A stretch of 64,000 bases of DNA from Pseudomonas mendocina (GTDB lineage Bacteria; Pseudomonadota; Gammaproteobacteria; Pseudomonadales; Pseudomonadaceae), in NCBI GenBank assembly GCA_037482215.1, contig CP148074.1, positions 806,001 through 870,000 on the forward strand, given 5' to 3'. The notes under the pieces were generated by a model. It saw nothing but the letters and a program-made list of their open reading frames with translations. It was not told the DNA's origin and ran no database searches. A program made the translations under genes and the position numbers. Below are positions 1-64,000 of the stretch, in pieces. Each line of letters starts with the position of its first letter. Position 1 is the first letter of the stretch.

Positions 1-632
1 ATGCCAGACGGTGAGGAAGTTACGGCAGGTCTGAACCCGCTGGACCCGAATGACCAGGTGGACACCGATGGTGACGGCATCAGCGACTACGAAGAAGGCA
101 AGTTGGGTACTGACCCGAACAACCCGGATTCCGACGGCGACGGCATGCCCGATGGTGAGGAAGTGACGGCAGGTCTGAACCCGCTGGACCCGAATGACCA
201 GGTGGACACCGATGGTGACGGCATCAGCGACTACCAAGAAGGCAAGTTGGGTACTGACCCGAACAACCCGGATTCCGACGGTGACGGTATGCCAGACGGT
301 GAGGAAGTGACGGCAGGTCTGAACCCGCTGGACCCGAACGACCAGGTGGATACCGATGGTGACGGCATCAGCGACTACCAAGAAGGCAAGTTGGGTACTG
401 ACCCGAACAACCCGGATTCCGACGGTGACGGTATGCCAGACGGTGAAGAAGTGACGGCAGGTCTGAACCCGCTGGACCCGAATGACCAGGTGGACACCGA
501 TGGTGACGGCATCAGCGACTACCAAGAAGGCAAGTTGGGTACTGACCCGAACAACCCGGACACTGACGGCGACGGCATACCAGACGGTGAGGAAGTGGCG
601 ACAGGTCTGAACCCGCTAGACCCGAATGACAA
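1..632 (+). repeat. 144-bp in-frame tandem repeats
   Basis: Units start at 1, 145, 289 and 433, with a partial unit at 577. Each is 144 bp (48 codons) and they differ by a few, mostly silent, changes. This near-identity points to recent expansion or gene conversion, and copy number is probably variable between strains. Confidence 0.9.
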
Positions 633-882
633 CCCAGCTGCACCGTCTGCAGTAGTTATTACAGGGTTGGACGCGCAAGGCCATCCCAAAGTAGGTCAGG
701 CTTTATCTGCTGAAGTGACGTGTATTGGTACTTGTGCGCCTGAACTTAAATATCAGTGGCAGATTGAAAGTACAATTGGCAGTGATAACTTTGTGAATAT
801 AAATGGTGCTACAAGCAATACTTATATCCCCAAATCTGATGAGCAGCGACGTAAGATTCGTGTTTTAGTCTCACTGCTATAA
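1..882 (+). CDS. Calcium-binding thrombospondin type-3 repeat protein, 3' part
   Basis: This is the C-terminal 293 residues of a larger protein; the reading frame is open at the window edge and begins inside a repeat, so the real start lies outside. It consists of four full 48-residue repeats, each with two acidic loops of the DTDGDGISD / [12 protein letters not shown] kind, plus part of a fifth. These match thrombospondin type-3/EF-hand-like calcium-binding repeats. After about residue 215 an Ig-like domain follows, with two cysteines (CIGTC) and a YQWQ core, as in domains of large secreted or surface adhesins. It probably acts outside the cell and needs Ca2+ to fold. It stops at 880-882 before a hairpin and a terminator, and lies outside the island's left repeat, so it belongs to the host chromosome. 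The exact function cannot be told from the fragment. Confidence 0.85.
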
Positions 883-887
883 GAGTT

Positions 888-918
888 TATGCAGCTGCTT
901 TCTAAAGGCAGCTGCATA
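888..918. other. Stem-loop just after the repeat-protein gene
   Basis: Two perfect 11-nt arms (888-898 and 908-918, arm TATGCAGCTGC) enclose a 9-nt loop, starting five bases after the stop codon. There is no T-run, so it is more likely an mRNA 3'-end stabiliser than a terminator. Confidence 0.5.
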
Positions 919-945
919 CAATTCAGTTACTACTCCGGAGTCTAT

Positions 946-976
946 AACGCCTGGTGCACTGCATTGGGCGTTTTTT
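946..976 (+). terminator. Probable rho-independent terminator
   Basis: A short GC stem (ACGCC / GGGCGT) is followed directly by six Ts. It ends transcription of the calcium-binding repeat protein. From here to 1347 I see no convincing gene. Confidence 0.6.
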
Positions 977-1347
977 ATCCCAGAGCTAAATGCGATCATT
1001 TTGTGTTGTAGATTCTGACAGTTGCACTGCCCATCGCTCTGTCATGTTTCAAGTTGTAAGGGGTGTGCTTCAAAATTAATTTAGCCACTGCGCACTTGGT
1101 GGCTGATAGATAAAACTAGCACGACCTAACAATGGTCAACCTTTGGGCTTACAAGACCACTTGCCTGGTCGATTTTTAAGATCGAAGCGCCGTAATCTTT
1201 CTTCTGAGTAGTGGCCACCGTTTCAAACGCTTAAACAACAGTTGCTGTTCAAGCTTCTTGATGCGCTTTTAAACTGCTTGCTCTCGCGGCACTCAGGTTT
1301 TGGCTTCTGTTACTTCTTATCGAGGCATCCTAGTACAACGGGATACA

Positions 1348-1375
1348 GGCAATAAAAAAGCCGGCTTGTGGCCGG
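1348..1375. repeat. Left 28-bp direct repeat, candidate attL
   Basis: This 28-bp stretch, which contains GCCGGCTTGTGGCCGG, is repeated perfectly at 45050-45077. There it forms the terminator of ppa. The two copies bracket a block that starts next to an integrase gene and holds plasmid/ICE-like genes. I read the pair as the duplicated attachment core of the island. The stem-loop with its following T-rich stretch could also serve as a terminator here. The terminator identity is seen directly; the attachment role is inference. Confidence 0.65.
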
Positions 1376-1432
1376 TTTTCTTTTTGCTTATCTATCTGAT
1401 TTTATTGAAACTCATAATCGAAATTTATTTTG

Positions 1433-1452
1433 ACCCACACTCTGACCCACAC
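1433..1452. repeat. 20-bp repeat inside left end, candidate integrase arm site
   Basis: The stretch holds two ACCCACAC boxes separated by TCTG. The same 20 bp occurs at 44927-44946 just inside the right end. Direct repeats at both ends, 58-104 bp from the 28-bp repeats, fit arm-type binding sites of a tyrosine integrase or excisionase. The role is inferred. Confidence 0.55.
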
Positions 1453-1483
1453 GCTGGCTGAGCCCTGGATCGGGAAGGGGCTC

Positions 1484-2200
1484 TCAGATCAGCCTTGCCT
1501 CCAGCAATGCATGCATTTTGAGGGCATCGGTTATGGCCTTCTTAATGCCGCTGACCTTTTTCTTCGTCTCAGATTGAAGCCTGGCTTCGTCCCCATCGAA
1601 GCCAGGGTCGGCCTGCCCTGAGGTGAGTTCCCACATGGTTAGTACGGTAGCCAGTCGCTCGATCTGTTTGATGGCTTCGTCATGCTTCACCTTCCAGCGC
1701 TCGTCGAGTTGAGTGCGGCGTTTACGCTCGTACGCCAGGGCGTCTTGCAGGGCCTGTTCGCGCTTGCGGTGCTCCTCAAGCGATTTTTCAGCGCCACTGA
1801 GGAGGTCTGCGACTAACTCTTCCCCGGACATCTTCAGTTTTTTTGCCTGGACGCTTATGGCCTTCTTAGTCTCAACCGGGAGCGTAAACGAGTAGGGCTT
1901 TCTGTTTTTTTCTGAATTCACTGAACGATGTCGATGCTGTCGAAGAGCATTCCTCAGTCTCGTCACGAACTCCAAGCCGTCACGAGTTTCCTGCAGGTAT
2001 GCAATCGCGTCCGCGACCATTTCGTAGCTGGGTGCCCTTCCCCTTGTTGCGTGTCTGAAGCTGGTTTTTATGCCTAGGTCTGTGGCTTGCCGCATGTACT
2101 TATAAACCCATTCCCACTCGCCTCCATCGTTTCGCAGCCATTTGGGCCTGCCTGCAGTGCCTCCCATCTCTCGTCCTCCCCGCTGATTCTGTTGGTTCAT
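1484..2200 (-). CDS. Island hypothetical protein with central coiled coil
   Basis: I do not recognise this 238-residue protein. It is soluble, highly charged and has no signal peptide. Residues about 95-190 are rich in Lys, Glu, Arg and Ala heptads (a region of the type AEKSLEEHRKREQALQDAL), suggesting a coiled coil. A segment around residue 105 (PYSFTLPVETKKAISVQAKKLKMSGEELV, shortened here) resembles a ribbon-helix-helix-like DNA-binding stretch, but this is weak. It is the first gene inside the left end and is transcribed outward, divergently from the winged-helix gene at 2323. Such genes are common cargo at the ends of Pseudomonas islands. Start ATG at 2200. Confidence 0.6.
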   Translation of the reverse strand: MNQQNQRGGREMGGTAGRPKWLRNDGGEWEWVYKYMRQATDLGIKTSFRHATRGRAPSYEMVADAIAYLQETRDGLEFVTRLRNALRQHRHRSVNSEKNRKPYSFTLPVETKKAISVQAKKLKMSGEELVADLLSGAEKSLEEHRKREQALQDALAYERKRRTQLDERWKVKHDEAIKQIERLATVLTMWELTSGQADPGFDGDEARLQSETKKKVSGIKKAITDALKMHALLEARLI

Positions 2201-2241
2201 TCTAGGTCTGAACCCCTTCGTTTCGCCATTAATAGCTTTGT

Positions 2242-2294
2242 GTTACTCGTAACGTTACATATAACTCTGATTGGTTTTGTACAGGGTGTATAAT
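2242..2294. promoter_or_regulatory. Divergent promoter region with a GTAACGTTAC palindrome
   Basis: Between the two divergent genes lies a perfect 10-bp palindrome at 2249-2258, preceded by an overlapping GTTAC/GTAAC inverted repeat from 2243. A TATAAT -10 hexamer is at 2289-2294, about 30 bp before the rightward ATG. The palindrome is a candidate operator, possibly for one of the flanking products. Confidence 0.45.
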
Positions 2295-2322
2295 CTGTAT
2301 TTTTTATCAGAGATATTTGAGC

Positions 2323-3705
2323 ATGTCTCTCAAGATACAGGCTGTTCTGGATCGGCTGACAGGCTGCGAGCCGGAGGCGCGATTCATCTTGGAAGCCATT
2401 GCAAGGGATAGCTCGCTTGGTAGGTGTGAGGGCGAGTACATCCGAAGCAAGCTGCTTGCGAAGCAGCTGCATATGGTGGAGGGAACAGTTACTGCGGCGT
2501 TGGGAGAGCTTGTGGCGGCTGGCCTGGTGGAGCGTATCGAGTCGGCCTCCACCGGCAAAGGTCGGCCAAAGGTCAGCTATCAAGTTGCACCACAGTCACT
2601 GGTGCTTCCGGAGGGTCAGCAATGCTCACATGCCCTCCACTCGGAACATATGCAGCGGCTCTTTTCTGAAGCGGATATCCCTGCGGAAATATCGGGTGCG
2701 CAGCCGAAGCCTCGGAAAGAAAGCGCGATTGTCACCAAGCATGGAAAACCTGCGCCTCCAGGGGGTCGTAGCAGGTTGAGCATCTGCAATCGATTGCTGC
2801 TGGGGGCATTGCTGGCGAATGCCGATCAATTTGGTGTTGTGGTGGGTCTTAGCAACCTGGAATTGAGGCAGCTGACAGGGCTCGACTCCGAGAGTTTGAG
2901 TCATCGGCTCCAGCGCCTCAGAGGGCTGGGTTTGATCCGCAGCTATGTACCTGGAGTTACGAGTTCTGTTTTTCGTACCAAGAAGGTCAGCAGCACGTAT
3001 TTCCTCAACCTAAATCATCCAGGCTATGGCTTGTGCGAGGTGGGGGCGGTTCTGGTGCACTGGCTGCCGCAGTCCAAAGTTCGGAATGATACTTTCGACG
3101 TGTTGTGGCGAGATGTGCTTGGATTTCGTAGTTCCCTGCCACCGCTGAATCGCCCCGAGACGCCCAAGACGGTTCTTCACTTTCTAGCTCGTGAGCGGCG
3201 ACCTGTTTTTGATGTCTTGCGGCTCATGCTCTATCGATGCGCGTCCGAATTGCTCTCGCGCCACTGGAATGATCTGGCCCGTGACGGTGAGGGGGATTAT
3301 GACTGGCTGCGCGATCGTATTGAGGCGGACCTACAGCCTCCGGCTGGCTATGGCGGGGCAGGCGTGGAGCCTGATGGGGCGTGGCGGGAAATTCTCAGCC
3401 ATTTCTACAAGCTGGCAGTGGAGATCGCCCAGGCCTACAGAGCCAGGTTTGGTGTGGCAAATTGGATAGGGTTTGACTTGGCTCAACTCTGCATTTTGCC
3501 GGTTTTGCAGAGCGAAGGGGATGAAGTCATTGCGCTGCTTCTGCAGCCACGGCCGACAGAGGCATCGATATGCACGATTCTGCGGGAGGACTCACGCGGT
3601 GACGTCAACCCAGAACACTGGGGGGCAGAAACGGAGGTGCCGCTGGACTATCGCCTCTATTGCGGGTTGTTGACGCCGCCAGCGCGGCGGTTACTGAAAC
3701 GGTAA
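2323..3705 (+). CDS. Winged-helix protein of unknown function
   Basis: This 460-residue soluble protein has no clear family that I can name. Residues about 20-85 look like a winged helix-turn-helix (a recognition-type stretch VEGTVTAALGELVAAGLVER followed by a Gly-rich wing). A second HTH-like unit lies at about 150-215 (LSNLELRQLTGLDSESLSHR). The C-terminal half is mixed and shows no motif. Two winged helices suggest DNA binding, for example a regulator or a replication-initiator-like protein of the island. The start is ATG 2323, since the reading frame upstream opens only with TTG. AlpA follows 52 bp downstream, so the two may be co-transcribed. Confidence 0.6.
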   Translation: MSLKIQAVLDRLTGCEPEARFILEAIARDSSLGRCEGEYIRSKLLAKQLHMVEGTVTAALGELVAAGLVERIESASTGKGRPKVSYQVAPQSLVLPEGQQCSHALHSEHMQRLFSEADIPAEISGAQPKPRKESAIVTKHGKPAPPGGRSRLSICNRLLLGALLANADQFGVVVGLSNLELRQLTGLDSESLSHRLQRLRGLGLIRSYVPGVTSSVFRTKKVSSTYFLNLNHPGYGLCEVGAVLVHWLPQSKVRNDTFDVLWRDVLGFRSSLPPLNRPETPKTVLHFLARERRPVFDVLRLMLYRCASELLSRHWNDLARDGEGDYDWLRDRIEADLQPPAGYGGAGVEPDGAWREILSHFYKLAVEIAQAYRARFGVANWIGFDLAQLCILPVLQSEGDEVIALLLQPRPTEASICTILREDSRGDVNPEHWGAETEVPLDYRLYCGLLTPPARRLLKR

Positions 3706-3757
3706 GTCATTTTTTACCACCCCTGCAGATCTTCTGAGCTAACAGAGGAGCCTGCTC

Positions 3758-3988
3758 ATGAGGATCATCCGCCTGAAAGAAGTCATCGATTCGACTGGTC
3801 TTGCCCGGTCGACCATCTACAAATACATCGGGGAGGGCACCTTCCCGAAGCCCGTCTCGCTGGGGGACCGCTGCGTCGGCTGGGTCGACAGCGAGGTGCA
3901 TGATTGGATCCTGGCAAGGATCGAGGAGCGGGACCTGGCCGAGGGTACTGCAGTACGTTCCACCGGCCACCTGAGCATGGCCAGCTAG
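3758..3988 (+). CDS. AlpA-family regulator / excisionase-like protein
   Basis: This is a 76-residue MerR-like helix-turn-helix protein of the AlpA family (LKEVIDSTGLARSTIYKYI, then FPKPVSLGDRCVGWVDSEVHDWI). AlpA proteins act on the integrase promoter or as excision factors of P4-like elements. A good ribosome site (AGAGGAG) precedes the ATG. The P4-type integrase it could serve lies at the far right end of the island (43690-44895), which supports the two ends forming one element. Length and motif order match the family. Confidence 0.85.
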   Translation: MRIIRLKEVIDSTGLARSTIYKYIGEGTFPKPVSLGDRCVGWVDSEVHDWILARIEERDLAEGTAVRSTGHLSMAS

Positions 3989-4573
3989 AACTGACCACCT
4001 GTGCCATGACCAGTCGGAGCTGGTCATGGCGCTTATGCCGGCTGCCTGATTCTGGCTGCTCGGCGATCTTCAGAAAGCCGGAGCGATGTTGCTCCCCATC
4101 GATCCGGCAGACTCTGGCTAGGCATCGGTCTCCATGGGCTTTTGGTCTGGTTTATGTCCGGAATACGTCTTCAGCATAAAATGCCGTTGCGGCTGGGTGC
4201 ACAGGGTGGATTTTTCCGAGCCAGCCGGAGCTGTCAGTTGCGGTGTGGGTAGTATGCTTTTACTAGCTATTCCTACCCGAAGGGTTCTTGCCTCACTAAC
4301 CGTGCAGTAGCAAGCATCACCGACCAGATCCCATGTACCTGGAGGGGCTTAATCATCTGGCACTGAAGCACTATCTGAAGGGGCAATTATCCGGGGATCT
4401 ACCAACCACCAAGCAACACGATCAGTTCACCACGGGAGACCAGCTACCCATTCATCGCGGATGAGCTTCGTCACCGAGCATCCAGTCGAGGGTGATCAGG
4501 CAGGGAAAGGTATCCAGTAAATTAAAACTCCGCAGGCATGGCTTATGAAACTCAACCATGAGAGGTCATAACC
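3989..4573. other. Non-coding stretch after alpA with an 11-bp stem-loop
   Basis: No convincing gene is seen in these 585 bp. A perfect 11-bp stem (4003-4013 with 4020-4030, arm GCCATGACCAG) with a 6-nt loop starts 15 bp after the alpA stop. It lacks a T-run and may stabilise the alpA mRNA or act in element replication. The rest is the leader of the Gp2/YfjJ-like gene. Confidence 0.4.
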
Positions 4574-5298
4574 ATGTTCAGCGATACCAATACCACCCAG
4601 CGCTTTCCACTCCGTCACCCTGACAATCCCAACCTCCACCTGCACTACGGGGATACCTTCGAGGGCTTTCCCATTCAGAGCGAAGTAGGCCCCTTTATTC
4701 GGGAGTACCTGTCTGAGCTCAAGCGCACCATCGACCTGGCTTTGGCTGAGTATCCGAGGGTGCTGGCGTTCAGGGTGGATCTCAGGCTACCCCAAGGTAT
4801 CGAGCTACCCGACTTCGCCTATACGAATCAGGTCATCAGCCGGTTCTTCGAATCGTTTACGAAGAAGATCCAGTACCACCAGGAGCGGGTGGCTGAGCGT
4901 GGCTACTCGCGTGGTTGCAAAGTACGGTACGTCTGGTCGAGAGAGATCGGTCAGGAGGCCGCCAGCATTATCACCTGCTGATCCTGCTTAACCGTGATGC
5001 CTATTACACCCTAGGGCTGCTGGGCTCAGAGAGGGTCAACATGATCAGCCGCATAGAAGAGTCATGGGCCAGTGCGCTGGGGTTGTTGATGTCTGAAGTC
5101 GATGGGCTGGTACATATCCCCGAAAATCCAACGTATCGGATAGATCGGCATCCCCGTATGCGGAAGGTTGCATGGTCAGAACACAAGGTTCTTGTTGATG
5201 AGCTACCGGATCTGTTCTACCGGGCCAGCTACCTGTGTAAGAAAGCGACCAAGTCCTACGGGGATCGTCAGCGGGGATTCGGAACCAGCCGAGGGTAG
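4574..5298 (+). pseudogene. Inovirus Gp2 / YagK-YfjJ-type gene, frameshifted
   Basis: The first frame (4574-4981) encodes an N-terminal part ending RYVWSREIGQ and then runs off-frame to a stop. The second frame (open to 5298) resumes with GRQHYHLLILLNRDAYYTLG and ends KSYGDRQRGFGTSRG. Joined, they match the usual layout of YagK/YfjJ C-terminal or inovirus Gp2-type proteins, with the HYH metal/catalytic signature and the NRDAY block. The break lies at about 4945-4965. These proteins are replication- or mobilisation-associated in satellite-like elements. A single-base indel is the simplest explanation. A programmed frameshift is possible but I see no clear slippery run. Confidence 0.75.
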
Positions 5299-5474
5299 TT
5301 CCTACCTGCTGCGCAATAGCGTCGTGCCCATGGAGTCCTGGCCTGCCGATGGTTTAGGCTCCGTCCAGGAATAAAATGCTGACGAGAGCGCTGCGGGATG
5401 ACGGAAAATGGAGAGCGCTGCCGGCAGCATTATCTGTCGGTATACGAACGGAATCAGCCAGCGCTGGATGTTGA

Positions 5475-5561
5475 CAACATAGTTTGACACATTACCCCCC
5501 CCCAGAAATTGGGGGCTCATGCCAATCACATCACTCTCCCAGCTCAACATAGATTGACACA
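5475..5561. repeat. Pair of 17-bp direct repeats at a junction
   Basis: CAACATAG(T/A)TTGACACA occurs at 5475-5491 and 5545-5561 with one mismatch. A C-run / G-run hairpin (about 5496-5515) lies between them. They sit exactly where the interrupted reading frame at 5544-5669 loses its natural sequence, so they may be the end of a lost mobile element. No gene is seen in 5299-5543. Confidence 0.5.
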
Positions 5562-5669
5562 GTTTACATAGGCACCCGAAAAACCAGCCTTCCAACTAGC
5601 GCCAACGATGAACTGCTTCTTCGGCTCCAGCGCTGGTGGGGCAGCGGGGACTTTCGGCTGCTCGCTCAT
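5544..5669 (-). pseudogene. Truncated gene start at the end of the cyd operon
   Basis: A frame begins with ATG overlapping the globin stop (GCATGA), the usual sign of translational coupling. It encodes MSEQPKVPAAPPALEPKKQF and continues to a stop after 41 residues. From about residue 30 the sequence is unlike a normal protein and enters the direct-repeat region. I read it as the N-terminus of a sixth cyd-operon gene whose remainder was deleted when this segment joined the left part of the island. The family is not recognisable from so short a piece. Confidence 0.5.
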
Positions 5670-6064
5670 GCTTCACCCCGGTTGCGCAGGAAATCTCCGG
5701 TCTTGGCGAAGGCATCTTTCAGGTAGGCACGCAGCTCGGCATCCATCGGCGTGTCGTCCAGCGCCAGATTCATGCAGTGCAGCCACTGGTCGCGCTCGCT
5801 CTTTCCAATAGAGAACGGCAAATGCCGGGCGCGCAGGCGCGGATGGCCGTGCTTTTCGATGAAGCGCTGGGGGCCGCCGAGCCAGCCGCTGAGAAAGTCG
5901 AAGAACCTATCGCGGATCTCGCGGGTGTCGGGGTTGTGCATGTCGCGCACGATCTCAACGCCCTGCTCACTGAACATCAGGTCGTAGAAGCGATCAACCA
6001 GCTGGCGCAGCGGCTGGTCCCCGCCCAGTTGCTGATAGGGGATTAATTCGGATGCGATTGCCAT
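5666..6064 (-). CDS. Group II truncated haemoglobin-like globin
   Basis: This is a 132-residue cytoplasmic globin of the bacterial truncated/group II type. Recognisable features are LVDRFYDLMF in the B-helix region, the FFDFLSGWLGGP turn and the HGHPRLRARHLPFSIG block, which carries the proximal-His region, followed by RDQWLHCM. Such globins bind O2 or NO and often help to scavenge NO or feed O2 to oxidases. ATG 6064 (MAIASELIPY) was chosen because it gives family length; a longer frame runs upstream through ybgE without homology. It is the fifth or sixth gene of the cyd operon, 35 bp after ybgE, which suggests that it protects the bd oxidase or works with it at low oxygen. Confidence 0.85.
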   Translation of the reverse strand: MAIASELIPYQQLGGDQPLRQLVDRFYDLMFSEQGVEIVRDMHNPDTREIRDRFFDFLSGWLGGPQRFIEKHGHPRLRARHLPFSIGKSERDQWLHCMNLALDDTPMDAELRAYLKDAFAKTGDFLRNRGEA

Positions 6065-6099
6065 GAGGGCCTCTTGCAGCGGAAGGTGCCGGCGCAGGA

Positions 6100-6408
6100 T
6101 CAGCCCTGCGCCCGCCATAGGATCAGGTAGCCAAGGCCGAGGAGCAGCCAGCAGCCCAGCGGATGGAAAATCGTGCGCCACAGTCGGCTGTACGGATCGA
6201 AACCGACGCCGTGGACGAAGCCGCCGCTGATGCCGAGCATCACCAGCATCAGCAGGCTGTGGCTGTAACCGCCCTGATCGTCCAGGTAGGCCGCAGGGTG
6301 AATTAGCAGCAGCAAGGCCAGCGGGCTGGCCAGCAGCAGCGACAGCGCCCGGCTCCATGGGCGCCGCAGCAGGGGGCGGACCTCAGTCGTCACCGACCGG
6401 TTCCTCAT
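6100..6408 (-). CDS. ybgE: Cyd operon protein YbgE
   Basis: This is a 102-residue inner-membrane protein with three predicted membrane segments (ALSLLLASPLALLLLI, HSLLMLVMLGISGGFVHGVGF and the C-terminal WLLLGLGYLILW). The FVHGVGFDP motif and its place after cydX identify it as YbgE, a conserved accessory of cytochrome bd operons with no settled function. ATG 6408 overlaps the cydX end by 26 bp. A GTG that overlaps the cydX stop is an alternative start. Confidence 0.85.
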   Translation of the reverse strand: MRNRSVTTEVRPLLRRPWSRALSLLLASPLALLLLIHPAAYLDDQGGYSHSLLMLVMLGISGGFVHGVGFDPYSRLWRTIFHPLGCWLLLGLGYLILWRAQG

Positions 6409-6499
6409 CGAGGTTCTGCGTGGTCTCCAGCCATAGGGCATTGATGATGCCGAAGCTGCAGGCCAGCAGCACGCCGAGAATCCAGGTGAAGTACCACAT
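6383..6499 (-). CDS. cydX: Cytochrome bd small subunit CydX
   Basis: This 38-residue single-span peptide (MWYFTWILGVLLACSFGIIN, then ALWLE) is the classic CydX. CydX binds the CydAB complex and stabilises the haem b595/d site. All hallmarks are present: WYF start, GxxLA helix and NALWLE end. It follows cydB after a 105-bp gap that contains a REP pair, so its expression may be partly uncoupled from cydAB. Confidence 0.92.
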   Translation of the reverse strand: MWYFTWILGVLLACSFGIINALWLETTQNLDEEPVGDD

Positions 6500-6536
6500 C
6501 TGTCGTTCTCCTTGGCCCTGAGTGGGCATTGATCGG

Positions 6537-6596
6537 ATAGGAGCAAGTTTGTTCGCGATGCCGTGTGATGATCGCCAGCAAACGAGCTCCTACGGT
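6537..6596. repeat. REP-like inverted pair between cydB and cydX
   Basis: Two copies of a Pseudomonas-type REP motif face each other: TAGGAGCAAGTTTGTTCGCG and, inverted, CGCCAGCAAACGAGCTCCTA. They can fold into a long hairpin in the mRNA, which would protect the cydAB transcript from 3' decay and lower cydX levels. REP elements here suggest that this operon spent time in a Pseudomonas chromosome. Confidence 0.7.
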
Positions 6597-6604
6597 TCGG
6601 GGTT

Positions 6605-7747
6605 TCAGTACAGGCCGTGCGGGTTGCTTTCGATGGTCTGGTCGGTCAGCCGGCCCCACATGCGGGTGTAGCACCACAGGGTGTAGAGCAGGATCAGCGG
6701 GACGAAGATGCCCGCCACCACCAGCATGATGCCCAGGGTCTTGTGGCTGGACACAGCGTCCCATACGGTCAGGCTCGACGCCGGGTCGAGGCTGGACGGG
6801 AAGACGAAGGGGAACAGCGCGAAGCCCGCAGTGCAGATGGTGCCGACGATGGCCAGGCTGCTACCGAGGAAGGCCACGCCGCCTCGGCTGAACAGCGCGC
6901 CGAGCAGCGCCAGTACACCGCCAGCCAGGCCCGCCAGCGGGGCGATGCGGGTCAGCGGGTACTGCGCGTAGTTGGCCAGCCAGCCGCTGTTGTTGAGGCT
7001 TACCTGCTTGTGCAGCGGGTTGAGCGCCGCGCCCAGATCGGCGGAGCCGCCGACCAGGCTGAAGCCCTGGATGCCCAGCGCCAGCCAGGCCCCTGCGCCG
7101 GCGAAGGCAATCAGGAACACCAGCGCGCACAGCTGGGTAGCCCTGCGCGAGCGCTGGTACAGATCGGCGTCGGTACGCATCATCAGCCAGGCGCCACCAT
7201 GGGCACAGAGCATGCTCAGGCTGACCACCCCGGCGAGCAGGGCGAACGGGTGCAGCAGGGCGAAGAACGAACCCTCGTAGGTGGAGCGCATCAGATCGTC
7301 GAGGCGGAACGGCAGGCCGAGGAACAGGTTGCCGAAGGCCACACCGAACAGTAGCGCAGGGGCCGCGCCGCCTACGAAAAGCGCCCAGTCCCAAGCGCTG
7401 CGCCACTTCTGGTTTTCCAGCTTGCTGCGGTAGTCGAAGCCGACCGGGCGACAGAACAGCGCGAACAGCACCAGCAGCATCGCCCAATACAGCCCGGAGA
7501 AGGCTACCGCGTAGACCAGCGGCCAGGCGGCGAACAGCGCGCCTCCGGCGGTGATGAACCACACCTGGTTGCCATCCCAGTGCGGCGCGATGGTGTTGAT
7601 CGCCACCCGGCGCTCGTTGTCGGTCTTGCCGACGAAGGGCATCAGCGCCATGGCGCCCATGTCGAAGCCGTCGGTCAGCGCGAAGCCGATCAGCAGCACG
7701 CCGACCAGCACCCACCAGATCAGCTTGAGGCTTTCATAGTCGAACAT
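6605..7747 (-). CDS. cydB: Cytochrome bd quinol oxidase subunit II
   Basis: This 380-residue polytopic protein matches CydB of canonical bd oxidases in length and in its start (FDYESLKLIWWVLVGVLLIGFALTDGFDMG). With CydA it oxidises ubiquinol and reduces O2 to water without pumping protons, in the inner membrane. Bd enzymes are comparatively resistant to sulfide, NO and peroxide. It starts 10 bp after cydA and carries the conserved W-N-Q-V near residue 57 (HWDGNQVWF). It is of a different subtype from the 333-residue CioB at 25.5 kb. Confidence 0.95.
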   Translation of the reverse strand: MFDYESLKLIWWVLVGVLLIGFALTDGFDMGAMALMPFVGKTDNERRVAINTIAPHWDGNQVWFITAGGALFAAWPLVYAVAFSGLYWAMLLVLFALFCRPVGFDYRSKLENQKWRSAWDWALFVGGAAPALLFGVAFGNLFLGLPFRLDDLMRSTYEGSFFALLHPFALLAGVVSLSMLCAHGGAWLMMRTDADLYQRSRRATQLCALVFLIAFAGAGAWLALGIQGFSLVGGSADLGAALNPLHKQVSLNNSGWLANYAQYPLTRIAPLAGLAGGVLALLGALFSRGGVAFLGSSLAIVGTICTAGFALFPFVFPSSLDPASSLTVWDAVSSHKTLGIMLVVAGIFVPLILLYTLWCYTRMWGRLTDQTIESNPHGLY

Positions 7748-7757
7748 GGTTGTCTCC

Positions 7758-9323
7758 TCAGGCGGCGGCCGGCTGCTGTTGTTCGAAGTGGTAACGCCCG
7801 GTGTGCAGGCTGGACGGGCCGAGGCGGGCGAACTTGATCATCAGGTACATCTCCACCACCAGCAGCAGGCTGTAGAAGGCGATCAGCGCGGTCAGCGAAC
7901 CCCACACGTCGCCGGCCGACAGGCTGGAGGCGGACAGGTGGGTGGGCAGCACTTCACCGATGGACCAGGGCTGGCGGCCATGCTCGGCCACGTACCAGCC
8001 GGTCTGCGCGGCGATCCACGGCAGCGGCAGGCTGAGCAACGCCCACTTCAGCAGCCAGGGCTTGCGCTCCTCGTTCTTGCGCGCCGAGGCCCAGAAGGCG
8101 CAGGCGAACAGCGCCAGCATGAGGAAGCCGCAGGCGACCATGATGCGGAAGGTCCAGAACAGGCTGAACACGTTGGGGATGGTGTCCAGCGCGGCCTGCT
8201 TGATCTGCGCGTCGCTGGCGTCCACCACCTTGGCGGTGTACTTCTTCAGCAGCAGGCCGTAGCCCAGGTCCTGCTTGACCGCTTCGAACGCGGCAATGGT
8301 TGCGGCGCTCTTGTCGCCACTGCGCAGCTGCTCCAGCAGGGCATAGGCCTGCATGCCGTTGCGGATGCGCAGCTCATGCTCGGCCACCAGCTGCTTGATG
8401 CCCTTGACCTCGGTATCCAGCGAACGGGTGGCGATCAGGCCCAGCGCGTAGGGAATCTTCACCGCGTAATCGGTGCGCATTTCCTCCTGGTTGGGCAGTC
8501 CGAACAGGGTGAAACCGGCCGGCGCGGGGTGGGTTTCCCACTCGGCCTCGATGGCCGCCAGCTTGGTCTTCTGCACGTCGCCGATCTCGTAGCCGGACTC
8601 GTCGCCCAGCACGATGACCGAGAGGATCGAGGCCAGGCCGAAGGCCGAGGCGATGGCGAATGAACGGCGGGCGAAGCCCAGGTCACGCTTCTTCAGCAGG
8701 TAGTAGCTGGAGATCGCCAGGACGAAGATCGCCCCGGTGACGTAGCCGGCCGCCACGGTGTGGACGAACTTGACCTGCGCCACCGGGTTGAACAGCAGGG
8801 CACCGAAGTCGGTCAGCTCCATGCGCATGGTTTCGTAGTTGAACTCCGCGCCGACCGGGTTCTGCATCCAGCCGTTGGCGATCAGGATCCACAGTGCCGA
8901 GAGGTTCGAGCCGATGGCCACCAGCCAGGTCACGGCCAGGTGCTGCACCTTGGACAGGCGGTCCCAGCCGAAGAAGAACAGGCCGATGAAGGTGGATTCG
9001 AGGAAGAACGCCATCAGCCCCTCGATGGCCAGCGGCGCGCCGAAGATGTCGCCCACGTAGTGGCTGTAGTAGGCCCAGTTGGTGCCGAACTGGAACTCCA
9101 TGGTCAGCCCGGTGGTGACGCCGAGGGCGAAGTTGATGCCGAACAGCTTGCCCCAGAACTTGACCATGTCCTTGTAGACCTGCTTGCCGGTCATGACGTA
9201 GACCGACTCCATGATGGCAAGCAGGAAGGCCAGGCCCAGCGTCAGGGGCACGAACAGGAAGTGGTACATCGCGGTCATGGCGAATTGCAGACGCGACAGG
9301 TCGACGACGGTTTCCGAGATCAT
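7758..9323 (-). CDS. cydA: Cytochrome bd quinol oxidase subunit I, long Q-loop
   Basis: At 521 residues this is the size of Escherichia coli CydA. The N-terminus ([23 protein letters not shown]) carries the haem b595 ligand His21. The [12 protein letters not shown] block carries the conserved acidic residues. Residues about 260-380 form the long quinol-binding Q-loop that defines the bd-I type ([14 protein letters not shown], then [22 protein letters not shown] helices). CydA holds all three haems. It overlaps cydP by 4 bp and heads a run cydP-cydA-cydB-cydX-ybgE-globin. Confidence 0.95.
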
Positions 9324-9535
9324 CTCGGGGTCTCCTCGGCAAGGGGGGAAGACGGTGTGGCAGGACGGCTGAACAGGTGGCTGTCCAGGCGTTCGGTGCC
9401 GTTTTCAGGCAGGGTCGGTTGGTCGAACCAGATGGCCTTGATGCCGAGCAGCAGGGCCAGTTTGATCAGCAGGATGGCGGTGATTTCCCGTACCAGCGGG
9501 AGGCGCCAGGGTGATCGGGGGGCGGCTTTACTCAT
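9320..9535 (-). CDS. cydP: CydP-type small subunit of cytochrome bd
   Basis: This is a 71-residue protein with one membrane helix ([24 protein letters not shown]) and a hydrophilic tail. It has the shape and position of CydP, the small putative subunit found before cydA in many beta- and gammaproteobacteria. Its stop overlaps the cydA start (ATGA-type, 4 bp), which implies translational coupling. It is the first gene of the operon, and an ANR/FNR box lies about 107 bp upstream. Confidence 0.8.
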
Positions 9536-9616
9536 TTTGGTTCACCGGAGGAATCTGGGCGGCAAAAAAGTGCTTCAGTTCAACCTCACGCCCCCATCAT
9601 CTACTTGATGTTAAGA

Positions 9617-9632
9617 ATACTGGCGGGGGTAT
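9617..9632. promoter_or_regulatory. Degenerate copy of the 16-bp sulfur-regulon operator
   Basis: ATACTGGCGGGGGTAT keeps the exact 16-bp spacing, the right half-site (GGGGTAT) and ATAC of the left half of the ATACCCC-N2-GGGGTAT motif seen at five other places. It lies 82 bp before the cydP start. Two left-arm mismatches make this the weakest site of the set. Confidence 0.4.
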
Positions 9633-9641
9633 TTTAGGGTT

Positions 9642-9655
9642 TTGATTCGAGTCAA
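9642..9655. promoter_or_regulatory. ANR/FNR box upstream of cydP-cydA
   Basis: TTGATTCGAGTCAA matches the FNR/ANR consensus TTGAT-N4-ATCAA except for one base. ANR activates oxidase genes at low oxygen in Pseudomonas. The box lies about 107 bp upstream of the cydP start and next to the degenerate sulfur-operator copy, so oxygen and sulfur signals may meet here. Confidence 0.7.
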
Positions 9656-9764
9656 AGCCCTTTGCTGTTTAAGGCGAGCATCTACGGCTGTATCGGGAAT
9701 TGGTATCGAGGCTCTCCTACAAGCGTATCAGTCGCTTGCAGGAAAGCCAAGCATCCGCCGGGAG

Positions 9765-10259
9765 TTATTCCTCAAGCAGGCTGCGCAGCATCCAGGCAGT
9801 CTTCTCGTGGACTTCCAAGCGCTGCGTGAGCAGGTCGGCAGTGGGCTGATCATCGGCCGCTGTCACCGTGGGGAAAAGCTTGCGTGCAGTGCGCGCCGTC
9901 GCTTCCTGAGCCTCCACGAGGTGGCGAACCATGTCATCCGCTTTGGGCACGCCTTCGACTTCCTTGATGGATGCCAGCTTGACGAACTCCTTGTACGTGC
10001 CCGGAGCGGGGTGCCCCAGAGCGCGAATACGCTCGGCGATCATGTCCAGTGCATTCCACTGCTCGGTGTATTGCAGCATGAACATCTGATGGAGGCCGTT
10101 GAACTGCGGGCCCGTTACGTTCCAGTGGAAATTGTGAGTCATCAGATACAGCGTGTAACTGTCTGCCAACAGGGCAGATAGGCCTTTGACGATTTTTGTG
10201 CGATCAGCGCTGCTGATGCCTATATCGATGGGCTTGATCTTCTTACTTGCCATCTTCAT
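9765..10259 (-). CDS. Dps-family DNA-protecting ferritin
   Basis: This 164-residue four-helix protein contains the Dps ferroxidase signature: [20 protein letters not shown], then [18 protein letters not shown]. Dps 12-mers oxidise Fe2+ with H2O2, store iron and coat DNA in stressed cells. The conserved His, Asp and Glu of the intersubunit iron site (HWNV and D..AERI) are visible. Two in-frame ATGs are possible (10259 and two codons later). It lies alone in the same direction as copy A of the sulfur operon, 160 bp downstream of the DUF2892 gene. It adds peroxide and iron protection to the island's cargo. Confidence 0.92.
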
Positions 10260-10419
10260 TTCCTTTTTTGGCTGAGTGGTGATCTGTCTGGAAAAACTTG
10301 CAGCAGAGGTGTTAGCACGAGTGAAAAATTGACCCTTGGTTTCTGCTTAGTGGAAACCGAGACGCTAGCACTTCTACTGCACTCGCTATTCAGCACAAGG
10401 CATCCTGCTTCAACCTCAG

Positions 10420-10605
10420 TTATTGCCTTGGGCAGGTTTTGATACCTACAAGGCTATACGCCGGGCACCAGCTCAAGGCGCCAGTGGCCAGTGGCAGTAC
10501 GCCAATCCATGCCCAAATGGGGCCACCCAGTACTGCCCAGAGGATGAGCGCCACCCCGGCCAGAATGCGAATGAGCCTGTCGATACCACCTACGTTTTTC
10601 TTCAT
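10420..10605 (-). CDS. DUF2892 (YgaP-type) inner-membrane protein
   Basis: This 61-residue protein has an N-terminus KKNVGGIDRLIRILAGVALI, two membrane segments and a C-terminal CPAYSLVGIKTCP motif. All are typical of DUF2892, the membrane domain that in YgaP is fused to a rhodanese. The two cysteines near the end are conserved. It follows the exported rhodanese by 12 bp, so it is very probably the last gene of sulfur operon A and may tie the rhodaneses to the membrane. Copy B has no equivalent. Confidence 0.85.
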   Translation of the reverse strand: MKKNVGGIDRLIRILAGVALILWAVLGGPIWAWIGVLPLATGALSWCPAYSLVGIKTCPRQ

Positions 10606-10617
10606 GATCGAACTCCA

Positions 10618-11172
10618 TTAAAGACTGTTATTGGCACGGTACATCTTGAGAGGGTTCATCTTGGCGCTCCATGGCAGGCCGCTGTTCTGCCAGCCGCCTT
10701 GCAGGCGGAAACCAGCTTGCGGTCCTTCCTTGAGTGCAGGCCCTTGGAAGCCGTCGATTACATAGCGCGCATTGGGAAATCCATTGGCTCGTAAGAAGTC
10801 CGCACTTGGCTTGCCACGCTCGCTGCCGGAGCGGCACATGGTGATGATTTCGGCGTCAGTACTCAGGCCGCGCTCTTTGAGTGCTGCGCGCACCTCTTCG
10901 ATGAAGCGGGGATTTTGCGCCACCTTGTAGGAGCCCCGCTCATCATCCCAAGTGGTGCGGTCCACCAGCAGGTAAGGAATATTGATGTCTACTGCATCGG
11001 TGAAGCCCACGAACATGATTTCCACCGGATCCCTGACATCGATGAACAGTAGCTTGGCTTCCCCTTGACCGAGTTTGGCGTAGGTGTCCTGAGCACTGAT
11101 GCCAATGTCGGTATCAGCCATAGCCGGAAGACTTAGAAGAGCCAGCAGCGTGGCCATGATCAGAGCTTTCAT
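10618..11172 (-). CDS. Exported rhodanese-like protein, operon A
   Basis: A 184-residue protein starts with a signal peptide (MKALIMATLLALLSLPAMAD, cleavage after about residue 19) and is therefore periplasmic. The rhodanese domain has its active-site loop at Cys113 (CRSGSER), a six-residue loop typical of sulfurtransferases. It probably accepts sulfane sulfur from persulfide or thiosulfate. The sequence ends AKMNPLKMYR, shared with the paralogue at 33915-34454. ATG 11172 gives a proper signal peptide with SD-like AAGGAG; a longer frame upstream lacks homology. It comes fourth in the operon, after the cytoplasmic rhodanese. Confidence 0.87.
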   Translation of the reverse strand: MKALIMATLLALLSLPAMADTDIGISAQDTYAKLGQGEAKLLFIDVRDPVEIMFVGFTDAVDINIPYLLVDRTTWDDERGSYKVAQNPRFIEEVRAALKERGLSTDAEIITMCRSGSERGKPSADFLRANGFPNARYVIDGFQGPALKEGPQAGFRLQGGWQNSGLPWSAKMNPLKMYRANNSL

Positions 11173-11188
11173 ACCTTTTCTCCTTATG

Positions 11189-11569
11189 TCATTCGAAAGG
11201 TGGGAGCGTAGGGCGGGCGATGGGCTTGCCCGCCTCATGCCAGGCGTCGTAGCCCCCCTCAATTGATCTAACCTGCAGGTAGCCCATATCTGCCAGGCTA
11301 CGGGCAGCCAGTGCAGCGCGGCCGCTGGTCTTGCAGTACAGAATGACATTCAGATCTCGGGCCGCCAGCTCAGGGCTGTTGCTGAGCCTGAACTCCAGCA
11401 GGCCGCGTGGAATATTGATGGCGCCGGGGATATGTCCTGACTGGTACTCATCGGGTTCGCGTACATCAATCACTGCGTCTGCTTCGCGCATCAGCGTTTC
11501 TGCAGCCTCCGGGCTGACTTCGTCGATATGTTGGCGGGCTTCCTCCACCAGGTCATGCGCGGTCTTCAT
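11189..11569 (-). CDS. Cytoplasmic rhodanese, operon A
   Basis: This 126-residue single-domain rhodanese has Cys79 in the loop CKTSGRAAL and the upstream signature GHIPGAINIPRG. Its substrate is probably glutathione persulfide or another low-molecular persulfide, which it would turn into thiosulfate or pass on to acceptors. There is no signal peptide. Its start overlaps the SulP stop by 4 bp. The paralogue in operon B has the same length (34478-34858). Confidence 0.9.
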   Translation of the reverse strand: MKTAHDLVEEARQHIDEVSPEAAETLMREADAVIDVREPDEYQSGHIPGAINIPRGLLEFRLSNSPELAARDLNVILYCKTSGRAALAARSLADMGYLQVRSIEGGYDAWHEAGKPIARPTLPPFE

Positions 11570-13335
11570 GGGTTTCTCCTATTGGATGCAGCGAATGAGT
11601 GACTGTGTTCCAAGGTGCTGAGTGTCAGCTCTGGCGCCAAGGTTTTCAGAGCCTGGTACTGACTTATGAAAACCTGGCCGCCGAAGCGCTCCAGAAAATC
11701 CGAGCGGCGCAGTTGATCCATGACCGGCCCTTTGACTTCGGACAGGTGCAGTTGCACCCCAGCGATGTTCAGGCGTTCGGCGATAGCCTCCAGAGAGTCC
11801 AGGGCGCTGGCATCGATCAGGTTGACTCCTGGGCACATCAGCACCAAATGTCGTACCTGCGGGCGTGCTGCGATCAGCTCGCTGATGCGTTCTTCCAAGT
11901 AGCGCGCATTGGGGAAGTAGAGGCTTTCATCGACCCTAAGGGAAAGAACGCTTGGTGATTCGATCACGTCAAAGCGCTGCACATTGCGAAAGTGTTCGGT
12001 CCCCGGAACTTGGCCGACAACGGCCATGTGCGGCTTGCTGGTGCGGTACAGAAACAGCAGCAGAGAAAGGCCAACGCCAATCAGGATGCCGGCTTCAACG
12101 CCGATAAACATTACGCCCAGCAAGGTGGCGAGTTGGGCCAGTCCATCCTGCTTGGAATACTGCCAGGTTCGTTTCAATGAGCCTAGATCGACGAGGCTGA
12201 GCACTGCGACAATGATGGTGGCGGCCAGTACCGCTTGAGGAAGGTTGTGCAGTAGCGGCGTCAGCAGTAGCGCGCTGAGGGCAATCCCGACTGCAGTGAA
12301 GACACCAGCCATGGGCGTTTGTGCGCCGGCGTCATAGTTGACCACCGAGCGGGCGAAGCCTCCCGTAACGGGGAAGCCGCCGCTGAAGGCCGCACTCAGA
12401 TTGGCTGTGCCTAAACCCAACAGTTCACTGTCCGGGTCAATGCGCTGGCGGCGTTTTGCCGCCAGGGTCTGGCCGACCGATACTGATTCGACGAAGCCGA
12501 CCAGGCTAATCAGCAAAGCTGCTGGTAACAGTTGTAATGCCAGCCGCCAATCCAATTCCGGCAGGCTGAAGGCCGGCAGCCCTTGGGGAATAGTCCCTAC
12601 GACCTTGACGCCACTCTGATCAAGATGCAGCACACTGACGGCAAGAATCGTCATCACAATGGCCAGTACGGGCCCCGCCTTGGCCATATTGGCAGCCACC
12701 TGGGCATTTAGGCCTAGCTTCTGCAACAGTGGCTTCAGCTGGCTGCGCGCCCACCAGAGCCAGCTAAGGCTGAGCAGGCCAATCAGCAATGTTGGCCCAT
12801 GCGTGTCCGGCAGCGCGCTGAACAGTCCGGGAATCAGTTGTACAAGACTTTCCCCCGAGACGGAGATACCCAGCACATGCTTCAGTTGACCTATGGCGAT
12901 CAGTAAGCCCGAGGCGCTGATAAAACCTGAAATCACCGGGTGACTGAGAAAGTTGGCGAAGAAGCCCAAGCGCAAAACCGCCATCAAGGTCAGGATCAGG
13001 CCAGACATCATTGCTAGTAGCATGGCTGCAGCAATGTAACTGGGGCCTCCTTGCGGAAACAGCGGCTGTAGCGCGGCGGCCGTCATCAGTGACACTACAG
13101 CCACCGGGCCAACCGCCAGGGTACGGCTGGAACCAAAAATGGCGTAGAGCATCAATGGTAGTAGGCTGGCGTACAGTCCATGCACAGGTGGTAAGCCGGC
13201 GAGCATGGCATATGCCAGGCTTTGAGGTATCAGCATCAGCGTGACGATCAGGGCGGCCATGCTGTCCTGGGCTGCGTGGCTTCTGTTGTATTGACGCCCC
13301 CAATCTAGGCAGGGCAGCCAGCGGCTGATGCTCAT
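11566..13335 (-). CDS. SulP-family anion transporter with STAS domain, operon A
   Basis: This 589-residue inner-membrane transporter of the SulP/SLC26 family has 10-12 hydrophobic segments over residues 1-430, with family signatures IPQSLAYAMLAGLPPVHGLYAS and AFSGGFPVTGGFARSVVN. A C-terminal STAS domain follows (VNLIDASALDSLEAI). SulP proteins move sulfate, bicarbonate or related anions. In this setting sulfate, sulfite or thiosulfate export or uptake is likely, but the direction is not shown by sequence. It overlaps both neighbours by 4 bp, so the operon is tightly coupled. Confidence 0.93.
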   Translation of the reverse strand: MSISRWLPCLDWGRQYNRSHAAQDSMAALIVTLMLIPQSLAYAMLAGLPPVHGLYASLLPLMLYAIFGSSRTLAVGPVAVVSLMTAAALQPLFPQGGPSYIAAAMLLAMMSGLILTLMAVLRLGFFANFLSHPVISGFISASGLLIAIGQLKHVLGISVSGESLVQLIPGLFSALPDTHGPTLLIGLLSLSWLWWARSQLKPLLQKLGLNAQVAANMAKAGPVLAIVMTILAVSVLHLDQSGVKVVGTIPQGLPAFSLPELDWRLALQLLPAALLISLVGFVESVSVGQTLAAKRRQRIDPDSELLGLGTANLSAAFSGGFPVTGGFARSVVNYDAGAQTPMAGVFTAVGIALSALLLTPLLHNLPQAVLAATIIVAVLSLVDLGSLKRTWQYSKQDGLAQLATLLGVMFIGVEAGILIGVGLSLLLFLYRTSKPHMAVVGQVPGTEHFRNVQRFDVIESPSVLSLRVDESLYFPNARYLEERISELIAARPQVRHLVLMCPGVNLIDASALDSLEAIAERLNIAGVQLHLSEVKGPVMDQLRRSDFLERFGGQVFISQYQALKTLAPELTLSTLEHSHSFAASNRRNP

Positions 13336-15074
13336 TTTCGTGGGTCCTGTCCAAAGTCACAGGCGGCAGGAGCCTCCACCGGCAGGGGCTCATGGGGTAG
13401 ACGCTTGGGTTCGGCTAGCCACTCACGCCCACGCAGCATCATGTCGAAATAGATGCTGGGCATCATCTTCACTTTAAGGTCCCATGCCAGGCGGCGAGGT
13501 ACGGCCGGGTCGAGTGGGAATGTAGGTAGTAGCTTGCCGCCATAACCGAACTCGGCAAGCACCACCTTGCCGCGCTCGACCGTTAGCGGGCAGGAGCCGT
13601 AGCCGTCGTAGAGTGCACGCGGCCCTTTGCCTGCGAGCACGGCAAGGACGTTCTCGGCGACGACTGGCGCCTGCTTCCGAACTGCCGCAGCAGTCTTGGC
13701 ATTTGGGGCAGCACAGACATCGCCGAGGCTGAAGATATTGCCAAAGCGCGGGTGGCGAAGGGTCTCATGATCGGCTTCGACCCAGCCGTCTGCATTGGCC
13801 AGTGGGCTCTGACGGATAAATTCGGGAGCCCGTTGTGGCGGTACGGCGTGTAGGAAATCGAAGGTCTTCTCGATCTCCTGGCTATTGCCTTGCGCATCGA
13901 CCTGCTTGAACCAAGCCTTGTGGCCGGGGCCGTCGACGGCAAGCAGAGTGGTGTTGAAGTTAAGGTGAGCACCGTATCGCTCGACATACTGCATGAGGGG
14001 GGGCACGAAGGTCGGTACCCCGAACAGCACGGCACCGGCTGAACAGAAGTCGACTTCGATATTCGACAGCACGCCCTCTTTCAGCCACCAGTCGCAGGAA
14101 AGGTACATTGCTTTCTGCGGCGCGCCTGCACATTTGATCGGCATTGGCGGTTGGGTGAACAGGGCACGACCCTGTCGCAGGCTCTGTACCAGTTGCCAGG
14201 TGTAGGGCGCCAGTTCGAACTGGTAGTTGGACGTTACACCGTGTTTGCCCAGTGTGGATTTGAGTCCTTCAATCGCGTCCCAATTCAGTGTCAGACCTGG
14301 GCAGACAATCAGTGCGCGATAGCCGATGCGGTTGCCATCTTCCAATACCACTCTCTGCTGGTCTGGCTCGAACCCGGCCACGGCAGCGCGAATCCATTGA
14401 GCGCCCTGAGGAATGCAACGGCCCATGGCGCGCTCTGTGCGGGCACGGTCGAAAATACCGCCACCTACCAGTGTCCAACCAGGTTGGTAGTAGTGCTGGT
14501 CACGTGGCTCAACGATGGCGATGCGCAGATCCGGATTGCGTCTTAGAAGGCTGGCGCTAACGGCACAGCCGGCGGCTCCCCCACCGACTACCAGTACGTC
14601 ATAGCGCTGAGTGGGCGGCGTGCTGGCCTGCGGCACTCTGATGGCGGCCTTTTGCCAGCTCTCTTCTAGGCGGGGTGCCAGCCCCGTCAGGTCGTAGCCC
14701 GCATCGCGGGCTGTAGCGAGGATGGTGAGCGGATCAAGATGATGCGCTTCGCTCAGTGCCCACAGGCTAGTCGAGCGAGTTCCCGTTCGGCAAAAGGCAA
14801 GCACTGGGCCTCGAACTTGGTTTATCAGATCGCCGAAGGCGCTGACGTCACCATCCCCGATCTGCCCGGATACTACCGGTAAAAAATGGTACTCCAGGCC
14901 ACTAGCCTCGGCTGCAGCTTGCATCTCAGCAGAAGAGGGCTGTCCCTCACCCTCTCCGTCTGGCCTATTGTTGATTACGCTGCGAAATCCGGCGGCGGCT
15001 AACGTGCCCATATCGGCTGGCTGCAGTTGGGCCGCAACGGCGATGAAGGGTGTCAGGCGTTTGAGCGAGTCCAT
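13332..15074 (-). CDS. sqr: DUF442 domain fused to SQOR-type sulfide:quinone oxidoreductase, operon A
   Basis: A 580-residue fusion. Residues 1-130 are a DUF442/TIGR01244 phosphatase-like sulfurtransferase with the loop CRTGTR (Cys95 to Arg100). Residues 158-570 are a two-dinucleotide-binding flavoprotein (VVGGGAAGC at 163-170). The blocks PIKCAGAPQK (Cys315), FSLGDVC (Cys454)..AKTAAAV and YDGYGSCPLT match the mitochondrial SQOR type of sulfide:quinone reductase. It oxidises sulfide, passes electrons to quinone and hands the sulfane sulfur to an acceptor, perhaps its own DUF442 domain. It is peripheral on the inner membrane. The second active cysteine sits one residue later than I recall in human SQOR (GDVC rather than GDC). 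Confidence 0.92.
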   Translation of the reverse strand: MDSLKRLTPFIAVAAQLQPADMGTLAAAGFRSVINNRPDGEGEGQPSSAEMQAAAEASGLEYHFLPVVSGQIGDGDVSAFGDLINQVRGPVLAFCRTGTRSTSLWALSEAHHLDPLTILATARDAGYDLTGLAPRLEESWQKAAIRVPQASTPPTQRYDVLVVGGGAAGCAVSASLLRRNPDLRIAIVEPRDQHYYQPGWTLVGGGIFDRARTERAMGRCIPQGAQWIRAAVAGFEPDQQRVVLEDGNRIGYRALIVCPGLTLNWDAIEGLKSTLGKHGVTSNYQFELAPYTWQLVQSLRQGRALFTQPPMPIKCAGAPQKAMYLSCDWWLKEGVLSNIEVDFCSAGAVLFGVPTFVPPLMQYVERYGAHLNFNTTLLAVDGPGHKAWFKQVDAQGNSQEIEKTFDFLHAVPPQRAPEFIRQSPLANADGWVEADHETLRHPRFGNIFSLGDVCAAPNAKTAAAVRKQAPVVAENVLAVLAGKGPRALYDGYGSCPLTVERGKVVLAEFGYGGKLLPTFPLDPAVPRRLAWDLKVKMMPSIYFDMMLRGREWLAEPKRLPHEPLPVEAPAACDFGQDPRK

Positions 15075-15083
15075 AGCGTCACC

Positions 15084-15947
15084 TCAGAGCACGTCGAGCG
15101 GGATCTTCAGATACCGGGTGCCATTCTCCTCTGCGGGAGGGAGTTGACCTGCGCGCATATTGACCTGAACCGAGGGAAGAATCAGGGTCGGCATGCCAAG
15201 GGTGGCGTCGCGCTTGCTGCGCATGGCAACGAAGTCTTCTTCGCTGATCCCTTCATGCACATGCACGTTATGCGCGCGCTCCTCGGCAACGGTGGTCTCA
15301 AAACGGTAATCGTCTCGTCCTGGTGCCTTGTAGTCGTGGCACATGAACAGGCGAGTCTCGCCAGGCAAGCTGAACAGCTTGCGGATTGACTGATACAGGG
15401 TATGAGCGCTTCCACCGGGGAAGTCGCAACGCGCGGTGCCGTAGTCAGGCATGAACAGGGTGTCGCCGACAAATCCTGCATCGCCAATCACATAAGTCAT
15501 GCAGGCAGGAGTATGCCCAGGGGTGTGCAAGGCATGGGCTTTGATGCTGCCGATGGTGAAGGTGTCGCCGTCAGCGAACAGATGATCGAACTGGCTGCCA
15601 TCGGTGGCGAATTCACAACCAGCATTGAACAGCTTGCCGAAAGTGTTCTGTACCACGGTGATGTTGGCGCCGATGCCCAGTTTTCCGCCCAGCTCACGCT
15701 TCAGATAAGGCGCAGCTGACAGGTGATCGGCGTGCACATGGGTTTCCAGTAGCCAGTCAACGGTCAGTTTATGTTCATGGACATGGGCGATCAGTCGGTC
15801 GGCACTGGCAAAGGAAGTGCGTCCGGATGCCGGGTCGTAGTCCAGTACCGAATCAATAATGGCGCAGTGTTTGGTGGTGGGGTCGCTGACCACGTAGCTG
15901 TAGGTGAACGTGGCGGGATCAAAGAATGCATCGACTTTGGGTTGCAT
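15084..15947 (-). CDS. Persulfide dioxygenase-like MBL protein, operon A
   Basis: This 287-residue metallo-beta-lactamase-fold protein of the Blh/ETHE1 type has the metal motif HVHADH (His70, His72, Asp74, His75), HTPGHTPACMTY and GDTLFMPDYGTARCDFPGG. Members oxidise glutathione persulfide to sulfite and need one Fe2+. It is the first gene of the operon. ATG 15947 matches the paralogue exactly in length and lies about 16 bp after the operator palindrome, with an AGGAG ribosome site in between. The frame is open further upstream but that part would lie inside the operator. Confidence 0.92.
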   Translation of the reverse strand: MQPKVDAFFDPATFTYSYVVSDPTTKHCAIIDSVLDYDPASGRTSFASADRLIAHVHEHKLTVDWLLETHVHADHLSAAPYLKRELGGKLGIGANITVVQNTFGKLFNAGCEFATDGSQFDHLFADGDTFTIGSIKAHALHTPGHTPACMTYVIGDAGFVGDTLFMPDYGTARCDFPGGSAHTLYQSIRKLFSLPGETRLFMCHDYKAPGRDDYRFETTVAEERAHNVHVHEGISEEDFVAMRSKRDATLGMPTLILPSVQVNMRAGQLPPAEENGTRYLKIPLDVL

Positions 15948-15963
15948 GGCTGTGCTCCTATAC

Positions 15964-15979
15964 ATACCCCATGGGGTAT
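15964..15979. promoter_or_regulatory. Perfect operator palindrome before sulfur operon A
   Basis: ATACCCCATGGGGTAT is a perfect 16-bp palindrome just upstream of the ribosome site of the MBL gene, so it overlaps the transcript start region. The form (A/T ends, C4-N2-G4) is typical of CsoR/CstR-type operators. It matches sites at 27951, 30567, 33749 and 39264. Confidence 0.75.
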
Positions 15980-16000
15980 CTTTTTTGAGCATACCTAATT

Positions 16001-16013
16001 TTCTGTTCTATGC
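16001..16013. promoter_or_regulatory. Conserved upstream box shared by both sulfur operons
   Basis: Read on the minus strand, GCATAGAACAGAA lies 22 bp upstream of the operator. The identical 13 bp occurs upstream of operon B (39307-39319) at a similar distance while the surroundings differ. It may hold the -35 region or an activator site. A TATGCT stretch between box and operator could be the -10. Confidence 0.45.
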
Positions 16014-16204
16014 TTAGAATAAAAGAGAATATTAATTTTTGGCTTTGTTCTTTGGGCTCTACTCTGATTAAGCAATTGAAATATATGGATTTAATTCATT
16101 ATTTCTGTGGCTGCAGGGCGTGCCGTCTACAGCTGAGGAGGTGGTATGGGTGATCTGTGGATGTTTGTAGGGGCGCTTGTAGTGGTCTATTTGAGGGTAA
16201 TACT

Positions 16205-16340
16205 GCAATGCGAATCGAAGGCGGTACGACTCGTCTGATCACGACACTGACTGCCAGCTTGCCCGCCAGTCGAATCCATCTCTGCACCGAGGTGGTCGCA
16301 GCCTACCTTGATGAGAACGGAGCGGCATTGCGTCTAAGCC
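16205..16340 (+). pseudogene. Fragment of a flavin amine oxidase-like gene
   Basis: About 45 residues (MRIEGGTTRLITTLTASLPA, then SRIHLCTEVVAAYLDENG) match the pattern GGTxRLxxxLAxxLPxxRIxLxTxV of flavin monoamine oxidases. Neither N-terminal FAD motif nor C-terminus is present, and the following sequence in the frame has no family features. It is a leftover between operon A and the chemoreceptor. No other gene is seen in 15948-16571. Confidence 0.5.
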
Positions 16341-16571
16341 CCCACAGAGCTTTCGTGCCAGCGTTTGCCGCCAGTACCTCCCAGTTGCTCCCCGGGGCGA
16401 AAACCGGCGCTGGATTCTGGGTCTGGAGCAGGTGGTTACGCACGCTGTTGGTCGTGGTGCTCAGACGGCGCTTGAGCCGAAAGCGTTTATCTGCCCAGTC
16501 GAAGATGAGTGTGCCGCGTTCAGTGACCGCACAGCTGATGGCACGCGGTTGAGAGAAGTCTGAAGAACCAT

Positions 16572-17660
16572 TCAGTCTGAATGGTTGACGAGCTCACTGA
16601 GCAACTGGTTGACCTGCATACTGCTCTGCTCCATGTCGTTTACTGCGCGCAGGACCTTGTTCCAGTCCTGGCTTTGGGCGGCATGCAGGGCCTCATGGGC
16701 GGCATCGTGTACCAGTCGGTGCGGTTGTTCCAACTGTTGGTAGCTGCGTAGACGGCCATAGAGAGCCTGGGTATCGCTGTTTTTGTACCACTGCCCGAGT
16801 CGGCAAGTGTCGTGGTCACTAAGTTGAGTGTTGCTGTCGTGCTTGAACAGGCGCTGATAGACGGACAGCTTGAACAGCAGGTGGTCGAGTTTGACGGCTT
16901 CGCAGAAGGAGCCGAGGGCAATACCCTCAATCAGTTGGTTCATGTGCTCGCCGAGCACCACCATTTCATCAAGAGTCTGAGCTGAGCTGGAGACATCGCC
17001 AGCCAGGCGAGATGCTTCCTCGGAGAGGGTGCCGATGGAGCGGCTGGCGGTTTCGGTTTCCTGATTGATCGAGCCGACAAGCTGGCTGATTTCCTGGGTG
17101 GCCTGGGAAGTGCGTTGGGCCAGGGCGCGCACCTCGTCGGCAACCACGGCGAAACCGCGACCTTGTTCACCGGCCCGGGCAGCCTCGATGGCAGCGTTAA
17201 GAGCCAGCAGGTTGGTCTGGTCGGAAATTGCTTTGATCAGCTCGACGATGCGGCTGATCTCGCTGACCCGCTGCCGCAGAAGTTCTACGCTCTGCACGCT
17301 GCTGATCCCCTGCTCGGCCATGGTGCCGAGAGAGCTGGAGAAGCCGCCGAGCAGCGCCGAGGTTTGCTCGAAGACACCGCTGTGCTGGCGCAGCTTGTTA
17401 ACTTCGCCGCGCAGTTGGTCGGCTTGAGTCACAACACCATCACGGGTTTGCGACAGCGAGTCCTCGAACTGATCCAGTTTACTGTGCAATTGGCTTTGGT
17501 ATCGACTCTGTACATTCAGGTCGGTCAATTCTTGTTGATTCGACTGCTGCAGGCTACGCAAGGCCTCAAGCTCTTGCTGCATTGCGCGCTTTTCCTGCTC
17601 AAGCTGACTGACTTGTTGTTGCAGTGCTTCACTGTGCATGCGCCACTTGCGGTCGAACAT
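16572..17660 (-). CDS. Soluble chemoreceptor with C-terminal CZB domain
   Basis: A 362-residue methyl-accepting chemotaxis-type protein without membrane segments. Residues 1-70 form a coiled coil; the signalling hairpin tip lies near residues 140-190 ([40 protein letters not shown]). The chemoreceptor zinc-binding domain follows at about 250-350 ([37 protein letters not shown]), with the 3-His/1-Cys zinc set. CZB domains are reported to sense zinc or oxidants such as HOCl through the zinc-bound cysteine. It would link oxidant or thiol chemistry to motility or another Che-type pathway. It starts 154 bp from a divergent small gene. Confidence 0.9.
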
Positions 17661-17785
17661 GGTTTGACTCCGAGAATGCGATAGGCCGTTTCTACTTATC
17701 GCCTGTGGCCTGTAGAACTTAAGGCTTAGGTGCGCAGGTGTCTAGGAGTCCGGAGCGATTCACCTTGTTGAAGATTTGGTAGAGT

Positions 17786-17807
17786 CACTCCTTCAACTGA
17801 AGGAGTG
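17786..17807. promoter_or_regulatory. 10-bp stem-loop covering a ribosome site
   Basis: CACTCCTTCA and TGAAGGAGTG form a perfect inverted repeat with a 2-nt centre. The right arm contains the AAGGAG ribosome site of the gene at 17814. It could be an RNA hairpin that hides the ribosome site, or an operator. The too-short loop argues for a DNA site. Confidence 0.4.
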
Positions 17808-17813
17808 CTTCAC

Positions 17814-18122
17814 ATGGGATTTTATATCGAGTGCTACCGTGGGGCTGAGTTTTTACACGCTGGGCAACCCAGCACGATCAGCGCCGATCAGATAGAGCAA
17901 GTCGTTGATGAGACGACGCAGGTATCAACACCAGCGTTCAAAGGTGCTGACGAAGTGCGTCGAGCTACGTTCGCTGCGACTACACCTCAAGGGAAATTCA
18001 CCTGGCATGTACTCTTCAGTACCGGTGACGCCGATGACTGTGTGGAGGACGTTACGCTTGTCAGTGCTCCGTTGGATGCAGTCGTCAAGGTGACCCCTGG
18101 GTTTAAGATCAGGGATATCTGA
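17814..18122 (+). CDS. Small hypothetical protein
   Basis: I do not recognise this 102-residue protein (MGFYIECYRGAEFLHAG). It is soluble, acidic, lacks a signal peptide and has a single predicted alpha/beta domain. ATG 17814 is preferred over an in-frame ATG three codons upstream because AAGGAG sits at the right distance. It stands alone, divergent from the chemoreceptor and convergent with the plasmid-like cassette. Confidence 0.55.
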   Translation: MGFYIECYRGAEFLHAGQPSTISADQIEQVVDETTQVSTPAFKGADEVRRATFAATTPQGKFTWHVLFSTGDADDCVEDVTLVSAPLDAVVKVTPGFKIRDI

Positions 18123-18246
18123 TAGCGGAGTCCCTCTCGGGCTTGGCTGATTAGCAATCGCGCATCGGGCCTTATCAGCGAGAGACAAAAAATAAAGGAT
18201 CTCCCGCTCTTAGCGGAGCGGGGACATCCGTTTTCGCTGACGTCAG

Positions 18247-18423
18247 TCACTTGCTTGATGGTGCTGCCTGCAGTCGACAGAGGATCCAGCACGCCAGTAC
18301 CACCGCTATCAGCAATGGTGGAAAGCGTACCATCATAATCGCCAGCAACAAGACCGCCAGGCAGCCTGTCAGGATCCCGGCAAACATCATCGCAGCACCG
18401 AAAGTACGTAGCAGCCGTTTCAT
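18247..18423 (-). CDS. Small membrane protein in the plasmid-like cassette
   Basis: A 58-residue frame (MKRLLRTFGAAMMFAGILTG, then CLAVLLLAIMMVRFPPLLIAVVLACWILCRL) has two hydrophobic segments. Its ATG overlaps the stop of the RDF-like gene by 4 bp, which supports translation. The function is unknown. Confidence 0.55.
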   Translation of the reverse strand: MKRLLRTFGAAMMFAGILTGCLAVLLLAIMMVRFPPLLIAVVLACWILCRLQAAPSSK

Positions 18424-19319
18424 ACCTCCTCCTTCCGTGCGGCTTGCGCTTCCAACTTTTCAGCCAGGCTGGGCCTGCTGGAGGTGACTTGTGGTGTGGT
18501 TGTTGAGACGGGCACTTCACCTTCCTGGTAAAACTCCTCAACGATGGCGCTTACATCCTCCTCGCTGTCCTCAAAGGCACCGTTGCCGAATCCGCGTCGT
18601 GCGGCTTCATCCAAAGCAGCCTGATTGAAGCCTGCTGCCTGCCGTCGCGAATCGAGTTCACTGGCGGTTACCAGAGCCTCGGCCATGTCCATGCCGCCGC
18701 GTACTGTCAGGTCGGCGTAGAAGATCGGCGTGCCATGGCTCTGGCGTGTCGACTTACCACGCAGGCGCAGCTCCAGAGGCAGACAGGCCAGGCGGTTTCC
18801 AGAGATGGCTTGGAAGTAATGCAGGCGAGCGGCCAAGGTGCGGATGCTGTTGAAGCCAGTGGTGCGAAACACAAAGCTGCCCAGCGGATCCTCATCACCA
18901 ATGACCACATTCAGTCGGCCATAGGGCCTGCAGGCACCGCCTTTGGCTAACTGACAAGCGTCCGGCGATGGACAAGGCAACGACTGCATGCCGTCCTGAG
19001 TGACCCGTTTGCAGGTCTCGCCATTGCCGACGCAAACCGGTCGCCCCGATTGCCGGTCGAACAGCGTGTAGTCGGCTCGGAAATTCAGCTCCGGTTCGTT
19101 GAACAGCAGGCGTACCGGAATGCTGCGCAGCTTGTCGTCCTTGCCCTGACGTAGCTCGTCATTCAGCGGGTGCAGCAGCCAGCCGTCCTTACCCTGCAAC
19201 TGTGACGTGATGGTGAACTGGTCATCCTTCTCTGGCAGTCGCTTGCCGTTCTTCTCGATGACCTTACCGATGGAAATCCGCCCGAGTACCGGTGGAGTGA
19301 TAGCCAGACCTTTGAGCAT
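18420..19319 (-). CDS. Gp3-like / recombination directionality factor-like protein
   Basis: This 299-residue protein has the family features of the RDF-like (phiRv1 Gp3-type) proteins found on plasmids and integrative elements, often annotated as 'hydrolase or metal-binding protein'. It has a Cys cluster at about 110-140 (CVGNGETC..C..C.LAKGGAC) that may bind zinc, and GSFVFRTTGFNSIRTL. The C-terminal 70 residues are acidic and disordered. Together with YqaJ and DUF932 genes it forms a cassette typical of conjugative elements. Whether it directs recombination here is unknown; the only integrase in view is of the tyrosine type. Confidence 0.7.
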   Translation of the reverse strand: MLKGLAITPPVLGRISIGKVIEKNGKRLPEKDDQFTITSQLQGKDGWLLHPLNDELRQGKDDKLRSIPVRLLFNEPELNFRADYTLFDRQSGRPVCVGNGETCKRVTQDGMQSLPCPSPDACQLAKGGACRPYGRLNVVIGDEDPLGSFVFRTTGFNSIRTLAARLHYFQAISGNRLACLPLELRLRGKSTRQSHGTPIFYADLTVRGGMDMAEALVTASELDSRRQAAGFNQAALDEAARRGFGNGAFEDSEEDVSAIVEEFYQEGEVPVSTTTPQVTSSRPSLAEKLEAQAARKEEV

Positions 19320-19411
19320 GGTGAGTCTCCTGGAAATGAAAAAAGGCCAGCCACGCAGCGCGAACTAGCATGGACTGGCCAAGGGGAGGGAATAGTTGGA
19401 AAAGCTGGGTT

Positions 19412-20416
19412 TCAGCCCACCAGGAAGCGTCGTGCACCCGGTTTCAGCATTGGGTACTTGGCCTGCAGGTAGGGCTTGTCCTTGAGCAACTGAGCGACAT
19501 CGAGACCGATACTGTCTTTGGCCTTGCGCCAGCTGACATAGCCACCGGAGAACTCCGCCCGGCTCGCGTCACCCATGGCCTGCTGCAGCATTTGCTTGAG
19601 TTCGGCCTCGCGCTTCTCCTTGTCGGCAATCGACTGACGCACTGCCTTCAGTTCAATGAAGGCTGCGGCCAGCCCCGCATGGCCACTAAAGTCGACGACC
19701 TGGCCGTTGTCCTCCGGATAGAGGCAGCGCAGCGCCAACTCAGCGGAAGCAGTGCCATCAGCCGGTGGCGGTGTATCGGTCTCCACGTACTGCCAGAACT
19801 TTCGCTCCAGCTCGATCAGCCGAGCGATCATCTGCTCATCCCGCTCGATGCGGTGGATCTCCAGTGTCTGACCGCCCAGCAGCACCGCCACATCTGCCGC
19901 ATGCTTGCCGGTGACGGCGAGCTGGTGCATCACCTGCAGCTGCACATACTCAGGCACGCCTTCTTTCCAGAGGCGTGCCCCGTTTATGCCGGCTGTCTTG
20001 CATTCGAGGATCTGCACATCGTCGGCCCCGATCACCTCGCGGTCGATGTTGGCCAGCATCCAGGGCAACTCCGGATCAGGATGCTGCAGCACGGCGTTGA
20101 TGCGCCGTACCTTGTTCTTAGTGCGCTTGCTGTAGTGCCAGGCCACGATGGGCTCCAGCACGTTGCCCCAGTACATCGGGCTTTCCTCATCCTGAGGATC
20201 AGCCTTGGGCATGCCAGCATCGCGCCCGGTCTTTTCCAGCCACAGCTCCAGCTGCGACTTATAGGGGTTCAGACCGACCGCCGCCGCAGCGTCCGAACTG
20301 CCGATGCCTTGCTTGCGGATCTGCAGCCAGTCCTCGCGTGGCAGCTCCTTGGTGCTGACCAGGCGCAGAGCCGGACGGGCTTTGCTGGTGCTGCGATTCA
20401 ATGAAGTGGCTTTCAT
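19412..20416 (-). CDS. YqaJ-family viral recombinase / exonuclease
   Basis: A 334-residue lambda-exonuclease-like protein. The start of the fold is seen in LPREDWLQIRKQGIGSSDAAAAVGLNPY, and the nuclease core in LPWMLANIDREV followed by VQILECKTAG (Asp, then Glu-x-Lys). Such enzymes chew 5' ends and work with a single-strand annealing protein. No annealing protein is seen nearby, but unknown neighbours could serve. ATG 20416 (MKATSLNRS) is preferred since the open frame upstream overlaps the region of the DUF932 gene end without homology. Confidence 0.88.
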   Translation of the reverse strand: MKATSLNRSTSKARPALRLVSTKELPREDWLQIRKQGIGSSDAAAAVGLNPYKSQLELWLEKTGRDAGMPKADPQDEESPMYWGNVLEPIVAWHYSKRTKNKVRRINAVLQHPDPELPWMLANIDREVIGADDVQILECKTAGINGARLWKEGVPEYVQLQVMHQLAVTGKHAADVAVLLGGQTLEIHRIERDEQMIARLIELERKFWQYVETDTPPPADGTASAELALRCLYPEDNGQVVDFSGHAGLAAAFIELKAVRQSIADKEKREAELKQMLQQAMGDASRAEFSGGYVSWRKAKDSIGLDVAQLLKDKPYLQAKYPMLKPGARRFLVG

Positions 20417-20490
20417 AGTGTTCACCTTGCAGAAATAGAAACGCCCGACCTGCAACGAAGCGGGTCGGGCGTTATGGGGTGGGTAAAAGG

Positions 20491-21459
20491 TCAAGCGACC
20501 AATTGCAGGGCGGTATCCAAGGCGCGTTGCTTGATCTGGGCACCCTGGCCGAACCAGGCAGAGTCGAGACGGTATTCCGTGCTGCGTGCCCGGCGCTCGT
20601 GATCGACGTACTCGGTCACGGCATTGAGCAAGCCCCAGGCGGTGCCGCGTGCCGAGTCCAGCTGGCTGCCGCGACCACGGCCTTCGTACAGCTCCTGCAC
20701 TTTGCGCAGAGCGCGCTCGTTCGGCAGCTGTTCAGGAAGCGGACTGGTCGGGCTGGTCTCACACATCACGTTCATAAAGAAGCCCAGCGCCTCATGCCAC
20801 TGCACCTTGCGTTCAGCCAGGTGGCGCATGCGGTACATAAACTCATCCCATTGCGAGACGGCGATACCGAGCTGCTTCTTCACCAGGTCACCATCGAAGC
20901 GGGTGCTGTGCGGCACCTTGATCGCACGGCTGGTGCCGTCCAGGGCGATGGTGAGGGTGTTATTGCAGACCACGCGAATGGTGGTGGGCGTTGCCGTGGT
21001 GGCCAGAGTGCCGTCGCAGGAAGTGGCCAACAGCAGGTAGCCATTCACCTGGTCGTTACCTTTGATTGCTGCACCCTGGCCGGTCCGCGCCAGCGCCCAG
21101 AACTTGCGCCCGCCCTTGAGTACGCCAGCAGTTTCCAGCTCGTAGCCGGAGACCTCGGTCAGGTCACGATAAAATTCGAGCACTTCCTGAGGCTGCACGG
21201 TGTGATAACGCTGCGAGACCACCGAAAGCGGTGCCTTGGTGTCCGAACGGTAGAGCACCTTCTGCTCGGGGAAAGAATGGATCGCGCCCAGATGGCCGAT
21301 AGCGTCCGACTTGAAATGCACAGGGCTTTCCAGGATCTGCCAGTCCATACCGGCTTCGCGTTGCCAGACTTCGATGGGCTGTTTCTGTGGCAGGTTGTTG
21401 CCCAGGCCGTGCCACGGAGTAGCGCCAACGTAGGCCATTTGTTCGATTTGATGAGCCAT
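20491..21459 (-). CDS. DUF932 plasmid/phage-type protein
   Basis: This 322-residue protein matches the DUF932/TIGR03299 family: WHGLGNNLP near the start, GRKFWALARTG, TTIRVVCNNTLTIAL, and a C-terminal LLNAVTEYVDHERRAR. The family is widespread on plasmids, ICEs and phages, next to recombination genes, and has no established role. ATG 21459 (MAHQIEQMAYVG) fits family starts. It belongs with the YqaJ and RDF-like genes, all on the same strand and separated by 70-100 bp. Confidence 0.88.
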   Translation of the reverse strand: MAHQIEQMAYVGATPWHGLGNNLPQKQPIEVWQREAGMDWQILESPVHFKSDAIGHLGAIHSFPEQKVLYRSDTKAPLSVVSQRYHTVQPQEVLEFYRDLTEVSGYELETAGVLKGGRKFWALARTGQGAAIKGNDQVNGYLLLATSCDGTLATTATPTTIRVVCNNTLTIALDGTSRAIKVPHSTRFDGDLVKKQLGIAVSQWDEFMYRMRHLAERKVQWHEALGFFMNVMCETSPTSPLPEQLPNERALRKVQELYEGRGRGSQLDSARGTAWGLLNAVTEYVDHERRARSTEYRLDSAWFGQGAQIKQRALDTALQLVA

Positions 21460-21556
21460 GACGAATTTCCTTTGGGTGCGGGCCGGCATAAAGCGCCACG
21501 CAGAGCGCAGCACCGGCAATCAGTGATGTATAAGTAAGAGGGGAACGGTGGCCGGA

Positions 21557-21886
21557 TCAGGCCGGCAGGTTGAAGCGATGACCGCAGAGCAGGCAGAGGT
21601 TGTGGGCCAGTACATGGCGATCGAGCGATTCGCCGAGCTGAGCGCCAATCGCACAGCCGCCGACGCCTCCGGCCAGCCCGCCGAGAATGGCGCCGGATAC
21701 CGAGCCGAGGGTGATGCCGACAGGGCCGGCGATTAGGCCTAGCGCTGCACCGGCCTTGCCTCCTGCCAGGGCGGCGCTTACGCCGCGTGCGAGGCCACCG
21801 ACGGCACCGATGGCCGCGCCCGCTTTCATGGCGTGATGGAAAGAAGCGACTTTGGGGGAGTGACAGCGAGGGCATTGCAACGACAT
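21557..21886 (-). CDS. Glycine-rich membrane protein with terminal zinc ribbons
   Basis: A 109-residue protein begins with CPRCHSPKV and ends with CLLCGHRF, giving a CxxC pair at each end that can form one zinc ribbon. Between them lie about 60 residues rich in Gly and Ala (GAAIGAVGGLARGVSAALAG...), likely two glycine-zipper membrane helices. I do not know its function. It is a usual companion of the DUF932 cassette. ATG 21886 was chosen because the CxxC motif follows at once. Confidence 0.65.
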   Translation of the reverse strand: MSLQCPRCHSPKVASFHHAMKAGAAIGAVGGLARGVSAALAGGKAGAALGLIAGPVGITLGSVSGAILGGLAGGVGGCAIGAQLGESLDRHVLAHNLCLLCGHRFNLPA

Positions 21887-22156
21887 GAGGTAAACCTTCT
21901 TGATGGTGATGTCATTGCTGTTATGTAGGGTTGAGATTTTTTTGAATCGAATGGCAGCTTTGCAGCTGCGAAACCAAGGGGGCAACAGGCTACAGTCGGC
22001 CAACAGCAGTCATCCGGCTTATACAAAATTATGGGCGATTCAGGTGGCAGGCCTGAGGCAGTGAAAAATTGGATCGTAGCTACCAGAGCTATACTTCAGC
22101 GATGCGTGAACGAAATCGAATCAAATACCAATCGCTAACGGAGCGTGCTGAGTAAC

Positions 22157-23806
22157 TTAAATATCGCGCCAGCTTATTAGGTGATCGGCCTTGGGTAGTG
22201 CTTGCTCACTATGGCCCAGAAGCAGCACTGTGCGGCCCTGTAACCACGCGTCAATGCGCGGTTTGATGCGTTCGCGTGTGGCCAGATCAAGCCCGGAGTA
22301 GGGCTCGTCGAGTATCACCAACGGCGCGTTACGTAGCAGCACACGGGCCAGCGCTAAGCGCCGACCTTCACCGCCCGAGAGTTGTTTGCCGGTTTCGCCT
22401 ACCCAGGTATTCAGGCCGTTAGCCGTGCCTTCAACCGTGTCGGCGAGGTCGACCATCTCCAGTGCCCACCACATTCGGTCATCACTTGCATCGGGCTGGC
22501 CGAGCAGCAGGTTGTCGGCGATGCTACCGTGTAGCAGTTCGGTCTCTTGGGTCAGGTAAGCTACTTTGCTGCGCCAAGCGTCGAGATCAAGCGCCGTTAA
22601 CGCTATATCAGCTACGCACACCTCGCCGCTGTCGGGGTCGATCAAGCGTGCGGCCAGTGCAGCTAAGGTTGATTTTCCGCAACCGGATGGTCCAATTACC
22701 GCTAGGCGCTTACCCGCCGCTATGTTCAATTTCAGTTGGCTAATACCGGCATACGCCACGTTTACCGCCTTCCAGCTCAGGACCATGACCGCAGGTACCG
22801 GTAGCGGCGCTATAGCGCGGGGCAAGCGTCCAACAATCGCCACCTGTTGGTTCAGCCGTGCTGCGGCAGCGGTGGTTGCGCCCCACTGGGCGAAGGCGGC
22901 GGGTAACACGCTAAAGGCTTCGTTAAGCCCCATCAGCGCCAAGGCGATCATCACCATCAGCGGTCCGCTGAGCAGCCCTTGCTGGTAGGCAAATACGCCA
23001 GCGAACAGGCCGAGCAGACTGGCCCCTAAGACACCGAATAACCCTAGTGTTTGAAACAGCACCACACGGCCTTGCAGGCTTAGTTGCTCAGTCAATAACT
23101 GTTGGCTGCGGCTAAGTAGAGCTTGTTGATGCATGGCCAGACTACCGGCAGCAGACAACTCAGCTAAGCCCTGCAGTTGCTCGATGCACTGCACGCGCAA
23201 GCCATCCAACTGCTCGACGCGGTTAGCACTCAGGCGCAGACCGGCGGTGGCCATGCCGGCGGTTACCAGTAGCAACAGCGCCAGCAGCACTAACAGCAGC
23301 GTTAGCGCCAGCATCGGATGAAAAAGCGCGACCAGCCCGCACACCAGCACAATCGCCAGTAAAGCCACAGCTGGTGGGGCCAGCAGGCGCAGGTAGAGCG
23401 TATCCAGCGCATCAATATCGGCGGTCAAGCGGTTGAGCCACTGCGCTGCGCGCAGCCGACCCAAGGTGGCACCGTCCAATTTCGCCAAGGCGCTAAAATG
23501 GCGAACGCGCAGATCGGCCAGCAAGCCAAGCACGGTGTTGTGGTTAAACACCCGCTCGGCATAGCGCGCTACCGTGCGCGACAGGGCAAAAAAACGGATG
23601 CCGCTGCCCGGCACATAAATATCAAAAAAAACTTTTTGCCCCGCGGCCCAAAGCAATGCAGTGACGCCGGTGGCGGTAATAAACCATCCCGACAAGGCCA
23701 GCAAGCCGATAGCGCTTAGTACGGTCAGCAGCATTAGCAGGGCGCCTGCTAACAGGCGCCCGCGCCAATGGCGCATGTCGCGCAGCCAGGGCAATAACTC
23801 AGTCAT
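22157..23806 (-). CDS. cydC: Thiol reductant ABC exporter subunit CydC
   Basis: This 549-residue ABC half-transporter has six membrane helices (residues 15-300) and an ATPase with Walker A GPSGCGKST, signature LSGGEGRRLALARVLL and Walker B LVILDEP. CydDC exports glutathione and cysteine to the periplasm and is needed to assemble cytochrome bd. The start overlaps cydD by 8 bp. It ends the cioA-cioB-cydD-cydC operon. Nothing is recognised between its stop and the DUF932 cassette. Confidence 0.93.
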   Translation of the reverse strand: MTELLPWLRDMRHWRGRLLAGALLMLLTVLSAIGLLALSGWFITATGVTALLWAAGQKVFFDIYVPGSGIRFFALSRTVARYAERVFNHNTVLGLLADLRVRHFSALAKLDGATLGRLRAAQWLNRLTADIDALDTLYLRLLAPPAVALLAIVLVCGLVALFHPMLALTLLLVLLALLLLVTAGMATAGLRLSANRVEQLDGLRVQCIEQLQGLAELSAAGSLAMHQQALLSRSQQLLTEQLSLQGRVVLFQTLGLFGVLGASLLGLFAGVFAYQQGLLSGPLMVMIALALMGLNEAFSVLPAAFAQWGATTAAAARLNQQVAIVGRLPRAIAPLPVPAVMVLSWKAVNVAYAGISQLKLNIAAGKRLAVIGPSGCGKSTLAALAARLIDPDSGEVCVADIALTALDLDAWRSKVAYLTQETELLHGSIADNLLLGQPDASDDRMWWALEMVDLADTVEGTANGLNTWVGETGKQLSGGEGRRLALARVLLRNAPLVILDEPYSGLDLATRERIKPRIDAWLQGRTVLLLGHSEQALPKADHLISWRDI

Positions 23807-25484
23807 CGGCCAACGTTCCGTTGTTCAAGCGTACAACGCGATCAGCCATGTGCATCAGGGCCGGGTGGTGGGTGGCGATGACCACTGTGCGGCCGGCTGC
23901 TGCCAGCGCCTGTAAGGCTTTGACCACGTCAGCTTCGCTCTCTTCATCCAGGCTCGCGGTGGGTTCATCTAGCAGCACCAAGGCGGCGTCGTTCAGCCAC
24001 ACCCGCGCTAACGCCAAGCGCTGCGCTTGGCCGCCTGAAAGCCCGCGACCGCTTTCGTCCAGCAGGCTATCGAGGCCCTGTGGTTGAGCGGCCAACAGTT
24101 TACTCAAGCCCACAGCCGCCAGTGCCCGCTGCAAGGCGGCCGCGTCTGCATGGGGCGCGGTGAGGCGCAGGTTATCGGCCCAACTGCCCTTAATCAGAAA
24201 CGGCCGCTGGCCCATCCACGCCAGTGGTTGCTCACCCGGCGGGCGGCCGAACAGGCTGATATGACCGGCATCTGGCTGGATAAAACCGGCTAGGCAATGC
24301 AGCAGACTCGACTTGCCTGACCCAGAGGGGCCGACCAGAGCCACCACCTCACCGGCCTTAATGCTCAGGTTTACGTCACGCAGGATTAAGCCGCGACCGA
24401 CATAACCAAGCTGCAGGTTCTGCACGGTGATGCCGTTGGCGTCGCCGCCTGGCTGTTGCGCGGTTAGTTCCGGGATGGTGCTACCCAGTGCCTCCAGTTC
24501 CGCCAATGCATCAGCTGCTGCCAACGCCGCTGCGCGGTCGTGATAATGCTGGGCCAAGCTGCGCAGCGGCTGGAAGAACTCCGGTGCCAGCAGCAGGATA
24601 AACAAGCCGCTAAAGAGGGTCAGCGACGGCGATGGGCCGTAGCTGATGTAGCCGAGCAAGCCAAAGCCGATGTACATGGCCACCACCGCAATGGCCACCG
24701 AGGCAAAGAACTCCAGCACCGCCGACGAGAGAAACGCCACCCTCAGCGTCTCCATCGTTACCTTACGGTACGCCTGAGTAGCTTCTTCGATACGACTGAC
24801 TGAGCGCTCAACCTGACCGAATAATTGCAAGCTGGTGAGGTTGCGCACCCGGTCGAGAAACTGTCCGGCCATGCGCCCGGCCTGCAGCACATGGCGCTGG
24901 CTAATGCGTTCGGCGTGCATGCCGACCAGGGCCATAAATAACGGAATAAGCGGTGCGGCCAGCAAGAGAAACAGCGCCGCAAGCCAATCCAGCCAGAACA
25001 CCAGCGCCACCAGCATCAACGGCACCAGCGCCGCCAGCCATTGCTGCGGCAGGTAACGGGCGTAATAGCCATCGAGGGCGTCGACTTGCTCGACCCATTG
25101 GTTGGTGAGGCTTGCACTGGGCAGCGCTGCCAAACGCACCGGCCCGAGCCGGGCCCACAAGGCGCTCAATTCCCCCCGCACCTGTTGGCGAACCTTGGCG
25201 CTAGCCAGTTGGCCTAGTCGCTCCTGCACGGCAGCCGCTAGCACACGCAGCAACACCGCCAACAGCAACGCAGCCATCGTTGGCCACAGGCTATGCGCCG
25301 GGGCCGCGTCGATCAGCAAGGCGTGCACCAGCCAGGCCATCAATCCCATTTGCGCCGCAATCGCCACACCGCCCAGCATGCCGGCCGCCACCGCGCCATG
25401 CAGCAACGGGCGAACGGCATGCTGCTGGCGGGTCAGCCAGTGGCGGCTGCGCTGGCTGCGGGTTTTATCAGTGATAGCCGACAC
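23799..25484 (-). CDS. cydD: Thiol reductant ABC exporter subunit CydD
   Basis: This 561-residue partner of CydC has six membrane helices, Walker [10 protein letters not shown], signature LSGGQAQRLALARVWL and Walker B LVLLDEPTASLD. Its start lies 17 bp inside the end of cioB. Because CydDC serves both bd oxidases of the island, and because cysteine and glutathione export alters periplasmic thiols, it also fits the sulfur theme. Confidence 0.93.
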   Translation of the reverse strand: MSAITDKTRSQRSRHWLTRQQHAVRPLLHGAVAAGMLGGVAIAAQMGLMAWLVHALLIDAAPAHSLWPTMAALLLAVLLRVLAAAVQERLGQLASAKVRQQVRGELSALWARLGPVRLAALPSASLTNQWVEQVDALDGYYARYLPQQWLAALVPLMLVALVFWLDWLAALFLLLAAPLIPLFMALVGMHAERISQRHVLQAGRMAGQFLDRVRNLTSLQLFGQVERSVSRIEEATQAYRKVTMETLRVAFLSSAVLEFFASVAIAVVAMYIGFGLLGYISYGPSPSLTLFSGLFILLLAPEFFQPLRSLAQHYHDRAAALAAADALAELEALGSTIPELTAQQPGGDANGITVQNLQLGYVGRGLILRDVNLSIKAGEVVALVGPSGSGKSSLLHCLAGFIQPDAGHISLFGRPPGEQPLAWMGQRPFLIKGSWADNLRLTAPHADAAALQRALAAVGLSKLLAAQPQGLDSLLDESGRGLSGGQAQRLALARVWLNDAALVLLDEPTASLDEESEADVVKALQALAAAGRTVVIATHHPALMHMADRVVRLNNGTLADD

Positions 25485-26469
25485 CTGCTTTTACCTTGCC
25501 GCGGAACACCCAGTAGGTCCACGCGGTATAGGTCAGCACGATAGGGATGACGAACAACAGACCCAGCAGCAGAAATAATTGCGACTCGGGTGCCGATGCA
25601 GCGTCCCAGATAGTGTGATTAGGCGGGATAATGTATGGCCATTTGGTCATCAACAACCCCAAATAGGTGAAGATAAATAGGCCCATGGTTGCCATAAACG
25701 GCATGGCTTCACGACGCTTGAGCAGGCTGCGGAAAATCTGTAGCGCGCACAAGCCGGCCAATACAGGGAAGGCCCAGATCAGGCTAATTGAGGTGAACCA
25801 GCGAGCATAGGCGTTCGGGTCTACCGATGGCGTCCAGACGCTGATGGCGACAAACACCACCAATACCGCCGCTAATAGCTTCGGTGCCAGCGTGAAGGCC
25901 CAGTCCTGAATGTAGCCTTCGGATTTCATGATCAACCAGGTGCAGCCGAGCAAGGCGTAACCGGCCAGCAGGCCGATGCCGGTGAGCACGGTGAACGGCG
26001 TTAACCAATCCAGCGCACCGCCCACATACACCAGCCCCTCGGTATTGAAGCCCTGAATGTAGGCACCCACTACCGCACCTTGGGCGAACGAAGCAATGAT
26101 CGAACCGCCGGCAAAGGCCCAGTTCCACAGGTAGCGCGAGGTGTTTGCCTTGAAGCGAAACTCAAACGCCACGCCACGGAAGATCAAACCCGCCAGCAGC
26201 AAAAACACACCGATGTACATGGCCGGCAGCAACACCGAGTACACCAGCGGAAAGGCCGCTAACAGGCCCGCGCCGCCTAGCACCAGCCAGGTTTCGTTAC
26301 CGTCCCAGACCGGTGCCACCGAGTTCATCATCACATCGCGGGCCTGCTCGTCCGGGGCGAAGGGGAAGAGAATCCCCACGCCCAGGTCAAAACCGTCCAT
26401 CAACACATACATGATGATGCCGAAGGCAATGATCCCTGCCCAAATGAGTGTAAGGTCAAAAGGCACCAT
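25468..26469 (-). CDS. cioB: Cyanide-insensitive-type bd oxidase subunit II
   Basis: A 333-residue polytopic protein (LIWAGIIAFGIIMYVLMDGFDLGVGIL) with the VWDGNETWLVLGG block of CydB proteins. It is shorter than the CydB at 6.6 kb and of the CioB class. It starts one base after the cioA stop. With CioA it forms a quinol oxidase that tolerates cyanide and probably sulfide. Confidence 0.92.
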   Translation of the reverse strand: MVPFDLTLIWAGIIAFGIIMYVLMDGFDLGVGILFPFAPDEQARDVMMNSVAPVWDGNETWLVLGGAGLLAAFPLVYSVLLPAMYIGVFLLLAGLIFRGVAFEFRFKANTSRYLWNWAFAGGSIIASFAQGAVVGAYIQGFNTEGLVYVGGALDWLTPFTVLTGIGLLAGYALLGCTWLIMKSEGYIQDWAFTLAPKLLAAVLVVFVAISVWTPSVDPNAYARWFTSISLIWAFPVLAGLCALQIFRSLLKRREAMPFMATMGLFIFTYLGLLMTKWPYIIPPNHTIWDAASAPESQLFLLLGLLFVIPIVLTYTAWTYWVFRGKVKAGVGYH

Positions 26470-26470
26470 T

Positions 26471-27871
26471 TCAATTGTCCCCCTGTTCTAGACGTACATG
26501 GGTGGCCGACAGCGGACGTGCTGGGCGTTCCACTTCGTGGGTTTCTTCGGCACTTAAGTCTTCTTCGAGTCCGTCCTGCAACACGCGGAATAGGTAATAC
26601 AGCCCGGCACTGAAGACCACGGCATAGACCAGTATGTAACCAATCAGAGTGAACAACGCCATGCCGCCAGTGAGTGAAGGCGTTAACCCTTGCGCGTGTG
26701 TCATCACTCCGTAGATCAGCCAGGGCGCACGCCCGGCCTCAGTTACAACCCAGCCGGCGAGCACAGCCAGAAAAGGAGTAACACTCATCCAGCGCATGCC
26801 ATTGAGAAACCAAGGGGTTTGCCAGTAACGACCGCCACGGCGCAGTACGAACCCTGTCAAACCGAAGGCAATCATTAGCAACCCAATACCCACCATCACT
26901 CGGAACGCCCAGAACACAACAAACACAGGCGGTTGCTCGGCATAGGGCACTTCGGAAATACCAGGCAGCTCACCTTCCCAGTCATGAGTCAATATAAGAC
27001 TGGCTAGTTTGGGAATGGCAATCTCAAAGTGGTTCGTTTGCGCCTCTTGATCCGGCCAGGCAAACAGCAGCAGCGGCACGCCAGAAGCGCGCTCCCAGTT
27101 ACCCTCCATGGCTGCCACTTTGGTCGGCTGATGTTGCAGCGTGTTCAAACCATGGTAATCACCTACAACCGCTTGGGTAGGGGCGATAACCAGGATCATC
27201 CACAGGCTGACCGACAGGGCTTTGCGGTTCACCTCCACCTCGCGCTTGCGCAGTAAATACCAGGCGCTAACGCCCGCCACCACAAAGGCACCGGTGAGGA
27301 ACGAGGCAAGGCCCATGTGCATAAAACGGTAGATAAACGAGGGACTGAAGAGCGCCTGCGACCAGGACACGACATGGATCATGCCATCACGCAGCTCGGT
27401 GCCAACCGGCGTTTGCATCCAGCTGTTGGCCGAGAGAATCCAGAACGAGGAGATAAAGGTGCCCAACGCCACCATGCAGGCAGCCAGCAGGTGTACGCCT
27501 GGCGGTACTTTATCGCGGCCAAACAGCAACACACCGAGGAACGCCGCTTCAAGGAAGAATGCAGTGATCACTTCATAACTCAGCACTGGGCCGAGGAAGT
27601 TAGACGCCGCATATGAGAAGTTGCTCCAGTTGGTACCGAACTGGAAGGCCATGACGATGCCCGACACTACCCCCATGCCGAATACCACGGCAAAAACCTG
27701 CGTCCAGAACTTCGACAGCCTTACCCAAACGGGATCACCCGTTCGAAAGGCCATGGTTTCCAAAAAGGCGATGAATGAGGCCAGGCCGATGGTGAACACC
27801 GGGAAGATGGCGTGGAAGCAAACCACAAAGGCAAATTGCAGTCGCGAGAGGAAGAGCGGGTCTAATTCCAT
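26471..27871 (-). CDS. cioA: Cyanide-insensitive-type bd oxidase subunit I
   Basis: A 466-residue CydA homologue with a short Q-loop, as in the CIO class. The N-terminus LFLSRLQFAFVVCFHAIFPVFTIGL carries the His20 haem ligand; EAAFLGVLLFGRDKVPP holds the conserved Glu. ATG 27871 (MELDPLFL) was chosen because the frame upstream (to 27934) has no homology. The operator-like palindrome lies about 80 bp upstream. Having both a long- and a short-loop bd oxidase on one island is unusual. Confidence 0.93.
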   Translation of the reverse strand: MELDPLFLSRLQFAFVVCFHAIFPVFTIGLASFIAFLETMAFRTGDPVWVRLSKFWTQVFAVVFGMGVVSGIVMAFQFGTNWSNFSYAASNFLGPVLSYEVITAFFLEAAFLGVLLFGRDKVPPGVHLLAACMVALGTFISSFWILSANSWMQTPVGTELRDGMIHVVSWSQALFSPSFIYRFMHMGLASFLTGAFVVAGVSAWYLLRKREVEVNRKALSVSLWMILVIAPTQAVVGDYHGLNTLQHQPTKVAAMEGNWERASGVPLLLFAWPDQEAQTNHFEIAIPKLASLILTHDWEGELPGISEVPYAEQPPVFVVFWAFRVMVGIGLLMIAFGLTGFVLRRGGRYWQTPWFLNGMRWMSVTPFLAVLAGWVVTEAGRAPWLIYGVMTHAQGLTPSLTGGMALFTLIGYILVYAVVFSAGLYYLFRVLQDGLEEDLSAEETHEVERPARPLSATHVRLEQGDN

Positions 27872-27950
27872 CTGAGTCGATCCTGTGTTTGGAACTGACT
27901 GAAAACCGATTAAGCAGTCGCCTTTTTCGGCCATTTCAGTCTAACTCATA

Positions 27951-27966
27951 ACACCCCTGGGGGTAT
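27951..27966. promoter_or_regulatory. Sulfur-regulon operator before cioA-cioB-cydD-cydC
   Basis: ACACCCCTGGGGGTAT fits the 16-bp C4-N2-G4 palindrome with one mismatch in the left arm. It lies 80 bp upstream of the cioA start. No ANR box was seen here. The stretch 27967-28159 between the operator and the IS holds no gene that I can support. Confidence 0.65.
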
Positions 27967-28174
27967 GTGGGCGAAATGCTGCACTCCCTTGCGCAGCACA
28001 CTTTCTGCCACCGTCAGGTAATCACTTCATGCAGATGAAAAGCGTATCTGTTTGTCAGTGAGTCTTCAGCTATCCCGTCTTCAGGCCAGTAATTTTGTGT
28101 GTTTAGTCATTGGCATGAACACGACATGGTTTTTCTGCATGCAATGGCGCGTCCCTTTAGTAAGCGAACGGGCA

Positions 28175-29710
28175 TTACACCTTGCCGACGGATACCCAGC
28201 TGTGCGGCAGCAGCTCGGCCAGAGCGCTGGCCTTCTGCGTCGGCAGTCGCGTTAGCACATCCTTGAGATAGGCATACGGATCATGCCCATTCATCCGCGC
28301 CGACTGGATCAGGCTCATGATTGCCGCCGCCCGTTTGCCGCTGCGTAGCGACCCGGCAAACAGCCAATTGGAGCGACCTAGAGCCCACGGGCGGATCTGG
28401 TTCTCGACTTGGTTGTTGTCGATGGGCACAGCGCCATCGTCCAGGTAGCGCGTCAGCGCTACCCAGCGTTTGAGGCTGTAATCCAAAGCTTTCGCCGTGG
28501 CTGAGCCGTTGGGCACAAGATCACGCTGGGCCAGCATCCAGTCATGTAGTGCGTCGAGGAGCGGTGAAGCCTTTTCCTGCCGTATTCGCCAGCGTTCTTC
28601 ATTGCTCATGTCGCGCACTTGGCGTTCGACTTCGTACAGCCCAGCGATAGAGTGCAGCGCCTGTTCGGCCAGTTGGCTTTTGTTCGCCGCGTGCAGATCG
28701 AAGAACTTGCGGCGGGCGTGAGCCATGCAACCGATTTCGGTGATGCCTTGCTCGAAGCTGGCCTTGTAGCCAGCGAAGTCGTCGCAGACCAGCTTGCCAT
28801 TCCACTGGCCAAGAAAATTGCGCGCATGCTCGCCGGCACGGCTGGGGCTGAAGTCGTAGACCACGGCCTTCAGATCGGCGAAGGGCGTGGTGCTGTAGGC
28901 CCAGACGTAGGCACGGTGGGTCTTCTTCTCGCCGGGCGCGAGCATCGAAACCGGGGTTTCGTCGGCATGGATCACGCGCTGGGCAAGCACCGCTTCGCGC
29001 AGCGCATCGACTAGGGGCTGGAGCTGCACGCCGGTTTGCCCGACCCACTGTGCCAGTGTCGAACGAGCGATGGCCAGGCCGGCACGGCCAAAGATCTTCT
29101 CCTGCCGGTACAGCGGTAGGTGGTCGGCGAACTTGGCCACCATCACGTGAGCCAGCAGGCCGGCGGTAGGGATCCCCTTGTTGATCACCTGGGCCGGCAC
29201 GGGCGCCTGGATCAGCGTTTCGCATTGGCGGCAGGCCCATTTCCCACGCACGTGCTGTTCGACGGTGAACACGCCCGGCGTGTAGTCGAGCTTTTCGCTG
29301 ACGTCTTCGCCGACGCGCTGAAGCTGGCAACCGCAGGCGCACTGGGTGTTCTCCGGCTCGTGACGGATCACGGTGCGCGGAAATTGCGGTGGCAGCGGTG
29401 TGCGCTTGGGTTGTTGGCGTGGTTCGGCTGGGGTAACCGGAGGATTGACGGCTTTCAGCTCGGCCTCGATGGCGGCGATGTCGGTGTCGAGCAGGTCATC
29501 AAGCAGGCTGCCCTGATCAGGGCTTAGCTGCTCGCTGCGCTTGGCGAACTTGTGCCGTTTGAACCATGCGATTTCGTGGGTGAGCTGCTCGATGACTGTT
29601 TGATCGCGGTGGATCTTTTTGCCCATCGCATCGACTTGCGTGAGCAACTGCGCGGCCAGTGCGCGCAGCTGGTCAGGTGTCAGTTGGTCGAGATTGGGCG
29701 AGGAAGTCAT
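28175..29710 (-). CDS. tnpC: IS66 transposase TnpC
   Basis: This 511-residue transposase has the IS66 layout: N-terminal leucine-zipper-like helix, FKRHKFAKRSEQLSPDQ block, zinc finger (CACGCQLQR..C..C), and the DDE domain with ADETPVSML, CDDFAGY and the C-terminal NNQVENQIRPWALGRSNWLFAGS. It appears intact. Confidence 0.95.
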   Translation of the reverse strand: MTSSPNLDQLTPDQLRALAAQLLTQVDAMGKKIHRDQTVIEQLTHEIAWFKRHKFAKRSEQLSPDQGSLLDDLLDTDIAAIEAELKAVNPPVTPAEPRQQPKRTPLPPQFPRTVIRHEPENTQCACGCQLQRVGEDVSEKLDYTPGVFTVEQHVRGKWACRQCETLIQAPVPAQVINKGIPTAGLLAHVMVAKFADHLPLYRQEKIFGRAGLAIARSTLAQWVGQTGVQLQPLVDALREAVLAQRVIHADETPVSMLAPGEKKTHRAYVWAYSTTPFADLKAVVYDFSPSRAGEHARNFLGQWNGKLVCDDFAGYKASFEQGITEIGCMAHARRKFFDLHAANKSQLAEQALHSIAGLYEVERQVRDMSNEERWRIRQEKASPLLDALHDWMLAQRDLVPNGSATAKALDYSLKRWVALTRYLDDGAVPIDNNQVENQIRPWALGRSNWLFAGSLRSGKRAAAIMSLIQSARMNGHDPYAYLKDVLTRLPTQKASALAELLPHSWVSVGKV

Positions 29711-29771
29711 GCCGCTGATTGTGCCAGAGCAGGCGGTCAGCGGAGATAAACCGTTGGGCTAATGGCAGGTG

Positions 29772-30107
29772 CTACAGCACTGTGATCGCGCCGGCTGCGC
29801 CGACTCGCTGCCAGGGCAACCCCAGTACCAAAGCCTGAAGTTGCTCGGTGTCGAGTTCGACTTCCGAGCCGTGCCGGATGCCTGGCCAATGAAACTTGCC
29901 CTGGTGCAAGCGCCGCGCGGCGAGCCAGATACCCACGCCGTCATGCACCAGAACTTTCATGCGGTTGGCGCGGCGATTGGCGAACAGATAGGCGCAGTGC
30001 GGCTTCGCCGCACCGAACACCGCCACCACGCGGGCCAACGCGGTTTCAGTACCCGCACGCATATCCATCGGCTCGGTGGCGAGCCAGATACTATCCACGC
30101 GGATCAC
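29772..30107 (-). CDS. tnpB: IS66 TnpB
   Basis: A 111-residue protein of the IS66 Orf2 family (SIWLATEPMDMRAGTETALA, then ANRRANRMKVLVHDGVGIWL). The start is a GTG (VIRVDSIW), which fits the usual MIRxDxIW beginning better than longer frames. It is required for transposition of full-length IS66 elements, though its role is unknown. Confidence 0.85.
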   Translation of the reverse strand: MIRVDSIWLATEPMDMRAGTETALARVVAVFGAAKPHCAYLFANRRANRMKVLVHDGVGIWLAARRLHQGKFHWPGIRHGSEVELDTEQLQALVLGLPWQRVGAAGAITVL

Positions 30108-30172
30108 TGGGCGAGCCCACGGACAAAGCGGGCGCAACCTTCAGGATCGGAGGCTGGCCATTTCACCGTGAC

Positions 30173-30421
30173 CTATTGCGCGCCCAGCGGTAGCTCGATA
30201 ATCACCGCTGCTTCAGCTGGTCGTTTGGGCGTAACCCTCGCAGGAACGAACGCCGGCAACGCCGCTGGCAGTTGATCCCGATAAAGCGGTAGCCACTTGC
30301 GAATGACGTTGGCGTTGATGCCATGGCGTATGGCCACGCTGGAGACGGTCGCACCAGGTTGCAGGCACTCCTGAACAACCTGGGCCTTGAACGGTTTGGG
30401 GTAAGAGCTTCGTTGGCGCAT
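30173..30421 (-). CDS. tnpA: IS66 TnpA, short HTH protein
   Basis: This 82-residue protein has a helix-turn-helix (YPKPFKAQVVQECLQPGATV, then IRHGINANVIRKWL) of the IS66/IS3 Orf1 type. It is at the short end of family length. Its ATG is about 37 bp from the IS end. Confidence 0.85.
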   Translation of the reverse strand: MRQRSSYPKPFKAQVVQECLQPGATVSSVAIRHGINANVIRKWLPLYRDQLPAALPAFVPARVTPKRPAEAAVIIELPLGAQ

Positions 30422-30566
30422 GGAAATCCCGGCGATAAGGGCTATCGCGTCCGCTTAAAAATACGCGGACACCATCGCCCTTAATGCGGGATTGCGGAAG
30501 GTGACTTGGCTGGACGCTTACTCCCTTTAGTTGATTCTGAGTAGTCACCTTGGCTAAGTCGTAGCT

Positions 30567-30582
30567 ATACTCCCACGGGTAT
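30567..30582. promoter_or_regulatory. Sulfur-regulon operator before the DUF3365/CsoR-family operon
   Basis: ATACTCCCACGGGTAT keeps the 16-bp spacing with one mismatch in each half-site. It lies 27 bp upstream of the DUF3365 ATG, where it would cover the transcript start. The weaker site before the regulator's own operon would allow autoregulation at higher repressor levels. Confidence 0.6.
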
Positions 30583-30609
30583 GTGGAAAGCTATTTCTCT
30601 GGAGACGTT

Positions 30610-31167
30610 ATGCGATTGATCACTGCAGTTCTTATAGGTTCGTTGAGCATGGCTGCTTACGCTGAGGATTTTCAGGCTTTAAAGGCAGAGGGCGCAGCGC
30701 TAATACCACCTTTCGGGCAGCATTTGATGTCTACCGTAAAGTCTGCGATGGAGTCCGGCGGGCCTGTAAAGGCCGTAGAGGCTTGCCAGTTATTGGCTCC
30801 AGAGATTGCTGGGCAGCACAGCAAGCAACCTTGGAAGGTTGGACGTACCTCATTGAAGGTACGTAACCCGGCCAATACTGCAGATGCCTGGGAAAAACAG
30901 GTCCTCGAGCAATTTGCCGAGCGTGCAGCTGCAGGTGAACCGGTGACTGAGCTCAGTCATGCCGAGGTTGTTGGCGGCGAGTTCCGCATGATGAAAGCCA
31001 TTGCCACTGGTGAGCCATGCCTAGCCTGTCATGGCAAAAACATTCAGCCGTCTCTTGCCGCGGTGATTGATGTACGCTACCCAGAGGATGAGGCTCGTGG
31101 ATTCGCTTTGGGTGAATTGCGAGGTGCTTTTACTTTGCGGCGTACTTTAGAAGTTGGAAATGATTGA
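30610..31167 (+). CDS. DUF3365 (Tll0287-like) periplasmic c-type haem protein
   Basis: A 185-residue protein with a signal peptide (MRLITAVLIGSLSMAAYAED) and one haem c motif, CLACH, near residue 137. The surrounding fold (VRNPANTADAWEKQVLEQF; DEARGFALGELRGAFTL) matches the DUF3365/Tll0287 family, PAS-like haem domains thought to be redox or gas sensors. The start ATG 30610 has GGAG eight bases upstream. The stop overlaps the start of the CsoR-family gene by 8 bp, so the two are made together. A periplasmic haem protein that senses or binds sulfide or O2 next to the regulator is an attractive idea, but unproven. Confidence 0.85.
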   Translation: MRLITAVLIGSLSMAAYAEDFQALKAEGAALIPPFGQHLMSTVKSAMESGGPVKAVEACQLLAPEIAGQHSKQPWKVGRTSLKVRNPANTADAWEKQVLEQFAERAAAGEPVTELSHAEVVGGEFRMMKAIATGEPCLACHGKNIQPSLAAVIDVRYPEDEARGFALGELRGAFTLRRTLEVGND

Positions 31168-31429
31168 ATTAACGCAGTTAGAACATCGTGACTCTCTGTT
31201 AAAGCGTCTGGCCCGCGTCGAGGGCCAGGTGCGTGGCATTCAAGCCATGATCAAGCGCGGCGATGAATGCGAGTCTATTGCTCAGCAGTTCAGCGCCGCC
31301 CGTAAGGCGCTGGATAAGGCTTATCAGGAGATGCTGATCTGCTTGGCCGAAGAGGCCATCCTCACCCCTGACCACAGTAACCAAGACAAGCTGGCGCAAG
31401 TCAGGGCCATCTTCACCAAGTACACCTAA
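31160..31429 (+). CDS. CsoR/DUF156-family repressor with atypical ligand set
   Basis: An 89-residue all-helical repressor of the CsoR family (LLKRLARVEGQVRGIQAMI, then AARKALDKAYQEML). Cys37 is the conserved family cysteine. At the place of the CsoR metal-binding His the protein has Leu62, and at the place of the second Cys it has Ala66; instead a second cysteine sits at position 61. So the classic Cu(I) or formaldehyde site is missing. A thiol-based persulfide sensor, as in CstR, is the best guess, but the cysteine spacing differs from CstR too. It is the only CsoR-family gene in the window and the likely ligand of the ATACCCC palindromes. ATG 31160 was chosen; TTG two codons upstream is possible. 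Confidence 0.88.
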   Translation: MIELTQLEHRDSLLKRLARVEGQVRGIQAMIKRGDECESIAQQFSAARKALDKAYQEMLICLAEEAILTPDHSNQDKLAQVRAIFTKYT

Positions 31430-31460
31430 CGGCTGCGTACGCCAAAAATTGGCGCAGCCG
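31430..31460. terminator. Bidirectional hairpin between convergent genes
   Basis: CGGCTGC..GCCAA pairs with TTGGC..GCAGCCG (31430-31436/31441-31445 with 31449-31460), with a 4-nt bulge. It lies between the CsoR-family gene and the convergent oxidoreductase gene, directly after the former's stop. T-runs are poor, so strength is uncertain. Confidence 0.5.
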
Positions 31461-31470
31461 TCGTAGCGCC

Positions 31471-32886
31471 TCACTCTTCGGCCGAGAGCCCAAGGGGCAA
31501 GCCTTGAGGGTCAGTGAAGTGTTTGGCGATTTCTTGCAATGCTGTGGCCAGCAACTCTTCCACCACAGGGTGGTAGAACGGCATTTGCAGCAGGCTTTGC
31601 GCCGTTTCACCGCGCTGTATGGCCCACGCTAGTTGATGCGCCAAGTGTTCGCCGTCGATACTGAGAAGCGAGGCGCCGAGTAGTAAACCGCTGGTGCTAT
31701 CGGCGTAAATATTCAGCAGGCTGCGTTCACCGCCCAAGATGCGCAAACGGCCATTCGCTTCGCCCGACGCACTGCCAACGATAATCCGGCTGGGTTCTAG
31801 CTCGCTCAAGCGTTTACCAATGGTCGCGACATCAGGTTTAGCGAAGGCGATGGACAGCGAAGTTTTTTGCCGGAAGCGTGTGGGAGTGGTCCGCGCTGCG
31901 TTATAGCCGGCTATCGCACCTTCGTCAGCCGCTTCATGCATCAAAGCGCGCTGCCCGTTAGCGTCACCGGCAATGTACACCGGCCAATCGTCCAGCCGCA
32001 GAGTGGCCGGGTCAAACAGCGGCTCGCCACGTTCTTGCAGGGTAAAACCTGCAGCCTGCAGATTCAGCTCATCGGTGTTCGCGCGCCGGCCGGTTGCCAC
32101 CAATAGCAGGTCAATAGTTACGCAGCGCTCACCTGAACGCAGCACCAGCCCATGCTCTGCACGTTCAACGCTGGCGGGTTGGCCGAGCCAGATTGGCATC
32201 TCTTGCGAGAAAACCTCGACTGCACGGGCGGCCACCTGTGGGTCGTCAATACCTGCCAGGCTTGAACCGCCAGCCGCTGTGACTTCAATGCCGAGCCGGC
32301 TGAGCGCCAGACCCATTTCCAGCCCCAGCGCGCCCAAACCCAACACCCCGATGCGTGCCGGCAATTCTGCCATCTCAAACAGCGTGTCCGTGGTGACAAT
32401 CCGGTCTGCAAACGGAGCCAGCCAGTCGGGGATAAACGGGCGCGAGCCGGTGGCGATAATCACCGCGCCTGCGCGGATGACGTGCGTACCTTCAGCGCTT
32501 TCAACTTCCAGCAAGGTGGGTTCAAGAAAGCGTGCGCGCCCCTCGATCAGCTGTTTACCCGCCGCGGCGCGGGCTTTGTTAGCGGCGTTGTTAGAGAAGA
32601 AATCACGCTGCTCACGCAGAGCTGCCCAAGTTATGGCGTTATCAAGCTGCAGCGCCTCGCTATTCGCCACACCGATGGCCGGCATGGCCAAACGTGACTG
32701 CCATAGATCGGCTGCATGCAGCGCCAACTTGGAGGGCATGCAACCCACTCTGGCGCAGGTGGTGCCGAGCGGGCCGTGGTCGATAAGGACAAAACTTCGC
32801 CCGGCGCGGCGTACCTCACGCAGTGCATAAAGCCCGGCTGTACCGGCACCAATAATGGCAACGTCGACGGTGATTTCTGTACGCAT
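31471..32886 (-). CDS. Dihydrolipoyl dehydrogenase-like disulfide oxidoreductase
   Basis: A 471-residue class-I pyridine nucleotide-disulfide oxidoreductase. The FAD motif IIGAGTAGLYAL lies at 11-22, the redox-active pair Cys44-x4-Cys49 in TTCARVGCMPSK, an NAD(P) motif GVLGLGALGLEMGLAL in the middle, and the C-terminal dimer domain ends with the catalytic His-Glu region (FYHPVVEELL). It could reduce lipoamide, a low-molecular disulfide or a peroxiredoxin partner. It lacks the extra cysteines of mercuric reductase. It follows the peroxiredoxin gene by about 100 bp on the same strand, suggesting that they act as a pair. Start ATG 32886. Confidence 0.88.
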   Translation of the reverse strand: MRTEITVDVAIIGAGTAGLYALREVRRAGRSFVLIDHGPLGTTCARVGCMPSKLALHAADLWQSRLAMPAIGVANSEALQLDNAITWAALREQRDFFSNNAANKARAAAGKQLIEGRARFLEPTLLEVESAEGTHVIRAGAVIIATGSRPFIPDWLAPFADRIVTTDTLFEMAELPARIGVLGLGALGLEMGLALSRLGIEVTAAGGSSLAGIDDPQVAARAVEVFSQEMPIWLGQPASVERAEHGLVLRSGERCVTIDLLLVATGRRANTDELNLQAAGFTLQERGEPLFDPATLRLDDWPVYIAGDANGQRALMHEAADEGAIAGYNAARTTPTRFRQKTSLSIAFAKPDVATIGKRLSELEPSRIIVGSASGEANGRLRILGGERSLLNIYADSTSGLLLGASLLSIDGEHLAHQLAWAIQRGETAQSLLQMPFYHPVVEELLATALQEIAKHFTDPQGLPLGLSAEE

Positions 32887-32919
32887 GACCGGAGAATCCT
32901 TTTCGACTTGAGATGCAGA

Positions 32920-32955
32920 AAACCGCTGTATATGCGAAGGCATATGCAGCGGTTT
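32920..32955. other. Stem-loop between peroxiredoxin and oxidoreductase genes
   Basis: AAACCGCTG pairs with CAGCGGTTT (32920-32928 with 32947-32955), and the inner ATATGC/GCATAT extends the stem. There is no T-run on the minus strand, so it is likely an mRNA processing or stabilising hairpin that sets different levels of the two proteins. Confidence 0.5.
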
Positions 32956-32984
32956 GACGGGCAGTAAAGCCCTTTTGCTAAGCG

Positions 32985-33629
32985 TTACAGCGTTTTAGTG
33001 GAGAAGTACCAATCCACTGTTTCGTAGCCTTCAGCGGCGCGTTTCTCGGCAGCTTCTGCAGTTTTTGGCGGCGGTACGATAACCGGCTGGCCCGGACGCC
33101 AGTTTTCCGGAGTTGCCACGCTGTTGTCGTCGGCTGTTTGCATGGCTTGTAGCAGACGCACGAACTCATCAATGCTGCGGCCGTTGCTCATTGGGTAGTA
33201 CACCATCGCGCGCAGAATACCGTTTGGGTCGATAAAAAAGGTCGCCCGTACCGCTTGGGTATCCGCCGCGCCCGGGTGAACCATGCCGTAGGCACTGGCC
33301 ACCTTCATGGAGATATCTTCAATGATCGGGAAGGGGATTTCGACGTCGAACTTCTCTTTGATGTTGCGCATCCAGGCCAAGTGCGAAAACAGGCTGTCGA
33401 TGGACAGACCCAGAAGCTCGCAATTCATTTCAGCGAACGTTGGCGCAGCTTTAGCAAAGCCAATAAATTCAGTGGTGCACACCGGCGTGAAGTCTGCCGG
33501 GTGGGAGAACAGAATTAACCACTTGCCACGGTAGTCTTCCAGCGAACGATCACCAGACGTGGTGCGAGCGGTGAACGGAGGTGCTGGCTCGTTGAGGCGA
33601 GGGAAGCTCATCTGCGGGCTATTTTCCAT
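32985..33629 (-). CDS. Peroxiredoxin, Prx6 / 1-Cys type
   Basis: A 214-residue AhpC/TSA-fold protein with the peroxidatic Cys51 in HPADFTPVCTTEF and the long C-terminal arm (PENWRPGQPVIVPPP...YETVDWYFSTKTL) of the Prx6-like group. These reduce H2O2, organic peroxides and possibly persulfides using thiols. Another cysteine at MNCELLGL is not at a resolving position. A strong operator palindrome lies 120 bp upstream, so it is likely part of the sulfur regulon. Confidence 0.93.
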   Translation of the reverse strand: MENSPQMSFPRLNEPAPPFTARTTSGDRSLEDYRGKWLILFSHPADFTPVCTTEFIGFAKAAPTFAEMNCELLGLSIDSLFSHLAWMRNIKEKFDVEIPFPIIEDISMKVASAYGMVHPGAADTQAVRATFFIDPNGILRAMVYYPMSNGRSIDEFVRLLQAMQTADDNSVATPENWRPGQPVIVPPPKTAEAAEKRAAEGYETVDWYFSTKTL

Positions 33630-33726
33630 GGTGCATTTCCTTTTGATGAATACGATTAGGTGCAGCGGTCGTATTTGGGCGATGTGGCCGGATGAAAAAG
33701 GTAGCGACGTCAGTGGTCATCAACAT
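33619..33726 (-). CDS. Possible 35-residue leader peptide before peroxiredoxin
   Basis: An ATG at 33726 with a strong GGAGGA ribosome site opens a frame of 35 codons (MLMTTDVATFFIRPHRPNTT...) that ends 11 bp inside the peroxiredoxin gene, in another frame. It has no cysteines and resembles no known leader. The good ribosome site and the overlap suggest translational coupling, but it may be chance. Confidence 0.3.
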   Translation of the reverse strand: MLMTTDVATFFIRPHRPNTTAAPNRIHQKEMHHGK

Positions 33727-33743
33727 AGTCCTCCTGCAGTCAC

Positions 33744-33769
33744 CCAATATACCCCTGGGGGTATATTGG
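33744..33769. promoter_or_regulatory. Extended operator palindrome before peroxiredoxin
   Basis: The 16-bp core ATACCCCTGGGGGTAT (33749-33764) is flanked by further matching bases, giving perfect 12-bp arms (CCAATATACCCC) around a 2-bp centre. It is the longest of the set and points at the peroxiredoxin operon; the gene on the other side ends toward it. No gene is seen in 33770-33914. Confidence 0.75.
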
Positions 33770-33914
33770 GCTAGCGTAGCAAATTCTTCTAGTGATTAAA
33801 CCGAAGCGTTTCTATCGATGGCATAGGCACAAGCAATACGGCGTTAAAACTCGGTGTATGGCCGGGTACATGAGCCGCTAAGCCAGAGGTGACTAACCCT
33901 GGGCTGGCAAGCGG

Positions 33915-34454
33915 TTAAGGGCGATACATCTTGGAGGGGTTCATTTTTGCGCTCCATGGCAGCCCGACGTTTTGCCAGCCGCTTTGCAGGCGCATGCCGG
34001 CTTGCGGGCCCTCTTTGAGCGCCGAGCCTTGGAAGCCATCAACCACGTAGCGGGCATTGGGGAAGCCGTTAGCGCGAAGAAAATCTGCACTTGGCTTACC
34101 GCGCTCACTGCCGGAACGGCACATGGTAATAATTTCACTTTGGGCAGTTAGGCCGTGCTTGGCCAACGCCGCTTTTACCTCGGCAATAAAATTGGGGTTC
34201 TGTGCGATTGAGTAAGTGCCGCGTGTTTCATCCCACGCGCTGCGGTCAACCAGCAGATAGGGGATGTTGGTGTGCACGTCATCGGTAAAGCCGACAAACA
34301 TGATCTCGACTGGGTCACGCACATCGATAAACAGCAGTTGCGTTACGTCTTGCTGCAGGCGCTTGTGCACCTCTTGTGCATTGGCGGAAAGATCCACCGC
34401 GTGGGCGGCGAAGGTCAGCAGGCTGAGGCAAATAGCAGTCAGTAGGCGTTGCAT
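33915..34454 (-). CDS. Exported rhodanese-like protein, operon B
   Basis: A 179-residue paralogue of the protein at 10618-11172. It has a signal peptide (MQRLLTAICLSLLTFAAHA) and the same active loop CRSGSERGKPSADFL. Between residues 45 and 179 the copies are nearly identical, while the signal peptides differ. ATG 34454 is preferred because AAAGGAG precedes it. It is the last gene of operon B; no DUF2892 gene follows. Confidence 0.87.
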   Translation of the reverse strand: MQRLLTAICLSLLTFAAHAVDLSANAQEVHKRLQQDVTQLLFIDVRDPVEIMFVGFTDDVHTNIPYLLVDRSAWDETRGTYSIAQNPNFIAEVKAALAKHGLTAQSEIITMCRSGSERGKPSADFLRANGFPNARYVVDGFQGSALKEGPQAGMRLQSGWQNVGLPWSAKMNPSKMYRP

Positions 34455-34477
34455 GAGTGCTCCTTTGGCCAATGGCC

Positions 34478-34858
34478 TTAATCGAATGCAGGAAGGTGCG
34501 GTGTGTCGATAGCCTTATCGGCAGCGCTCCACGCCTCAAAGCCACCTTGAATTGACAGCACGTGCAGGTAGCCCATCTCTTTTAATGAGCACGCGGCTAA
34601 CGCCGCGCGGCCGCTGTTTTTGCAATAGAGCACCAGCTTCTGGTCGCGTTGCGCCAGCTCAGGTTCATTGCTCAGTTTGAATTCCAGCAAGCCGCGGGGG
34701 ATGTTGATGGCACCGGGGATGTGCCCGGCGTGAAATTCATCGGCTTCGCGCACATCGATCACTACATCAGCCGCCTTGATAGCAGCGTCAGCCTCCTGCA
34801 GGTCAATTTCATGGATGCGCTTTTTAGCGGCGGCTACCAAGTCATGGGCAGTTTTCAT
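34478..34858 (-). CDS. Cytoplasmic rhodanese, operon B
   Basis: A 126-residue paralogue of the gene at 11189, with the active loop CKNSGRAAL (Thr of copy A replaced by Asn) and GHIPGAINIPRGLLEF. ATG 34858 gives the same length as copy A. A 10-bp gap separates it from SulP, whereas the genes overlap in operon A. Confidence 0.9.
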   Translation of the reverse strand: MKTAHDLVAAAKKRIHEIDLQEADAAIKAADVVIDVREADEFHAGHIPGAINIPRGLLEFKLSNEPELAQRDQKLVLYCKNSGRAALAACSLKEMGYLHVLSIQGGFEAWSAADKAIDTPHLPAFD

Positions 34859-34868
34859 CAGAATGTCC

Positions 34869-36635
34869 TTATGCATGGGGTTGGGTGTCGGCGCGCAGAT
34901 TGCTCGGCAGTAAGGTCTGCTGGGTAAGCTGCGGCGCTAAAGCTTTTAGGGCCTCGAACTGGCTGATAAACACCTGGCCACCAAAGTGCTGGAGAAAGCT
35001 TGAGCGGCGCAGCTGATCCATCACCGGGCCTTTAACTTCGGACAGGTGCAGCTGAATGTTGGCGGTTTTTAGGCGTTCAACAACGGCTTCCAGCGAATCA
35101 AGGGCGCTGGCATCAATCAGGTTGACGCCCGAACACATCAGCACCAAATGGCGAACTTGAGGTCGATTGGCTATCAGTTCGCCAATCCGATCCTCGAGGT
35201 AGCGGGCGTTGGGGAAGTACAGGCTTTCATCGACCCGCAGCGACAGCACGTTGGGCGACTCAATAACCGCAAAACGCTCGATATTGCGAAAATGCTCGCT
35301 GCCCGGTACTTGGCCGACAACCGCCATGTGCGGCTGGCTGGTGCGCCAAAGAAACAGCAACAGTGAGAGCCCCACGCCGATCAGGATGCCAGCCTCAACA
35401 CCGATCAACAGCACACCGATAATCGTCGCCAACTGCGCGACGCCGTCAGGGCGCGAATATCGCCAGGTGCGGCTCAGCGAACCAAGGTCAACCAAACTCA
35501 GCACCGCGACAATAATCGTCGCGGCCAATACGGCTTGCGGCAGGTTATGCAGCAGCGGGGTCAGCAGCATGACGCTGAGGCCGATACCGGCGGCGGTGAA
35601 CACTCCGGCCATGGGAGTTTGCGCGCCGGCGTCATAGTTGACCACCGAACGAGAAAAACCACCGGTAACAGGAAAGCCACCACTAAAGGCTGCACTCAGA
35701 TTGGCTGTCCCCAAGCCGAGCAACTCATTGTCGGGCTCGATACGTTGGCGCCGTTTTGCTGCGAGCGTTTGGCCTACCGACACCGACTCAACAAAACCTA
35801 CCAAGCTGATCAACAGCGCTGCGGGCAGCAGTTGCATGGCTAAAGCGATATCCAGTGTGGGCAACATAAGCCCTGGTAAGCCCTGTGGGATGACCCCGAC
35901 CACTTTCACCCCAGCGTGCTCCAGTTGCAGCAGTGACACCGCGGTAATGGCGGCAATAATCGCCATCACCGGCCCGGCCTTGGCTAAGTTGCCGGCCATT
36001 TGCACAGACAGCCCCATCCGTTGCAGAACAGGTTTTAGGCGCGCCCGCGCCCACCACAGCCATACCAGGCTGAACACACCGATCAGCACGGTTTGCCAGT
36101 GCGCACTCGGCAGCCCTAACCACAGCTGCGGGATTACCTGCCGCAGGCTCTCACCCGAGGCGCTGATGCCCAGCAGGTGCTTAAGCTGACCCACAGCGAT
36201 AAGAATGCCGGAGGCACTGATAAAACCAGACACGACAGGGTGACTGAGGAAATTCGCTAAAAAGCCCAGCCGCAACATCGCCATGCTGCTGAGCAGCAAC
36301 CCAGACAAAAGCGCCAGCAGCATCGCCGCGCCGATATAGGCTTCGCTGCCCGCAGGGAACAGTGGCGCGAGCGCTGCGGCAGTCATCAGCGACACCACCG
36401 CCACTGGGCCTACGGCCAAGGTGCGGCTGGAGCCAAAAACGGCATAAGCCAACAGCGGCAAAATGCTCGCATACAGGCCCGTCACCGGCGGCAAACCGGC
36501 GAGCATGGCGTAGGCCAGGCTCTGCGGGATCAGCATCAGCGTTACGATCAGTGCGGCCAGGCCGTCTTGGGCCGCGCTGCTGCGGTCATAACAGCGCCCC
36601 CACTCGAGGCAGGGCAGCCAGTGGCTCAGTTTCAT
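34869..36635 (-). CDS. SulP-family anion transporter with STAS domain, operon B
   Basis: A 588-residue paralogue of the transporter at 11566, conserved over its whole length with changes spread evenly. It shares IPQSLAYAMLAGLPPVTGLYAS, AFSGGFPVTGGFSRSVVN and the STAS block VNLIDASALDSLEAV. It probably moves the same anion. Codon choice differs from copy A (for example more TTT/GCG pairs), so the two operons likely come from different donors rather than from a recent duplication. Confidence 0.93.
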   Translation of the reverse strand: MKLSHWLPCLEWGRCYDRSSAAQDGLAALIVTLMLIPQSLAYAMLAGLPPVTGLYASILPLLAYAVFGSSRTLAVGPVAVVSLMTAAALAPLFPAGSEAYIGAAMLLALLSGLLLSSMAMLRLGFLANFLSHPVVSGFISASGILIAVGQLKHLLGISASGESLRQVIPQLWLGLPSAHWQTVLIGVFSLVWLWWARARLKPVLQRMGLSVQMAGNLAKAGPVMAIIAAITAVSLLQLEHAGVKVVGVIPQGLPGLMLPTLDIALAMQLLPAALLISLVGFVESVSVGQTLAAKRRQRIEPDNELLGLGTANLSAAFSGGFPVTGGFSRSVVNYDAGAQTPMAGVFTAAGIGLSVMLLTPLLHNLPQAVLAATIIVAVLSLVDLGSLSRTWRYSRPDGVAQLATIIGVLLIGVEAGILIGVGLSLLLFLWRTSQPHMAVVGQVPGSEHFRNIERFAVIESPNVLSLRVDESLYFPNARYLEDRIGELIANRPQVRHLVLMCSGVNLIDASALDSLEAVVERLKTANIQLHLSEVKGPVMDQLRRSSFLQHFGGQVFISQFEALKALAPQLTQQTLLPSNLRADTQPHA

Positions 36636-38374
36636 TTGGCCTGATCCTTTCCAAAATCACAGGCCGCTGCTGCTTGAACGGCAGCGGGTTCATGCTGCAA
36701 ACGTTTGGGTGCGGCCAGCCATTCACGGCCGTGTAGCATCATGTCGAAGTAGATGCTGGGCATCAGCTTAACTTTCAGCTCCCAAGCCAAGCGGCGCGGT
36801 ATGGCGGGGTCTAACGGGAAGGTAGGCAGCAGTTTGCCGCCGTAGCCAAACTCCGCCAGTAGCACTTTGCCACGCTCAACCGTCAGCGGGCATGAGCCGT
36901 AACCGTCGTACAGCGCGCGTGGCCCTTTTCCGGCGAGAACAGAGATCACGTTTTCCGCGACCACCGGCGCTTGCTTGCGCACCGCGGCAGCGGTTTTGGC
37001 GTTGGGTGATGCACAAACGTCACCCAAGCTGAAGATATTGCCGAAGCGCGGATGGCGCAGGGTTTCTGCGTCTGCCTCAACCCAGCCCTCGGCATTAACC
37101 AAAGAGCTTTGGCGAATAAACTCAGGCGCGCGTTGGGACGGCACGGCGTGCAGTATGTCAAAGGATTTTTCGATGGTTTGGCTGTTGCCTGCCGTATCCA
37201 CCTGGTTAAACCATGCTTTGCGCGCCGGGCCGTCCACTGCCGTTAGGGTGGTGTTGAAGTGAAGCTGGGCGTTGTAGCGCTCGATGTATTTCATCAGCGG
37301 CGGAACGAAGGTCGGCACGCCGAATAACACCGCACCAGCGGTGCAAAACTCGACGTCAATGTCAGGCAGTACCCCTTGTTTTTGCCACCAGTCACACGAC
37401 AGGTATAGCGCCTTCTGCGGCGCACCGGCGCACTTGATCGGCATTGGAGGCTGGGTAAACAGCGCGTTGCCTTTGCGTAAATTTTGCACCAGTTGCCAGG
37501 TGTAGGGCGCCAGCTCAAATTGATAATTGGAGGTGACGCCGTTCTGCCCCAGCGTCTCTTTGAGGCCTTCGACGGCATCCCAGTGCAGGCTTAAACCGGG
37601 GCAGACGATCAGGGCGCGGTAGCCAATCCGGTTGCCGTCTTCAAGCACCGCACATTGCTGCTCGGGCTCAAAGCCGGCCACTGCGGCGCAAATCCATTGC
37701 GCACCTCGGGGAATGCAACGGGCCATCGGCCGTTCGGTGTGGGCTCGGTCAAAAATACCAGCGCCAACTAGCGTCCAGCCAGGTTGGTAGTAGTGATGTT
37801 CACTTGGATCGACTACGGCGATTCGCAAGTGCGGGTCTCGCCGTAGCAGGCTGGCCGTCACCGCGCAACCGGCGGCGCCACCGCCAACCACCACCACGTC
37901 ATAGCGCTGGGTAGGCGGCGTGCTGCGTTGCGCTGTGGCGAGGGGGGCATTCTGCCAACGCTGCTCTAAGCGCGGCGCCAGGCCGCTGAGGTCATAGCCG
38001 TTGTTCTGCGCCGTTTTAAGCAGCGCGTGCGGGTCTAAGTGGCGCGCTTCACTCAATGCCCACAGCGTTGTGGAGCGTGTGCCGGTGCGACAGAACGCCA
38101 GCACCGGGCCGCGCACGTGGCCGAGCAGCTCAGTAAAAGCCGCCACCTGTTCATCGCTGATCTGCCCCGCCGTCACTGGCAGGAAGAAGTATTCAAGGCC
38201 ACTCGCCAGCGCTGCCGTTTGAATTTCGGCTGAGCTGGGTTGGTCTTCACCTTCGCCGTCGGGGCGGTTATTTATCACGCTGCGAAACCCTGCCGCGGCG
38301 AGTGTGCCCATGTCTGCTGGTTGCAACTGCCCAGCGACGGCGATAAACGGGCTGAGGTGTTTTAGTGCATCCAT
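36632..38374 (-). CDS. sqr: DUF442-SQR fusion, operon B
   Basis: A 580-residue paralogue of the fusion at 13332 with the same domain order. It carries CRTGTR in DUF442, VVGGGAAGC, KCAGAPQKALYLSCDWW, FSLGDVCASPNAKTAAAV and YDGYGSCPLT. All inferred catalytic cysteines are kept, so both copies should be active sulfide:quinone reductases. ATG 38374 (MDALKHLSPF) matches the start of copy A. It overlaps SulP by 4 bp. Confidence 0.92.
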   Translation of the reverse strand: MDALKHLSPFIAVAGQLQPADMGTLAAAGFRSVINNRPDGEGEDQPSSAEIQTAALASGLEYFFLPVTAGQISDEQVAAFTELLGHVRGPVLAFCRTGTRSTTLWALSEARHLDPHALLKTAQNNGYDLSGLAPRLEQRWQNAPLATAQRSTPPTQRYDVVVVGGGAAGCAVTASLLRRDPHLRIAVVDPSEHHYYQPGWTLVGAGIFDRAHTERPMARCIPRGAQWICAAVAGFEPEQQCAVLEDGNRIGYRALIVCPGLSLHWDAVEGLKETLGQNGVTSNYQFELAPYTWQLVQNLRKGNALFTQPPMPIKCAGAPQKALYLSCDWWQKQGVLPDIDVEFCTAGAVLFGVPTFVPPLMKYIERYNAQLHFNTTLTAVDGPARKAWFNQVDTAGNSQTIEKSFDILHAVPSQRAPEFIRQSSLVNAEGWVEADAETLRHPRFGNIFSLGDVCASPNAKTAAAVRKQAPVVAENVISVLAGKGPRALYDGYGSCPLTVERGKVLLAEFGYGGKLLPTFPLDPAIPRRLAWELKVKLMPSIYFDMMLHGREWLAAPKRLQHEPAAVQAAAACDFGKDQAK

Positions 38375-38384
38375 GGTCAGCACC

Positions 38385-39248
38385 TCAGAGCACGTCGAGG
38401 GGGATTTTCAAGTAGCGAGTGCCATTGTCTTCGGCGGGTGGCAGTTGCCCCGCGCGCATGTTTATTTGCACCGCCGGGAGAATCAGCGTGGGCATGCTCA
38501 GCGTCGCATCACGGCTGCTACGCATGGCGACAAAGCTGGCTTCATCAATGCCCTCATGCACATGCACGTTGTGCGCGCGCTCTTCGGCAACGGTCGTTTG
38601 GTTGCGGAAATCATCGCGCCCCGGTGCCTTGTAGTCGTGGCACATAAACAGACGAGTGCTACCCGGCAAGGTGAACAGCTTGCGAATTGATTGGAACAAG
38701 GTGCGCGCATCGCCACCGGGGAAGTCGCACCGCGCCGTACCGTAATCCGGCATAAACAGCGTATCACCCACAAAGCCGGCATCGCCGATCAGGTAGGTCA
38801 TACAGGCCGGCGTGTGCCCCGGGGTGTGCATGGCTTGGGCAGCGATGTTGCCTATTTGAAAGGTATCGCCATCTTTAAACAGGTGGTCGAACTGGCGACC
38901 ATCGGTGGCGAACTCGGTGCCGGCGTTGAACAACTTGCCGAATGTGTCTTGCACTACGGTGATGTTTTCACCAATCGCCAACTGGCCGCCCAGTTCGCGT
39001 TGCAGGTAGGGCGCAGCCGAGAGGTGGTCTGCATGCACATGGGTTTCTAGCAGCCAATCCACCTTTAAGTCATGCTCTTTAACGAACGCGATCATCCGAT
39101 CAGCGCTGGCGAAGGAAGTGCGCCCGGAGGCCGGGTCATAATCCAACACCGAGTCAATAATGGCGCAGCGCTGGCTGCTGGGGTCGATTACTACATAGCT
39201 GTAGGTGAACGTGGCGGGGTCAAAAAACGCTTCGACATTGACTTGCAT
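38385..39248 (-). CDS. Persulfide dioxygenase-like MBL protein, operon B
   Basis: A 287-residue paralogue of the protein at 15084, identical in length and metal motif (HVHADHLSAAPYL, HTPGHTPACMTY, GDTLFMPDYGTARCDFPGG). First gene of operon B; ATG 39248 lies 15 bp after the operator with GAGGAG in between. The last residues (YLKIPLDVL) are the same in both copies. Confidence 0.92.
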   Translation of the reverse strand: MQVNVEAFFDPATFTYSYVVIDPSSQRCAIIDSVLDYDPASGRTSFASADRMIAFVKEHDLKVDWLLETHVHADHLSAAPYLQRELGGQLAIGENITVVQDTFGKLFNAGTEFATDGRQFDHLFKDGDTFQIGNIAAQAMHTPGHTPACMTYLIGDAGFVGDTLFMPDYGTARCDFPGGDARTLFQSIRKLFTLPGSTRLFMCHDYKAPGRDDFRNQTTVAEERAHNVHVHEGIDEASFVAMRSSRDATLSMPTLILPAVQINMRAGQLPPAEDNGTRYLKIPLDVL

Positions 39249-39263
39249 GGCCGTCTCCTCAAT

Positions 39264-39279
39264 ATACCCCTAGGGGTAT
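39264..39279. promoter_or_regulatory. Perfect operator palindrome before sulfur operon B
   Basis: ATACCCCTAGGGGTAT is a perfect 16-bp palindrome placed like the one before operon A, 15 bp upstream of the MBL start codon. Only the two central bases differ between the two. Confidence 0.75.
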
Positions 39280-39306
39280 TTATTTGAGATCTAGGCTACA
39301 TGTTTA

Positions 39307-39319
39307 TTCTGTTCTATGC
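39307..39319. promoter_or_regulatory. Upstream box shared with sulfur operon A
   Basis: This is the same 13 bp as at 16001-16013, again upstream of the operator (27 bp here, 21 bp in A). Here it is part of the palindrome TCTATGCATAGA. It probably belongs to the promoter or an activator site. Confidence 0.45.
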
Positions 39320-39500
39320 ATAGATCTAAATAGAATAAGAGGTATATGTATTGTGAGTCGCCTCTAGTTTCGTACCTAGTTTTAATGGTCGATTCTGGTG
39401 GGTTAGCGACCACTGCTTAGGCTAGCCATGCTTGTTCTCCCGCACGTGGAGAACTTGCCATGAAAATCATTGCTACCTGTAGCCGTCAGCCTTGGTGTGT

Positions 39501-39585
39501 ATTCCAGTGATGCTGACACCCAATTCCAGCGATTGTGACTCAGCCGCGCTGGAAGTTCTGACCCACCCATTCCAGTGATTGTGAC
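39501..39585. repeat. Three copies of a 17-bp motif, possible IS end remnant
   Basis: ATTCCAG(T/C)GATTGTGAC-like copies lie at 39501-39517, 39523-39539 and 39569-39585. Multiple short direct repeats of this type occur at the ends of IS21-like elements, but no transposase is near. The stretch 39320-39797 has no gene that I can support. Confidence 0.45.
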
Positions 39586-39797
39586 CCACCGCGCTGATGA
39601 TTCTGCCCCGCCCCTAATAGCCACTTCGTTAGGTACTAGCAGGTTGCAACTACCCAATCCCTATGTACGCCTAATGTTTGTGCCAGTGGTGCGCGTCTGG
39701 GAGGTGTGGATGCGTGTGGGTTAAGCCCATTGCAGATGCTAGATATTGACGAGCACGTCAGGTTTTGACTTAGTTCTTGTGTGAGTTGCTTCTTGCG

Positions 39798-39825
39798 GTA
39801 AGATAGTAATCAGTTACTATCTTAC
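39798..39825. promoter_or_regulatory. 28-bp operator palindrome before tetR
   Basis: Perfect 12-bp arms (GTAAGATAGTAA and its complement) flank a 4-bp centre, ending 11 bp before the GTG start of the TetR gene. It is the obvious autoregulatory operator of that gene and controls the exporter operon. Confidence 0.8.
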
Positions 39826-39836
39826 GAGGAGTGCTC

Positions 39837-40445
39837 GTGGACACCCATCCAAAGCATCTGCCGGCCGATGAGCGTCGTGCCGTAACTGTCGAGTCCGTCG
39901 TGGCGCTTGCCGGTTCACAAAACCCAAGCGAGATAACCACTGCGGCTATCGCTAAACACATGAACTTGACCCAAGGTGCGCTGTTTCGGCACTTCCCGAA
40001 CAAGGAAGCCATTTGGCAGGCGGTCATGGAGTGGGTAGCAGAGCGTCTATTAGCCAGAATCGATCGATCCGCACAAGGAATCGAGTCGCCCTTGGCAGCT
40101 ATGGAGGCGATGTTCATGAGTCATATCGAATTCGTTGCTGAGCACCCAGGTGTGCCAAGAATGATGTTTGGTGAGCTTCAACGTGCCGAATCGACACCGG
40201 CCAAGCGCATGGTGCAAACCTTGATTCAGCGCTACGGCGAACGTTTGCATCGTCTCATCGAGAAAGGCAAGACCAGCGGCGAGTTGTCTCCCTCGCTTGA
40301 CAACGAGGCGGCGGCAACGCTGTTCATTGGCACGATCCAGGGCTTGGTCATGCAATCGCTGTTGGCGGGTGATGTGGGCCGTATGCACCGCGATGCGCCG
40401 CGCGTCTTTGCAATTTATCGACGTGGCATAAGGAATGCGCAATGA
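39837..40445 (+). CDS. TetR-family repressor of the exporter operon
   Basis: A 202-residue TetR regulator. The N-terminal HTH is seen in ITTAAIAKHMNLTQGALFRHFPNKEAIWQAV. The C-terminal ligand domain has the usual helices (AAMEAMFMSHIEFVAEHPGV...). GTG 39837 is chosen since GAGGA lies just upstream; the earlier GTG at 39831 would overlap it. It heads a four-gene operon and its stop overlaps the adaptor start (AATGA). Confidence 0.9.
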   Translation: MDTHPKHLPADERRAVTVESVVALAGSQNPSEITTAAIAKHMNLTQGALFRHFPNKEAIWQAVMEWVAERLLARIDRSAQGIESPLAAMEAMFMSHIEFVAEHPGVPRMMFGELQRAESTPAKRMVQTLIQRYGERLHRLIEKGKTSGELSPSLDNEAAATLFIGTIQGLVMQSLLAGDVGRMHRDAPRVFAIYRRGIRNAQ

Positions 40446-41593
40446 AAAAATTACCCTTGCAAGGCCGCACCCTGGCGCTACTTGCCGTCATCATTCCTTT
40501 GCTGGTGCTTTTTATTTATGTCGGTCTGCGATCAGGGCCGCTCGCCCCGGTCGCTGTGACGGTGTCAAGCGTGGAATCACGGGCTATCACACCGGCGCTG
40601 TTCGGCATCGGCACGGTGGAGGCGCGCTACACCTACAAGATCGGGCCGACGTTTGCCGGGCGCGTCAAACGCCTGGAGGTGCATGTAGGCGACCAGGTCA
40701 AGGCCGGACAGGTGCTCGGCGAGATGGAGCCGGTCGACCTCGATGCTCGGGTGCGCTCACAGGAGTCGGCATTCAAGCGTGCGGAAGCGGCTTTGCGCGA
40801 GGCAGAAGCCCGGCAAGCCTACGCGCAAACCCAAGCGCGCCGCTACGAGCAATTGTTAGCGGTGCGCTTTATCAGCGAGGAAATCGTCACCACCAAGCAG
40901 CAGGAACTGCAGATCGCCGATGCCGCCCTATCCGCCGCTCGCGAAGATATTGCCCGGGCACGCTCCGACCTCGAAGGACTCGTCGCGCAGCGGAGTAATC
41001 TGCGCCTGATCGCGCCGGTCGACGGTGTAGTCGCCGTGCGCGATGCCGATCCCGGCACGACCATCGTCGCGGGCGAGGCCGTGGTGGAAGTAATCGACCC
41101 CAAGAGTTTGTGGATCAATGCGCGCTTCGACCAGATCAGCGCATCGGGGCTGGCTGGGGGGCTGCCGGCTCGTATCGTGCTGCGTTCGCGTGGTGGCCAG
41201 ACCTTGAAAGGTCGCGTGTTGCGGGTGGAACCCAAGGCCGACGCGGTAACCGAGGAAACGCTTGCCAAGGTGACATTCGATAACAAACCAGAACCTTTGC
41301 CACCGGTGGGTGAATTGGCCGAAGTCACGGTTGACTTGCCGGCGCTCCCGGCCGCTCCACTGATCCCCAACGCTGCCGTCCAGCGTGAGGGCGACAAAGT
41401 TGGTGTCTGGCAAATCGTGGATGATGATCTGCATTTCTCCCCGGTCAAGCTCGGCACTTCCGACCTCAATGGTTACGTGCAGGTGCGCGAAGGGCTCAAG
41501 AATGGGGACCAGGTTGTGATCTATAGCGAAAAGGCACTGACGACGCGCAGCCGCATCCATGTTGTCGACCATATCCCAGGAGTGTCACGATGA
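40442..41593 (+). CDS. HlyD/MFP periplasmic adaptor
   Basis: A 383-residue membrane-fusion protein with one N-terminal membrane anchor (LALLAVIIPLLVLFIYVGL), the lipoyl-like half motifs (GRVKRLEVHVGDQVKAGQVLGEM and LIAPVDGVVAVRDADPGTTI, shortened) and a coiled-coil hairpin at about 100-180. It bridges the ABC exporter to an outer-membrane channel, which is not encoded here. Its stop overlaps the permease start by 4 bp. Confidence 0.9.
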   Translation: MKKLPLQGRTLALLAVIIPLLVLFIYVGLRSGPLAPVAVTVSSVESRAITPALFGIGTVEARYTYKIGPTFAGRVKRLEVHVGDQVKAGQVLGEMEPVDLDARVRSQESAFKRAEAALREAEARQAYAQTQARRYEQLLAVRFISEEIVTTKQQELQIADAALSAAREDIARARSDLEGLVAQRSNLRLIAPVDGVVAVRDADPGTTIVAGEAVVEVIDPKSLWINARFDQISASGLAGGLPARIVLRSRGGQTLKGRVLRVEPKADAVTEETLAKVTFDNKPEPLPPVGELAEVTVDLPALPAAPLIPNAAVQREGDKVGVWQIVDDDLHFSPVKLGTSDLNGYVQVREGLKNGDQVVIYSEKALTTRSRIHVVDHIPGVSR

Positions 41594-42792
41594 TCAGCCT
41601 GGCCGGCCGCGACATTCTCCATGCCTGGGGAAAGTTCGTCTTCACTGGCATCGGTCTGGGTCTGCTGATCGGCGTCACCCTGGTCATGGCCGGGGTGTAC
41701 CGGGGCATGGTGGACGACGGCAAGGCGCTGCTCGACAACAGTGGCGCCGACCTTTGGGTGGTGCAAAAGGACACTCTGGGTCCTTATGCGGAGTCGTCCA
41801 GCCTCAACGATGACGTGTATCGCGCCATCCTCGCCATGCCGGGAGTCGCCCAGGCAGCGAACGTGACCTACCTGACCATGCAGGTACGCAAGGGCGAGAG
41901 TGATGTACGCACCATGGTGGTCGGCATCGCGCCCGGCGCGTTGGGGGCTACACCTGGATGGCCTCCTTATCTCGTCGCTGGACGCCAGATCACGCGCGGT
42001 CACTACGAGGCAGTGGCCGACATCGCCACCGGCTTCAAACTGGGAGATCGTCTTGCCATTCGCCGTAATCATTACACCGTCGTTGGGCTGACTCGGCGCA
42101 TGGTGTCTTCCAGCGGCGACCCGATGGTATTCATTCCGCTCAAGGATGCCCAAGAGGCTCAGTTCCTCAAGGATAACGACGCCATTTGGCAAAGCCGGCG
42201 TCGCACCGAAGCCAACCCGGCCTTCAATAGACCCGGTGTTCCTGGTTTGCTGGATGCCGTGATTGCTTCACAGAGCACCAACGCGTTCGTCAATGCAGTG
42301 CTGGTCACTCTAAAACCTGGTCATGCGCCGGACAGGGTTGCCGAATCCATCCGACGCTGGAAGCGTTTGACGGTCTACACACGGGCACAGATGGAAGACA
42401 TCCTCGTCGGCAAGTTGATCGCCACGTCGGCCAAACAGATAGGCATGTTCTTGGTGATTCTGGCCATCGTTAGCGCGGCCATCGTCGCTTTCATCATCTA
42501 CTCGCTGACGATGGACAAAATCCGCGAGATCGCGGTATTGAAGCTCATCGGCACACGCAACCGAACTATCGCCGCGATGATCATGCAGCAGGCGCTCGCC
42601 TTGGGGGTGATTGGCTTCGTGGTCGGCAAGATCACCGCCACTTTCTCAGCCCCCCTGTTCCCCAAATATGTGCTGCTCACGCCAATGGATTCCGTGACCG
42701 GTTTTTTTGCCGTGCTCGTGATTTGCGTGCTGGCCAGCATCGTCGCCATTCGCATGGCACTCAAGGTCGATCCGGCCGAAGCGATAGGGTGA
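41590..42792 (+). CDS. FtsX/MacB-type ABC permease
   Basis: A 400-residue permease with one N-terminal membrane helix, a large periplasmic domain (about 45-275) and three C-terminal helices in the FtsX arrangement (MFLVILAIVSAAIVAFIIYSL, then IAVLKLIGTRNRTIAAMIMQQ). This DevC-like layout, with adaptor and ATPase partners, fits export of a lipid-like or hydrophobic compound. The substrate is unknown. Confidence 0.88.
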   Translation: MISLAGRDILHAWGKFVFTGIGLGLLIGVTLVMAGVYRGMVDDGKALLDNSGADLWVVQKDTLGPYAESSSLNDDVYRAILAMPGVAQAANVTYLTMQVRKGESDVRTMVVGIAPGALGATPGWPPYLVAGRQITRGHYEAVADIATGFKLGDRLAIRRNHYTVVGLTRRMVSSSGDPMVFIPLKDAQEAQFLKDNDAIWQSRRRTEANPAFNRPGVPGLLDAVIASQSTNAFVNAVLVTLKPGHAPDRVAESIRRWKRLTVYTRAQMEDILVGKLIATSAKQIGMFLVILAIVSAAIVAFIIYSLTMDKIREIAVLKLIGTRNRTIAAMIMQQALALGVIGFVVGKITATFSAPLFPKYVLLTPMDSVTGFFAVLVICVLASIVAIRMALKVDPAEAIG

Positions 42793-42796
42793 CCCC

Positions 42797-43507
42797 ATGA
42801 TTGGAAAAGGAATCCGCATCGAAGGCCTAAGCAAACGCTTTGGCAAAGGTGACACGGCTGTCTACGCGTTGAAGGACGTGAATATGCAGGTTGCACCAGG
42901 TGAGGTGGTCGGATTGGTCGGCCCTTCCGGCTCGGGCAAGAGCACGCTGCTTAAATGCCTGGGTGCGGTGATCGATCCGAGCGACGGCCGCATGACGCTG
43001 GGTAATGAAGTGATATACGACGGCGGTTGGCAAGTTCGTGATCTGCGCGCCTTGCGGCGCGACAAAATTGGTTTTGTCTTCCAATCGCCGTACCTGATTC
43101 CGTTTCTCGATGTCACCGACAACGTGGCCCTGCTGCCGATGCTTGCAGGCGTCGCGAATGCAGAGGCGCGAGCGAAGGCATTGGAATTGCTTACGGCGCT
43201 TGATGTGCAACACCGAGTTCACGCCATGCCATCGCAACTCTCCGGTGGCGAGCAGCAACGGGTTGCCATCGCGCGCGGATTGGTTAACCGCCCACCGGTG
43301 ATCCTGGCGGATGAACCCACCGCACCTCTCGACAGCGTGCGTGCCATGGCGGTGATTCGCATCCTCAACGACATGGCTCGGAAGTTCGAGACCGCCATCA
43401 TCGTCGTCACTCATGACGAAAAAATCATCCCCACTTTCAAACGCATCTACCACATCCGCGACGGAGTGACCCATGAGGAAGCTGGTGAAGGGCGGGAGTT
43501 CGAATGA
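42797..43507 (+). CDS. ABC transporter ATP-binding protein (LolD/MacB type)
   Basis: A 236-residue ATPase with Walker [11 protein letters not shown]-loop [12 protein letters not shown], signature [14 protein letters not shown] and Walker [14 protein letters not shown] (Pro where Asn is common). It is the last gene of the TetR-adaptor-permease-ATPase operon and starts 4 bp after the permease. Confidence 0.92.
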
Positions 43508-43689
43508 GAGAGCGTTTGTATTACAGGAGAATTTCATGAACCACTGAATCGACCCTACTTTTGTAGACGCATTGAATGACTGCTTGGACTACCCCGCTCT
43601 GGTAGACATCCCCGGTCTATGCTTGAACGTCCGCTTCTGGCCGGTTTCTGACTGTTGCTACCGGCTGCTTTGTTGCTGACTGTGGATGG

Positions 43690-44895
43690 TCATTTTTCTC
43701 TCGTGCAGAACTCTGCCCATTCCGCCATCAGTGCCCTGCGCTTCTCCAGAAGATCGGAGCGCGAATAGGCCGCCTCCGTCTGGTCGCGTTCGTCATGGGC
43801 AAGCGCCAGCTCGCATACCTCGCGCGGGTAGTTGGTGCATTCGTTTGCCCAATCCCGGAAGGTGGATCGAAAGCCGTGCCTCGTGATGTCTGCATACCCC
43901 AGCTTTTGCAATAGATTGCGTAATGCGTTGCCATGCATGACGCCGCGTTTCCCTTGTCCAGGAAAAATGTAATTAGAATGCGTCTTATTCATATTTTTCA
44001 GCATCTCGACTATCTGTGGGGATAGCGGGATGACGAAAGGTTTTCGCATCTTCATGCGCCCGGCCGGAAGTGCCCAGATGCCCGCTTCGAGGTCAAACTC
44101 GGACCATTGAGCATGTTGGATCATGTGGTAACGAGCGCCGGTCAGAATCAGCAGCCTGGCTGCGATGGCGTCACGTGTATTGATGTTGGCCAGGGAGGCT
44201 ATAAGCTTCGGAGTGTCTTTCCATTGCAGTGCTGGAAAGTGCTGGCGCTGCCTGGCCTTCTTCTTCTCTGCCTTACTCAGCAAGTTGTCCAAATGTCCGC
44301 GCCAGCGGGCAGGATTGTCCCCCTCGCGTAAGCGCCGAGCCTTGGCTGCATCCAGTATTTGCTCGATCTGGCCCCTGACTTCATCAGCAGTGCGGGTTTT
44401 GGTTACCCAGATGGGTTGCAACGCAGCAAGCACATGCTCGGTGCTGATGATGTCAGCCGACAGCTTGCCCATAGTCGGGAAGGCGTAGAGCTCCAGCTTG
44501 CGTAGCCAGCCTTTCCGCCACTTCTCAGACCAACTGCCGCCATGTGCCTGTTGGTATTCGCGAGCGAGATCTTCGAACGTCGTGCGACGTGCTGCGGCTT
44601 GGCGTTCGGCCTCGCGCTTGGCTTCCTTTGCCGCGTCGCGGGTTGCCAGTGGGTCGCTTCCGGAGGCGAGGAGCTTGCGTTGGTCGGCGGCCAACTGCCG
44701 TGCTTGGCCGAGTGTGATGGCAGGGAAGGGGCCTAGCCCCATTTCGCGGCTGCGGCCATCCAGCTTGTAGCGGAAGATCCAGCTGGTGCCGCCGCTCTTG
44801 GATACCTGGAAGTACAGGCCATCGCCATCATTGGTTTTTCCTGGCGTTGCAGCCTTGGCTATCGACTCTACGGTCTTGCTGGTCAGCTTGCCCAT
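43690..44895 (-). CDS. P4-type tyrosine integrase
   Basis: This 401-residue recombinase has an N-terminal DUF4102 arm-binding domain (DGDGLYFQVSKSGGTSWIFRY..GLGPFPAITLGQAR) and a C-terminal catalytic domain with Arg in LTGARYHMIQHAQW, HGFRSTFRDWA, and the nucleophile Tyr in TEAAYSRSDLLEKR. It lies 155 bp from the right 28-bp repeat and is read inward, the usual layout for an island integrase. Most relatives insert into tRNA genes; here the target seems to be a terminator. The sequence appears intact, so excision may still be possible. Confidence 0.93.
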   Translation of the reverse strand: MGKLTSKTVESIAKAATPGKTNDGDGLYFQVSKSGGTSWIFRYKLDGRSREMGLGPFPAITLGQARQLAADQRKLLASGSDPLATRDAAKEAKREAERQAAARRTTFEDLAREYQQAHGGSWSEKWRKGWLRKLELYAFPTMGKLSADIISTEHVLAALQPIWVTKTRTADEVRGQIEQILDAAKARRLREGDNPARWRGHLDNLLSKAEKKKARQRQHFPALQWKDTPKLIASLANINTRDAIAARLLILTGARYHMIQHAQWSEFDLEAGIWALPAGRMKMRKPFVIPLSPQIVEMLKNMNKTHSNYIFPGQGKRGVMHGNALRNLLQKLGYADITRHGFRSTFRDWANECTNYPREVCELALAHDERDQTEAAYSRSDLLEKRRALMAEWAEFCTREK

Positions 44896-44910
44896 TACTC
44901 GCTCCTACTC

Positions 44911-44946
44911 CAACCCACACCCCTCAACCCACACTCTGACCCACAC
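44911..44946. repeat. ACCCACAC boxes inside right end, candidate integrase arm sites
   Basis: Three ACCCACAC boxes lie at 44913-44920, 44927-44934 and 44939-44946. The last 20 bp equal the repeat at 1433-1452 near the left end. They lie between the integrase gene and the 28-bp repeat, where arm-type sites are expected, and could also control the integrase promoter. Confidence 0.55.
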
Positions 44947-45049
44947 CTTGGTTGCGGATTTTATGGATGGTTACTGGATGTCTTAGGACGGATGCTAAGC
45001 TGCAGGTCCCGTATTTGCTAGTGCTGTAGGATCTTGCTGGATTTCTTCG

Positions 45050-45077
45050 GGCAATAAAAAAGCCGGCTTGTGGCCGG
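45050..45077. repeat. Right 28-bp direct repeat, candidate attR in the ppa terminator
   Basis: Identical to 1348-1375. It covers the hairpin of the ppa terminator, so insertion leaves ppa with a working terminator. This is a favoured kind of target because it restores function on integration. The exact crossover point cannot be told. Confidence 0.65.
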
Positions 45078-45083
45078 CTTTTA
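45053..45083 (-). terminator. Rho-independent terminator of ppa
   Basis: AAAAGCCGG pairs with CCGGCTTTT around a short loop; on the minus strand it ends with a T-rich run. It lies about 16 bp after the ppa stop codon. Confidence 0.85.
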
Positions 45084-45098
45084 GGAGGGAGTCTCTGC

Positions 45099-45626
45099 TT
45101 ATTTTTGGTAAGCGGCGACTGCCTTAGTAATCAGGTTGCGGGCTTCGTCAGCACCTGCCCAGCCTTCAACTTTTACCCACTTGCCTTTTTCGAGGTCTTT
45201 GTAGTTCTCGAAGAAGTGCTTGATCTGCTCGATCAGCAGCGGTGGCAGGTCGGTGTATTCCTGAACGTCCTTGTACAGCACGGTCAGTTTGTCGTGCGGT
45301 ACGGCAACCAGCTTGGCGTCGCCGCCAGCTTCGTCGCTCATTAGCAGTACGCCAACCGGACGGGCGCGGATTACGGAGCCTGGAGCAACCGGGTATGGGG
45401 TTACTACCAGCACGTCCAGCGGGTCGCCGTCGTCAGCCAGGGTGTGTGGGATGAAACCGTAGTTGGCCGGGTAGAACATCGGAGTGGCCATGAAACGGTC
45501 TACGAACAGGCAATCGGTGTCGTGGTCGATTTCGTATTTGATCGGGGCGTGGTTGGCCGGGATCTCGATTGCAACGTAGATGTCGTTCGGCAGGTCTTTG
45601 CCAGCCGGGATCTTGCTGTAGCTCAT
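45099..45626 (-). CDS. ppa: Inorganic pyrophosphatase
   Basis: A 175-residue family I pyrophosphatase that hydrolyses PPi to phosphate in the cytosol. The signature DGDPLDVLV, the [14 protein letters not shown] block and the C-terminal [14 protein letters not shown] are all present, at the length of the Escherichia coli enzyme. ATG 45626 (MSYSKIPAG) is the family start; the open frame upstream is not conserved. It is core chromosome and marks the right border of the island. Confidence 0.96.
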
Positions 45627-45704
45627 GGGGCGACTTCCGGTGTGGGCCAAAAAAAGTGGGGCGGATTATAGGCACATTCTTAGGCTGATGCTACGGCGGA
45701 ATCA

Positions 45705-46544
45705 CTAGCCATTGGTCGCGGTTGAGCTGTCGGAAGTAGGGTTTTGGTAGTCAGCGCTGCTTTTCTGCAGGTGTTTCAGGCGCTGCAGTGGGTCTTGGCG
45801 GTAGAACAGGGCCAGTTGTTTGTAGACGAGCGGAAAGGCCTCGTGTAACTGGTCGGGGGCGCTGAAGAAGTATTCGCTGGTGACGGCAAAGAATTCCGCC
45901 GGGTCTTCTGCGGCGTAAGGATCAATCGCTGTTTCGGCATCCGGGTCGGCATCCAGCTGTGCGTTCAACTGGTCATAAGCGCTTTGCATGGCCTCAGCCC
46001 ATTCGCTAACGCGCATGTAACCATGCAGGGGGGGCAGGCCGTTGGCATCGCCGTTGAGCATGTCGAGCTTGTGGGCGAGTTCGTGGATCACCAGGTTGTA
46101 GCCGTCCCATTGGCCGCTTTCCTCCACACCTGGCCAGGCCATGATGACTGGGCCTTGTAACCAGGCTTCACCACTGTGTTCGGCGTCCCATTCGTGCTCA
46201 ATGCCGTTAGCGTCCCGATGGCGCTGTGGGCTGATGAAGTCATTGGGGTAGAGAACGATTTCGTGGAAGCCTTGATACCAGTTCAAATCGGCCAAGTGCA
46301 GCAGCGGCAGTTGTGCCTGTACGGCCAGCAATAGGCGGGCTTGTTCGTCCAGGACTACGCCGGGCAGGGCGGTGAGGTGCTTTTCGTTGAGGAACACGAC
46401 AGCCCGTTCCTGCAAGCGCTTCAGCTCTTCTGCCGTAAGCCCATCCAGTATGGGCAGGCGACGGCTGACCGACTGCCACACCTCAGGGCTGACGGGGTTG
46501 CGGGCAAGAATGCGTCGGCGACGCCAAGCACGATAGGACCACAT
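45705..46544 (-). CDS. mtfA: MtfA zinc peptidase
   Basis: A 279-residue M90-family protein. The zinc motif HELAHKLD lies near residue 155 (NLVIHELAHKLDMLNG), with Glu further on in FFAVTSEYFF. MtfA in enterobacteria binds the glucose regulator Mlc; in Pseudomonas the role is less clear. It lies upstream of ppa on the same strand. Confidence 0.9.
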   Translation of the reverse strand: MWSYRAWRRRRILARNPVSPEVWQSVSRRLPILDGLTAEELKRLQERAVVFLNEKHLTALPGVVLDEQARLLLAVQAQLPLLHLADLNWYQGFHEIVLYPNDFISPQRHRDANGIEHEWDAEHSGEAWLQGPVIMAWPGVEESGQWDGYNLVIHELAHKLDMLNGDANGLPPLHGYMRVSEWAEAMQSAYDQLNAQLDADPDAETAIDPYAAEDPAEFFAVTSEYFFSAPDQLHEAFPLVYKQLALFYRQDPLQRLKHLQKSSADYQNPTSDSSTATNG

Positions 46545-46615
46545 GGCTCAACTCGGCAGATTAAAGTTCGGTCACCATAAAGGCGGGCTGCAGACTGGGC
46601 AAGGCGACCATCGGC

Positions 46616-49600
46616 TTACTGGGTGAAATTGGCCAGTTCACGTTCACGCTCCGATTGGTGTGTGTGGCGATGGTCACGGGCCAGCAGGCTGTACACCGTT
46701 GGCAGGACGAAGAGGGTAAAGGCCGTGCCGATCAGCATGCCGCAAATGATGACCAGACTCAGCCCTTGTCGACTCTGTGCCCCGGCGCCCGAGGCGAACA
46801 GTAGGGGGGTGAGGCCGACGACCATGGCGGCGGTGGTCATCAGAATAGGCCGCAGGCGGATTTTAGCGGCATGCAGGATGGCGGCGTGCCGATCCAGTTG
46901 CTCGTGAAGTTGGGTTTCATTGGCAAAGGCGATCATCAAAATGCCGTGCTTACTGATCAGGCCAATCAAGGTCACCAGGCCGATTTGTGTGTAGATATTC
47001 AGCGTGGTCAGGCCCAGGGCCAGTGGCAGTAACGCGCCGCACATTGACAGAGGAACGGTGAGCAGAATGATCAGCGGATCGACGAGGCTCTCGAACTGAG
47101 CAGCAAGCACCAGGTAAATAACGATGATTGCAAACAGGAAGGTCAGCACCAGCGTATTACCTTCCTGCGTGTATTGGCGGGAGTCGGCCAGCCAATCATG
47201 GCTGAAGCCCGGTGGCAGCGATTGCATGGCCTGTTCCAGCGCTGTAACGGCCTGGCCCATGGACACTCCCGGTGCGGGGATGGCTTGCAGGGTGGCTGAG
47301 TTCTGTTGGTTGAATTGGTTGAGCTTGTTAGGTTCGACGGTTTCCTCAAGGCGTACCACGGCAGACAGGGGCACCAGCTCACCACTGCGGGTACGGATGC
47401 GTTGCTCGCTGAGGCTTTCAGCATTCAGGCGTGCTTCACGGATGCTCTGCGGGATAACGTCATAAGAGCGGCCAAGTAGTCCAAAGCGGTTGACGTAGTT
47501 TTCACCCACCAGTACTGCCAACGACTCGGCAATCGACTGCATGCTGATGCCCAGCAGATTGGCTTTGTCGCGGTCGACTGAAATCTTCACCAGGGGCGTA
47601 TTGAATTCCAGGTCGCTGTCCACCACGGCGAACAGCCCGCTGTCCCGAGCCTCTTTCTTGAGGGTTTCCATGGCTTCGAACAGGCTGGTGAAGTCCAGGG
47701 GGGATTGCAGCACCAGCTGTATTGGCATGCCGCCTGTGGAACCGGGTAGCGCGGGTAGTTGGAAGGCGAAGATGTTGGTGCCTTCGACAGCATTCACTTT
47801 TTGTTGCAGGTCGTTTTGGATGGTGGAGGCGTCTCGTTCACGGCCTTTCCACTCAGTCAGGTTGATGCCGCCAAAACTGTTGGCTGGGCCGTCGGTGCCG
47901 TTGATGATCCAGCGGCTGGTGGTCTCCGGCAGCGTCTGAAACACCTCATCGAGTTTCAAGGAGAAGCGCTCGCTGTACTCCAAGTTGGCGTACTGAGGCG
48001 CCTTGATGGCGGTGAGAATGCTGGCCTGATCCTCCACTGGGGCGAGTTCACGTTGTGTCTTTTGATACAGCCACGGCAAGCTGATAAACACCGCTAGGGC
48101 CAGTAAGCAGATCAGCAGGCGTTGGTTGAGCGTGTGCTCCAGCAGGCGGGCGTAATGGTGCGCCAGCCAGTCAAAAAAACGGTTGGCTTGGCGGGCCACA
48201 TAGCTGTCGTCATCGTGATTCAGTATCAGGGATGACATAACCGGCGACAGGGTCAGAGCGACAATGCCGGAGATGATCACGGCTCCCGCCAGGCTTAGTG
48301 CGAATTCGCGAAATAATGCGCCAGTCAGGCCGCTCATAAAGCCAATCGGTGCATAGACCGCCGCTAAGGTCAGGGTCATGGCGATGACCGGTCCGGTCAC
48401 CTCGCGGGCACCGAGCAGGGCTGCGATCACCGGTGATTTTCCTTCGCTGATATGCCGGTGGGTGTTTTCCACCACGACGATGGCATCGTCCACCACCAGC
48501 CCGATGGCCAACACCATGGCTAACAGGGTGAGCAGATTGACGCTGAAGCCAAAGGCGAGCATCAGGCTGGCAGCGCCAAGCATCGACAGCGGAATCGTCA
48601 CCAGCGGGATAAGCACGGTACGAAATGAGCCGAGGCAGAAGTAGATGACCAGCACCACAATCACCATGGCTTCGATCAGGGTTTTTACCACCTCGTCGAT
48701 AGATGCCTGAATAAAACGAGCGGTTTCGAATGCCAGCTCGACCTTAACCCCTGGTGGCAGGTTTTTACGGATGTCATCAAGGCGCTGCTTGATGCCTTCG
48801 ACAATCACCAGCGGATTACCCCGTGGTGCTGCAAACAGGCCGATGTGCACGGCGGGTTCACCATCCATCAGCGCACTGGTTTCCGTGGTGGCTGAGCCCA
48901 GCTCCACGTTACCTACATCTTTAACCCGAACCAGACCGTTTGCGTCGCTGTGGATCACCATCTCGCGGAACTGTTCGACGCTGGTCAGATCCGTGTCGAT
49001 ACGGATATTCGCGATCTGATATTGGCCCTTAATTTTACCGGGCGCTGCCTGGTAGTTTTCCGCCTGAATCGCTTGTGCGACTTGTTCGGCGGTCAGGCCG
49101 CGGGCGGCAAGGCGATCAGGGTCGAGCCACAGGCGCATGGCCTGCCGCTGGCCGCCGAAGACCTGAATCTTGGCGACCCCCTCAATGGATGACAGCGATG
49201 GTTCAATGGCCCGGGATAAATAATCGGTCAACGCAGAAACCGGCAGGTCTGCGCTGGAGAAACCGACATAAGCGACGGCAGTGGTGTCGCCACTGGAGCG
49301 TTCGATAACCGGGTCGTAAGCCTGCTCCGGCAGGCGGTAACGCACCTGATTAACCTTGGCCATGACCTCGCTCAGGGCGACGTTGGAGTCTTGCCCCAGA
49401 CGCAGGCGTACATTGATGGTGCTCAAGCCCAGCACGGAGCTGCTGCTCATGTAATCCACACCCTCGACCGAGGCCAGCGACTGGGCAATGGGTTGGCTGA
49501 TAAACCCCTGAATCAAATCAGCAGGCGCACCGGGGTATTCGGTGGTGACAGTGATGGTGGCGTTTTCCAGTTGCGGGTACTGGCGGATGGGCAGGCGATC

Positions 49601-49687
49601 CAGCGCGAGCAGACCTAGCAACAGAAGCAGGGCGTTAACCACCAGCGACAGAACCGGGCGGCGGATAAACAGATCAGTAAAGGTCAT
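46616..49687 (-). CDS. mexI: RND efflux pump, MexI-like
   Basis: A 1023-residue RND transporter with 12 membrane helices and two large periplasmic loops. The start MTFTDLFIRRPVLSLVVNALLL and the central blocks (YDPVIERSSGDTTAVAYVGFSS, GLVVDDAIVVVENTHRHI) closely resemble what I recall of MexI of Pseudomonas aeruginosa. MexGHI-OpmD exports phenazine and quinolone-related compounds. Here the adaptor precedes it with a 4-bp overlap, but no outer-membrane channel or mexG follows; it must borrow a TolC-type channel. Substrates could differ. Confidence 0.9.
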   Translation of the reverse strand: MTFTDLFIRRPVLSLVVNALLLLLGLLALDRLPIRQYPQLENATITVTTEYPGAPADLIQGFISQPIAQSLASVEGVDYMSSSSVLGLSTINVRLRLGQDSNVALSEVMAKVNQVRYRLPEQAYDPVIERSSGDTTAVAYVGFSSADLPVSALTDYLSRAIEPSLSSIEGVAKIQVFGGQRQAMRLWLDPDRLAARGLTAEQVAQAIQAENYQAAPGKIKGQYQIANIRIDTDLTSVEQFREMVIHSDANGLVRVKDVGNVELGSATTETSALMDGEPAVHIGLFAAPRGNPLVIVEGIKQRLDDIRKNLPPGVKVELAFETARFIQASIDEVVKTLIEAMVIVVLVIYFCLGSFRTVLIPLVTIPLSMLGAASLMLAFGFSVNLLTLLAMVLAIGLVVDDAIVVVENTHRHISEGKSPVIAALLGAREVTGPVIAMTLTLAAVYAPIGFMSGLTGALFREFALSLAGAVIISGIVALTLSPVMSSLILNHDDDSYVARQANRFFDWLAHHYARLLEHTLNQRLLICLLALAVFISLPWLYQKTQRELAPVEDQASILTAIKAPQYANLEYSERFSLKLDEVFQTLPETTSRWIINGTDGPANSFGGINLTEWKGRERDASTIQNDLQQKVNAVEGTNIFAFQLPALPGSTGGMPIQLVLQSPLDFTSLFEAMETLKKEARDSGLFAVVDSDLEFNTPLVKISVDRDKANLLGISMQSIAESLAVLVGENYVNRFGLLGRSYDVIPQSIREARLNAESLSEQRIRTRSGELVPLSAVVRLEETVEPNKLNQFNQQNSATLQAIPAPGVSMGQAVTALEQAMQSLPPGFSHDWLADSRQYTQEGNTLVLTFLFAIIVIYLVLAAQFESLVDPLIILLTVPLSMCGALLPLALGLTTLNIYTQIGLVTLIGLISKHGILMIAFANETQLHEQLDRHAAILHAAKIRLRPILMTTAAMVVGLTPLLFASGAGAQSRQGLSLVIICGMLIGTAFTLFVLPTVYSLLARDHRHTHQSERERELANFTQ

Positions 49688-50778
49688 GGCTGGAGCTCAA
49701 TTGCAGCTTGCGTTGGCTCCAGGGCATTGCTTGATACTGCCTCAATTGGGGTGCCATCGCTGAGTTTGATTTGCCCGGAAACCACTACTTGATCACCGGG
49801 TTTTAGGCCCTGAGTGATCTCAATACTGTCGGCATAACTGTTGCCAGTTGTCACCAGTACACGCTGTACGTGCAAACCCTCGCCAGCGTCGCGGGCGACA
49901 AACACCACTTTGCCGTAGGCCGTTGCCGTAACGGCTGTGCGTGGAACGTTGAGGCTGGGCTGTTGTTGTGGGCGGCGCACGCGGACCTCAGCAAACATGC
50001 CAGAGCGTAAAGTTGGATGCTGATCTTCAAGAGTGGCTTGCAAGCGGGTCTGACGGTTTTCATCAAGGATGGGGTCGATGCTGATGATGCGGGCCTTGAA
50101 CTGTTGGCCGGGCAGGGCGCGAACCTGCAGTTCGACCTGCTGCGCCTTGCTTAACTCGGCGCTGGTGCTTTCATCCAGCGAAAAGTTCACGCGCAGGTGC
50201 TGATTATCACTGAGGCTGGTAATAGGGGCGCCGGGATAGAGGTATTGGCCCAGATTCACTTGACGAATACCGGCTTGCCCAGCAAAGGGCGCGCGGATTG
50301 TTTTCTGTGCGATCACGGCGCTGACTTGTTTTAATTCAGCGGCTGCCGCATCCCGGTCGGCCACAGCCTGATCGCCCTGTTCACGGCTCGCAGCGCCACT
50401 GGGGAGTAGCTGGCGGATGCGCTTAAGGCGTTGTTCCGCGTTGCGCAGTACGGCTGTTAGACGGGCCTGTTGGGCTAGCTCGGTCTCGGTATTGAGCGTC
50501 ACCAATAGCTGACCTTTTTTTACTGCCTGCCCGGAATCGAAATGCAGCTGGGCAATTCGCCCGCCTAGCTCTGCTGTGACGATGACTTGCTGGCTCGCCT
50601 CAAGCGTGCCCACGCTGCTGTAGTAGTGCGGCAGAACGCTGTTTTGAGTGGTGGCTAAGGCCACTTGCACCTTGGGCTGAGCGACCTGCTGGGGGCTCTC
50701 CTGATTGGCCTCGTAGGTAAGGACTACCCCTGCCAATACGGCAATGCCAAGCACGCCAATAACGAGCCCCTTGTTCAT
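49684..50778 (-). CDS. mexH: RND periplasmic adaptor, MexH-like
   Basis: A 364-residue adaptor with an N-terminal anchor (GLVIGVLGIAVLAGVVLTYE), a split lipoyl domain (GRIAQLHFDSGQAVKKGQLL and IRAPFAGQAGIRQVNLGQYL), a short hairpin and beta-barrel domains. It couples the pump to the outer membrane. It overlaps the pump gene and the DMT gene by 4 bp each, so the three form an operon. Confidence 0.9.
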   Translation of the reverse strand: MNKGLVIGVLGIAVLAGVVLTYEANQESPQQVAQPKVQVALATTQNSVLPHYYSSVGTLEASQQVIVTAELGGRIAQLHFDSGQAVKKGQLLVTLNTETELAQQARLTAVLRNAEQRLKRIRQLLPSGAASREQGDQAVADRDAAAAELKQVSAVIAQKTIRAPFAGQAGIRQVNLGQYLYPGAPITSLSDNQHLRVNFSLDESTSAELSKAQQVELQVRALPGQQFKARIISIDPILDENRQTRLQATLEDQHPTLRSGMFAEVRVRRPQQQPSLNVPRTAVTATAYGKVVFVARDAGEGLHVQRVLVTTGNSYADSIEITQGLKPGDQVVVSGQIKLSDGTPIEAVSSNALEPTQAAIELQP

Positions 50779-51329
50779 TGTGCAGACCTCTGATCGCGGC
50801 TCCCCGATAGCTCAGCTTGATGCGTTGTGCTGTTAGCCTGAGGGCGGTCGGTGGTGCTGGGTTGAGAGCTCCACTGCACCACGAGCATGCCGATCAGAAT
50901 TAACAACACGCCGCCTACACGCCCGAGGTTGATTTCTTTAAGCGGCAGGCCCATCAAGCCGAAGTGATCAATCAACAGCGAAGCCAGCATTTGCCCGGCA
51001 ATGACGCAGACGATAAAACCCGTCGCACCGAGTCGCGGTGTTAGTAACAGCGCAGCGCTGATATAGATCACACCTGCTACTCCGCCCAGCCAGCCCCACA
51101 GCGGTAATTGCCCGGCTTGCCCAACCAGCGGGGCAGGGACTCGCAAGCTAAGCAGAACCGGTAATAACACCAGCAAACTGATCAGCAACGACACCAGAGT
51201 GGCCCACAGTGGGTGGCCAAGCGCACGACCCAGTGCTGCGTTGCTGCCGGCTTGGAATGGCACCAGTGCGCCTGCAACCAGTGCTGCGCCTCCAAGTATG
51301 AGCGCAGTGCTTGAAAGTGAGCTGCCCAT
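50775..51329 (-). CDS. DMT-family transporter (YdcZ/DUF606)
   Basis: A 184-residue protein with five hydrophobic segments and the DUF606 pattern (AGALVPFQAGSNAALGRALGHPLWATLVSL, shortened; LGATGFIVCVIAGQMLASLLIDHFG). Such half-size transporters work as dimers; substrates are mostly unknown. First gene of the DMT-mexH-mexI operon and divergent from the LysR gene, which probably controls it. Confidence 0.85.
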   Translation of the reverse strand: MGSSLSSTALILGGAALVAGALVPFQAGSNAALGRALGHPLWATLVSLLISLLVLLPVLLSLRVPAPLVGQAGQLPLWGWLGGVAGVIYISAALLLTPRLGATGFIVCVIAGQMLASLLIDHFGLMGLPLKEINLGRVGGVLLILIGMLVVQWSSQPSTTDRPQANSTTHQAELSGSRDQRSAQ

Positions 51330-51421
51330 AAAAGTTGCTCCGACGTTGCCTATTCGGAACTAGTCTTTTGTATGTGTTATCTGAATGGAAATTCGTATTT
51401 TTCAGTATTGGTATTCATTCA

Positions 51422-52354
51422 ATGAATAATTTGCGCAACGTCGACCTTAACCTGCTGGTCACTTTGCAGGCCTTGCTGGAGGAAAAACACATCTCCCGTG
51501 CTGCGTTACGCCTGCACAAAAGCCAACCTGCGATCAGTCATGCGTTGGCCAACCTACGTCGGCAGTTCAATGACCCCCTGTTGATTCGGAGGGATGGCGG
51601 CTTGGAGCTGACGCCTCGGGCTACCGAGCTGTTACCCGCATTGAATATCGCCCTGGGGCATCTTGGGGAAGTGCTTGGTACACCTCCGTTCGATCCCTTG
51701 GATTCAAAACGCACTTTACGTCTGGCTATGTCGGATTTCGGCGCGAGGGTGGTGTTACCCCAGTTGATCCGGAGGTTGCGTCAAGACGCGCCAGGGATTG
51801 ATCTGGTCATTACTCATGGCAGCCGCGAAGCCATGCTGGCTGATGTAACGGATGGCGAGGTAGATATGGCGCTCGGCGTGTTCCCTGGCAGGCTGAGTGG
51901 TCGTTTGCGTACACAGACGCTTTTTGAGGAACGCTTCGTGTGTGTGGCGGATGCAGCGACAGTGCCGCGCCGATCAGCGCTCAGCTTGAAAGATTGGCTG
52001 GCCAGGCCACACATTTTGGTAGCCACGCGCTCCGCTGCGGAAAACGAGATTGAGCGGGCCTTGGCCCAGGCAGGTTTGCAGCGACGCATTGCTGTGCAGT
52101 TGCCACATTGGAGTGTGGCCAATGAGTTGATTGCCGGTACCGATCTGATTTTGACGGTCGCTGAGCGCAATCTGCAGTCGATAAGAGGAGACGCTCGCTT
52201 TAAGTGTTTCAAGCCACCGGTTGAAATTAGTGCGTTTGATTTTCAACTGATCTGGCATCAGCGGCGAGACGGTGACGTCGCTCAGCATTGGCTTCGTGAG
52301 CGGGTTGTGGAAATTTGCCAAATACCGAAGGGGAAGACTCAGCCTGTGGTGTAG
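51422..52354 (+). CDS. LysR-family regulator
   Basis: A 310-residue LysR protein with an N-terminal winged HTH (LRNVDLNLLVTLQALLEEKH, then SRAALRLHKSQPAISHALANLRRQF) and a C-terminal effector domain. ATG 51422 gives the conserved start; the longer frame from 51335 is not homologous. The 92-bp gap to the divergent DMT-mexH-mexI operon is where it likely binds. Confidence 0.92.
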   Translation: MNNLRNVDLNLLVTLQALLEEKHISRAALRLHKSQPAISHALANLRRQFNDPLLIRRDGGLELTPRATELLPALNIALGHLGEVLGTPPFDPLDSKRTLRLAMSDFGARVVLPQLIRRLRQDAPGIDLVITHGSREAMLADVTDGEVDMALGVFPGRLSGRLRTQTLFEERFVCVADAATVPRRSALSLKDWLARPHILVATRSAAENEIERALAQAGLQRRIAVQLPHWSVANELIAGTDLILTVAERNLQSIRGDARFKCFKPPVEISAFDFQLIWHQRRDGDVAQHWLRERVVEICQIPKGKTQPVV

Positions 52355-52395
52355 CCCTCGCTAATCGGCAGTACAAAACTCTTGAACTCGCTGCC

Positions 52396-53205
52396 TCAGC
52401 CAAGCAAAAAGCTCTGGCCGTTTTTTCCCTCGTTGAGCACCGGAACGTCTGCTTCGTCCTTCAGACTGACGCCTGAGAGCTGTCGCTTGCTGGCTTCACG
52501 CATCAAGTACAACAAGCGGTGGCTGGCCATGTTGTAGCTGAGACCTTCCAGACGGATATTGGAGATGCAGTTGCGGTCAGCATCGGTACGGCCAACTTTT
52601 GGTGCATAGGTGAAGTACAGACCAAGGCTGTCCGGTGAGCTGAGACCAGGCCGCTCGCCGATCAGGATCACCACCATGCGTGCCCCTAAGCGTTCAGCCA
52701 CTTCATCGGCCACGGCGACACGACCTTGTTGCACGAGCGCAATGGGGGCGAGGCTCCAGCTTTCTTGTGTGGCGATATCGCTAATGCGTTCGATCATTGG
52801 CCGGGCATGGTGATGAACTGCCAAGGCGGAAAGCCCATCGGCCACCACAATCGCCAGATCGTATCCGCAGCTTTGCTCGTTGCGATGCTGATCCAGCAAT
52901 GCGGCGGAATCCTCATCCAGTTTGCGTCCGAGATCGGGGCGTTGCAGATACGTATCGCGGTCTTTTGCTGCGCTGTGCAGCAGCAGGGTTTGCAGCTGTT
53001 GCTTTGCCAGTTCAGCGCTGAGTTGGGCGTGATCAAATGGCAGGTGCACGGCATCCCGCGCCTGGGCGTGGGCGTACTGGAACTCCAGGAGCGGCTGAGT
53101 TGGCAGGCTGGTCCCGGCACGGCCCAGAGCGATACGGGCAGGTGTCAGTTCGCGCAGCTGTTGCCACGGATTGGCGATGGCAGAGCTGTTGGTTTTATCC
53201 GTCAT
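52396..53205 (-). CDS. eutC: Ethanolamine ammonia-lyase small subunit
   Basis: A 269-residue light chain of the B12-dependent lyase that turns ethanolamine into acetaldehyde and ammonia. Typical blocks are [34 protein letters not shown] (shortened), [11 protein letters not shown] and [32 protein letters not shown]. It starts 9 bp after eutB. There are no microcompartment genes, as usual in Pseudomonas. Confidence 0.95.
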
Positions 53206-53214
53206 ACCTGTCTC

Positions 53215-54609
53215 CTAACTCAGTTGCGCCAATGCCTGGCGGAAGGCCGCAGGCAGCTGTTCAGGCAGGCGCAAGTGCTTGCCGTCACGGTTGAATATGC
53301 CCATGCGCTGTAACCAGCTTTCGAATTCCGGCGCGGCTTGGAGGCCTAGGGTTTGGCGCACGTAGAGCGCATCGTGGAATGAAGTGGTCTGGTAGTTGAG
53401 CATCACGTCATCGGAGCCGGGAATGCCCATGATGAAGTTGATTCCGGCCATGCCGAGCAGGCTCAGCAGCACGTCCATATCATCCTGATCCGCTTCGGCG
53501 TGGTTGGTGTAGCAAATGTCACAGCCCATCGGCAGGCCCAGCAGCTTGCCGCAGAAGTGATCTTCCAGACCGGCGCGAATGATCTGTTTGCCGTTGTAGA
53601 GGTACTCCGGGCCGATAAAACCCACCACGGTGTTCACCAAAAACGGTTTGTAATGGCGCGCAACGGCATAGGCGCGGGCCTCGCAGGTTTGCTGGTCGAG
53701 TCCGTGGTGGGCGTTGGCGGAAAGGGCGCTGCCTTGGCCGGTTTCGAAATACATCAGGTTGCTGCCGACGGTGCCGCGCTTGAGCGACAGCCCGGCTTCG
53801 TAGCCTTCCTGCAGAATTTGCAGGTTGATCCCAAAACTGGCGTTGGCTGCTTCAGTGCCTGCAATCGACTGAAACACCAAGTCCAGCGGCACGCCGCGGT
53901 TGATCGCCTCAATGGAGCTGGTGACGTGGGTCAGCACGCAGGATTGGGTGGGGATTTCATAGCGCTGGATGATAGCGTCGAGCATCTTCAGCATCTCGCT
54001 GATGGAGCCGATGCTGTCGGTGGCCGGGTTGATGCCGATTACCGCGTCGCCGTTGCCGTAGAGCAGGCCGTCGAGAATGCTGGCGGCGATGCCGGAGGGA
54101 TCGTCAGTCGGGTGATTGGGTTGCAAGCGGGTGGACATGCGCCCGCGTAGGCCAACGGTGTTGCGGAAGCGGCTGACCACACGAATCTTTTGCGCCACCA
54201 GCACCAAGTCCTGCACGCGCATGATCTTCGACACCGCAGCGGCCATTTCAGGCGTCAGGCCGGGGGCGAGTGCGCGCAGGCTGTCTTCGTTGGCGGCATC
54301 GCTGAGCAGCCAGTTGCGGAAGTCGCCCACCGTCAGGTGGCTGACCGGGGCAAAGGCGGCAGCGTCGTGGCTGTCGATAATCAGCCGGGTCACTTCATCG
54401 CTTTCGTACGGGATCAGCGCTTCAGTCAGAAACTGCTTGAGCGGCACCTCTGCCAGCGCCATTTGCGCGGCCACCCGCTCGCCTGCTGTGCTCGCTGCCA
54501 CACCGGCCAGATAATCCCCGGAGCGGGCCGGGCTGGCTTTGTTCATCAGCTCACGCAGGCTGTCAAACCGGTAAGCGTTACCGCCGATGCTGTGCTGGAA
54601 ACTGGACAT
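53215..54609 (-). CDS. eutB: Ethanolamine ammonia-lyase large subunit
   Basis: A 464-residue heavy chain holding the active site. It has GRMSTRLQPNHPTDDPSGI, ILDGLLYGNGDAVIGINPATDS and YFETGQGSALSANAHHGLDQ, all typical of EutB. ATG 54609 (MSSFQHSIGG) is the family start. It lies between the permease and eutC. Confidence 0.95.
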   Translation of the reverse strand: MSSFQHSIGGNAYRFDSLRELMNKASPARSGDYLAGVAASTAGERVAAQMALAEVPLKQFLTEALIPYESDEVTRLIIDSHDAAAFAPVSHLTVGDFRNWLLSDAANEDSLRALAPGLTPEMAAAVSKIMRVQDLVLVAQKIRVVSRFRNTVGLRGRMSTRLQPNHPTDDPSGIAASILDGLLYGNGDAVIGINPATDSIGSISEMLKMLDAIIQRYEIPTQSCVLTHVTSSIEAINRGVPLDLVFQSIAGTEAANASFGINLQILQEGYEAGLSLKRGTVGSNLMYFETGQGSALSANAHHGLDQQTCEARAYAVARHYKPFLVNTVVGFIGPEYLYNGKQIIRAGLEDHFCGKLLGLPMGCDICYTNHAEADQDDMDVLLSLLGMAGINFIMGIPGSDDVMLNYQTTSFHDALYVRQTLGLQAAPEFESWLQRMGIFNRDGKHLRLPEQLPAAFRQALAQLS

Positions 54610-54660
54610 CCTTATTCTCCTTGCTGGCCGGGCATGGCAATTCATGCCCGGCTCACTGCA

Positions 54661-56109
54661 TCACTTCAGGGTTGCCTCGGCTTCGCTGATGGCCGTGAAT
54701 TCTTCCTCTGGCGTGCCTGCCACCAAATGGTGACGGCTGTAAAAGGCAAAGTAGGCGATCAGCACAGCGTAGATAATCACCGCGCCAATGACCACCCGAG
54801 GGTCAACCAGAAAACCGGCAACCACCGCCACACAGGCCAGCAGCAGGGCAATGCCGGAGGTCACGATCCCGCCAGGGGTACGGTAAGGGCGAGGCAGGTC
54901 CGGGCGACGTACACGCAGGGTAATGTGCGAGGCCATCATCAGCACATAAGAGATCGTCGCGCCAAACACGGCCACCAGAATCAGCAGGTCACCCTGGCCG
55001 GTCAGCGACAGAGCAAAGCCGATCAGGCCTGGGACCACCAGCGCCAGTACCGGTACTTTGTTTTTATTGGTGATAGACAACGAGCGCGGTAGATAGCCCG
55101 CGCGGGACAGGGCGAAAATCTGCCGCGAGTAGGCATAGATGATCGAGAAGAAACTGGCGATCAACCCGGCCAGGCCGATCAGGTTGACGAAGCCGCTCAT
55201 CCAAGTGGATTCGCCGTAGGCAATGGTCAGCGCTTCCACCAACGGATTGCCAGAGGCTTTCAGGGCTTCAGCACCGGCACCGCCCGGCCCGATCAGCAGA
55301 ATCAGCAGGGCAAAGGCCAACAGCACCAACATCGCGCCGATCAAACCACGGGGCATGTCGCGCTGCGGGTTTTGGGTTTCTTCAGCGGCCAGCGGTACGC
55401 CTTCTACGGCGAGGAAAAACCAGATGGCATAAGGAATGGCTGCCCAAATGCCGACATAGCCAAACGGCAGGAAGCTGCTGGCGCCGGGGGCGTTGGTTGG
55501 GGCGATATCAAACAGGTTGCTCAGGGAAAAGTGCGGCAGCATGCCCAGCAGAAATACGGCAAGCGCGAGGGCGGCCACGGCGGTGATGATAAACATCAGC
55601 TTCAGCGCTTCACCGACGCCCAGGATATGGATGCCGATAAACACGATGTAGAAGGTCAGGTAGACCACCCAGCCGCCCACGCCAAATAGTGATTCGCAGT
55701 AAGCGCCGATAAACACGGCAATCGCCGCTGGGGCGATGGCGTATTCAATGAGGATCGCAGTGCCCGTGAGGAAGCCTCCGAGTGGGCCGAAGGCGCTGCG
55801 GGCAAAGCCGTAACCGCCGCCAGCGGTGGGGATCATCGAAGACAGCTCAGCTAGGGAGAAACACATACACAAGTACATCAGCGCCATCAGCAAGCTGGCG
55901 AGAAACATGCCGCCCCATCCGCCTTGTGCCAGGCCAAAGTTCCATCCGGCATAGTCACCGGAAATCACATACGCCACGCCCAGCCCAATCAGCAGCACCC
56001 AGCCAGCGGCGCTTTTTTTGAGTTGTCGGTGGGCGAAGTAGTCGGCATCGACGTGCTCCAATTCGGTGCCTGCGGTGTTGCTGTTTGCCTTTAATTGTTC
56101 TGTTGTCAT
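54661..56109 (-). CDS. eat: Ethanolamine permease
   Basis: A 482-residue APC-superfamily transporter with 12 membrane helices (WVLLIGLGVAYVISGDYAGWNFGLAQGGWGGM near the start). The linkage to eutBC shows the substrate. A sigma-54 promoter lies about 120 bp upstream, so the eat-eutB-eutC operon is likely RpoN-dependent. Confidence 0.92.
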   Translation of the reverse strand: MTTEQLKANSNTAGTELEHVDADYFAHRQLKKSAAGWVLLIGLGVAYVISGDYAGWNFGLAQGGWGGMFLASLLMALMYLCMCFSLAELSSMIPTAGGGYGFARSAFGPLGGFLTGTAILIEYAIAPAAIAVFIGAYCESLFGVGGWVVYLTFYIVFIGIHILGVGEALKLMFIITAVAALALAVFLLGMLPHFSLSNLFDIAPTNAPGASSFLPFGYVGIWAAIPYAIWFFLAVEGVPLAAEETQNPQRDMPRGLIGAMLVLLAFALLILLIGPGGAGAEALKASGNPLVEALTIAYGESTWMSGFVNLIGLAGLIASFFSIIYAYSRQIFALSRAGYLPRSLSITNKNKVPVLALVVPGLIGFALSLTGQGDLLILVAVFGATISYVLMMASHITLRVRRPDLPRPYRTPGGIVTSGIALLLACVAVVAGFLVDPRVVIGAVIIYAVLIAYFAFYSRHHLVAGTPEEEFTAISEAEATLK

Positions 56110-56227
56110 GGCACATCCTCAATAGCCGCCAAGTCACAGCTCAGGTGAAACCTGGCGTTAAGCGTTTGCGGGATCTAGGTGGCTACGACATCACCGCCTA
56201 CCAAGCGGCAAAAGCCCATGCACGTGG

Positions 56228-56243
56228 AGCAACTGCTGTGCCA
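56228..56243 (-). promoter_or_regulatory. Sigma-54 promoter of eat-eutB-eutC
   Basis: On the minus strand TGGCACAGCAGTTGCT matches the -24/-12 consensus TGGCAC-N5-TTGCW exactly. The transcript would start near 56217, leaving a 5' leader of about 108 nt. The rest of 56110-56445 holds no gene. Confidence 0.8.
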
Positions 56244-56445
56244 AATGACGTGGCACTTTTGGATTGATCATTAACTTGGAAATAACGTTCAAACTTTCTG
56301 ACAGTCGGACACACGTACCGCACCCTCTTCGCCGGGGCGCCGCTGTGCTAACCTGCCTGCCACTATTTGATCGGGCCATTCCCGGCCGTGAACAGTGCGC
56401 ACTGCGCTGTGTCCAACGGGCTCTGGACGCTGCAAGAGGTTATCC

Positions 56446-57795
56446 ATGCATATTCATATTCTCGGCATCTGCGGCACCTTTATGGGTTCGCTGGCGGTGC
56501 TGGCCAAGGAGTTGGGCCACCGTGTGACGGGCTCCGACGCAAACGTCTACCCGCCGATGAGCACGCAGCTTGAGGCGCAGGGCATTGAGCTGACTCAGGG
56601 CTACGACCCCGCGCAGCTGGAACCCGCGCCTGATCTGGTGGTGATCGGCAATGCTATGTCCCGTGGCAACCCGGCCGTTGAGTACGTGCTGAACAAAGGT
56701 CTGCCTTATGTCAGCGGCCCGCAGTGGTTGGCGGATCATGTCCTGCAAGGCCGTTGGGTGATGGCGGTGGCCGGCACCCACGGTAAAACCAGTAGCTCCA
56801 GCATGCTTGCCTGGGTACTGGAACATGCAGGCATGAGTCCCGGCTTCCTGATTGGTGGCGTGCCGCAGAATTTCGGCATTTCAGCCCGCTTGGGTAATAC
56901 GCCGTTCTTTGTGGTGGAGGCGGATGAATACGACAGCGCCTTCTTCGACAAGCGCAGCAAGTTTGTCCATTACCACCCGCGCACGGCGATTCTGAACAAC
57001 CTTGAGTTTGATCACGCAGACATCTTCCCTGATCTACCAGCGATCGAGCGGCAGTTCCACCATTTGGTCCGCACCATTCCAAGCGAAGGCTTGGTAATTC
57101 ACCCGACCACCGAGCCTGCACTCAAGCGCGTGATCGACATGGGCTGCTGGACGCCGGTTCAGACCACCGGCGAAGGCGGCCAGTGGCAGGCTCGCCTGCT
57201 CAGCGAAGACGGTTCGCGCTTCGAAGTCAGCTTCGAAGGCAAGGTCGCAGGCGTGGTGGACTGGCAACTGACCGGCCAGCACAACGTTGCCAACGCCTTG
57301 GCCGTCCTGGCTGCGGCGCGTCACGTCGGCGTCGTGCCGGAGCTGGGTATTCAAGCGCTAGGCCTGTTTATTAACGCCAAGCGCCGCATGGAAAAAGTCG
57401 CCGAGGTCAACGGCATCACGATCTTCGATGACTTTGCCCACCACCCGACGGCCATCGCCACCACATTGGATGGCCTGCGCAAACGCATTGGCAGTGCCAA
57501 ACTGATTGCCATCGTTGAGCCGCGATCTAACTCGATGAAGCTCGGCGCGCACCGCGACGGCCTGCCAGAGTCGGTGAAACTGGCTGACTCGGTGTACTGG
57601 TACGCTCCGCCAAATCTGGGTTGGGACCTGGCTGCCACGGTTGCCAGCTCGCCGGTGAAAACACAGGTGTGTGATTCGCTGGAGGCCATCATTGCAGGCG
57701 TCAAAGCCGAGGCTGCGCCGGGCACGCAAGTGGTGGTGATGAGTAATGGCGGCTTTGGTGGCTTGCATGGCAAGTTGGCGGCGGCGTTGGCATAA
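56446..57795 (+). CDS. mpl: UDP-MurNAc:tripeptide ligase
   Basis: A 449-residue Mur ligase that re-attaches recycled L-Ala-gamma-D-Glu-meso-DAP to UDP-MurNAc in the cytosol. It has the Mpl-type start HIHILGICGTFMGSLA, the ATP motif GTHGKTSSSSML, and NNLEFDHADIF. ATG 56446 is the family start; the open frame upstream is longer without homology. It is divergent from eat. Confidence 0.95.
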   Translation: MHIHILGICGTFMGSLAVLAKELGHRVTGSDANVYPPMSTQLEAQGIELTQGYDPAQLEPAPDLVVIGNAMSRGNPAVEYVLNKGLPYVSGPQWLADHVLQGRWVMAVAGTHGKTSSSSMLAWVLEHAGMSPGFLIGGVPQNFGISARLGNTPFFVVEADEYDSAFFDKRSKFVHYHPRTAILNNLEFDHADIFPDLPAIERQFHHLVRTIPSEGLVIHPTTEPALKRVIDMGCWTPVQTTGEGGQWQARLLSEDGSRFEVSFEGKVAGVVDWQLTGQHNVANALAVLAAARHVGVVPELGIQALGLFINAKRRMEKVAEVNGITIFDDFAHHPTAIATTLDGLRKRIGSAKLIAIVEPRSNSMKLGAHRDGLPESVKLADSVYWYAPPNLGWDLAATVASSPVKTQVCDSLEAIIAGVKAEAAPGTQVVVMSNGGFGGLHGKLAAALA

Positions 57796-57807
57796 AGGAG
57801 TAGCGGC

Positions 57808-58440
57808 ATGAACGGTCCTGAACGCATCACATTGGCCATGACTGGCGCGTCCGGCGCGCAATACGGACTGCGCCTGCTGGATTGTCTGGTGCAGGAGGAC
57901 CGTGAGGTGCACTTCCTGATCTCCAAGGCGGCGCAACTGGTGATGGCTACCGAAACGGATGTCAGCCTGCCGAATAAGCCGCAGGCCATGCAGGCGTTTC
58001 TGAGTGAGTACACTGGCGCTGCGCCGGGACAGATCCGGGTTTACGGCAAGGAAGACTGGATGGCACCGGTTGCGTCAGGCTCTGGCGCCCCGGCGGCTAT
58101 GGTTGTGGTGCCGTGCAGCACCGGGACGCTTTCGGCGATTGCCACCGGCGCCTGCAATAACCTGATCGAGCGCGCGGCGGATGTTGCGATCAAGGAACGC
58201 CGCCAACTGATTCTGGTACCGCGTGAAGCACCGTTCTCCAGCATCCATCTGGAGAACATGCTCAAGCTGTCGAACATGGGTGTGACCATCCTGCCTGCAG
58301 CACCGGGCTTCTATCACCAGCCACAGACCATTGATGACCTGATCGACTTTGTCGTCGCGCGGATTCTCAATTGCCTGGGCATCCCACAAGACATGCTGCC
58401 GCGTTGGGGCGAGCATCATCAGAACTCAACCGATGATTAA
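57808..58440 (+). CDS. ubiX: Flavin prenyltransferase UbiX
   Basis: A 210-residue enzyme that makes prenylated FMN, the cofactor of UbiD decarboxylases. It shows [35 protein letters not shown], and [17 protein letters not shown]. It starts 12 bp after mpl and overlaps the lipoprotein gene by 8 bp. Confidence 0.95.
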
Positions 58441-58732
58441 ACAGGCCGCAGGCGTAGGGTTGGCGCTGGCGATGCTGAGCAGTGTCAGCGGCTGCGCCAC
58501 CGTGCGCACGCTGGACGCGGCTAAGGTCGACGCGCCGGTGATTTATGCCGGTACGCGGCTCGATCTGTATGCCATGCAGGGCGGTTGCTGCGCGGTGGAT
58601 AAGTTTGGTGCTGAAGCACCTAAATATCCGGCGCTGGATCTGCCCGGTAGCGCCTTGTTGGATACGCTGTTGCTGCCGCTTTCACTGGCGACAGAGTTGG
58701 GCATTGGTTTGAGTGTCAGTGGCGGGCTCTGA
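58433..58732 (+). CDS. YceK/YidQ-type lipoprotein
   Basis: A 99-residue protein with a lipobox (LSSVSGC, Cys21) and the family pattern [22 protein letters not shown], as in DUF1375/YceK lipoproteins. It is anchored in the membrane; the role is unknown. ATG 58433 overlaps the ubiX end. Confidence 0.85.
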
Positions 58733-58738
58733 GGCTCT

Positions 58739-59356
58739 TTATGCCACTTCTGCCCAGCCTTGGTAGATATAGGCCATTGGCTTAGGGCCTTTGATATAGC
58801 GGTTGTGCAGTTCCCCAATCCGGAAACCGCCAGCTTCCAGTAATGCGCTGATATCCCGGTTCAAATGGCAACCGCCAGCAAGCGGCTTCCAGACTGGCGT
58901 CAGCCGATTCTGCCAGCGCAATATCGGCAGCTCAGGCGACTTGCCGTGTTCGCAGAACAGCAAGCGGCCACCGGGTTTGAGCACCCTGCGCATCTCTTTA
59001 AGGGCGGCGACGGCATCGGGAATGGTGCAGAGGGTGAAGGTGCAGACAATGCTGTCGAACGAGGCATCTTCGGCCTGAATCTGCCCCAGCTCCAGAGCAA
59101 TCATCTCCACCGGAATACTGATCGCTGCAACGCGTTCTTTAGCGCGCTGTTGCATGGCCGCATTGGGATCGACACCGACAATCACATCGACTTTTGCCGG
59201 GTCGTAAAAGCTCAGGTTAAGCCCGCTGCCGATGCCGATCTCCAGTACCCGGCCATGGGCCTGGGGCACGATCTGCGAGCGGGCTTTCATCACGGTGCCA
59301 ACACCGCAGGCATAGTCGATCAAATACGGTAGAACGTAACGGTCGTACAGGCCCAT
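58739..59356 (-). CDS. Class I SAM-dependent methyltransferase
   Basis: A 205-residue methyltransferase (VLEIGIGSGLNLSFYDP motif I, DSIVCTFTLCTI motif II, LKPGGRLLFCEHG motif III). It is closest to the small UbiE/Methyltransf_11 type; the substrate is not evident. It converges with the lipoprotein gene with a 6-bp gap. Confidence 0.88.
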   Translation of the reverse strand: MGLYDRYVLPYLIDYACGVGTVMKARSQIVPQAHGRVLEIGIGSGLNLSFYDPAKVDVIVGVDPNAAMQQRAKERVAAISIPVEMIALELGQIQAEDASFDSIVCTFTLCTIPDAVAALKEMRRVLKPGGRLLFCEHGKSPELPILRWQNRLTPVWKPLAGGCHLNRDISALLEAGGFRIGELHNRYIKGPKPMAYIYQGWAEVA

Positions 59357-59381
59357 GGGCTGGCTCCGTGTTATGGCATGG

Positions 59382-60158
59382 TCAGGCGTGGTCGCTCTTT
59401 TTCTGAGCAGACTCTGCGACTTCTCCGGTCACACCACTGGCAACCACGCTTGCGCCAATGACTGCTGTGTTTGGTGCTGTGCTGGTGGTGATTTGGGTGA
59501 CGGTTGAGCTGATGTTGCGCGTGTAGGCTGCAATCTCCACGCCTCCGCGCATGTGTGCCGATACGGTTTGCGGCGTGAGGATAGTGCGGGTGACGGTACC
59601 GGTCACTGTTTTGAACAGGTTGCCCAGAGCTGAAAAAATGGAAATGATCAGCAAGACAATGAACGGCAGTGCCAACCACATCAGGCTGAGTTTTAGTAGC
59701 CCCTCGCGGTAGGGGAGCACTTGTAGTTTGCGGCAGTAAATTACGGCAGCAAGCAGATAGATTGTGGCTAGCGCGGCGAAGGGGGCTAGGTCATCAACCT
59801 CAATCTCCAGAATGGTCCTGCACAGAAATACGCCATAAAAGATCAGGCTGAGCTTCAAGTCAGGCCAGAGGTTTTTCAGGCTGCCCAGAGTCCGTTTGAG
59901 GTTGTAGATAACAAAACCGAGCAGGATGAGCCAGCCCACAACAGGGATAAAAGCCAGTGCCAGTATGGCGAATGACAGTAGTAAGGCTTTGAAAATTCCG
60001 TGGTGCAGGTCTTTATGGAAAATGTAGTAAATGAAGTAGCCGAGCCCGACAGGCCAGACAATCAGCAACGGAAACATTGCTGTTTCGGAAGGTAGGCTAA
60101 AGCTGAGAATACCAACTGCGACCATCAAGCTTAGGTACAGGTATCCGCGCTGATTCAT
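59382..60158 (-). CDS. Polytopic membrane protein of unknown function
   Basis: This 258-residue protein has seven or so hydrophobic segments in residues 1-190 and a soluble tail rich in Thr, Ser and Val (residues 190-258), which ends with charged residues. No family is recognised. ATG 60158 (MNQRGYLYLSLM) has AGGAGT upstream; an ATG five codons earlier is less likely. It stands alone between the methyltransferase and the small acidic protein gene. Confidence 0.65.
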   Translation of the reverse strand: MNQRGYLYLSLMVAVGILSFSLPSETAMFPLLIVWPVGLGYFIYYIFHKDLHHGIFKALLLSFAILALAFIPVVGWLILLGFVIYNLKRTLGSLKNLWPDLKLSLIFYGVFLCRTILEIEVDDLAPFAALATIYLLAAVIYCRKLQVLPYREGLLKLSLMWLALPFIVLLIISIFSALGNLFKTVTGTVTRTILTPQTVSAHMRGGVEIAAYTRNISSTVTQITTSTAPNTAVIGASVVASGVTGEVAESAQKKSDHA

Positions 60159-60236
60159 GCTGACTCCTGGCATTTTTTTATTGTTCGAAGGGCTGTGCTG
60201 ATTTCACTCAGCTCTTGTTGATCTGACAGTTTTTTA

Positions 60237-60581
60237 TTAGCTCTCGCCAGCGTCTTCGTCGTCTGGCTGGTCGTTGTTGTCGCCGCTGAACGCTTCGAAG
60301 CATTTGATCCGGTGCTGGGCATCAGCACCTGCTATCAGCCAGCTATCACTGTCGGCGTCGTATTGAGCGGCGAGCACTTGCGCCAGGCTGAACTTCCATT
60401 TGCGCAGGTTGCGCCCGTCCATGCATTCGATACTCAGCAGCGGTGTTTCGCTGGTGCTGGATGAGCCTGCCGCGTGTTGTTGCAGCTGTTCTTCGTCCAG
60501 ATCAAATTGCCAGGCATGCAGCTCGTCAATTTCCAGCATGTCGGTGTTGAGCAGGGCGTCGAGCAGGGTGGTTGTGGTCAT
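60237..60581 (-). CDS. Small acidic Pseudomonas protein
   Basis: A 114-residue soluble, acidic protein (MTTTTLLDALLNTDMLEIDE) with a disordered Asp/Glu tail. It lies 18 bp after the oxidoreductase gene and is probably co-transcribed. The function is unknown. Confidence 0.75.
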   Translation of the reverse strand: MTTTTLLDALLNTDMLEIDELHAWQFDLDEEQLQQHAAGSSSTSETPLLSIECMDGRNLRKWKFSLAQVLAAQYDADSDSWLIAGADAQHRIKCFEAFSGDNNDQPDDEDAGES

Positions 60582-60599
60582 AACGTGTCTTTACTTCTG

Positions 60600-61241
60600 T
60601 TAGCGGCCGAGACGGCGCAGTTGGTCTGATTCGATAATGCGGGTGCCATTGCCTTCTTCCAAGGCCAGGCGCCACATGGCGCGGGCCAGGACGCCAGCGC
60701 TGATTCCCCGGTATTTGCCGGGCAGCAGCCGGGACAACGGGGCCAGCAAGCGTTCGCCAAGACGATACTCGCGACGGGGGCCGATCAACAGAGACGGACG
60801 GACGATGGTCAGTTGTGGCCAGCCTTGGGCTTGCAGTGCCTGTTCGACCTCTCCTTTTACGCGGTTGTAGAACACGCTGGAGGTGCTGTTGGCGCCGAGT
60901 GCGCTGATCACGATCAGGTGCCGGGCGCCCAGCTCCCGTGCACGCTGTGCAAAGGCTACGACCAAGTCGTAATCCACCGCGCGAAAGGCTTCTTGTGAGC
61001 CCGCTTGTTTGATGGTCGTGCCCAGGCAGCAAAAGGCGACCTCTACCGGGCCGCTGAGTTGTGGCAGTACGTGCAGCAGCTCGCCGGTGGGGTTGTGCAG
61101 GTGAGGGTGGGGTGCCAGTGGGCGGCGGCTGGGGGCTACGACCTTGGTGATAGTGGGTTCGTTGAGCAGGCGGTCGAGCAGGTACTCGCCGGTCAGCCCG
61201 CTGGCTCCGGCAATTAGAATGTGCTGGGGCGTCAGGTACAT
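60600..61241 (-). CDS. NAD(P)H-binding oxidoreductase
   Basis: A 213-residue Rossmann protein of the atypical SDR / HTATIP2-like group: [20 protein letters not shown] at the start, then [14 protein letters not shown] and [26 protein letters not shown] with the YNRVK catalytic-like Tyr-Lys. The substrate is unknown. Confidence 0.87.
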
Positions 61242-61291
61242 GGCTCGCTTACTCCGTCGGGCACTTAACTGTCTTATCTTTGAGCATAGGG

Positions 61292-63004
61292 CTACTGCTG
61301 AGTTTCCGCTTCGCCTAGTGCTTGTTCAGCCTGATGCTCGCGCAGTTTGTTCCATTGTGCGATGACCGCCTTGGCCGGCCAGATTTGTGGCTCGGAAGGT
61401 TCGAAGTCATCAGCCTGTTCACGTTCGGCTACACGGGCTTTGGCAAGATCAAAGGCGCGTTGCAGGTCATCGGTCTCTTGCAGCGCTTCGGCAAACAGGG
61501 CGCGGCCGAAATAGGTGAAGTCGTTTTCTTCCGAGCAGCCGAATGACACTCGGTCGGCGCGGGCTGCGGTCATCACCAGGGTCTTATCGTCTTTCACCAC
61601 AGGGATAAAGCCACCGGAATAACAGGCTGATATCACCAGCACTTTGTAGCGGTCTTTCAATGGTTTGAGCAGGTCTGCCAGCTGGCTCGCCGGCAAGTCG
61701 TTGAGTTGCAGGCGCGGCTGGTCGAGGTTCAGTTCGTGCTCGGCGGAGCCGTGGCTGGTGAGGTAGATAAAGATCACATCTTCGGGCCCGCTGCGTTCGG
61801 CCAGTGCTTGCAGGCTACGGCCCAGACTGGCGGCGGTGGCCAGTGGGCGGTCGGCGAGGTGGTCACGATGGTTGGTTAGGCTGATCAGGCCATGGGCTGA
61901 AAAACGGTCTTCTAAGAGTTTGCCGACGTAATCCGCCTCACGCATAAACACGCTCTGTTTGCCGTCACCAGCCAGGGTCAGTGCGTAGAGTTCGATGGCC
62001 TCAGTGGAGGCGGGCAAGGCGGCGATTTCTTTATCCAGTAGGCGGCCTTGTTCGAGCAAGCCGACTTCCAGCGGGTCGGGTAGCGCGTTGCCTTGGGCGT
62101 CGTTTACGCGACGGCCCCGCAGCCAAGTGCCACTTTCCTGCGTGCCGTCTGCCAGGGTCAAGGTGCCTTGGCCCTGATAGCGGCCGTAGAAGAAGTGACC
62201 TTCGTACTGGCTGCCGTCAGCCAGGTTCAGTTTGCCTTCACCGTGATAACGCCAGTTTCTGAATTGGCCTTGGTAGCGCTCTCCGTCCACGCCAATGAAT
62301 TCACCTTTGCCGGTAAAACTGCCTTCGCTGAACTGGCCGCTCCAGACTTGCCCATCGGCACTCTGGAAACGTCCTTTGCCATTGAACTGGTGATTGCGGA
62401 ATTCACCGCTGTACAGGGTGCCGTCCTGCCCTTTGTAGCTGCCCAAGCCATTAAGTTGAGCATTCTTGAATGTGCCGATGTATTGGTTGCCGTCTGCGTC
62501 GGTCAGGATGCCCTGGCCATCGGGCTCATCATTTTTGAACTGGCCCTGGAAGCTCTCACCACTCTTCCATTGCAGCTTGCCTAGCCCCTGATAACGCCCT
62601 CGGCGGAATTCACCACGGTATTCGCTGTGCTTAGTTTTGAGATGGCCTTCACCGTGGGCGTCACCTTCGAAGAAACTGCCCTGATAGGTGCTGCCATCGG
62701 CATAGGTCATCAGGCCTGTGCCATGGGGCAGGCCATCCTTGAATTCGCCTAAGTACGTTTCACCGTTGTTTTTGTGCCATTCGCCGTTGCCGTTGAACTG
62801 GCCGTCCTTAAAGGTACCGGTAAAGTAGCTGCCGTCCTTGTAGTCGATCCGCCCTTTGCCTTGTAACAGCCCATCGACCACCTCGCCACGGTAGCGTCCG
62901 CCATCCGGCAGTACGGCATCAGGCGGCAGCAGGGGTTCTCCATCGCCACAGGCAGTCAGCAGAACGGCAAAGGTTAGCGGGGCCAGGGGGGCAAAAAAAC
63001 GCAT
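61292..63004 (-). CDS. MORN-repeat lipoprotein with caspase-like C13 peptidase domain
   Basis: A 570-residue protein with a lipobox (LLTACGDG). Residues 30-310 hold about eleven MORN repeats (YxGxFxxGxxxGxG), which bind lipids or act as a scaffold. From about residue 340 a caspase-like peptidase C13 domain follows, with the dyad His418 (YLTSHGS) and Cys461 (ISACYSGG). It probably sits at the cell envelope facing the periplasm. ATG 63004 gives a proper lipoprotein signal. Relatives occur in pseudomonads without a known role; a maturation or stress protease is possible. Confidence 0.9.
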
Positions 63005-63073
63005 GGTCGTCGTCCGATGAGAAGTGCGAGGGTAAGTATGCCTTAAGGATTTCCCGGTTGGGGTATAGATCAA

Positions 63074-63158
63074 AGTGGGAGCGGAGGGCATTCGTGGCTG
63101 AAACCACTCCTACAGCCGTTCTATATCATCTGTAGGAGCGACTTCAGTCGCGAATTCG
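63074..63158. repeat. REP-like inverted pair
   Basis: GGCTGAAACCACTCCTACAG and TGTAGGAGCGACTTCAGTCG face each other around a short spacer, matching Pseudomonas REP units (core GTAGGAG). It lies between the C13 gene and the MaoC gene. Confidence 0.7.
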
Positions 63159-63164
63159 ACAGGG

Positions 63165-63620
63165 TTATACGAAGCAGAGGGTAAGTGGCTCAGCGATGTA
63201 GGCGGGCTTTTCCGAGCCTTCAATTTCAAGGACGGCTTTGGCTTTTAGCAGCCACTGACCTGGGCTCTTTTCAGTCACGTCGGTCAGGGTGAGGCCAAGA
63301 CGAACTTTTGAATTGACCTTGACCGGTTGGATAAACCGTACGCTGTCCAGGCCGTAGTTGACGGCCATTTTGAGCCCCTGCGGAACGATCATGATGTCTT
63401 CCATCAGTTTCGGGACGAGGGACAGGGAGAGAAAACCGTGAGCGATGGTGCTGCCAAACGGGGTGAGTTTGGCCTTTTCTGGATCAACGTGGATGAACTG
63501 GTGGTCGCCGGTGCATTCGGCAAACTGGTTGATGCGCTCTTGGTCAATGATTAACCAGTCGGAACGCCCCAGTTCTTTACCAACGTAGCTGGCGAGTTCA
63601 GCGGTGGGCACTGATTTCAT
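63165..63620 (-). CDS. MaoC-like dehydratase
   Basis: A 151-residue hot-dog protein with the hydratase-2 motif (FAECTGDHQFIHVDPEKA; Asp and His catalytic) and FGSTIAHGFLSLSL. It likely hydrates an enoyl-CoA. ATG 63620 has AAGGAG upstream. Confidence 0.92.
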   Translation of the reverse strand: MKSVPTAELASYVGKELGRSDWLIIDQERINQFAECTGDHQFIHVDPEKAKLTPFGSTIAHGFLSLSLVPKLMEDIMIVPQGLKMAVNYGLDSVRFIQPVKVNSKVRLGLTLTDVTEKSPGQWLLKAKAVLEIEGSEKPAYIAEPLTLCFV

Positions 63621-63832
63621 GGTTTCTCCTTGAAGACGTCTTTTTTGTTTATCGTCAAATCCTGAAGCGGCTAGATCACCATGCTGTGCAAGCAGGGTCA
63701 AGGGTCTTGCCGTTTGGGCAAAACCTTCGACTTACGACCAATGAAGTCCCTCAAATCGGGCCTTTGCGGGGGGGATAGGCCTATAATGCGCCGACTTATG
63801 GCGTCAATCATAAGAATCGGAGATACCTCATC

Positions 63833-64000
63833 ATGCTGTTACGCGGCCTTACTTGGCTGGTGTTGTGCCAATTACTTGGTACAGCGCTGAATGTCTTGCT
63901 GCTGCCGATGTTGCCCGGTCCAATCCTGGGTATGGTGCTGCTCTTTGCTTTTCTATTGTTCCGGGGCGAGGTCTCTGAACCCTTGCAGCAAGCTTCCAAT
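63833..64000 (+). CDS. CidA/LrgA-family holin-like protein, 5' part
   Basis: The first 56 residues (MLLRGLTWLVLCQLLGTALN, then PGPILGMVLLFAFLLFRGEV) match CidA/LrgA inner-membrane proteins involved in the control of murein hydrolases or export of small acids. It is cut by the window edge. Confidence 0.8.
   Translation, partial: MLLRGLTWLVLCQLLGTALNVLLLPMLPGPILGMVLLFAFLLFRGEVSEPLQQASN

Follow-up and report, generated by a model that had tools for sequence, protein, structure and literature searches.

The 64-kb window of the Pseudomonas mendocina genome considered here (the whole stretch of DNA that was analysed) raises the question of what reads a 16-bp palindrome, ATACCCC-N2-GGGGTAT, that recurs ahead of its genes for sulfide oxidation and respiration. 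An earlier sequence-only reading had listed six such sites, and a motif scan of the window reproduced all six coordinates and mismatch counts, as well as the extended arms at 33749, which are perfect over 13 bp. The candidate operators, to which no strand is assigned, are as follows.

9617..9632, degenerate, three mismatches, before cydP-cydA-cydB
15964..15979, perfect, 16 bp ahead of the persulfide dioxygenase (PDO) start of sulfur operon A
27951..27966, one mismatch, before cioA-cioB-cydD-cydC
30567..30582, two mismatches, before the Tll0287-like/csoR operon
33749..33764, perfect, with 13-bp arms, before the peroxiredoxin/flavoprotein operon
39264..39279, perfect, 15 bp ahead of the PDO start of sulfur operon B

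With up to three mismatches allowed, the window contained seven matches, compared with 1.58 on average, and never more than five, in 100 shuffled sequences; the seventh, at 54866 (three mismatches), was absent from the earlier list and lies inside the open reading frame 54661-56109. The claim that no site sits inside a gene stood for the five sites with at most two mismatches, all of which we counted as intergenic, but it needs a qualification at 15964, which is covered by the longest possible reading frame of the operon A PDO gene (ATG at 15992); we counted this site as intergenic because the start that the gene has in common with its paralogue is at 15947. By score alone, the site at 9617 is at chance level, 54866 scoring equally. 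Its support comes from relatives in which the sites ahead of cydP line up with it, although those relatives were chosen for having a site; of 13 cydP genes in relatives, eight have one. We regard 9617 as a weak site.

The whole 4.76-Mb genome was then searched at up to two mismatches, with the pattern read backwards as the control, giving 16 sites for the palindrome against three for the control. All three perfect sites lie in the window, together with one of the three sites with a single mismatch and one of the ten with two. The sites in the window are all intergenic (5/5), compared with one of 11 outside it (Fisher p=0.0014), where ten lie within called genes and the exception is at 2029489. 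Among the sites is one located between a cold-shock-like gene and clpS. Many equally good matches at random places, the outcome that the sequence-only reading had named as speaking against it, did not appear, and the palindrome is confirmed as real and far from chance.

The genes behind these sites, and two further promoter elements discussed below, are:

6605..9535, minus strand, cydP-cydA-cydB, bd-type oxidase
10420..15947, minus strand, sulfur operon A, a YgaP-like TM protein together with paralogues of the operon B genes
16005..16018, minus strand, second conserved element TCTAAGCATAGAAC in the operon A PDO promoter
22157..27871, minus strand, cioA-cioB-cydD-cydC, bd-type oxidase and exporter
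30610..31167, plus strand, Tll0287-like (DUF3365) protein, operon mate of the regulator (PF11845, 78 bits)
31160..31429, plus strand, CsoR-family regulator and proposed repressor, 89 aa, with Cys37 and Cys61 (PF02583, 68.5 bits)
31471..33629, minus strand, peroxiredoxin and pyridine-nucleotide-disulfide oxidoreductase
33915..39248, minus strand, sulfur operon B, with PDO-type MBL, DUF442-SQR fusion, SulP and two rhodaneses
39311..39324, minus strand, second conserved element TCTATGCATAGAAC in the operon B PDO promoter, a probable box of another regulator

Operons A and B are 63-85% identical across five genes, and the Tll0287-like protein carries a CLACH motif, read by eye. Good sites stand ahead of the csoR and peroxiredoxin operons, of cioAB-cydDC and of both operons for sulfide oxidation, which supports the proposal of one circuit joining sulfide oxidation, two oxidases and peroxide defence, with the qualification that the site at cydPAB is weak. 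The description ‘island-wide’ does not extend to the relatives, where the sites are scattered across the chromosome.

The candidate regulator matches the whole PF02583 domain (68.5 bits in the 91-codon frame, with the cut-off at 22.8), which places it in the CsoR/RcnR superfamily, and a search with the same profile found no other family gene in the genome; the gene lies in the middle of the regulon. The predicted monomer consists of three helices (pLDDT 90.7). Its RLxR motif is R16-L17-A18-R19, with A18 in 119 of 120 sequences, and R19 and Q43 are each present in all 120. These two residues, the expected DNA contacts, we take to correspond to R57 and Q81 of the Streptomyces lividans CsoR, a match that presumes C75 in the numbering of that protein. 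Both R57 and Q81 are described as required for DNA binding in the part of the source available to us (PMC3902906), which also gives ATATACCCCTNAGGGGTATAT as a CsoR-family operator. The palindrome has the features of a CsoR-type operator, namely a TAC/GTA dyad around G-tracts in the 16-bp form ATACCn6GGTAT.

Cys37 is kept, and the second conserved cysteine is Cys61, at a spacing of 24, the pair being invariant. Copper CsoR proteins have Cys, His and Cys at positions 0, +25 and +29, whereas here these are Cys37, Leu62 and Ala66; the His at +25 of RcnR and FrmR is likewise replaced by Leu62, and the NCBIfam models for those two families give only 27 of 138 bits and 27 of 133 bits, respectively. 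The two cysteines 29 residues apart that characterize CstR are not found either, with Ala66 at +29, although rhodanese-, SQR- and PDO-type genes marked by the palindrome do lie close to the regulator, both in the window and in relatives. Judged by this cysteine/histidine fingerprint, the regulator is neither a CstR nor a copper CsoR, and proteins of the Cys37/Cys61 type form one group in the tree that we built.

We therefore turned to other genomes; these are related to one another, which makes the p values optimistic. Within the Pseudomonadaceae, a site with at most two mismatches lies upstream of PDO in 17 of 20 regions from genomes carrying csoR, against none of 20 from genomes lacking it, and TAC-N8-GTA occurs near the PDO start in 12/20 and 0/20, respectively. 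At least two sites with at most one mismatch were present in 24 of 44 csoR-carrying genomes compared with 4 of 104 without the gene. Around 80 csoR loci we counted 6, 29 and 43 sites at zero, one and two mismatches, against means of 0, 0.11 and 3.9 for 104 permuted half-sites; one permuted control gave 54 at exactly two mismatches, exceeding the real 43, and two-mismatch sites alone are thus weak evidence. A site stands before 25 of 32 PDO genes in the relatives but before only 13 of 1099 other genes. Genes with the motif ahead of them include, besides PDO, cydP, cioA and YeeE and, in another family, a sox operon. Of six loci from outside the family that encode this cysteine type, four lie with sulfur-oxidation genes and sites, and the other two show neither.

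The association is not complete. No site with up to two mismatches was found within the stretch examined around 24 of the 80 csoR loci, seven of the 44 csoR-carrying genomes had no site with up to one mismatch, and 39 of the 104 genomes without csoR had at least one. Nine sites in this last group were inspected, and eight could be placed: four lie in a gene that we take to be rpoN, two inside other called genes, one between genes and one at a gene edge. The perfect 16-mers near 987 kb in genomes without csoR lie inside this putative rpoN. Two of the sites inspected in csoR-carrying genomes lack a clear sulfur gene, one preceding a sigma-factor-like gene and one lying inside a gene. Overall, the choice of the CsoR-family protein as regulator gained from this comparison: it is the product of the sole family gene found in its own genome, and its presence predicts sites in others.

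Could the palindrome instead act as RNA? The site at 39264-39279 does look like a terminator on the plus strand, and the PDO sites stand directly before the start codon; however, the 2-base spacer leaves no room for a loop unless pairs break, the gaps between sites and start codons in the window range from 15 to 119 bp, and the presence of the palindrome follows csoR. On these grounds we rejected hairpins or terminators, which seem scarcely credible. An ordinary metal sensor of the CsoR/RcnR kind (copper, nickel, cobalt), reaching sulfur genes through overlapping metal and sulfide stress, would share the protein family and operator type of copper CsoR, but it was rejected for want of ligands, His at +25 being kept in 19 of the 20 further family proteins that were sampled; the genes around the window sites serve sulfur metabolism and respiration, with no copper-efflux gene among those scanned, and we consider such a sensor very unlikely.

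Another reader of the 16-mer might be a BigR-like ArsR protein, whose gene lies 4 kb to the left of the window and which passes the ArsR/SmtB subfamily cut-off (93.7 of 55 bits), although it scores below that of NCBIfam BigR (115.5 bits; cut-off 155). In genomes without csoR, such genes often lie no more than about 1.5 kb from PDO. Yet a BigR-like gene is present in the genomes of 14 of the 20 csoR-lacking PDO regions, and the 16-mer is absent from all of these regions at up to two mismatches; it is a different box, TMTAWGYATAKA, a separate element upstream of the 16-mer, whose presence goes with the BigR-like gene (18/26 PDO regions against 1/14). The BigR-like protein was accordingly rejected as reader of the 16-mer, a role that we hold to be highly improbable. 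The candidate box for the BigR-like protein at the two PDO promoters of the window is TCTAWGCATAKAAC. No sigma-70 promoter was predicted in 39200-39480, and a TAnnnT -10 hexamer, seen by eye in the gap separating the operator from the second element, is therefore tentative.

A repressor and operators as proposed, but with an electrophile, peroxide or cyanide as the effector, would suit the peroxiredoxin and cyanide-insensitive-type oxidase in the regulon, and the relative FrmR is described as sensing formaldehyde (PMC5016687, as far as available). Against this, PDO is the most often marked gene (25/32), a site precedes sox genes in another family, and thiol modulation is described, in the accounts available, for three relatives with sulfur genes under their control; we think a different effector unlikely.

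A close parallel is ScCsoR of Streptomyces coelicolor, for which the available part of the source describes a 16-bp ATACCn6GGTAT site, repression of pdo, rhodanese and sulfite transporter genes, release by polysulfide and persulfidation of its Cys37 (PMC7533328). It differs in phylum and in its second cysteine, Cys66 (+29), and that account, so far as available, does not mention oxidases. CstR (Staphylococcus, Enterococcus) and YrkD (Bacillus licheniformis) share the CsoR fold, two conserved cysteines and control of PDO-, SQR- and rhodanese-type genes close to the regulator, but CstR has Cys31-Cys60 (spacing 29), and the regulon here adds two bd-type oxidases. TTHA1953 of Thermus thermophilus is likewise a cysteine-modulated CsoR-family regulator of sulfur oxidation, although, again from a partial source, it has Cys39/Cys68 (+29), an operator, TACNNTACNNNNGTANNGTA, without G-tracts and targets far from its gene (PMC10318464). 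A spacing of 24 is unlike that of every sulfur-sensing CsoR relative whose cysteines are described in the reports available, which counts against the proposal. Copper CsoR, InrS and FrmR keep the His that is Leu62 here. BigR/SqrR likewise sense persulfides and, in Proteobacteria, repress genes for sulfide detoxification, but belong to the unrelated ArsR family, and their likely box here is separate and upstream of the operator.

It is therefore quite probable that the CsoR-family protein whose gene lies at 31160-31426 has the 16-mer as its operator, and that this protein is a CstR-like repressor sensing reactive sulfur. The sites and their placement, the single candidate regulator, co-inheritance, the DNA-contact residues and the invariant cysteine pair support this at the level of sequence, as they do the CsoR-regulon interpretation of the sequence-only reading. 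For DNA binding, repression, effector and cysteine chemistry, we infer the following. The reduced protein would bind the TAC-N8-GTA palindrome with its G-tracts, repressing the operon that encodes it, both operons for sulfide oxidation, cioAB-cydDC and the peroxiredoxin genes, with a weak effect on cydPAB. Once H2S had given rise to persulfides or polysulfides, these would modify Cys37, probably along with Cys61 of a neighbouring subunit, and the protein would leave the DNA, so that persulfide dioxygenase, SQR, rhodaneses and SulP are made together with the bd-type oxidases. A broader picture, which we put forward tentatively and at somewhat below even chances, is of a separate gammaproteobacterial CsoR-like subfamily in which the Cys37/Cys61 dithiol (spacing 24, no His/Cys ligand site) senses reactive sulfur, the regulon joins sulfide removal to bd-type respiration, and a BigR-like sensor about 45 bp upstream co-gates the PDO promoters.

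In the literature available to us, CsoR-type sulfur regulators are described from Firmicutes, Streptomyces and Thermus, and those of Proteobacteria are BigR/SqrR, FisR, OxyR, HlyU and MarR-type proteins; CioAB is reported to confer sulfide tolerance in P. aeruginosa (PMC10968556, in the part available). If the proposed mechanism is true, it raises the chemical question of whether a cysteine pair at a spacing of 24 is equivalent to the spacing-29 pair of CstR. The Pseudomonadaceae would then possess a dedicated repressor acting at a defined operator, and its regulon would couple sulfide removal to the bd-type oxidases.

A motif search of the window recovered all six palindromes (ATACCCC-N2-GGGGTAT) claimed in the sequence-only reading, and profile searches bore out the identities that it had given to the genes behind them. 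In the single-contig 4.76-Mb genome, in which the window occupies G000:C1:806001-870000, the perfect sequence occurs three times, each time within the window. At up to two mismatches there are 16 sites genome-wide, five of them in the window, compared with three for the reversed pattern used as a control. All five window sites are intergenic when the start common to both persulfide dioxygenase (PDO) paralogues is taken, whereas 10 of the 11 sites elsewhere lie within called genes and one is intergenic (Fisher p = 0.0014). The sole intergenic one-mismatch site beyond the window (G000:C1:2029489-2029504), flanked by what we take to be a cold-shock-like gene and clpS, is either a chance match or an additional target. 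The distances from operator to start codon, for which the start codons of PDO-A, cioA and Tll0287 were our choice, are as follows.

Operator-to-start-codon gaps in the window
Two PDO genes: 15 and 16 bp
csoR operon: 27 bp
cioA: 79 bp
cydP: 81 bp
Peroxiredoxin gene: 119 bp

An IS66 transposase gene (28175-29710) separates the cioA operator from that of the csoR operon; in P. defluvii (L012) the two lie 246 bp apart (7789 and 8035). A chemoreceptor gene with a CZB zinc-binding domain (16572-17660) adjoins sulfur operon A and has no operator of its own. An integrase-like gene (43690-44895), whose score falls short of the NCBIfam threshold, and a gene for a Gp3-like recombination directionality factor (18420-19319) hint that parts of the region are perhaps of mobile origin.

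The sharpest test of co-occurrence between site and regulator compared the 1.5 kb upstream of 20 PDO genes from genomes with the csoR gene (20 of 42 genes, 72-86% identical to the window's PDO) and of 20 from genomes without it (20 of 30 genes at ≥ 70% identity, range 70-80%). A site at up to two mismatches was present in 17 of the 20 regions with csoR and in none of the 20 without, in a choice of regions that was not blind, the genomes' site counts being known beforehand and one region with csoR (G086) already seen. Of these sites, ten lie no more than 80 bp from the PDO start; the other seven, six of them at 947-974 bp and the last at 1352 bp, precede neighbouring genes of the csoR-PDO cluster. 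Two of the three remaining regions show a three-mismatch site at the usual place. The contrast was kept within genera g1 and g12, each of which contains both kinds of genome, and also when the G-tract was ignored, TAC-N8-GTA occurring near the PDO start in 12/20 regions with csoR versus 0/20 without.

The regulator's nearest named relatives are from Pseudomonas. The best 80 of 97 csoR loci (1.49 Mb) contain 6, 29 and 43 sites at zero, one and two mismatches, compared with means of 0, 0.11 and 3.9 for 104 permutations of the half-site, matched in composition, in the same loci; the maxima for these controls were 0, 3 and 54, and the weight therefore rests on the zero- and one-mismatch sites. At least one site was found in 56 of the 80 loci and none in 24. 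With a home-made gene caller, and with L012, very close to the window, included, a site fell at -300 to +20 of 25/32 PDO, 8/13 cydP, 3/4 cioA, 12/31 Tll0287, 5/22 YeeE and 11/78 csoR genes, and of 13/1099 other genes. The regulator gene is present in 44 of 148 family genomes; at least two sites at up to one mismatch occur in 24 of these 44 versus 4 of the 104 without it, and at least one in 37 versus 39. Because the genomes are related to one another, p values for all these comparisons, the PDO test included, are optimistic.

A class-wide search with the regulator alignment matched 12 of 274 genomes. The loci outside the Pseudomonadaceae comprise six with Cys37/Cys61, one with Thr61 and three of Cys-His-Cys type; the first seven together carry 7 sites in 100 kb (controls: mean 0.24, maximum 3). 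Four of the six Cys37/Cys61 loci have both sulfur-oxidation genes and sites (genomes G219, G238, G172 and G287), and neither was found at the locus in G154 and G185. In G219 a perfect site precedes YeeE-PDO, with csoR further along, and in G172 sites lie between SQR-like and ETHE1-like genes and directly before csoR. In G238, from another gammaproteobacterial family, a sox cluster (L187, 5328-12145; SoxB, X, A, Z, Y and C exceed NCBIfam cut-offs) includes a Cys37/Cys61 csoR gene, and a one-mismatch operator-like site precedes soxC. A tree built from 32 proteins of the family places its 12 Cys37/Cys61 members in one group (support 91/91); His at +25 is kept in 19 of the other 20.

The score of the 9617 site before cydP, with three mismatches, proves nothing, because an intragenic match at 54866 has the same number. 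It shares an alignment column with sites of zero to two mismatches upstream of cydP in relatives, the alignment taking in only relatives that have such a site; in the csoR loci, 8 of 13 cydP genes have one. We treat 9617 as a putative decayed or weak operator. Beside it lies TTGATTCGAGTCAA (9642-9655), presumably an ANR/FNR-like box, a match unique in the window (expectation 0.14; one present in 12 of 100 shuffles). Some relatives have similar TTGA-N6-TCAA sequences upstream of cydP.

The PDO promoters, those among loci L012-L091 included, have a further conserved near-palindrome in common.

39311-39324, - strand: second element, TCTAWGCATAKAAC
16005-16018, - strand: second element, TCTAWGCATAKAAC

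At up to one mismatch it occurs in the window's genome at the two PDO promoters only, and it is also found in some genomes lacking csoR. In the best 80 of 97 csoR loci, TCTAWGCATAGAAC has 37 matches at up to two mismatches, and for 31 of them an operator is 41-49 bp away, measured from start to start. A related pattern, picked once the sequences had been viewed, was present in 18/26 PDO regions from genomes with a BigR-like gene versus 1/14 from genomes without one (p = 0.0002, 40 regions). The window's genome has a BigR-like ArsR gene 4 kb left of the window (G000:C1:801942-802241; BigR model 115.5 bits, under the cut-off of 155), and in several genomes of genus g15 such a gene adjoins csoR. 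We tentatively propose that the second element is the box of a BigR-like sensor.

Sequence evidence supports the predicted assignment of proteins to sites. From the regulon, and by analogy with CstR and ScCsoR, we infer that the CsoR-like protein is a sensor working alike: reduced, it would most likely repress its targets, and reactive sulfur would most likely release it from the operators. By the CstR cysteine test, however, the window's protein is not a CstR, and in the literature searched no paper on a Cys37/Cys61 CsoR subfamily was found.

At the sites inspected elsewhere in genomes with the regulator gene, operators precede PDO, cydP, rhodanese and peroxiredoxin genes, together with genes that we take to be OsmC-like, YeeE/YedE-like, ETHE1-like PDO and CcoG-like; at two such loci (L115 and L116) the genes inspected showed no clear sulfur link. 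The circuit is therefore compact in the window's genome and dispersed in others.
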